The notes under the pieces: model-generated
Database searches by the model: none
What the model was told of the DNA's origin: nothing
What the model saw: only the letters and a program-made list of their open reading frames with translations
Shown here: positions 1 to 24,734 of the stretch, in pieces
How the letters are laid out: each line of letters opens with the position of its first letter
Position numbering within the stretch: position 1 is the stretch's first letter
Made by a program: the position numbers and the translations under genes
Virus record (IMG/VR): IMGVR_UViG_3300034012_001831
Location: 1-24,734 of that record
From: a virus
Reading direction: 5' to 3' (one strand)
DNA length: 24,734 nt

Positions 1-18
1 TTGAGACACTTTTGCCCG

Positions 19-47
19 CATACACACCCTTAAGGAGAGTGTGTATG
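19..47 (+). promoter_or_regulatory. Inverted repeat enclosing a ribosome binding site
   Basis: A perfect 9-bp inverted repeat (arms 19-27 and 39-47) surrounds an 11-nt loop. The loop holds the Shine-Dalgarno sequence AAGGAG at 32-37, and the right arm ends in the ATG at 45-47. In RNA this hairpin would put the start codon in the stem. In DNA it could be an operator. It sits at the head of a translationally coupled gene chain, so it could control the whole chain. The repeat is seen directly; the regulatory role is inferred. Confidence 0.55.
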
Positions 48-143
48 TATGCGAGCGCCCGAAAGACCAAGGACGGACGTGCCTTACGTCCCGTCCGCCC
101 AAGGTCTGAAGGGGCAATCGCACAACCGACCAACAGACCATGA
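45..143 (+). CDS. Small basic protein, 32 aa, first of a coupled chain
   Basis: This is a 32-residue basic protein with no recognised family. ATG 45 lies 7 nt after a clear AAGGAG. The TGA stop (141-143) overlaps the next ATG (140) as ATGA, and the same junction style recurs through the following four genes. That coupling is the main support, because the protein is too short to judge by composition. It may be a leader peptide whose translation opens the hairpin at 19-47 and feeds ribosomes to the next gene. An ATG at 49 in another frame overlaps the next gene by about 110 nt and is less likely. Confidence 0.5.
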   Translation: MYASARKTKDGRALRPVRPRSEGAIAQPTNRP

Positions 144-334
144 AAAAAAGGAAAATGAGACTGGCCGAACTACGAACAGGCCTACCCATCTTGAGCTACG
201 GCCACCCGGCCGAATGGCTGATCGAGGCCGTGGGCCAAGAGGCGGCTGATGCGGCTGTTCTTTTTGAGGCCAAGTCGGTTGAGACTTGGCCTGATGGGGT
301 GGTGCTGCGGTTGGTTGAGGGGAGGGCGGGGTGA
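140..334 (+). CDS. Small hypothetical phage protein, 64 aa
   Basis: This is a 64-residue protein with a basic N-terminus (MKKRKMR) and a mixed, probably alpha/beta body with no membrane segment. I do not recognise the family. ATG 140 overlaps the preceding stop (ATGA) and its own TGA (332-334) overlaps the next GTG (331). This makes 140 a better start than the internal ATG at 155, which has AAGG only 3 nt upstream. It belongs to a run of small genes ahead of the packaging module, a place where phages often keep regulatory or host-takeover genes. Confidence 0.6.
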   Translation: MKKRKMRLAELRTGLPILSYGHPAEWLIEAVGQEAADAAVLFEAKSVETWPDGVVLRLVEGRAG

Positions 335-501
335 GCTTACCAAAAACAATGGACGAAGCCGCCCAGCATTACGGGCGAAGCCCTGTGCGCCCGGTTGGGC
401 CGCGATTGGCGCGCAAGCGCACAAAGACCAAGCGCGACCGGGCCAAGGCCAAACGGCGCAGACTTATGCAGAAAGCAAGCAGACGGAGGAACCGCAGATG
501 A
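331..501 (+). CDS. Very basic small protein, 56 aa, GTG start
   Basis: This 56-residue protein starts with GTG, preceded by a strong purine-rich site (GGGGAGG near 318-325). The GTGA overlap with the upstream stop and the ATGA overlap with the downstream start (498) support it as a real coupled gene. The C-terminal half, from about residue 26, is dominated by Arg and Lys with almost no acidic residues, so nucleic-acid binding is likely. I do not recognise a family. Its short length and GTG start make it easy to miss in routine annotation. Confidence 0.6.
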   Translation: MSLPKTMDEAAQHYGRSPVRPVGPRLARKRTKTKRDRAKAKRRRLMQKASRRRNRR

Positions 502-1004
502 TTGACATTAGGCGCTTCACCGCGATGGGCGAAAACCCCTTAGACAAGCTGGAAACCAGCTACCGCCCCGACATGGCGGGCGAGATCGACACGCTGGCCG
601 ACGAGTGGGCCGACGAGCTCGACCTGGCTGAATGGCAGCACAAGGCACTCGTCCTGCTCATGGCCGAATACCAGATGCGGGAGGCACGGGAGGCGGCGAG
701 CAAGATGCTCATTCCCATCCTGACCTATCTGAACGAGCCGCGAGGCAACAAGACGTTGCGGTATTACGCCTTCCTGCTCGCGGCCGGCGATACGTCCATA
801 ACGCTGGCGCATAGCTATTCGGAACTGGCGCGGAAGATCGGGGTGACGAGGGCGGCACTATCCAAGGCCGTCATCGAGATGCAGGACAAGCTGGGGCTGA
901 AGGGGCACAACAACTTTCAAAAGAGCGACGCGGCGCGGGAGAGTTCCCGCAAGGCCGCGCATCGCTCTTGGACAAAACGACACGAAGAGGAGAACACACA
1001 CTGA
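498..1004 (+). CDS. Helix-turn-helix phage protein, 168 aa
   Basis: The start at 498 is chosen because GGAGGA (485-490) lies 7 nt upstream and the ATG overlaps the preceding TGA. A longer reading from 249 would run through the two upstream genes in another frame. Residues about 110-138 (SELARKIGVTRAALSKAV) read as a helix-turn-helix with a typical recognition helix. An acidic N-terminal helical part precedes it and a basic Arg/Ser-rich tail follows. It is probably a DNA-binding regulator or replication-associated protein; the sequence does not separate these. Its TGA overlaps the next ATG (TGATG at 1002-1006). Confidence 0.7.
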   Translation: MIDIRRFTAMGENPLDKLETSYRPDMAGEIDTLADEWADELDLAEWQHKALVLLMAEYQMREAREAASKMLIPILTYLNEPRGNKTLRYYAFLLAAGDTSITLAHSYSELARKIGVTRAALSKAVIEMQDKLGLKGHNNFQKSDAARESSRKAAHRSWTKRHEEENTH

Positions 1005-1588
1005 TGAGCAAGGAGATTGAACTACGGGCGGCGGACGATCTGGCCGCGCAAATTAACAAAGACCACGCCGAGATCATGGCAAAGGTGGACGCGGTGAAGG
1101 CCACGGCTACGGAGATCGGGTCGATGGCAAACCATGTCGGGATGCTGCTTGCCAGCGCACGCGATACGGTGGGCGATGCGTTCCACCATTGGCTGCGCGA
1201 GAAGGTCGAGATGCCTGGCGTGACCGCCGAGCGATACATTCGCCACCACCGCAACTATCACCCTGGGCAACTGTTCTTGCCGGGCTTCAAGCCTGTCGAG
1301 GATCGGGCCAGCGTTCAGGCGCAGGCCGAGGCCAACGCTGAGACAGCGGAAGGCGACACGCCGACGAAGGACGAGGTGCCAGAGGTGAGCGTGCGGGACA
1401 TCGCGGCGGGCTGGGTCTACGATGCGCGGCGCTGGTTCAGTCAGCTATTGGTCAAGATGCCACCTGACCGCATGAGCGAGGAGCAAGTGGTTGAGACGCT
1501 GCGGGTGGTCAAGCCGGTGCGCGATGCCATCTGGGCCTACGAGAAGCGGCTGGTGGCTCTGACGGGTGGCGGCGAGGTCGAGTCGTGA
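1004..1588 (+). CDS. Hypothetical phage protein, 194 aa, possibly DUF3102-like
   Basis: The start is placed at 1004 because AGAGGAGA lies just upstream and the ATG overlaps the previous stop. An earlier ATG at 968 would overlap that gene by 37 nt. The N-terminal half is helical, with a segment around residues 55-85 (FHHWLREKV, then TAERYIRHHRNY) that recalls DUF3102-type plasmid and phage proteins, where a small-protein W and a TA-RYM-like motif recur. A linker rich in Ala, Glu and Thr (about 105-130) separates a second helical part. The match is from memory and weak, and the function is unknown. It is the last gene before the regulatory gap. Confidence 0.65.
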   Translation: MSKEIELRAADDLAAQINKDHAEIMAKVDAVKATATEIGSMANHVGMLLASARDTVGDAFHHWLREKVEMPGVTAERYIRHHRNYHPGQLFLPGFKPVEDRASVQAQAEANAETAEGDTPTKDEVPEVSVRDIAAGWVYDARRWFSQLLVKMPPDRMSEEQVVETLRVVKPVRDAIWAYEKRLVALTGGGEVES

Positions 1589-1637
1589 GGCATTACTCTG
1601 TTGAGACAGGGGTAAGACATCTCTTTGGCTTTCAGAG

Positions 1638-1708
1638 CGCGAGGAGCTCGCGACTCGCTGCGTTTTGGCGAAAATAAAGCGTTTTTCGCTCAACTTTAGT
1701 TAAGTTGA
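1638..1708 (+). promoter_or_regulatory. Regulatory gap with three inverted repeats before terS
   Basis: The 138-nt gap between 1588 and 1727 holds three inverted repeats. CGCGAG/CTCGCG spans 1638-1652 with a 3-nt loop. GCGAAAA/TTTTCGC spans 1668-1689 with an 8-nt loop. TCAACTT/AAGTTGA spans 1690-1708 with a 5-nt loop. The third overlaps the TTGACT module at 1705. TTGAGACA at 1601-1608 repeats the first eight bases of the window. I see no convincing -10 box or U-tract. The position, just before the packaging genes, suits a late promoter with operators; that is inference. Confidence 0.4.
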
Positions 1709-1726
1709 CTCGGGCGGCAGTCTCAC
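1705..1726 (+). repeat. TTGAC-start module, copy before terS
   Basis: TTGACT (1705-1710) is followed by 16 nt and then the terS ATG at 1727. This is one of ten similarly spaced sites in the window. Here it overlaps the right arm of the inverted repeat at 1690-1708. Confidence 0.45.
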
Positions 1727-2239
1727 ATGACTGTCGCCAGCCAACTTGCCGAAGCCAAGGGCATCACGATCCAGCGGGTCAGCCAACTGAAGAAGAAAGG
1801 CTGTCCGCTGGACACTTTGGAGAACGCCGTCGCGTGGTATGAGTCCAACGTAACGGGAAACCGCCGCGCCAGGCGGTCAGTGTCCGCGTCCGCATCGCCC
1901 GAAGACAGCACGGCCGCCGGCCGCGTCGAACAGGCGCACGCGATGGTGGGCAAAAACTACGCACTCTGGCAGGGGGCCGCCGAGCAGGGTCAGGTCCGCG
2001 AGGCGTGCGAGCTTCAGAAAGCCTATTCGCTCTCTTGTAAGGACGCCTCGGCGGCCGAGGCCGAGTTCATCGAGTGGCAGAAGCGCGTCGGCGCTCTCAT
2101 GGAAAAGTCGGCTGTATTGTCCGCATTCGATGCGGCGTTTGATTCGTGCCTTAAACGCCTGCATCGGGACTACCCCGACGCCGGCAAACTGGTTGCTGAT
2201 GCGTGTCAGATTTTCTCGGACAAATTAAGAGCAGCCTGA
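1727..2239 (+). CDS. terS: Terminase small subunit
   Basis: Small terminase subunits bind phage DNA at the packaging site and load the large subunit. This 170-residue protein has an N-terminal helix-turn-helix (about residues 6-30, around GITIQRVSQLKKKGCP) like Nu1/gp1-type small terminases. A Ser/Ala-rich linker (about 45-65) and a long helical C-terminal part for oligomerisation follow. It lies directly before the GpA-type large subunit and overlaps it by 37 nt. There is no strong Shine-Dalgarno, but the TTGAC module lies 16 nt before the ATG. The call rests on the N-terminal motif, size and position. Confidence 0.75.
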   Translation: MTVASQLAEAKGITIQRVSQLKKKGCPLDTLENAVAWYESNVTGNRRARRSVSASASPEDSTAAGRVEQAHAMVGKNYALWQGAAEQGQVREACELQKAYSLSCKDASAAEAEFIEWQKRVGALMEKSAVLSAFDAAFDSCLKRLHRDYPDAGKLVADACQIFSDKLRAA

Positions 2240-3942
2240 CGGCCGACGATGTCGGCGCCGCCATTGCCCGCAAAGCCCAACCACCGCCGAAGCAGGGTGT
2301 GGTCGAGTGGGCCGAGGGCAATCTGACGATCGGTAACACCGCGCACTTGCACGGGCCGTATCGGACGCGGGAGACGCCTTACATCCGCGAGCCGCTCGAG
2401 GCTTTCGGCAACGAATCCATTCGGCGCATGGCGCTGGTCTGGGGCGCCCAGACGGCCAAGACCACGGCCATCCTTGCGGGTATGGGGTATCGGCTCGACC
2501 AAAACCCGGCGCCCGCGCTTTGGGTCATGCCGTCCACGCACCTGGCGCGGTCGTTCAGCAAGTCGCGCTGGCTGCCGATGGTCGAAAGTTCGGACGTTTT
2601 GAAGACGCACAAACCCGACAACGCCGACGATCTGACCATCCTCGAACAGCATTTCAAAGGGATGAGCGTGTATTTCGTCGGCTCGAACAGCCCGGCCAAC
2701 CTTTCCAGCCGATCCATCGCGCTCCTGATGATGGACGAGATGGACAAATTCGCGGCACAGTCGGGCAAAGAGGCGAGCCCGATCCAGCTTGCCGAGGCGC
2801 GCACGGCGACATTCCCGAACCATTTGATCGTTTGCACCTCGACGCCAACCTATGAGGACGGCGCGATCTGGACCGAATGGGTCAAAGGAGACCAGCGCCG
2901 CTATTTCCTGCCGTGCCTCGGGTGTGGCGAGTGGCAGTTCCTCGAGTGGAAGAATGTGCGCTGGGACGCCGAGGCCAAGCAGGACAACGGGGTATGGAAC
3001 ATGGCGCGGGTGGCCGAGACCACACGCTATGCCTGCCCGAAGTGTGGGCACCTCCACGAGAACGCCGACAAAAAGACCTGGCTCGAGCGCGGCGAGTGGC
3101 GCGCAACGGAGTTTGCCGCCGAGGCCGGCCGCCGCAGCTATCATCTCTCCTCGCTCTACTCGCCCTGGCGCACTTGGCCTGATCTGGCCGTGAAGTATTT
3201 GCAGGACTACGAAGCCCCGGGCGGATTGCAGGATTTCTTGAACCGGGAGATGGCCGAACCGTGGAAGCCGCAAGGGGCGCTCATCACGACGGCCATGATC
3301 CGCGACCGCGTGGATGCTTCGCCTCGCTACATGATAGGCACCGCGCCCGAGGGCAAGATGATCGGCCGCCTCATGTCCATCGACGTGGGCCAGACGGAAA
3401 TGTGGTGGATTGTCCGCGAGCTCCACGAAGACGGCAGCAGCTACCTCCTCGATTACGGGGCGATGGTCGGATGGGACGGGATCATGGACAAATTCAAGCA
3501 CTACAAGTGCTATCGCGGCATCGTGGACGCGGGCTACGCGGCCAAGACCCCGGCGGGCGTCTACGATTTCGTTGCCAAGTCGGGCGGGCTCTTTGTCGCA
3601 GCCAAGGGGCGAACCGTCAGCCAGGGATTGCGCGAGCCCTACAAGTTCCAGCAAATCGTGTCGGCCGGCGCGGTGCTGTGGGCTGTGCAATTCGACGCGC
3701 ACTTCTGGCAGGCCCGACTCTATCACGACATCCTGCGGGACGGGCGGGGCCGGTGGTATCTGCCCCGGGACATTGCCAAGGATTACGTCGGCCAGTTGCA
3801 GGGCGAGGCGCTCATCGAGAAAGACGGAGAATCCAAGTGGCAGCGACTCGGGCCGAACCACCTTGCCGACTGCGAGAAGATGGCCCTCGTGCTGATCGAC
3901 TCGATCATGGCGCAGTTCAAGGCAACCAACGCGGCTGCTTGA
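2203..3942 (+). CDS. terL: Terminase large subunit, GpA family
   Basis: This is the ATP-driven DNA packaging motor with nuclease activity that cuts concatemers and fills the prohead. The 579 residues match the usual size for lambda gpA-like terminases. A Walker A-like GAQTAKTT is at 81-88. Walker B IALLMMDE is at 172-179. A coupling motif CTSTPT is at 211-216. A zinc-binding insert carries C238/C241 and C278/C281. The C-terminal nuclease begins near D394 in SIDVGQTE, with more acidic residues to the C-terminus (NHLADCEK). The start is GTG at 2203, inside the terS end; no better in-frame start precedes the conserved part. Confidence 0.95.
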   Translation: MSDFLGQIKSSLTADDVGAAIARKAQPPPKQGVVEWAEGNLTIGNTAHLHGPYRTRETPYIREPLEAFGNESIRRMALVWGAQTAKTTAILAGMGYRLDQNPAPALWVMPSTHLARSFSKSRWLPMVESSDVLKTHKPDNADDLTILEQHFKGMSVYFVGSNSPANLSSRSIALLMMDEMDKFAAQSGKEASPIQLAEARTATFPNHLIVCTSTPTYEDGAIWTEWVKGDQRRYFLPCLGCGEWQFLEWKNVRWDAEAKQDNGVWNMARVAETTRYACPKCGHLHENADKKTWLERGEWRATEFAAEAGRRSYHLSSLYSPWRTWPDLAVKYLQDYEAPGGLQDFLNREMAEPWKPQGALITTAMIRDRVDASPRYMIGTAPEGKMIGRLMSIDVGQTEMWWIVRELHEDGSSYLLDYGAMVGWDGIMDKFKHYKCYRGIVDAGYAAKTPAGVYDFVAKSGGLFVAAKGRTVSQGLREPYKFQQIVSAGAVLWAVQFDAHFWQARLYHDILRDGRGRWYLPRDIAKDYVGQLQGEALIEKDGESKWQRLGPNHLADCEKMALVLIDSIMAQFKATNAAA

Positions 3943-3958
3943 CACAAAGACCGAGGGC
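3939..3958 (+). repeat. TTGAC-start module, copy before gpW-like gene
   Basis: TTGACA (3939-3944), which includes the terL TGA stop, is followed by 14 nt ending CCGAGGGC and then the ATG at 3959. This is one of the clearest copies. Confidence 0.55.
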
Positions 3959-4222
3959 ATGACCGACGCCTCGATGCTGGCCTCCGTTTTCACGCCCAGC
4001 GAATTGTCCCAACTGAAAGCCTCCTGCAAAGCGCAGATTCTTGCGGGCGGGGCTTCGCAAGCGTTCGTTGTGTCAAGCAGCGTGGGCGGGCGCTCTGTCA
4101 CGCTTCAGCAAACCTACAACGCTTGGGATATGCTCGGCCTGATTGAAACGGCGCTGGCGATCAATGCCGGCACGGTGGGCAACAGCCGCGTCACCCAAGT
4201 CCGCTTTCCGAACCGCACCTAA
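3959..4222 (+). CDS. gpW-like head-tail connector
   Basis: This 87-residue protein lies exactly between large terminase and portal, where lambda W lies between A and B. Lambda gpW joins the filled head to the tail and is 68 residues. This protein has a similar plan: an N-terminal helical part (about 8-28), a central strand-rich part with a GGRSVTLQQ segment, and a C-terminal helix (about 58-70). GAGGG precedes the ATG. Its stop TAA (4220-4222) shares one base with the portal start. The call rests mainly on position and size. Confidence 0.65.
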   Translation: MTDASMLASVFTPSELSQLKASCKAQILAGGASQAFVVSSSVGGRSVTLQQTYNAWDMLGLIETALAINAGTVGNSRVTQVRFPNRT

Positions 4223-5748
4223 TGGCTAAACCGACCAAATTCGTTGATCGTCTCGCCGCGCGCTTTGGCTTTTCGCGCATGATCGAAGCCGTGAACCACC
4301 GCAGCGAGGAGCGCGGCTGGGTCTACGCGCAGGCGCAGGATAGCAAAGTCGATCTTTCCTCCTATGACCGCACGCGCCTGATGGCGTTAAGCCGCAAATG
4401 CTTTTACAACAACGCCATTGTGCGCGGGGCTGTCAGGGATAAAGCCCTGTATTCTGTCGGCTCGGGCATCGGCATCCGTCCGCAGGCCATGACCGGCGAC
4501 CAAGAGTGGGACGATGCGGCCGAGGCATGGTGGGAAAATTGGTCGCGGCAGCCCGAGATCAGTGGCCGCCACGATATGCGCGGCCTGCAAATGCTGGTCT
4601 CGGAAGCTATCGACCGCGACGGCGAAATCTTTGCCATCCTCACCGCCCGGCAAGACGGCGCTCCCGCCGTCCAGATTGTCGAAGCCCACCGCATTGAGTC
4701 GCCCGACACGGCGGCCAACAACGGCGGCGTGGTGGACGGCGTGAAGCTCGACAAGTTCCAGCGTCCGCTCAGTTACTTCATCGGAGAAGGCGACGAATAT
4801 CCCCGCCGGCATCGGGAGATCAAAGCCGAGGCCATGCTTCACGTCTTCGAGCCTGAGCGCGCCGATCAAGTGCGCGGCTATCCGGCTGTCGGTGTGGCGC
4901 TCAACTCCATCTTGGACCGCGACGAACTTCTACGATTTGAAATGATGGCGGCCAAGGCAGGCAGCAGCATCGGCCTGGTCATCAAAAACAACACCGGCAC
5001 GATCGGCGCCGAAGGGTTCTTTGGCGATCTGAGCAAAGACAGCAACGGCAACCTAACCCGCGAATCCATGTTCGGCGGCGGTTTGGTGCCTCGCCTCAAG
5101 ACCACGGAAGACATCCAGAGCTTCCAGATGAACCGCCCGAACGAGAAGCTCGATAAGCACCTCGAGCAATACATTCGCGCGGCGGCCATCGGCCTCGGGC
5201 TGCCGTATGAGTTTGTTTGGGACACGTCCGCTGTCGGAGGTGTCGCGCAAAGATTTATCATTCAAAAAGCCGCGCGTTGTTTTGCGGGCCGCCAGGATGT
5301 CCTGATCAACGCCTTCCTCAATAAGTTGTGGGGCTACGCCATCGCCAACGCCATGCGCCGGCGCGAACTTCCGATGAATCCCAACTGGCGCAACGTCGGT
5401 TGGCAGACCCCGCGCTCCATTACCGTGGACGTTGGCCGCGAGGCCGCAGCACGCCGGGACGATGTAAAGGCGGGTCTAATGACGCTTTCCGATTTCTTTG
5501 GCGAGCAGGGCATCGACTGGAAAGAGGCGGTGTCGGAGATTGCCGCCGAACGTGAATTTGCCGCATCGCTCGGCGTCAGCATTGGCGTGGAGCAACCGCA
5601 GCCGCAGGCCGAGATTCTCCCGCAAGAAGAAGCGCCGGCCGCCGAACCGCCACAACTTTCCGAACCTACCCAACCGACCGAATTGGCACTGCCGAAAAAA
5701 CGCAAACGCCTCTATCGCCGGAAGAAGGTCGGAAAGCCGACTGCTTGA
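4222..5748 (+). CDS. Portal protein, lambda family
   Basis: The portal forms the dodecameric ring at the capsid vertex through which DNA enters and leaves. The 508 residues match the lambda gpB-type portal family in length and pattern. An N-terminal helical part is followed by a conserved stretch with RGAVRDKALYSVGSG (about 71-85), a core around residues 140-240 with VEAHRIESPD, and the clip/stem region with GLGLPYEFVWDTSAVGG (about 326-342). The C-terminal 45 residues are Pro/Glu-rich and end in a basic run. It overlaps the connector gene by one base. This is a clear head-module gene. Confidence 0.93.
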   Translation: MAKPTKFVDRLAARFGFSRMIEAVNHRSEERGWVYAQAQDSKVDLSSYDRTRLMALSRKCFYNNAIVRGAVRDKALYSVGSGIGIRPQAMTGDQEWDDAAEAWWENWSRQPEISGRHDMRGLQMLVSEAIDRDGEIFAILTARQDGAPAVQIVEAHRIESPDTAANNGGVVDGVKLDKFQRPLSYFIGEGDEYPRRHREIKAEAMLHVFEPERADQVRGYPAVGVALNSILDRDELLRFEMMAAKAGSSIGLVIKNNTGTIGAEGFFGDLSKDSNGNLTRESMFGGGLVPRLKTTEDIQSFQMNRPNEKLDKHLEQYIRAAAIGLGLPYEFVWDTSAVGGVAQRFIIQKAARCFAGRQDVLINAFLNKLWGYAIANAMRRRELPMNPNWRNVGWQTPRSITVDVGREAAARRDDVKAGLMTLSDFFGEQGIDWKEAVSEIAAEREFAASLGVSIGVEQPQPQAEILPQEEAPAAEPPQLSEPTQPTELALPKKRKRLYRRKKVGKPTA

Positions 5749-5765
5749 CATGAGCCCGTCCGAGT
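5745..5765 (+). repeat. TTGAC-start module, copy before protease
   Basis: TTGACA (5745-5750) includes the portal TGA stop and is followed by 15 nt and the protease ATG at 5766. The spacer ends CCGAGT, a variant of the usual CGAGGGC. Confidence 0.5.
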
Positions 5766-6614
5766 ATGGACGCGCTAAAATTTGAAGGCATCTCCGTCGC
5801 CACCGTTGGCCCGGCGCTCGGTCATGCCATGCTGGTGGACGATGTGACGCTGTTGCAGGCCGAAGCGGCCGGCCAAGTGGGCAGCCCGGTCAAAGTGTTT
5901 GTCGATCACGACGAAAGCATCGACAGCCTGATCGGCTTTCTCGCCAACTTCCGCATCGAGGAAGACCAACTGCGCGCGGACCTCGAGCTCCTCGGCTCAC
6001 ACCCCCAAGCGTCTTTCTATTCCGAGATCCTGACCAAAGCCCCGCAGCGCGTCGGCTTCAGCATGACCTTCAGCGGAACGCCTGACGAAAACGAAGACGG
6101 CACCCGCCTGGCGCGCGTTTCGGAACTGGTCAGCGTAGACCTTGTCTCGCGGCCGGCCGCCAATCCCGACGGAGTTTTTCGCGCGTTGCCGCAGGCCGAA
6201 AAGCCGGTCGCGGTTGACACCGCAGAAAAGGGCATGGATCAAAAATCCGCTCCTGAACAGTTCGACGCGAAGGCCGCCATCGAAGCGATGGCCGCCGAAC
6301 TCCGCGCCGAGATCAAAGCCGCTTTTGAAGAAAAAGCCGAAGTGGCACCCGAAGCACCCGCCCCCGCTCCCGTCGAGGACAGCAAAGCCGCTGAACTCGC
6401 CGCGAAGCTCGAAGCCGTCACCTCCAAGCTCTCCGTTTTGGAAGTCGAACTCGCCGCTCGCGGCGACAACGCCGTGACGGGCAACGGTTCCGCCGTTTCC
6501 GTCGAAGAGGCTTACGCCTCGGGCGATCGCTCCACCAAATTTGAAATCGTCCGCAAAGCCCTCGAGGCCGGCGATTTCGCGCTCATCTCCAAGCTCAAAC
6601 AATCCAACAAATAA
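5766..6614 (+). CDS. Prohead protease fused to scaffold domain
   Basis: The protease matures the prohead by cutting scaffold and often coat protein. Residues 1-140 read as an HK97-type prohead protease: a catalytic His in VDHDES (H48), a catalytic Ser in GFSMTF (S99), and the typical closing segment SELVSVDLVSRPAANPDG (119-136). Residues about 157-280 are helical and rich in Ala, Glu and Lys with a Pro-rich break near 194-203, as in scaffolding proteins. The fusion of protease and scaffold resembles lambda gpC with its nested Nu3, and an internal start is annotated separately. The major capsid gene follows after 6 nt. Confidence 0.9.
   Translation: MDALKFEGISVATVGPALGHAMLVDDVTLLQAEAAGQVGSPVKVFVDHDESIDSLIGFLANFRIEEDQLRADLELLGSHPQASFYSEILTKAPQRVGFSMTFSGTPDENEDGTRLARVSELVSVDLVSRPAANPDGVFRALPQAEKPVAVDTAEKGMDQKSAPEQFDAKAAIEAMAAELRAEIKAAFEEKAEVAPEAPAPAPVEDSKAAELAAKLEAVTSKLSVLEVELAARGDNAVTGNGSAVSVEEAYASGDRSTKFEIVRKALEAGDFALISKLKQSNK
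6214..6233 (+). repeat. TTGAC-start module inside the protease gene
   Basis: TTGACA (6214-6219) is followed by 14 nt ending AAAAGGGC and then ATG 6234, in frame with the protease. It sits within coding sequence, yet keeps the exact spacing of the intergenic copies. Confidence 0.6.
6234..6614 (+). CDS. Predicted nested scaffold protein (internal start)
   Basis: ATG 6234 is codon 157 of the protease gene, in frame. It is preceded by AAGGG and by the same TTGACA-14 nt module found before other genes. Translation from it would give a 126-residue, helical, Ala/Glu/Lys-rich protein lacking the protease domain, which is what a scaffolding protein looks like. Lambda makes its Nu3 scaffold this way from within gene C. 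The start signal is seen in the sequence; production of the separate protein is inferred. Confidence 0.65.
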   Translation: MDQKSAPEQFDAKAAIEAMAAELRAEIKAAFEEKAEVAPEAPAPAPVEDSKAAELAAKLEAVTSKLSVLEVELAARGDNAVTGNGSAVSVEEAYASGDRSTKFEIVRKALEAGDFALISKLKQSNK

Positions 6615-6620
6615 CTCATC

Positions 6621-7535
6621 ATGGCCTCCATCACTGGTCTGAACGACGACATCATCTCCTCAAGCGCCCTCAAAGCGTTCGTGGATTCCCTCCATCCGCT
6701 GAATGCGTTCAGCGTGAACTACAACGCCGAGGCCGCCCGCAAGGGTGAGGTCGTGAGCATCCCGCTCATCTCCTCGATCACGGCTTCGACCTTCAACAAC
6801 ACTTACGAAGGTGCCGACGGCGACGTGACCCTCACGGCCCGCGAAGTCACCATCGACAAGCACTTCCTGTCCACGGTCGATTTCACCGACACGCAATGGA
6901 GCAAATCCAGCGCGCTCACCCCGCAAATGCTGTCCGAGATCGGCGCAGAGCAGGGCCGCGCGGTTGCCCAGGCGTTCATCGCTTCGTGCTGGGGATTGAT
7001 CACCACCGCCAACTTCGGCGCGGCGGTCGCCTCCTTCACCTCGGCCAGCTTCAGCATGGCGGATGTCCGCAAAGCCCGCCTTGAGCTCACCAAAGCCAAA
7101 GCTCCTCAGAATGACCGCGCGTTGTTCATCGAGCCCGACGCTTACGACGCGCTCCTGTCCGACAGCACCAACATCCTCGCCAACCTCAACTTCGGTTCGG
7201 AAGGCATCCGCGAGGGTCAGGTCCGCCGTCTGGCTGGCATGAACGTCTTCGAGAGCACCCTGATCCCGGCCACCAACGTCGGCACCAGCATCACTCTCGC
7301 CGGCTTCGCGGTGCATCCTTCGGCCATCGCCGTGGCAATCCGCACCCTTCAGCCGCAGGCTCCGAGCGAATACCTCGAAGCCCGCACGGTGGTCGATCCC
7401 GTCAGCGGCATTGGTCTCGGGTATCGTCGCCACTACAACACGGCGAACGGAACCCACTTCCTCAACTTCGAGGTGGTCGGCGGCTTCACCTACGGCATCA
7501 CGGCCGGTCTCAAGATTCTGGCGAAGAAAGCCTAA
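6621..7535 (+). CDS. Major capsid protein
   Basis: This 304-residue protein follows the protease/scaffold gene, the normal place for the coat protein. It has an N-terminal part with many small residues, a helical spine-like segment (about 105-160), and a C-terminal part with the pattern seen in HK97-fold coats, including PSEYLEARTVVDPVSGIGLGYRR (broken at about residues 250-272) and an aromatic/Gly-rich end. Coding bias is strongly uniform, as expected of the most expressed gene. A strong terminator lies 23 nt after the stop. There is only a short 6-nt gap upstream, so translation is probably shared with the scaffold message. Confidence 0.88.
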   Translation: MASITGLNDDIISSSALKAFVDSLHPLNAFSVNYNAEAARKGEVVSIPLISSITASTFNNTYEGADGDVTLTAREVTIDKHFLSTVDFTDTQWSKSSALTPQMLSEIGAEQGRAVAQAFIASCWGLITTANFGAAVASFTSASFSMADVRKARLELTKAKAPQNDRALFIEPDAYDALLSDSTNILANLNFGSEGIREGQVRRLAGMNVFESTLIPATNVGTSITLAGFAVHPSAIAVAIRTLQPQAPSEYLEARTVVDPVSGIGLGYRRHYNTANGTHFLNFEVVGGFTYGITAGLKILAKKA

Positions 7536-7558
7536 GCACTGGTTTGTGTGTTCAAGCG

Positions 7559-7590
7559 CCCCGGGGCATCTGCCCCGGGGTTTTGCTTTT
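7559..7590 (+). terminator. Strong intrinsic terminator after major capsid gene
   Basis: A perfect 9-bp GC stem (7559-7567 with 7572-7580) closes a 4-nt ATCT loop and is followed by TTTTGCTTTT (7581-7590). It lies 23 nt after the capsid stop and 29 nt before the glycosyltransferase start. It should end most transcripts here and raise the ratio of head to tail proteins. Confidence 0.9.
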
Positions 7591-7597
7591 GGTGCGG

Positions 7598-7619
7598 TTG
7601 ACAAAAATGCCGTGCCCGC
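7598..7619 (+). repeat. TTGAC-start module, copy before glycosyltransferase
   Basis: TTGACA (7598-7603) is followed by 16 nt ending GTGCCCGC and the ATG at 7620. It lies just after the terminator. The 16-nt spacer resembles the minus-strand copy at 23846-23867. Confidence 0.5.
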
Positions 7620-9374
7620 ATGGAGAACACACAGCCCTCGTTGGCGCTGGTGGCGATTGCGGGCAACTGCGAGAGCTACGTCCGGCGGTTTATCGAATCC
7701 TTCCAGCGGCTCACGCCGCACATCTACATCGTCCGCGCCTGCGGCAGCCGAGATCCAGACAAGACCCTGGACATCGCCCGCGAAATGGGGTGCAAGGTCG
7801 GCGAATACAAGAACGCCGAGGCGCACCAATTCTGGGACCATGTGGACAACTTCGGCGCCGCCCGGCAAATGGCCGCCGACATGGCCGAGGCCGACGGCCA
7901 CGAGTGGCTCATGTGGGCCGACACCGATGACATCCTCGAGCCCGAGAGCGCTGACATCATCCGCGAGCATCTACGCATTACCGCCCCAGAAACTACGCTG
8001 GCGCTCGTTCCTTATCGTCTGACCAACAACGGCCTTAATCTCCTGCGGGAGCGCATCTGGCGGCGCGGCACGGCCGTCTGGGCGGACCCTGTGCATGAAC
8101 ACCTCGAGCCGGTGGACAAATCGGGCGACGGCCACGTCCGCTGGGAGGACTGCCGCATCGTCCACGCGCCCGACTCGCACAAAGACGAGGCCGACGGCAA
8201 GCAGGGCAACCAGCGCAACTGGCGCATCATCTCATCCATTCCCGACTTCGACAAAAACCCGCGTTGGCTTTTCTACGCGAGCCTCGAGCATTTCGGGTTC
8301 AAGGATGACGAGAACGGCATGGCCTACGCGGTCGAGGCTCTCAAAACGCCAGGGCTGGACGATAACGAGCGTTACGAGCTTTACCTTCAACTCGCCATGC
8401 GGACGCACGGCTTCGCGCCGAAAAAGTCGCTCCTGCATGAAGCCTACAAAGTGAGCCCGTGGCGCCGCGAAGCCTTGGCCCAACTGGCTGCCGTGTCGCT
8501 CGACAACAACGAGCCGCAAGATGCCTTGGCCTATGCCCGCGCTTTCATGGCGATCCCGGTGCCCGACGTGGTGCCGTGGACGCACCGCCCGGTGGTCTAT
8601 GGTTTCGGCGGGGTGGGGCTGTATGCCTGCTGCCTGCGCGCCAACGGCGATACCGAGAAGGCCGACAAGTTCGAGCTTGAGTGGTTCAAGAAGTGCGGCG
8701 GCAAGATTAGCGTGTGCCACCCGACGCGCGGCCGCCCGTTGCAGGCCGCCGAGACGCGCAAGAAGTGGCTCGAGGCCGCCAAAGATCCGCAGGCCATTGA
8801 ATACATCTTTGGGTTTTCGGCCGACGATACCGAAACGGCAGACATCTTGGGTCGATTCCGCCATGCGCAGTCTGCCGCCGGCAACCTGGACGCCGTGGGC
8901 GGAACGCTCGTCCAAAATTACAATGCCGCCGTGCGCGCAAGTAGCGGCAAAATCATCCTGACAATCCAAGACGATCTGGAACCCTGCCTTTTCTGGGACG
9001 AACTCATTTGGAAGGCGCTTGCAAATCACCTCAACAGGCCGGCCGTTCTCCGGGTAGGCGACGGCTACCGAAACGACGATTTGCTGATTACGTTCTGCGT
9101 CACACGCCCGACCCTGCGCGCCATGAATCACAACGGGGGCATTGTTAGCGATGAATATCGGGGCGTGTTTTGCGACAACGAGTTCACGCACCGGGCCAAA
9201 AAGAACGGATGGATCGTGCCAAGCGACATTGTCCTGCGGCACGAGCATCCATTTTTCAATCCGGCCGTCCCAACCGACGACATCTACGCCATAGAAAATA
9301 GCTCAGAGGGCTACAAGTTCGGCCTTGAAGTATTCCGCCGCCGCAACCCCGACGCCTTTGACTCGCAGGGTTAG
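7620..9374 (+). CDS. Two-domain glycosyltransferase, GT-A fold
   Basis: The protein probably transfers sugars from nucleotide donors. Residues about 8-150 form a family-2-like GT-A domain: the N-terminal strand LALVAIAGN, then WADTDD (about 99-104) as the acidic metal-binding motif. Residues about 160-340 include helical TPR-like pairs. A second GT-A-like domain starts near residue 360 (SVCHPTRGRP) and has IQDDLEP (about 448-454) as its acidic motif and a late RHEHPFF (about 540-546). It sits between capsid and tail genes, after a terminator. Likely targets are virion proteins or host surface sugars; the sequence does not decide. Confidence 0.8.
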   Translation: MENTQPSLALVAIAGNCESYVRRFIESFQRLTPHIYIVRACGSRDPDKTLDIAREMGCKVGEYKNAEAHQFWDHVDNFGAARQMAADMAEADGHEWLMWADTDDILEPESADIIREHLRITAPETTLALVPYRLTNNGLNLLRERIWRRGTAVWADPVHEHLEPVDKSGDGHVRWEDCRIVHAPDSHKDEADGKQGNQRNWRIISSIPDFDKNPRWLFYASLEHFGFKDDENGMAYAVEALKTPGLDDNERYELYLQLAMRTHGFAPKKSLLHEAYKVSPWRREALAQLAAVSLDNNEPQDALAYARAFMAIPVPDVVPWTHRPVVYGFGGVGLYACCLRANGDTEKADKFELEWFKKCGGKISVCHPTRGRPLQAAETRKKWLEAAKDPQAIEYIFGFSADDTETADILGRFRHAQSAAGNLDAVGGTLVQNYNAAVRASSGKIILTIQDDLEPCLFWDELIWKALANHLNRPAVLRVGDGYRNDDLLITFCVTRPTLRAMNHNGGIVSDEYRGVFCDNEFTHRAKKNGWIVPSDIVLRHEHPFFNPAVPTDDIYAIENSSEGYKFGLEVFRRRNPDAFDSQG

Positions 9375-9377
9375 GGC
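9358..9377 (+). repeat. TTGAC-start module at glycosyltransferase end
   Basis: TTGACT (9358-9363) lies in the last codons of the glycosyltransferase gene. It is followed by 14 nt ending TTAGGGC and the ATG at 9378. Confidence 0.4.
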
Positions 9378-9716
9378 ATGGCGAACCAGTTAGATACCGC
9401 GCACATTCTCGGCGTTTCCGCCATCGCGGACGTGGGCGGCGAGGTTGTCACGATCGGAAGCACCGCGCTCAAAGCCGTGGTGGGCGACATGGATTCCCGC
9501 GATGAATTGGCCGAGGGTGGTGTTCGCCAGGTGCGCTCGGTTCGACTTGGGATTCCGCGCTCGGAGTTTGAACGCTGCATAGCTATGGGAATCACCGAGG
9601 TATCGGTCCCGACAATCTGGAGCCGCATTACCGTTCGAGACATCGAGCTACAAGTGCTCGGCGTTTCGCAAGATGCGGCTGTTATTGAAATCACGGCTGG
9701 CGGTCTGGCGGAGTAA
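9378..9716 (+). CDS. Putative head completion / connector protein, 112 aa
   Basis: This 112-residue protein is strand-rich and has no membrane segment or cysteine motif beyond one Cys. Its position after the head genes and before tail genes fits a head-tail joining protein like lambda FII. I do not recognise specific sequence signatures. The ATG follows the glycosyltransferase stop by 3 nt. The next gene starts 4 nt after its stop. The function is from position only. Confidence 0.55.
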   Translation: MANQLDTAHILGVSAIADVGGEVVTIGSTALKAVVGDMDSRDELAEGGVRQVRSVRLGIPRSEFERCIAMGITEVSVPTIWSRITVRDIELQVLGVSQDAAVIEITAGGLAE

Positions 9717-9720
9717 AGCC

Positions 9721-10620
9721 GTGGAAATCACGGTAGATGTTTCAAAGTTCGGCCGGCTGATCCCACAGCTTGCCAATGTGACCAAGCGTTCGCTTCGATC
9801 CGTGGTCAAGCAGCAGGCCGCGCTCATTATTCGAGGCAGCGGATCGGGCCGCGACGAGGGTTTAATCCCCTACACGCCACCGCCCAAAGGACAGCAGCAG
9901 GGCGAAAACGCCGTGCGCCGCGACATTTCTCGCGTCTTTGGGTCGCTCTCCAACGTCAAAAAAATCCTCAAATACTCCAATGTGCGCGGAGCCGGAACCG
10001 CTTTTAATCGCTACATCCGCGAAGGAGACCACGAAAAAGCCAAGGCATTGTTAAACGGGACAATGCAAAAGAACTTCCGCACCAAAGCCCACCAACGCAA
10101 CCAGAAGGGAAAGACGGTTCGCGTGCGCTCCTACGTTCAAAGCCGCCCGACAGAGATTGATCTAAAGAGCAGTCGCCTCGGTCGCGTGACCGACATCATC
10201 CAATCCCTCCCGGCGGCCGGCACGCACCCGATCCACAAGTCGCGGCAGAACAACCGCAAATTTGTGTCCCGCCGCCAATGGTCTGCAGTCGTGCTGCAAA
10301 GCGGCACCGTGGCCGCCTACATCAAACAGAAGCAAAAGAACGTCGGCACCATGAAAGCGGGGTGGGTGGCCGCCGCCCGCGCTCTTAGCATTACGGGATT
10401 GCCCAAGTTTGTGTCCCGCAACTTCCGCAACAACGGCAGCTTTCTCAACGAACTCGACCAAGAAAGCCCTGCTTTCACGGCGATCAACTCCACGCCAGGC
10501 ATCGGCAGCAGTCTCCGCTCGGTCATGGCCCGAACCCTGCGCGGGCGCGTCATCCGCATGAAGGCTGACATCCAAAACAAACTAAACGCCGAACTCGGCA
10601 AGCTCCAGACCGCCGCATGA
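9721..10620 (+). CDS. Putative minor tail / head-tail protein, 299 aa
   Basis: GTG 9721 is chosen as start because it lies 4 nt after the previous stop. An ATG at 9673 in this frame would overlap the upstream gene by 44 nt. The 299-residue product is very basic and helical, rich in Arg, Lys, Gln and Asn. The N-terminal segment (VDVSKFGRLIPQLANVTKRS) resembles the start of HK97 gp10-type tail-completion proteins, which are usually about half this length. Its stop overlaps the next start (ATGA at 10617). Family membership is uncertain. Confidence 0.6.
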   Translation: MEITVDVSKFGRLIPQLANVTKRSLRSVVKQQAALIIRGSGSGRDEGLIPYTPPPKGQQQGENAVRRDISRVFGSLSNVKKILKYSNVRGAGTAFNRYIREGDHEKAKALLNGTMQKNFRTKAHQRNQKGKTVRVRSYVQSRPTEIDLKSSRLGRVTDIIQSLPAAGTHPIHKSRQNNRKFVSRRQWSAVVLQSGTVAAYIKQKQKNVGTMKAGWVAAARALSITGLPKFVSRNFRNNGSFLNELDQESPAFTAINSTPGIGSSLRSVMARTLRGRVIRMKADIQNKLNAELGKLQTAA

Positions 10621-11495
10621 TCCACCGCGAACTCGAATCCAGTTTTGCCACTTGGCTCGTCTCGGGCGTGAGCGGGACCAGCCTCTCGGGCGTTCCCATC
10701 CGTCATGCCGTGCCCGCCGATCCTCTGGCCCTGCCGTGCGTCATCGTGGCCTCGGCCGGCGCGGAGCTCCTCGAGGGCGGTGTGAGGGCAGCCAGCCGCG
10801 TCAGCATGGACTTTTCCGTCATGTCGGCGGCCAATGGTGGCCCCGGGTGGCAGACCGCCCACAAGAACCGCGTGGCCGCCTTGTCCCGCAGGCTGGACGA
10901 TACCAATACCAACGCCGCGCTGGCCTCGATCAATGGCGCGCAAACGGACTTCACGCTTTACGGCTGGCATCTGGTCGAACTTGCCGCCGAGGCCGAGCCA
11001 AACATCCAGACCGACACCATCCGCATCAGCCTTATCGCAGGAGATCGCATCGCCACATCCCCGACCGGACCGACGGCCACGCCGCAGAATTACAGCCTGC
11101 GGCACGAGATCGAGCAGATCGTCAGCGCCCACCTTGGCACCGAGCTCCCGTCGGCCGTCACCGACGATTATTCCGTCTATCCCTTCTATTCGGAAAACGT
11201 CGTGCCAGAGCGCCGGATCGTGGCCGCGTGTTTGGCCGCCGAGCGTCCGTTCCCGCAACTGGCCCGCTGGTCCGCGCAAGTCACCATCCACGTCATCACC
11301 CCCGGCATCTACGCGACAACGCACGACGAGGCCGTGCGTCAGGTGCAGGACACCCTGCGCGACCTCGTGGCCCAGGACTACACCTCGGCCAACGTCACTG
11401 TAGCCGGGATGCTCGAGACGGGCCACACGATCGACCGATCCGACAACCGCATCGTGGACGTGTTGGCCGTGACCCTCTATTGCCAGCAAAATTGA
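10617..11495 (+). CDS. Tail terminator-like protein with two tandem domains
   Basis: Tail terminators cap the tail tube during assembly and are usually about 130-150 residues. This protein has 292 residues and two halves of the same plan. Each half begins with a P-x-x-VIV/ERRIVAA strand, then a helix with an R/Q-x-x-L pattern, and ends in a beta strand pair (ISLIA near 140, VTLYCQQN at the end). Domain one is about 20-145 and domain two about 160-292. Similarity between halves is structural in feel, not high identity. Overlap with the gene before is 4 nt. The call rests on position and the double plan. Confidence 0.55.
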   Translation: MIHRELESSFATWLVSGVSGTSLSGVPIRHAVPADPLALPCVIVASAGAELLEGGVRAASRVSMDFSVMSAANGGPGWQTAHKNRVAALSRRLDDTNTNAALASINGAQTDFTLYGWHLVELAAEAEPNIQTDTIRISLIAGDRIATSPTGPTATPQNYSLRHEIEQIVSAHLGTELPSAVTDDYSVYPFYSENVVPERRIVAACLAAERPFPQLARWSAQVTIHVITPGIYATTHDEAVRQVQDTLRDLVAQDYTSANVTVAGMLETGHTIDRSDNRIVDVLAVTLYCQQN

Positions 11496-11511
11496 CATCG
11501 CCCCCGAGGGC
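11492..11511 (+). repeat. TTGAC-start module, copy before tail tube gene
   Basis: TTGACA (11492-11497) includes the TGA of the previous gene and is followed by 14 nt ending CCCGAGGGC and then ATG 11512. It is almost identical at its 3' end to the copy at 3939. Confidence 0.55.
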
Positions 11512-12072
11512 ATGGCGATTACTTACGGCGTAACTGGCGGATTCTCCGTCCAGACCTCCAAGACTTTTGAGAAATTGCTCGTGGCCGACAAAAACGGCGT
11601 CACGACAACGATCATTTCCAAATACGTCCGCACCGAAACCACGACCGAGACAGTGGGAACGACCTTCGGCGGCTACGCCATTGGATCTGATGACGTTCTC
11701 AACGCCACCTTGACCGCCCAAGTAGACGAGCAACTGATCGAAAGCGGCAGCGCCAACACCGCGCCGCCGGCCGTTCGCTTCTACAACCCCCGCGTGGAGG
11801 CGTCGGCCACCATCCTCGGGGCGTTCACGGCCAGCACGTTCAGCCTTGCCGGCATTAGCTTCACCACGCTTTCGGCCGAGAAGTCGGAAACCTCGGGCGA
11901 TGTGGTCAAGACTTCCATTCGCGGAACGGCCATCAACACAGCCGCCCTCGATGGCAGCACCCTTACCACGGGCGACCATTCCTCTTCTTCGACCATCCGC
12001 GTTGAGCTTCGCATCAGCAATACGGACTACGCCCGCAAAACGGTCACATCCGTAGCCTTCAGCGGAACTTAA
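11512..12072 (+). CDS. Putative major tail tube protein
   Basis: This 186-residue protein is strand-rich with many Thr, Ser and Val residues and few helices, typical of tail tube subunits. It lies between the tail-terminator candidate and the chaperone and tape-measure genes, the usual place for the tube protein of a siphovirus. Its start is set by the TTGAC module and GAGGGC. No sequence motif fixes the family. Confidence 0.6.
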   Translation: MAITYGVTGGFSVQTSKTFEKLLVADKNGVTTTIISKYVRTETTTETVGTTFGGYAIGSDDVLNATLTAQVDEQLIESGSANTAPPAVRFYNPRVEASATILGAFTASTFSLAGISFTTLSAEKSETSGDVVKTSIRGTAINTAALDGSTLTTGDHSSSSTIRVELRISNTDYARKTVTSVAFSGT

Positions 12073-12088
12073 TCCGCGACAGCGCCCT

Positions 12089-12661
12089 ATGGACGCGCTC
12101 GCGGCAGAATCCTTTCTCAACGCGCCACACAAGGTTTGTGGCCTGCGGATGCGTCCGCTTTCCCTGGGCCATGCCTTCGCCCTCGAGGCCATCGGCTCAC
12201 CCTTCTACCACGGCGAGCTCGGCAGCGAAGCCGACTTGCGCCTTGCCGCGTGGATCTGCTCACGCCCGCCGTTGGCTTTGCCGCAGATGGATGGGTGGCG
12301 CTGCCGCCTATGGAAGTGCCGCAAATTGGATTTTGTGGCCGAGGTGGCGCGATGGAAAACCTACGTTGCCGATTATTGCGCGCCTCCGCAAATGTGGAAC
12401 AAATCGCCCAAGCCGGGCGAGCAAAGGCACGAGCCGTCCGCCATTCCGTCAGGCATATCGACCGTCGTGCGCCTCATGCGCCTCGGCATGACCGAGGAGC
12501 AAGCCTGGGCCACACCCGTCGGCGCCGCGACATGGTATGAGGCCGCCGCTTACGAGACAGAGAGCGGGTCACGCCTTGACATAGTCTCTGACAGCGAACG
12601 CCTTGCCATTGCGCGAGCCAAGGCGCGGGCGGCCAAATCCGAGGAAACATCCGCCCCATGA
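12089..12661 (+). CDS. Putative tail assembly chaperone, 190 aa
   Basis: This 190-residue, helix-rich protein with several Trp and Cys residues lies between the tail tube and tape measure genes, where tail assembly chaperones normally sit. Unlike lambda G/GT, I see no slippery heptamer leading to a frameshifted product, and the gene simply ends by an ATGA overlap with the tape measure start (12658). The C-terminal part (RLAIARAKARAAKSEE) is a charged helix. The gap before the gene is 16 nt. The function is from position. Confidence 0.5.
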   Translation: MDALAAESFLNAPHKVCGLRMRPLSLGHAFALEAIGSPFYHGELGSEADLRLAAWICSRPPLALPQMDGWRCRLWKCRKLDFVAEVARWKTYVADYCAPPQMWNKSPKPGEQRHEPSAIPSGISTVVRLMRLGMTEEQAWATPVGAATWYEAAAYETESGSRLDIVSDSERLAIARAKARAAKSEETSAP

Positions 12662-14052
12662 GCGACGTAAGAGTAAAAGTCACAGCGCAGAACGAAACCC
12701 GCACCGGGTTTCAGCAGGCGCTTGGCGATGCCCGCAAATTCGGCCAAGAGGCGGGCAAGTCGATTGGCGGCGGCCTCGGTGGTATCGGCTCAGAGATCCG
12801 CTCCTCGCTTGTCGGCGCTCTGGCCGGCATCGGCATCGGGCAATTTGTCCGCTCCACCTTTGAGCAATTCGGGCGCATCAACGATCTCAGCCAGCAATTC
12901 GGCGTATCGGCCGAGACGCTGCAACGGTTTGGGCAAGTGGCCTCCGAGAGCGGCAGCAACATAGAGCAAGTGGCGGTGGCGCTTTCCACACTCACGCGAA
13001 ATGTGCAGGCGGCAAAAGACGGCACAGGCGAGCAGGCTGAGGCGTTGCAAAGGCTGGGGCTTTCAGCGCAACAGCTTGGCAACGTGGACGCGTCTCAGGG
13101 CTTGCTCAAATTGGCCGATGCCTATGTCGCGTCGGGAGACAAACAGCGCGCATATGCCGACGTTCTGACGATCATCGGAGCCCGGCAGCGCAACCTGATC
13201 CCACTGCTCCAACAGGGTTCGGCCGCCATTCTCGAGCAAGCCAACCAGGTGCAAGTTGCCAGCGACGAGATCATCGCCAAGGCCGATGAGGTGGGCGACA
13301 GATTTGCCAGACTCGGCCAGCAATTAACCGCCGCCCTTGGACCCGTTTTAATTCCCGTCGGTCAGGCCATTCTTTCATCCTTTGAAGCTATTCGTGCCGG
13401 CGTTGATGGGATTGTCGGAACGATTGTGCAATCAGCCTTGGGGGTGCGTTCAATCTTGGGGGGCAACGTCATGGGTGGTGCCGCGCAAGTCGGGGCCGCC
13501 CCAATTCAAAACGCTTTGCGCGCAGCCGACGAACTAAAGACCAAGCTCAAAGACATCTGGTCCGACCCCGCGACAAAGCCGCCCTCCATGCTCCCGCCCG
13601 AAGACATGGACATCACGCCAGGCGCCTCTTCGGGCCAAAAATCAGGCACGCAAAAAGGCAACGTCACAGGCAAGCAATTATCCCCGGGCAGCATCGAAGG
13701 CATCCGCGAGTTCGAGCGCGAGCAGGAGGCCGCCCGCCGCGCCCTCGGCACCGAGTTCGGCCCTGGCACAGCCGATGCCGCCGCCGGCGGATTCCGCGTC
13801 GATGCGGCAGACTTCGCCCGCCAGCAGGCAGAGGAAGCGGCCAAGGCGATGGCCTCGGTGGCGCCCAGCGGCATGACCGGCTCCTTCGGCGCCTCCCAAC
13901 TCCAGCGCATCGGCTTCGCCTCAAACGAGTTTTTCGACACCCGCCGCAAAGAAGACCCAGCAAAGACAATGCAGCAAGTGGTCAGAGAGCTTCAGAAGGT
14001 AAACAAGAACCTCGAAAATGGAGAACCCATCGTTCTCCGCAACAACGGATAA
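12658..14052 (+). CDS. Tail tape measure protein
   Basis: Tape measure proteins set tail length and pass into the cell with DNA. This one has 464 residues, which is short; at about 0.15 nm per residue it would fit a tail of roughly 70 nm. The N-terminus has the typical opening of a helical region followed by GGGLGGIGSEI and a hydrophobic segment (about 50-62, ALAGIGIGQFV). A domain with LSQQFGVSAETLQRFGQVAS (about 78-97) is common in such proteins. A second hydrophobic part is near 225-250. The C-terminal half is Pro/Gly-rich and ends in a coiled region. Starts by ATGA overlap. Confidence 0.85.
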   Translation: MSDVRVKVTAQNETRTGFQQALGDARKFGQEAGKSIGGGLGGIGSEIRSSLVGALAGIGIGQFVRSTFEQFGRINDLSQQFGVSAETLQRFGQVASESGSNIEQVAVALSTLTRNVQAAKDGTGEQAEALQRLGLSAQQLGNVDASQGLLKLADAYVASGDKQRAYADVLTIIGARQRNLIPLLQQGSAAILEQANQVQVASDEIIAKADEVGDRFARLGQQLTAALGPVLIPVGQAILSSFEAIRAGVDGIVGTIVQSALGVRSILGGNVMGGAAQVGAAPIQNALRAADELKTKLKDIWSDPATKPPSMLPPEDMDITPGASSGQKSGTQKGNVTGKQLSPGSIEGIREFEREQEAARRALGTEFGPGTADAAAGGFRVDAADFARQQAEEAAKAMASVAPSGMTGSFGASQLQRIGFASNEFFDTRRKEDPAKTMQQVVRELQKVNKNLENGEPIVLRNNG

Positions 14053-14055
14053 GTC

Positions 14056-14703
14056 ATGGCACAAATCGAAACAACAGGCGGCGGGTATCTCGACAGCGGG
14101 GACAGAAAGGTCATCCGCAAGGTTTATGTCGCCACAGACGGGCAACTGGTCAACATCCCCGTCACCGAACAGGGCTTCCCCTTGTCCTCGGTCAGCGCCA
14201 GCGAAGAACCCGGCGGCATCCGCCGCGCCGTGGCCGAATACTCGCAGGGCGGCGAGGGGGGCGCGTCTTACAACGCATACGGCAAGCGCATCGAGCTAAC
14301 GGGTGGGACGCGGGAGGTGCCGATCTACAACCACCCGACTTTTGAGGGGATGTCGACGGCGCAAATTCAACAAGTCCAAACGGCAATCGAGAACAGAACG
14401 CCAAACCCAACTTTTGACACTGCTTCGCAGACCAAACTGTTCGGCTTCCTTCTGCGCGGCACGGAATACTTTCTTGCCCCGGCCGTCGTCGGGCGCATCT
14501 CGGAAATCGAATCCAGCCTGCCAAGTCTGTCTCCCATTGCCAAAGTCGCCAACCCCTCGGAGCTAAACGCGCCAAGCGGAACCTTTTGGATCTGCACCGC
14601 GATTACGGCCAACCCCATCGGAACGCGCTACGAAGTGACCCGCGAATACACTTTGAGCTTCAGCGGGTGGGAAGACGTGCAAGCCCTTTACAGTTGGAGT
14701 TAG
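14056..14703 (+). CDS. Hypothetical tail protein, 215 aa
   Basis: This 215-residue protein follows the tape measure gene by 3 nt, the place of distal-tail or tail-tip genes. It is strand-rich with Gly-rich turns near residues 70-90 and no membrane segment. I do not recognise the family. Its stop is 3 nt before the next ATG, suggesting shared translation. A virion tail part is likely from context. Confidence 0.6.
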   Translation: MAQIETTGGGYLDSGDRKVIRKVYVATDGQLVNIPVTEQGFPLSSVSASEEPGGIRRAVAEYSQGGEGGASYNAYGKRIELTGGTREVPIYNHPTFEGMSTAQIQQVQTAIENRTPNPTFDTASQTKLFGFLLRGTEYFLAPAVVGRISEIESSLPSLSPIAKVANPSELNAPSGTFWICTAITANPIGTRYEVTREYTLSFSGWEDVQALYSWS

Positions 14704-14706
14704 GCC

Positions 14707-15279
14707 ATGTCCGACTTCGCGCAAATCCGATTTCTACCCAACAGGCCGCTCCTGCGCGAACTGTCTGCCGATCGTCTCAACACAATCCTGCAAGAGATCA
14801 AACGCAATAAGCCAAAGGGCGAGCGCGGCATTACGGTCAGGCAAGACGGAAACCAAACGTGGATCGGCCTTGCTGCTCCCACACCTCGCATCCCGCAACC
14901 CACCCACCCATTCCAGCTGACGCAAGTAAGCGGCGAAAACCCTGACGCAGTCTATGCGCGTGTCCGTTACGGCACGGTGAACGGGGAAAGACCAGAGGGC
15001 ATGAGCGTTGCAGACGAGCCGCCGTATGTGATCGAGCTAACCGTGAACACGGGCTACATTTTCCTCGGCGCGACCATCGCGGAAGAAACTTTCGAAATCA
15101 CCTCACTGTGGATTGACCATGCCGAGGAAATGCCAGAAGAGGAGGAGGAAGGCTTTGAGTTTTACCTTGAGATCGGCACTTTTGAAGTGACCGACAAAGT
15201 GGCCGTCTTTGCCCAGAGTGTGACAACGTCTTTGGCCTACATTCGGGCCGGGTTCATCAACCTCTGGGGGCAGGCTTAA
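14707..15279 (+). CDS. Hypothetical tail protein, 190 aa
   Basis: This 190-residue protein has an N-terminal helical part (about 15-40, ADRLNTILQEIKRNKPKG) and a Pro-rich bridge, then a strand-rich body. A run of acidic residues is found near 139-147 (EEMPEEEEEG). The N-terminal pattern is seen in small tail proteins that sit with fibres, but I cannot name a family. Its stop TAA shares one base with the next ATG. Confidence 0.6.
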   Translation: MSDFAQIRFLPNRPLLRELSADRLNTILQEIKRNKPKGERGITVRQDGNQTWIGLAAPTPRIPQPTHPFQLTQVSGENPDAVYARVRYGTVNGERPEGMSVADEPPYVIELTVNTGYIFLGATIAEETFEITSLWIDHAEEMPEEEEEGFEFYLEIGTFEVTDKVAVFAQSVTTSLAYIRAGFINLWGQA

Positions 15280-15965
15280 TGTTTATCTTTTCCTGTTTGC
15301 CGATCGAGTTGCTTTATTACGGGCGTGTTTTTCCGTTTCCGGTTGTTTGGCAAGCCACGATTGACTGGTCATTTTCGGTCGATGCCGAGCGTGTGGACTA
15401 CCCGCCCGGTCGCACAGAAACTACAACGCTCAGTGGGAGCGGTGGCGGAAGCATAACAATCGACTGCGACCCACACAGAGCAAACCGCCCAGGCATTACA
15501 AATGTGACCCCTGAGAGGTTTATTGTCACCCGCAGGATGGAAGCGATGGAAGAAGACTCGCAAGACATCAGGAGGTTTCAGTTGTATTGCGACCGATCGG
15601 CCATTGCGGGCGACTACTCGGTGACGCAAACCGTGGAGAAAGTCTACGATGACCCCAACACGCCGACCGAAACGACAACCCAGACAGAGGCGTCCGATGC
15701 CGTCATTGCTCCGATTTGGTTAATCATCGACCCGGAAACAGTCGTTTTGCAGGACATTTCCGTCATCTCAACAACAACCGACCAGACCCCCGCGTCGAGT
15801 TGGATGGCCCCGGATGATTGGACTTTTGCCCGCAGCGCCCTTTGGGAGCCACAGACTTTTGCCGCGACAAAAACGCCTGTCGAAATGGGGTATCAAACGG
15901 GCGAGGGCTGGGAGCAGTCTATCACGATTACGCTGACGAAATGGTCTGACCAGCCGGGGCTTTGA
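15279..15965 (+). CDS. Hypothetical tail-module protein, 228 aa
   Basis: The N-terminal residues 1-25 are aromatic and hydrophobic (FIFSCLPIELLYY), after which the protein is strand-rich with Thr, Ser and Asp repeats. The hydrophobic start has no basic residue before it, so a signal peptide is unlikely. The start overlaps the previous stop by one base. I do not recognise a family. Its TGA stop lies in the TTGACA at 15962. Confidence 0.55.
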   Translation: MFIFSCLPIELLYYGRVFPFPVVWQATIDWSFSVDAERVDYPPGRTETTTLSGSGGGSITIDCDPHRANRPGITNVTPERFIVTRRMEAMEEDSQDIRRFQLYCDRSAIAGDYSVTQTVEKVYDDPNTPTETTTQTEASDAVIAPIWLIIDPETVVLQDISVISTTTDQTPASSWMAPDDWTFARSALWEPQTFAATKTPVEMGYQTGEGWEQSITITLTKWSDQPGL

Positions 15966-15981
15966 CACAGAGGCCGAGGGC
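15962..15981 (+). repeat. TTGAC-start module with lost ATG
   Basis: TTGACA (15962-15967) is followed by 14 nt ending GGCCGAGGGC, but the next codon is AGG (15982), not ATG. The AGGAG at 15982-15986 now serves as a Shine-Dalgarno for GTG 15993, in another frame. Confidence 0.5.
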
Positions 15982-15992
15982 AGGAGTCCTCC

Positions 15993-16526
15993 GTGCGCGT
16001 TTACATTAACCTCGACACCAACGAACCCGTTGTTTCGCCCGTCCTCACCCAGCGGGTCAACACGTTCTATTTCGTTCGCCGGGACATCGTGCCTGTTGAG
16101 GTGCAATTTGTCCGCAACGGGGCCGTGGTCGAGCTTGGGGCGGAGGCAACCGGGGCCATTGGCCTCAAAAAGACCTACGCGGGCAGCTTTCTTGCCAACG
16201 ACAGCGGATGGACGAAAACAGGAGCGGGCAGCAGCACGGTTTACACTTTCGATCTTAACCTGAACACGACCGAACTCGGAACCGAGTTCACCGTGGACAC
16301 CCTCGACTCGATCACTTGCAAGCTGGAAGTCTCGTGGAGCGTCAGCGGCACCACCTCCAGCACGATGCCCACGGCTGCTGTGGTTTACAACGATGTCATT
16401 CGCGGCACGGAAGGCGCTCCCAACTTTGCCACCGTTCTTTCGCAGTTTGATCTCCGCTCCCCCGACAACGCCACCTGGCGGATCACGGTGGACAACGACG
16501 GTTCCCTGACCGCAACCAAGCAATAA
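15993..16526 (+). CDS. Putative BppU-like baseplate/fibre-base protein, 177 aa
   Basis: GTG 15993 is chosen because AGGAG lies 6 nt upstream. The 177-residue protein is strand-rich. Residues about 27-52 (RRDIVPVEVQFVRNGAVVEL) read like the N-terminal domain of BppU-type upper baseplate proteins, which anchor receptor-binding proteins. The gene at 17234 has a similar opening, so the two may be distant paralogues. The match is from memory of the fold's typical pattern, not from a search. Confidence 0.5.
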   Translation: MRVYINLDTNEPVVSPVLTQRVNTFYFVRRDIVPVEVQFVRNGAVVELGAEATGAIGLKKTYAGSFLANDSGWTKTGAGSSTVYTFDLNLNTTELGTEFTVDTLDSITCKLEVSWSVSGTTSSTMPTAAVVYNDVIRGTEGAPNFATVLSQFDLRSPDNATWRITVDNDGSLTATKQ

Positions 16527-16527
16527 C

Positions 16528-17055
16528 ATGAAAACTCTTCTCGCCATCCTCCTCGCCACCCTCTGCGCGGCCACCAGCTACGGCCAGATCATCAAAACGC
16601 TATCCTACAACAGCACAAACAATACCGTTGTCGCCACGCAGCGCGTGACATTTCCCGCGCTTGGCCTTGCCACGGGATCGGCAGCAGCACCCTCTCTGAC
16701 TTACGCAATCGGCACAAACGTATTTGGAACATTTGCAACAACACAACTCGGCATTGGCCCCCATCTCGGTTTCAGCGTGAACGGAACGCGGCAATTTTAC
16801 ATTGCGACAAATACCATCCGCGCCGAACTGCCGATCAGTTTTAGCACAACAACAAATGCCGCCGAAACCCGGACAAATTTGAGCCTCGGACTTCCAGCCC
16901 TAACCAACACCAGCAACGTCACCATCATGCGGGCGTTGGCTGGCAGCACAAACACGAACCAACCTTATAGCGGAACCATTGAACTCAGCGATGGCACACA
17001 GGGATGGTCGCTGACTTTTAGCAACGGCATTTTGCTGTCAATCACAGGAACATGA
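16528..17055 (+). CDS. Fibre-like protein with signal peptide, 175 aa
   Basis: Residues 1-20 form a classic Sec signal peptide: Lys at 2, a Leu/Ala-rich core, and a small-residue end (SYG) before Gln 20. The mature part is Thr/Asn/Ser-rich and strand-like, with a closing stretch (ELSDGTQGWSLTFSNG) seen in phage fibres. A signal peptide on a protein inside a virion gene block is unusual and suggests export during lysogeny or late infection. The stop overlaps the next start (ATGA at 17052). It could be a surface or periplasmic exclusion factor; function unknown. Confidence 0.6.
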   Translation: MKTLLAILLATLCAATSYGQIIKTLSYNSTNNTVVATQRVTFPALGLATGSAAAPSLTYAIGTNVFGTFATTQLGIGPHLGFSVNGTRQFYIATNTIRAELPISFSTTTNAAETRTNLSLGLPALTNTSNVTIMRALAGSTNTNQPYSGTIELSDGTQGWSLTFSNGILLSITGT

Positions 17056-17237
17056 GCTTCCACGACCCCATCGACTTCCTTTCGCGTCCGCTTATCGGCG
17101 TCTCGACATCGCTCGGCAGTGTGATCGTTAGCCTGCTGCCGCACCTTGAGACTGCCGCACGCTTAGGAGTGCTTGGGCTCGGACTCATAGCGGGACTGCT
17201 GACCGTTCGCAAAGCCTGGAGGGACAGAAACAAATGA
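17052..17237 (+). CDS. Small membrane protein, holin-like, 61 aa
   Basis: The 61 residues contain two hydrophobic segments (about 14-28 and 38-51, GVLGLGLIAGLLTV) and a basic C-terminus (RKAWRDRNK), the plan of small holins. It overlaps both neighbours by 4 nt. A second holin-like gene lies at 21126 next to the amidase, so this one may be an antiholin, a holin, or a partner of the exported protein upstream. The sequence does not decide. Confidence 0.55.
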   Translation: MSFHDPIDFLSRPLIGVSTSLGSVIVSLLPHLETAARLGVLGLGLIAGLLTVRKAWRDRNK

Positions 17238-17599
17238 GCGCCTGCACCACCTCACAAGCCGATCTCTGCTGGACGCGCGGCGACAGCGGACGCCTCGATG
17301 TCGCGGTCAAAGACGCGAGCGGCAATGCCTACAGCCTCGTCGGAGCCACGCTGTTCTTGACCGTGAAGAACGCGCTTACCGATGCGGATTCTGCCGCCGT
17401 CATTCGCAAGGAAGTCACCTCACACAGCAACGCAGCGGGTGGGATTTCCCATTTTGATCTTCTGACCACCGACAACGCCACGGCAGGAACGCGGTATTAC
17501 GATGTGCAGTTGAAAGATTCGACTAACAAAATCTACACGCTTTTCGGCGGCTTGTGGAAAGTCCTCTCTGACGTAACGACTCGCACCGCCCCGCTCTAA
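17234..17599 (+). CDS. Putative BppU-like N-terminal domain protein, 121 aa
   Basis: The 121-residue protein is strand-rich. The opening WTRGDSGRLDVAVKDASGN (about 13-31) and the middle (LVGATLFLTVKN) fit the BppU N-terminal/DUF2479-like pattern that plugs fibres onto a baseplate. It is directly before the large fibre gene (1-nt gap), which suits a fibre anchor. Overlaps the upstream gene by 4 nt. Confidence 0.55.
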   Translation: MSACTTSQADLCWTRGDSGRLDVAVKDASGNAYSLVGATLFLTVKNALTDADSAAVIRKEVTSHSNAAGGISHFDLLTTDNATAGTRYYDVQLKDSTNKIYTLFGGLWKVLSDVTTRTAPL

Positions 17600-17600
17600 C

Positions 17601-20600
17601 ATGGCCGCCTACCACAAAGTTGAGGTCAGTCTAAACACCAACGCGGTTGAGGTTGGTGTGCCTTCGCCGCAGACAGTGAACGTGGTAGTGCCGACCATCG
17701 GCCCGGCTGGGCCAACCGGGGCGCAGGGGCCAGCGGGGGCAGGCATTGAAACGCTTACGACCCAAGGCGACCTCCTTTATCGCGGGGCATCGGTTGCTTC
17801 CCGACTCCCCATCGGCACAAGCGGCCAAGTGTTGAAAGTCGCCAACGGCATACCCGCGTGGGGCGCAGAGTCGGGGGCGGTGACGAGCGTGAACGGCGAC
17901 ACGGGGGCCGTCACCATCACGCCTGCTTCGATTGGCGCCGCCAACGCCAACCACGATCATCAGCCGTCTGATGTATTTGCCGACGCGGCTTTTGTCACCC
18001 AAAGCGGGGGCAGCGGCACTCATGGCGGGATTTACATTAGAAACGGAAGCGACAACAGCAAGCCCGTCTACGAAAACGCCACCACGCGGAGCTATATCTG
18101 GTGGGACAGCGACTTGTCTAAATGGTTTTTAACCAACAAAGCAGATGTTAATCTTTTTGAAAAGAGCAGCAGCGCAAGCTTTCCTTGGCAGGCAACAGGA
18201 CAGTGGAGCGCCGTAAGTCCTCAGGCGGGCAGCGTCGAGGTCGATCAAGCCAATTTGTTTGATGTTTCGGACGCTGCTGCTTCAAATACTATTGGGCTAA
18301 AAACGGCAAAAACAGGCAACGCCAGCAGCACTGAAGTCGTTCTCGGCAACGACACCCGCCTTTCGGATGACCGCGACCCGAATCTTCATGCCGCCAGCCA
18401 CCTCCCCGAAGGCGCGGATGAGATTTTTGACCAAGACCTCAATACTCACGATTCGCCAACATTTACAGGACTTGCCATAGAAGACGCAGCCGCAGTTGAT
18501 ACAACATTAATCCCTGTTGTGGGCGGTGCATCTGGATACGGTTTAGTTCAAGGAGTTGGCGGCTGGAACGGCAGCGGAATATATTTTTCAAATTCTACGG
18601 GCGGAAGCGACATTGGCGGTCTTGTTTACAACAATGACACATTTTATTTTGGCTATCCAACAGCAGGCGAAAATGCCGCTGAATTAAGTGCTTCGGGCTT
18701 AAATATATACGGCAATGCTGTGTTGCGAGACAACGCAAACGGTCATTCAGCCACATTCGACGCTCAAAGCAACCTCACCGATGACCAGACCTATGGCCTT
18801 CCAGACGCCAGCGGCACCCTCGCCCTCACAAGCGACAACGCCGATCAATTCGGCAGCGGAGCCGCGGCAGACGGCTACGTCCTTACGTCTGACGGGGCTG
18901 GGGGAGCGGCATGGGAGGCTGCAACGGGTGGAGGTGGCGGCGATACCGTCTCAATCGAATCAACCGCCGCAGATATCCTTTCCGTCTCATCGGGCGCAAT
19001 CTCGGCAGACGATGCGGGCGCGGATCGTATCGTTTACTGGAACAACACGAGCAACAAGCTCACCTACGGAACGCCGTCCGATGTCGGCGCGGCGGCAAGC
19101 TCGCATACGCACTCGGACGCCACGCAGTCTGTCGCTGGATTTCTTTCTACGGCAGACAAGACCAAGCTTGACGGCATTGCCAGCGGCGCGGAAGTAAACG
19201 TCAACGCCGACTGGAACGCATCGAGCGGTGACGCGCAGATTCTAAACAAGCCAACCCTCGGCACGGCAGCAGCAGCAGCGACTACGGACTTTGCGGCGGC
19301 TTCGCATACGCACTCTGCTTCCGCCATCTCCGACTCAACCACCGCAGGCCGCGCTCTGCTCACGGCGGCAGACGCAGCGGCACAGCGCACATCTCTCGGC
19401 CTCGCCGCCTCGGCCACCACGGACACGACCAACGCCAGCAACATTTCCAGCGGGACGCTTGCTCCTGCGCGGATGGGCAGCGGCACGCCTTCGGCCAGCA
19501 ACTTTTTAAGAGGCGATGGGTCATGGCAAACTGTCGCGGCTGGTGTGTCTGGCAGCACATCCACCGACAACGCCATCGTCCGCGCAGACAGCACGGCGAA
19601 CACGGTGCAAGAGTCTGCCTTGCTTTTGGATGATGCGACCACAAGCACCCAAGCCAATGTCGCCATCCGCAACAATCACAGCCAAACAAACTCGGCTTTG
19701 GTGCTGACGCCGAAGGGCACGGGCTCGTTTATTGTTGGGCCAAAGCCAGACGGAACATCTACTGGCGGAAACTCAAGAGGGGCCAACTCCGTAGATATTC
19801 AATCATCGCGCAGTGGCGCGTCACAGGTGGCCTCTGGAACCCGTTCAATTGCGATAGGCACACTAAACACGGCAAGCAACACAGAGTCCGTTGCTATTGG
19901 ATATTCCGCCACCTCAAGCGCCATCGGCACTGTCAGCTTGGGATCGCAAAATAATGCCACGGCAAATTATGCCGCCGCACTCGGCGGGCAAAGCAACCAA
20001 GCCAATGGCAGCGATTGGTCATGTGTGGCTGGTGGCCTATCTAACACAGCATCGAACAATCTTTCATTTGTCGGCGGCGGAACCGAAAACACAGCATCGG
20101 GTTCTCATTCTTTTGTTGCTGGCGGTCAAAACAACCTTGCATCGGCAACCAGATCATTTGCTTGTGGTGAACGATCTGTCGCTGATCGCTACGGAATGTT
20201 TGCCCACTCCGCTGGCCGCTTCGCCGCAAATGGAGATGCGCAGCGCATTCGCGCTGTCCTTCGCTGCACCACAAGCAACGCCACGGCAACAGAACTGTTT
20301 TTGAACGGATCTTCGAGTCGCCTAACTATTCCCACCAACAAAATAATGGCGGGAATCATAAACATAGTCGGCACAAAGACGGACGGGGCGACTGTTGCTC
20401 ACTATGTTCGCCAGTTCTGCGTGAAAAATGTCAGCGGGACGAGCAGCGCAGTTTATACCGCACAAACCATTGGGACGGACAATGCTGCGGGAACAAGCAT
20501 CACTTTCAACGACCCTGACACCAACGGCGATGCGCTGTCAATATCTGTGACTGGTATTGCCAGCGAAAACTGGAGATGGGTGGCCTCGGTGGATGCCGTT

Positions 20601-20618
20601 GAAATTACCAGAACCTAA
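17601..20618 (+). CDS. Tail fibre / adhesin with YadA-like head, 1005 aa
   Basis: This is the largest gene and probably binds the host. An N-terminal part (1-30) is followed by a short collagen-like Gly-Pro stretch (33-47). A repetitive shaft has His-x-His motifs near 115, 500 and 567 (HDH, HTH, HTH), which in trimeric phage fibres bind metal along the axis. The STADKTKLDGIASGAE segment (about 516-531) is a widespread fibre module. Residues about 750-855 carry YadA-head-like repeats with SxAxG and VAGG patterns. The last 150 residues form a strand-rich tip. Parts near 18100-18740 are AT-richer than neighbours, a sign of mosaic exchange. Confidence 0.85.
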   Translation: MAAYHKVEVSLNTNAVEVGVPSPQTVNVVVPTIGPAGPTGAQGPAGAGIETLTTQGDLLYRGASVASRLPIGTSGQVLKVANGIPAWGAESGAVTSVNGDTGAVTITPASIGAANANHDHQPSDVFADAAFVTQSGGSGTHGGIYIRNGSDNSKPVYENATTRSYIWWDSDLSKWFLTNKADVNLFEKSSSASFPWQATGQWSAVSPQAGSVEVDQANLFDVSDAAASNTIGLKTAKTGNASSTEVVLGNDTRLSDDRDPNLHAASHLPEGADEIFDQDLNTHDSPTFTGLAIEDAAAVDTTLIPVVGGASGYGLVQGVGGWNGSGIYFSNSTGGSDIGGLVYNNDTFYFGYPTAGENAAELSASGLNIYGNAVLRDNANGHSATFDAQSNLTDDQTYGLPDASGTLALTSDNADQFGSGAAADGYVLTSDGAGGAAWEAATGGGGGDTVSIESTAADILSVSSGAISADDAGADRIVYWNNTSNKLTYGTPSDVGAAASSHTHSDATQSVAGFLSTADKTKLDGIASGAEVNVNADWNASSGDAQILNKPTLGTAAAAATTDFAAASHTHSASAISDSTTAGRALLTAADAAAQRTSLGLAASATTDTTNASNISSGTLAPARMGSGTPSASNFLRGDGSWQTVAAGVSGSTSTDNAIVRADSTANTVQESALLLDDATTSTQANVAIRNNHSQTNSALVLTPKGTGSFIVGPKPDGTSTGGNSRGANSVDIQSSRSGASQVASGTRSIAIGTLNTASNTESVAIGYSATSSAIGTVSLGSQNNATANYAAALGGQSNQANGSDWSCVAGGLSNTASNNLSFVGGGTENTASGSHSFVAGGQNNLASATRSFACGERSVADRYGMFAHSAGRFAANGDAQRIRAVLRCTTSNATATELFLNGSSSRLTIPTNKIMAGIINIVGTKTDGATVAHYVRQFCVKNVSGTSSAVYTAQTIGTDNAAGTSITFNDPDTNGDALSISVTGIASENWRWVASVDAVEITRT

Positions 20619-20619
20619 T

Positions 20620-21102
20620 ATGAACGCCCCAAACTCCATGTTCACAGTCGGCCTTGTGCCGTCACAGCAACTCGTCAGCCTGCTCACCGATGACGAAGGC
20701 AACTGGCGCGATGTGCCAGATGGCGAAACGGTGTTGCCGCTAGTCAAAATCCCGAAACCCGAAACGGGCGCATGGGAGCCGAACGTGGTCTGGTTTGCTG
20801 ATCGCGTGGAGCGGCAGTGGGTCGAGGGAACGCCTGCGCCTGTGGCTACGATGACCGCCGAGCAGGCCGTCAGCCAATACTTTTCCGCCTACCAAATCGC
20901 CGCCCTGCAACGCCTTGAAATGGCCCTGCTCCAAGCAGGTAAGCCCCTCGGCCCGAAGATGACCGCCTGCAAGCAGTGGTTGGAGAGCGTGATGCTTGGG
21001 TGGGCGATGAATCCTGTCGCTGCACCAGCGGAGAGCTTTGGAAGTCCTACGGCTACGTTTGAAGAGGCCAGCGCGGAGGCTGTGGCTGACCTCGCCGGGT
21101 AG
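20620..21102 (+). CDS. Hypothetical fibre-associated protein, 160 aa
   Basis: The start at 20620 is chosen because it follows the fibre stop by one base; an earlier ATG at 20557 would overlap the fibre end. The 160-residue protein has a Trp-rich N-terminal half with WRDVPDGE and a helical C-terminal half. Genes straight after fibres often encode fibre-assembly chaperones or fibre tips; this is a positional guess. No family is recognised. Confidence 0.55.
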   Translation: MNAPNSMFTVGLVPSQQLVSLLTDDEGNWRDVPDGETVLPLVKIPKPETGAWEPNVVWFADRVERQWVEGTPAPVATMTAEQAVSQYFSAYQIAALQRLEMALLQAGKPLGPKMTACKQWLESVMLGWAMNPVAAPAESFGSPTATFEEASAEAVADLAG

Positions 21103-21105
21103 GCT

Positions 21106-21125
21106 TTGACACCCGCGAGCAGGGC
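21106..21125 (+). repeat. TTGAC-start module, copy before holin
   Basis: TTGACA (21106-21111) is followed by 14 nt ending GCAGGGC and ATG 21126. It is 3 nt beyond the previous stop. Confidence 0.55.
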
Positions 21126-21293
21126 ATGAACTACCTGCTTGAAAGGCTGACGGAAAACTCCACCTGGCGCGGCTTGGTCATGCTTGCCACCGCCCTCGGC
21201 GTGCAACTTGACCCCTCACAGGCTAACGCGATTATCGCGGTCGGCTTGGCGCTGGTCGGCCTCATCAACGTATTCCGCAAGCAGGCCAAGTAA
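21126..21293 (+). CDS. Holin-like small membrane protein, 55 aa
   Basis: Residues about 16-28 and 36-50 are hydrophobic (GLVMLATALGV, IIAVGLALVGLINVF) and the C-terminus is basic (RKQAK). This is a class II-like holin plan with two membrane segments. The gene is followed by a lipoprotein and an amidase, so it very probably forms the pore that starts lysis. The TAA stop overlaps the next ATG. Its small size means it is easily missed. Confidence 0.75.
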   Translation: MNYLLERLTENSTWRGLVMLATALGVQLDPSQANAIIAVGLALVGLINVFRKQAK

Positions 21294-21430
21294 TGCGCCC
21301 GGTCTTGTTGGCGCTGCTCGTGCTTTGCCTCACCGGCTGCGCGGGGATGAAGCTGGGCGCGGGCTATAACTTCGACGCGAAGCAGTTGTTTATCAACATC
21401 GAGAAGCCGTTGGACGGCTACAAGAAGTGA
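21293..21430 (+). CDS. Small lipoprotein, possible outer-membrane spanin
   Basis: This 45-residue protein has an N-terminal hydrophobic segment ending in a lipobox (LTGC, C16), so it should be cut by signal peptidase II and lipidated. The mature part is about 30 residues. In a lysis cassette it could be an Rz1-like outer-membrane spanin, but it lacks the Pro-rich body of Rz1 and I see no Rz partner. It is coupled to both neighbours by overlapping stop/start codons. Confidence 0.65.
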   Translation: MRPVLLALLVLCLTGCAGMKLGAGYNFDAKQLFINIEKPLDGYKK

Positions 21431-22068
21431 ACCCGCTGTGCTACCTAAAACGCTTATTCGCGCCATTGCTGCGTGGCCCACGACCGACCTTGCCGAACTC
21501 CTCGGACTCCTTCACACCGAAATCCACAGACGCGCCGAAGCCGATCGAGGCTCCCGCAAAAAGCAAGCAAAGCACAAAGGCGAAAAGCCCTAAGAGCTAC
21601 TCGGAAAAACTACTTAACACGCCTAATACCTCACAAGGCAGGCGTATCACGCCAAAGGCTATTGTATTGCATCACACAAGCGGCACTTACGCGGGCTCAG
21701 TCGCATGGTGCATGAACCCAGCCTCCCGCGTGAGCTACCACGCTATCGTGGCGAAGGACGGACGCCGCTCCACGCTGGCCGATCCAGACGAGCGGACATG
21801 GCACGCTGGCGTTTCGTCCTGGCGCGGAAGGCGTGACCTTAATTCGTGGAGCGTTGGGGCGGCGTTTGAGGGCGATACTTACGAGCGGCAACTTGGCGAA
21901 GACGAGATGGCGAGCATGGCGGAATACCTTGTGCCGATCATGCGGCAATACAACCTTGCCTTGGGCGATGTTACGGATCACCGCACGGTTAGCCCCGGCA
22001 GAAAAAATGACTTGAACCCGAAGGAACTGGCGCGGTTCAAGGCGTATCTGGCGCAGCGGTTGGCCTGA
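21427..22068 (+). CDS. N-acetylmuramoyl-L-alanine amidase (endolysin)
   Basis: Amidase_2-type endolysins cut the bond between muramic acid and the peptide stem. The 213-residue protein begins with GTG 21427, overlapping the lipoprotein stop (GTGA). Residues about 1-65 are a basic, Pro/Ser/Lys-rich leader. The catalytic domain shows IVLHHTSG (about 79-86) with the zinc His, SYHAIVAKDG (about 103-112), and VTDHRTVSPGRKNDLNP (about 181-197) with the second zinc His and the catalytic Lys/Asp region, a typical T7-lysozyme-like layout. The basic N-terminal leader may help export or wall binding. Confidence 0.9.
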   Translation: MNPLCYLKRLFAPLLRGPRPTLPNSSDSFTPKSTDAPKPIEAPAKSKQSTKAKSPKSYSEKLLNTPNTSQGRRITPKAIVLHHTSGTYAGSVAWCMNPASRVSYHAIVAKDGRRSTLADPDERTWHAGVSSWRGRRDLNSWSVGAAFEGDTYERQLGEDEMASMAEYLVPIMRQYNLALGDVTDHRTVSPGRKNDLNPKELARFKAYLAQRLA

Positions 22069-22073
22069 TTTTT

Positions 22074-22143
22074 GAGCGCGTGGCGGAATTAGACGCGAGG
22101 GGAACAACCCGGAAGGTGCAGGTATCGAATCCTGCCGCGCTCC
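22074..22143 (+). tRNA. Degenerate tRNA-Leu-like element
   Basis: A perfect 7-bp acceptor stem (22074-22080 with 22136-22142) encloses a D-stem (22083-22085 with 22094-22096) and a 5-bp T-stem (22118-22122 with 22131-22135). The D-arm closely matches bacterial tRNA-Leu but lacks the conserved GG of the D-loop. The T-loop has 8 nt (TATCGAAT) instead of 7. The anticodon arm is weak, 3 bp at best, and the usual T33 is missing, so no anticodon can be given. There is no encoded CCA. It may be a decaying phage tRNA, a tRNA mimic, or a remnant of an attachment site; the intact acceptor stem argues for some retained function. Confidence 0.5.
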
Positions 22144-22151
22144 ACATAACC

Positions 22152-22285
22152 TGTCGAAAAGTGCAAAGTTTTTGAACACATCGGCGGTGATATGTTTAAG
22201 GCTTCGACATTTGCTATACCCGAAAGGGAGCGGCCCAACGGCGACGACAGTGTTTGTGGCCTGACGGCGACACCGATCGGGTATA
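22152..22285 (+). ncRNA. Candidate structured RNA: two long-range inverted repeats
   Basis: Two perfect inverted repeats follow the tRNA-like element. TGTCGAA/TTCGACA pairs 22152-22158 with 22203-22209. TATACCCGA/TCGGGTATA pairs 22215-22223 with 22277-22285. Within the second, GGCC(C/T)(A/G)ACGGCGAC occurs twice (22232-22244 and 22258-22270). No U-tract follows on the plus strand. A short plus-strand reading frame (22192-22392) crosses the area, but its codons do not explain the repeats. The stems are seen; transcription and function are not known. Confidence 0.35.
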
Positions 22286-22340
22286 AAAAAGGAGGGGGGC
22301 GATTTGTCCTCGCCCTTAACCCGTGGATTTCGACGGGATT

Positions 22341-22362
22341 AAAACCCATCGGATTCGATGGG
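22341..22362 (-). terminator. Intrinsic terminator of the minus-strand operon
   Basis: On the minus strand, 2 nt after the stop of the 50-aa gene, CCCATCG and CGATGGG form a perfect 7-bp stem with a 4-nt loop, followed by TTTT (22344-22341). A weaker hairpin (GGGCGA/TCGCCC, 22297-22315) followed by a T-run farther downstream could act as backup. Confidence 0.7.
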
Positions 22363-22363
22363 A

Positions 22364-22516
22364 TTAGCGCCACCCCAAGGCAATCGCCATAAAGCCCGCG
22401 TTCGCGCAGGCATAAAACAGGAAGCACGTTCCGAGGGCTGGCTGGCCTTGGCTCCAGAATCCGTAGGCTGTCCAAAGATAGCAGACGGTGGTGATGACGA
22501 GGGGCCAAAAGGTCAT
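22364..22516 (-). CDS. Small membrane protein, 50 aa
   Basis: The start at 22516 is chosen because its ATG overlaps the upstream gene's TGA (ATGA), as at every other close junction of this operon. A start at 22573 would overlap that gene by 61 nt. The 50 residues hold two hydrophobic, aromatic segments (about 3-17 and 27-46, around FWPLVITTV and GTCFLFYACANAGFMAIAL). It is probably an inner-membrane protein. It is the last gene before the terminator. Exclusion or immunity roles are possible but not shown. Confidence 0.65.
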   Translation of the reverse strand: MTFWPLVITTVCYLWTAYGFWSQGQPALGTCFLFYACANAGFMAIALGWR

Positions 22517-22857
22517 TTGTCCCGCCTGTGCTGCCCAATGGAAATTTGCCCGTCCGTGAACTTGCTGGCCCATCTCGCAACCACGCTCGTCACGCGCTCA
22601 AAGTCGCGGATGTGCGTCTCGTCCACGATGGGGAAAACGCAATGCGCCATCTCATGCGCGATGATGCCCAGCATGTTTGTTTTGAGGGCGCGGGGGTGGA
22701 AATAGATTGTGCGGCGGCGGAAGTGACAGATTCCTTCACACAATTCTTTGCTCGGCGGGCGCTCGATGCGGACGCTCCACCATTCCCCGTCGAGCTTGAA
22801 GCGCATCCGAGGCACCCGCTTCTTGCGCTTGCGCGCCCCTGTGGCGCGCTTTTTCAT
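22513..22857 (-). CDS. HExxH metallopeptidase-like protein, 114 aa
   Basis: The protein has a zinc-protease signature in IIAHEMAHC, with H68, E69 and H72. A third ligand may be E80 or H82 in VDETH. The N-terminus is very basic (MKKRATGARKRKKR). The size and single-motif plan resemble short SprT-like or ImmA/IrrE-like peptidases; ImmA-type enzymes cut phage repressors. It directly follows a helix-turn-helix gene (ATGA overlap), which makes a regulatory peptidase attractive. SprT-like DNA-protein crosslink repair is the alternative. Confidence 0.7.
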   Translation of the reverse strand: MKKRATGARKRKKRVPRMRFKLDGEWWSVRIERPPSKELCEGICHFRRRTIYFHPRALKTNMLGIIAHEMAHCVFPIVDETHIRDFERVTSVVARWASKFTDGQISIGQHRRDK

Positions 22858-23108
22858 TTCAGTCGGTAGTGCGGCGTCAGGCGCGCAAAGCTGCCAACGC
22901 TCACGCGGAATTTTTGCATCTCACAGCGTCGATCCTCTACCGCAGCGCCCAGCAGGCGGGCCATCGTTGGCCGCGTCTTGTTGAGCTTGTCGGCAAGTTG
23001 TTTGGTGGTGAACCAGCCGGGGGGGATTATGTCCGTGACGGCGGGCGAGGCGAGGGCGGCGCACCATTGGGCGAGGTCGGGGTCGGGGCTGGCGGCGCGC
23101 TTGCTCAT
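22854..23108 (-). CDS. Helix-turn-helix DNA-binding protein, 84 aa
   Basis: ATG 23108 is chosen because it overlaps the metallophosphoesterase stop (ATGA). A longer frame from 23330 would lie inside that gene. Residues about 31-54 (GWFTTKQLADKLNKTRPTMA) form a clear helix-turn-helix, with a following wing-like part (KFRVSVGS). The C-terminus is LTPHYRLK, almost the same as the end of the neighbouring phosphoesterase. It may be a repressor or an accessory regulator of lysogeny. Confidence 0.7.
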   Translation of the reverse strand: MSKRAASPDPDLAQWCAALASPAVTDIIPPGWFTTKQLADKLNKTRPTMARLLGAAVEDRRCEMQKFRVSVGSFARLTPHYRLK

Positions 23109-23845
23109 AGCGGGAGCCTGTAGTGGGGGGAAAGAGTGACGAGGTTGACTGTGCAGGCGTTGTCGCAGTATTCGCCGTAGGCAAATCCGTGCCGCCATGC
23201 CAAGGTCTGCCGCCGTCCTGCGGCATACTCCATATCGAGGCGAGCCAGGCAACCGAGGTTGTAGCCGATGGCGTCGGCATGGGTGCGGGCGGGCTCCATC
23301 GCCACCCGGTGCGTGTGGCCGAAAACGCAATGCGCGCCGATGGTTTCTGCCGTGTCGCGGGCCGCGCTGACGTTAAACAAAGCGCCGTGCAGGAAGGCTG
23401 TGCCGCCCAGATACCGCACCGAGTCGCGGGCCATGCCGCGATAGGGGATGATCTCGGTTTTGTATTTGGCGAGGTTGTCGTGGATCTTCGCCATGACCGC
23501 GCCCGCCGCGTAGGCCACGACCTGATTGGCGCTATGGGTCAGGGCAACGGCACGGGCCTCGTGGTTGCCGTGGAAATACATGGTGGGCCGCATCTCGTGC
23601 AGGAACGACAACCCGGCGAGCAGATCGTCCATGAGGGACTCGGCGCGGTCGGGGTCATCGGGATCACGCCGAGCGCCAGCGCGCAGGCAGGCAAGGTCGA
23701 TGGCATCGCCGAGGTGGATGCGCTGGTGCGGGTTGTAGCGATCGAGGAAAGTCAGGAACGCTTCGCGGGCCTTCGGGTCGATGTCGGAGCCGTGGGAGCA
23801 GGTCGCCGCCGCCCACTTTTTCCATTTACGGGTGATCGTCGCCAC
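23105..23845 (-). CDS. Metallophosphoesterase, 246 aa
   Basis: The calcineurin-like fold hydrolyses phosphate esters, often on nucleotides or nucleic acids. Motifs in order: SHG (18-20) in place of the usual D-x-H, HLGDAID (44-50), GNHEAR (93-98), LHG (152-154) and GHTH (176-179). The first metal-ligand Asp appears as Cys 16 (C-S-H), unless the nearby Asp 21 takes its role. The start is GTG 23845, with TTGACA 16 nt upstream on this strand. It is the first gene after the integrase (35-nt gap). Substrate unknown. Confidence 0.85.
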   Translation of the reverse strand: MATITRKWKKWAAATCSHGSDIDPKAREAFLTFLDRYNPHQRIHLGDAIDLACLRAGARRDPDDPDRAESLMDDLLAGLSFLHEMRPTMYFHGNHEARAVALTHSANQVVAYAAGAVMAKIHDNLAKYKTEIIPYRGMARDSVRYLGGTAFLHGALFNVSAARDTAETIGAHCVFGHTHRVAMEPARTHADAIGYNLGCLARLDMEYAAGRRQTLAWRHGFAYGEYCDNACTVNLVTLSPHYRLPL

Positions 23846-23867
23846 GCAAGGGCGAACGGGGTGTCAA
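23846..23867 (-). repeat. TTGAC-start module on minus strand
   Basis: On the minus strand, TTGACA (23867-23862) is followed by 16 nt and then GTG 23845 of the metallophosphoesterase. This copy shows the module is not limited to the plus-strand late genes. Confidence 0.45.
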
Positions 23868-23880
23868 AACCCTATGACAG

Positions 23881-24734
23881 CTACAAAGCCCACCAAGCCC
23901 GCCAATCAGCCAATGCGGCAGGAACGGCATAGACCTTTTGCACCATTCTGGAATCGGTGTGGCCCATTTGGTAGGCCGTGAGCCCCGCATTTTTGGCGCG
24001 GCCCAAGTGATAGGTAGCAAAGCTATGCCGCAGGCAGTTGTCGGGCCATTCGGCCAGCACGGGCGCACAGGCGCGGCGGCGGTGCGTGTGCAGGGTTTCC
24101 GAGGCCACGGGAATGATCTTGCCCTTTTGCTTGGCAAGCCACGCCCTGCGTCGTCGTAGCGGCTCGGTGAAATCCACAATGCGCTGGTCATAGCCCCCAG
24201 AGTCTTTCATCACGCCGGGCGGGACGTGGATCTGGCCCGTTTTAGTATTTACGTTTGCCCAATCCATCCGATCAACCTCCTCGGTTCGCAGCCCGGCAAA
24301 GCCGCCAAGGAGCAACAGGGCGCGCACATGGTCTGGCAGATCCAAGGCCAGCAGCGCCTTCATTTGGGCGGGAGTTAGGATGTCGCGTCGCGGCTTGGTC
24401 TTGGGGGCGGGAACCGCCGTCATCGGATCGTGGGGGATTAAGCGGTTGGCCGCGAGGTAGCCAAAAAACATTTTTGCGTAGCGGTAATACATGGCCTGAG
24501 TGTTGCCATTGGCCGACCGGGACTTGACCCATTTGCGAATAGCGATTGGCTCGATGTGCGTAACCGCTCCGTGGAAGGCGCTGCCAAAGGCGCGCTCAAA
24601 GATGCCGAGCTTTTCGGCGTGGCTGTCACTTTGCGGGTCGGCCTCGGCCATATACATCCGAAGCGCGGCCCTGACGGTGAAACCATCTGGATGCTGTAAA
24701 ACTTGGACGCCCCTTTCGGTGACGCTGGCCGTCA
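23881..24734 (-). CDS. int: Tyrosine integrase, cut by window end
   Basis: Tyrosine recombinases integrate phage DNA at an attachment site. The reading frame stays open to the window edge, so the N-terminus is missing. Counting from the Met at 24657, a SAM-like core-binding domain spans about 1-85, and the catalytic domain holds R124 (GLRTEE), K151 (VMKDSGG), R210 in NCLRHSFATYH, H233 (MGHTD) and nucleophile Y243. The box II His is Asn (N207), a variant I know from Verrucomicrobiota integrases. At least 283 residues are visible. It shows the phage is temperate. Confidence 0.9.
   Translation of the reverse strand, partial: TASVTERGVQVLQHPDGFTVRAALRMYMAEADPQSDSHAEKLGIFERAFGSAFHGAVTHIEPIAIRKWVKSRSANGNTQAMYYRYAKMFFGYLAANRLIPHDPMTAVPAPKTKPRRDILTPAQMKALLALDLPDHVRALLLLGGFAGLRTEEVDRMDWANVNTKTGQIHVPPGVMKDSGGYDQRIVDFTEPLRRRRAWLAKQKGKIIPVASETLHTHRRRACAPVLAEWPDNCLRHSFATYHLGRAKNAGLTAYQMGHTDSRMVQKVYAVPAALADWRAWWAL

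Follow-up and report, generated by a model that had tools for sequence, protein, structure and literature searches.

A short element upstream of the Shine-Dalgarno position in the T7 gene 10 leader, known as epsilon, is said to enhance translation; it belongs to one gene and differs in sequence from the motif described here, TTGAC(A/T), which is repeated along the genome. The closest precedent is the set of Start Associated Sequences (SAS) of Cluster K mycobacteriophages, 13-bp repeats (GGGATAGGAGCCC) that contain a Shine-Dalgarno core, lie at the ribosome-binding position and occur in 11-19 copies per genome, their function being unproven (PMC3203893). Like SAS, our motif is a short repeat present in many copies just upstream of some, not all, start codons, in one orientation relative to the gene, sometimes with the upstream stop codon inside the repeat, and it is conserved across subgroups of relatives. 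Unlike SAS, it comprises 6 bp, TTGACA or TTGACT (jointly TTGACW), matches neither the 13-bp consensus nor any Shine-Dalgarno core, and lies ~20 nt upstream of the start; its nested in-frame use, described below, has no counterpart in the passages of the SAS work consulted (PMC3203893). The same source assigns the stoperators of L5 and other Cluster A phages a role in transcription regulation (PMC3203893); stoperators, too, are short and recur at scattered places in the genome of a phage, but they are not known to be tied to start codons. A literature search by titles and abstract openings found no earlier report of this motif.

The window, that is the whole stretch of 24,734 nt analyzed here, carries 10 TTGACA and 4 TTGACT on its plus strand, the former in agreement with the roughly ten that the first-pass annotation had counted by eye. 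An ATG follows 10 of these 14 copies at a distance of 13 to 17 nt (N13-17), compared with a mean of 0.56 and a maximum of 3 in 500 dinucleotide-preserving shuffles, which bears out the impression of a rate far above chance. Two of these ten matches probably do not mark gene starts: the one at 502 covers codons 2-4 of a gene beginning at 498, and the one at 15361 precedes an out-of-frame ATG within ORF 15279-15965. On the minus strand, none of five TTGACW has an ATG at N13-17 and two have ATG or GTG at N14-16, namely 23867 and a copy at 20541 within a plus-strand gene that is probably due to chance.

All ten motif coordinates proposed in the first-pass annotation were recovered (Table 1), as was the spacing of N14-N16 at nine of them, eight followed by ATG and the one at 23867 by GTG, with exactly N14 and then ATG at 3939, 6214, 9358, 11492 and 21106. 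The tenth, at 15962, which has AGG at N14, proved genuine in that TTGACA is kept in every ortholog found of the following gene, with spacings of N13 (prophage in G085), N17, N20 and N25. That the motif precedes genes holds for most copies; the one at 6214 instead lies within ORF 5766-6614 and not before an ordinary gene. Start codons throughout are those inferred from the sequence.

Table 1. Copies of TTGACW linked to start codons in the window, and the nested reading frame
Feature	Position	Strand	Spacer and start	Downstream gene	Conservation and context
TTGACT	1705..1710	+	N16, ATG 1727	terminase small subunit (phrog_57, E 1.1e-5)	
TTGACA	3939..3944	+	N14, ATG 3959	putative small head-tail connector-like gene, from position and its positional counterpart in clade B (phrog_118)	kept at 73/73 loci; TGA is the terminase large subunit stop
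TTGACA	5745..5750	+	N15, ATG 5766	ORF 5766-6614, putative prohead protease-scaffold	kept at 61/61 loci; TGA is the portal stop
TTGACA	6214..6219	+	N14, in-frame ATG 6234	nested frame within ORF 5766-6614	60 loci, 33 distinct sequences
Nested reading frame	6234..6614	+		putative scaffold-like product, same frame as 5766-6614	
TTGACA	7598..7603	+	N16, ATG 7620	glycosyltransferase-like (phrog_13126)	motif at 30/47 loci
TTGACT	9358..9363	+	N14, ATG 9378		kept at 39/39 loci; inside the end of the preceding coding region
TTGACA	11492..11497	+	N14, ATG 11512	putative major tail protein, by position	kept at 34/34 loci; TGA is the upstream stop
TTGACA	15962..15967	+	N25, GTG 15993		5/5 sequences with a match, of 12 searched; TGA is the upstream stop
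TTGACA	21106..21111	+	N14, ATG 21126	putative holin-like gene (55 aa), by position	4/4 sequences with a match, of 12 searched
TTGACA	23862..23867	-	N16, GTG 23845	metallophosphoesterase-like (phrog_221)	3/3 sequences with a match, of 12 searched

Conservation in relatives, which the first-pass annotation had proposed to examine together with an antisense comparison, was found in two deep phage clades. Among the 74 phage loci of clade A, 321 of 396 TTGACW have an ATG at N13-17 and 1 of 116 on the other strand does; the more distant clade B (84 loci) gave 179/354 and 13/267, and 79 control prophage loci gave 20/248 and 20/272, all of these being raw counts over related loci and hence not independent. 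An unbiased 6-mer scan of clade B ORF starts placed TTGACA on top, with 114 distinct contexts against 8.5 at control positions, and 32 long records each hold 4-10 motif-ATG pairs on the coding strand. Outside the two clades, the motif occurs in a lone prophage and perhaps in one further small group. Three loci related by terminase to that prophage hold 9 TTGACW forward, 3 of them at N13-17, and none in reverse. Among phages and prophages near Akkermansia, phage Moulinsart (TerL 31%; first 22.7 kb) has 1 of 10 TTGACW at N13-17 before an ATG, ahead of a 17-aa frame, a Moulinsart-like prophage in G031 has no motif at such spacing, and L096 and L098 gave 2/5 and 1/3, counts too small to judge. A first genome scan with A1 returned no match.

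The motif is selective for particular genes. TTGACW is kept in all orthologs counted of the genes at 3959, 5766, 9378 and 11512, and is never found at portal (0/73), major capsid (0/54) or g10617 (0/38), whose starts in the window fall between -4 and +6 nt relative to the preceding stop codon. It thus tends to head translationally independent starts. There are exceptions: the gene at 12089 starts 16 nt past a stop, yet lacks the motif (0/34); the glycosyltransferase gene lacks it at 17 of 47 loci; and g9378 carries it despite starting 3 nt past a stop. For the gene at 1727, the 16 of 41 projected ortholog starts with TTGACW are an undercount, because some projected starts are visibly misplaced. 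The strand of the motif is that of the gene, including the minus-strand gene at 23845.

The nested copy stands, at 60 loci, within another ORF and ahead of an ATG in the same frame, and in all 33 distinct sequences it is read as the Val codon GTT followed by the Asp codon GAC, within a variable linker; elsewhere in the same ORFs, GTT makes up 28% of Val codons and GAC 69% of Asp codons. The nesting recurs in clade B, where TTGACA is read as Leu-Thr (N15) and, in another case by arithmetic, as xTT-GAC (N17), such that the letters are kept while the frame is partly different from that in clade A. Because Pfam, PHROGs and PDB sequence searches gave no support for a protease, that label for the ORF at 5766 rests on its position and on motifs that we take to be those of a protease. 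A structure model of the ORF (mean pLDDT 46) was too poor for a fold search; in it, the C-terminal half is predicted, at low confidence, to be helical.

Around the motif, little else is kept. The conserved core comprises the six bases TTGACA/T, and bases beside it reach at most ~0.7 bit. The GGGC spacer end pointed out earlier from the window holds up in clade A, where it reaches up to 1.2 bits at -2; it carries less information than the motif, and clade B lacks it. A spacer hairpin, looked for by eye in clade A, was not general, and folding indicated no more than mild opening at the motif. Nor does the motif sit or pair as a Shine-Dalgarno sequence would, since it lies 13-17 nt from the start rather than a few nt before it and is not complementary to the 16S tail of the prophage-bearing genome. 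At the projected starts of the five best-sampled clade A motif genes, SD-like cores occur in 28/254 (3/73, 10/61, 0/47, 14/39 for g9378, and 1/34), counted over a slightly wider stretch than the starts upstream of terminase, where they occur in 31/80 against 11/80 in a control stretch and TTGACW in 1/80. Those upstream starts depend on something other than the motif. In clade B, an SD-like core lies between motif and ATG at 57 of 114 distinct sites. The clade A motif is thus mostly found where an SD-like core is absent and the clade B motif often just upstream of one; these clade B sites, together with g9378, indicate that it does not simply replace a Shine-Dalgarno sequence. The idea that TTG itself is an alternative start codon was rejected, its frame relative to the ATG varying among sites.

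We consider it likely that TTGAC(A/T) is a phage-borne translation-initiation element distinct from Shine-Dalgarno. Of the three guesses in the first-pass annotation, a phage-specific initiation signal fits best because of the fixed distance, the strand match, the nested in-frame start, the conservation and the absence from host starts in the one prophage-bearing genome; a recombination boundary is unsupported, six bases being kept while their neighbors vary. The element would act on the mRNA, as UUGACA/U ~20 nt upstream of the start codon and usually with 13-17 nt between, where it may recruit or position the small ribosomal subunit and would be recognized by a phage-encoded or phage-modified factor. 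It would mark genes whose start receives no ribosome handed over from the preceding gene. To judge by gene type, the marked genes would mostly be late ones (packaging, head, tail and, by position, lysis), although not strictly so because the minus-strand metallophosphoesterase gene also carries the motif.

TTGACA is also the textbook -35 hexamer, and immediately upstream of the late-type block there is a gene that matches HTH_Crp_2 weakly (E 0.005, short of the curated cut-off), as might be expected if each copy served as the -35-like box of a late promoter that is phage-specific or depends on an activator. However, a -10 hexamer ~17 nt downstream, as sigma-70 would require, is not a shared feature: TATAAT-like boxes (at least 4/6 matches, N15-19) occur at 10% of distinct clade A sites versus 5% in control stretches further downstream, but at 5% versus 16% in clade B, in line with the earlier remark that a plain sigma-70 promoter does not explain the motif. 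A distance locked to the start codon is unexpected for promoters, transcription would begin inside the gene, and two copies lie 470 bp apart, one of them nested in an ORF. We therefore regard a late promoter as unlikely.

An operator or stoperator at gene starts, bound by a phage repressor or another DNA-binding protein, is quite unlikely. The L5-type stoperator consensus contains TGTCAA, the reverse complement of TTGACA, L5-type stoperators are likewise scattered along the phage genome, and the integrase in the window makes a repressor likely. Yet a binding site of only six strictly kept bases, with so little information beside them, would have to be tied in its spacing to start codons and recur inside an ORF.

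Cleavage by an endoribonuclease to yield mRNAs with short leaders, as the first-pass annotation also proposed, would suit a motif that is short, linear and set at a constant distance before starts. It is very unlikely given that several copies extend over the stop codon or coding end of the gene before, and it is awkward for the nested copy because cutting there would destroy the outer message.

A general host initiation signal borrowed by the phage might account for a motif that spans two deep clades, the lone prophage and perhaps the further small group. In the Verrucomicrobiota genome that holds the motif-bearing prophage, however, the motif is not a feature of the host's own gene starts: ahead of 587 ORFs, TTGAC favors no particular position, and under stricter starts TTGACW lies at N13-17 in 1/229. 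The same genome shows no Shine-Dalgarno excess (34/229 vs 32/229) and has a canonical 16S tail (GGATCACCTCCTTTCT), as does, with its intact CCUCC, the SD-scarce Verrucomicrobia group of PMC10783764, a work on host genes that, in the part consulted, contains no TTGAC element. Pairing with 16S was rejected, the tail being canonical and a single GTCAA internal to 16S, which leaves UUGACA no plausible partner. Across 145 Verrucomicrobiota genomes, in rows compared by eye rather than summed, N20-24 counts were about as high as those at N13-17; the largest excess (G128, 175 vs 108) is largely one repeated sequence, which accounts for at least 31 of the places listed, all identical. These distance controls and the prophage-bearing genome make a host-wide ribosome-binding signal unlikely for Verrucomicrobiota, and we regard a borrowed host signal as highly improbable.

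If TTGAC(A/T) is indeed a phage-borne initiation element, it would rank among the rare instances in which a virus marks one class of its genes with a start signal of its own. More tentatively, and with some reserve, we raise the possibility of a phage start code, in which ribosomes are steered to late genes, including the nested scaffold, by a six-base mRNA tag that lies outside the Shine-Dalgarno position and is recognized by a phage-encoded or phage-modified ribosome factor, in hosts that barely use Shine-Dalgarno pairing. Bacteria with little use of such pairing nonetheless select the correct start codons, and the motif makes their start-codon choice directly testable, the nested start offering a built-in control, and would improve gene calling in these uncultivated phages.

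Antisense RNA was rejected for the window, where plus-strand TGTCAA at 4076, 17041 and 20541 lie inside ORFs and a fourth is the minus-strand motif. For a trans-acting factor, we compared by phmmer (E 1e-5) the genes of the window and the prophage with those of three clade A records, four clade B records and part of phage Moulinsart. No RNA-binding protein was evident among the families shared by any of these groups, nor did Pfam yield such a candidate among nine of the eleven called early genes of L021. The families common to clade A, clade B and the prophage are the terminase large and small subunits, portal, the g15993 family and an antisense artefact, while those found in two groups only include nucleases, glycosyltransferases, the metallophosphoesterase and a small protein encoded beside it.

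The window (24,734 bases, GC 60%) carries tailed-phage genes recognized through PHROGs (terminase large subunit [TerL], portal, major head protein, tape measure, lysis amidase and integrase, with a weaker match, phrog_57, for the terminase small subunit), and on this content we assign it to a tailed phage. The first-pass annotation had listed TTGACW (TTGACA or TTGACT) ahead of start codons far more often than expected; all its coordinates proved correct, and the excess is confirmed. On the plus strand, ATG follows 10 of 14 TTGACW after 13 to 17 nt (N13-17), as against a mean of 0.56 and a maximum of 3 such pairs in 500 dinucleotide shuffles. Two of the ten, at 502 and 15361, are probably not gene starts. 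We regard the copies at 15962 (GTG at N25) and, on the minus strand, 23867 (GTG) as true sites, because the motif is kept in those orthologs that were found; a second minus-strand match with GTG, at 20541, looks like chance.

The pattern read from the window alone recurs in its relatives. Clade A comprises the window and at least 73 loci (L009-L050, L052-L082) with TerL 62-100% identical to its own, and clade B at least 84, namely nine (L083-L091) whose TerL shares 40-47% identity with that of the window and 75 (L200-L274) 56-99% identical to L089, all among the matches listed; 79 prophage loci in bacterial genomes (L093-L171, TerL 26-40%) served as controls. Among these matches, ATG stood at N13-17 in 321/396 TTGACW on the terminase strand of clade A versus 1/116 on the opposite strand, and in 179/354 versus 13/267 in clade B; the control prophages gave 20/248 versus 20/272. 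Since related records duplicate one another, distinct contexts are the count that matters: clade A has 171, which fall into 49 groups by first residues, and clade B has 113, in 43 such groups. Clade B prefers TTGACA (178/259 at N13-17-ATG, versus 1/95 for TTGACT), which an unbiased scan also ranked first among 6-mers at the motif position (114 distinct contexts versus 8.5 at control positions). In 32 long virus records, motif-ATG pairs numbered 4-10 on one strand and 0-2 on the other. On sequence evidence, this is a genuine, strictly conserved, phage-borne element linked to starts. In L317-L318, phages akin to the prophage of the Verrucomicrobiota genome G085 (TerL 29%), the terminase strand bears every TTGACW; some copies are separated from ATG by N9-N11, which may represent a further variant of the spacing.

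One copy is nested inside gene 5766 (genes are named by window start-codon positions). Of the 33 distinct sequences around the site in 60 clade A loci that carry the ORF, all keep GTT GAC and the in-frame ATG, with a variable linker; elsewhere in the same ORFs GTT makes up 28% of Val and GAC 69% of Asp codons. The clade B counterpart, ∼30% identical, likewise has a nested motif and start after 218-274 open codons; there TTGACA encodes Leu-Thr (N15, observed in L083) or falls in the frame xTT-GAC (N17, by arithmetic). This invariance and the change of frame argue that nucleotide letters, not amino acids, are conserved. The outer ORF is probably the prohead protease and the inner frame its scaffold, judging from the portal-capsid position and a His/Ser pattern that we take to point to such a protease; neither searches against protein families and PDB sequences nor a structure model of low confidence confirmed these identities.

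In tblastn projections of ortholog starts from the window (alignments beginning past residue 12 excluded; some projections visibly misplaced), TTGACW lay ≤28 nt upstream of every start of 3959 (73/73), 5766 (61/61), 9378 (39/39) and 11512 (34/34), and of part of those of 7620 (30/47) and 1727 (16/41). Within that distance it was absent from portal (0/73), major capsid (0/54), 10617 (0/38), 12089 (0/34), TerL (0/29), 1010 (0/18) and 12658 (0/12); genes past 12658 gave zero countable orthologs because most loci stop there. Of the motif-free genes, four (portal, capsid, 10617 and 12658) have their window start at -4 to +6 nt relative to the preceding stop, where restart by a finishing ribosome would be possible. 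Broadly, the motif marks units needing an independent start; exceptions are 12089, 16 nt past a stop yet without motif, and 9378, only 3 nt past a stop yet with it.

A plain sigma-70 promoter had already seemed doubtful for want of a -10 box, and -10-like boxes are indeed not consistently enriched at the distinct sites (10% versus 5% of control stretches in clade A, 5% versus 16% in clade B). The distance is locked to the start codon, GTG starts included, and at the minus-strand gene the motif turns along with the gene. At 3939, 5745, 11492 and 15962 it contains the upstream TGA stop codon; at 9358 it lies within the coding end of the upstream gene. Together, these features would suit an mRNA signal. 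Of the earlier guesses, a phage-specific initiation signal holds up best; translation initiation is the best-supported function, and we consider it fairly probable.

Ahead of the terminase, clade A starts carry a Shine-Dalgarno (SD)-like core in 31/80 cases (control stretch, 11/80) and TTGACW in 1/80, and five motif genes have the core at 28/254 projected starts, 14 of the 28 in 9378. In clade B, the core lies between motif and start in 57/114 distinct sites, which suggests that TTGACW can act alongside SD as well. The nearest described counterpart is found in Cluster K mycobacteriophages, namely their Start Associated Sequences, for which a translation-initiation role was suggested by the authors (PMC3203893); as described there, they differ from TTGACW, which lacks an SD core, in sequence, length and position.

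Further features of the window are collected below.

Positions of the nested ORF and of additional features in the window
Feature	Position	Strand	Observation
Possible regulator gene	498-1004		Begins ATGATTGACATT; directly ahead of late-type block; conserved in clade A; ortholog in locus L021 has weak Crp-type HTH match (E 0.005)
ORF with nested motif	5766-6614		Motif 6214; in-frame ATG 6234
tRNA-like stretch	22074-22142		7-nt acceptor arms match, middle degenerate; no tRNA by ARAGORN, no match in Rfam
Metallophosphoesterase, 83-aa small protein and SprT-like protein, one cluster	22513-23845	minus	Metallophosphoesterase and 83-aa protein group with proteins of clade B; SprT-like protein matches PF10263 just under cut-off

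The host of the window is likely a member of the Verrucomicrobiota. A TerL profile search of 387 such genomes gave five matches (E up to 1e-60). One of the five, G085, carries on a 3.76-Mb contig a prophage unit of ∼34,860 bp (coordinates by arithmetic conversion) that adjoins host genes. An integrase lies close to its boundary, and it has six distinct TTGACW-N13-16-RTG (ATG/GTG) gene starts. The contig ends in a second copy, incomplete and in tandem (L281; 6,364 bp, 99.9% identical), which is either a tandem lysogen or an assembly effect. The whole contig holds 51 TTGACWN13-17RTG matches, nine in the phage region and three of these in the second copy. In a 360-kb sample of G085 (18 stretches), the motif is not used by host genes: TTGAC showed no upstream position preference at 587 ORFs, and 1/229 stricter starts had TTGACW at N13-17. 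Nor was an SD excess found at those 229 starts (34 versus 32 in the control stretch), counts blurred by taking the first ATG as start. With its canonical 16S tail, G085 fits a 2024 survey in which some Verrucomicrobia are classed as SD-scarce with intact CCUCC (PMC10783764). Across 145 Verrucomicrobiota genomes, motif counts at N13-17 were similar to those at N20-24 in the rows compared.

Several observations do not agree with a simple account of the host. For TerL, the genome match that ranks best (L092, 41%) is to a contig that carries the motif and was binned with a Betaproteobacteria MAG; two Verrucomicrobia MAG contigs (L093, L094; TerL 34-40%) have no motif-start sites, and the motif was not found at real starts in the first 22.7 kb of Moulinsart, a phage near Akkermansia. 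The signal is therefore not phylum-wide among phages. Another Verrucomicrobiota genome, G128 (L181, L185, L186, L190), holds at least 31 copies of TTGACACAGAAAGAACGGATCATG among the matches listed, apparently a mobile repeat.
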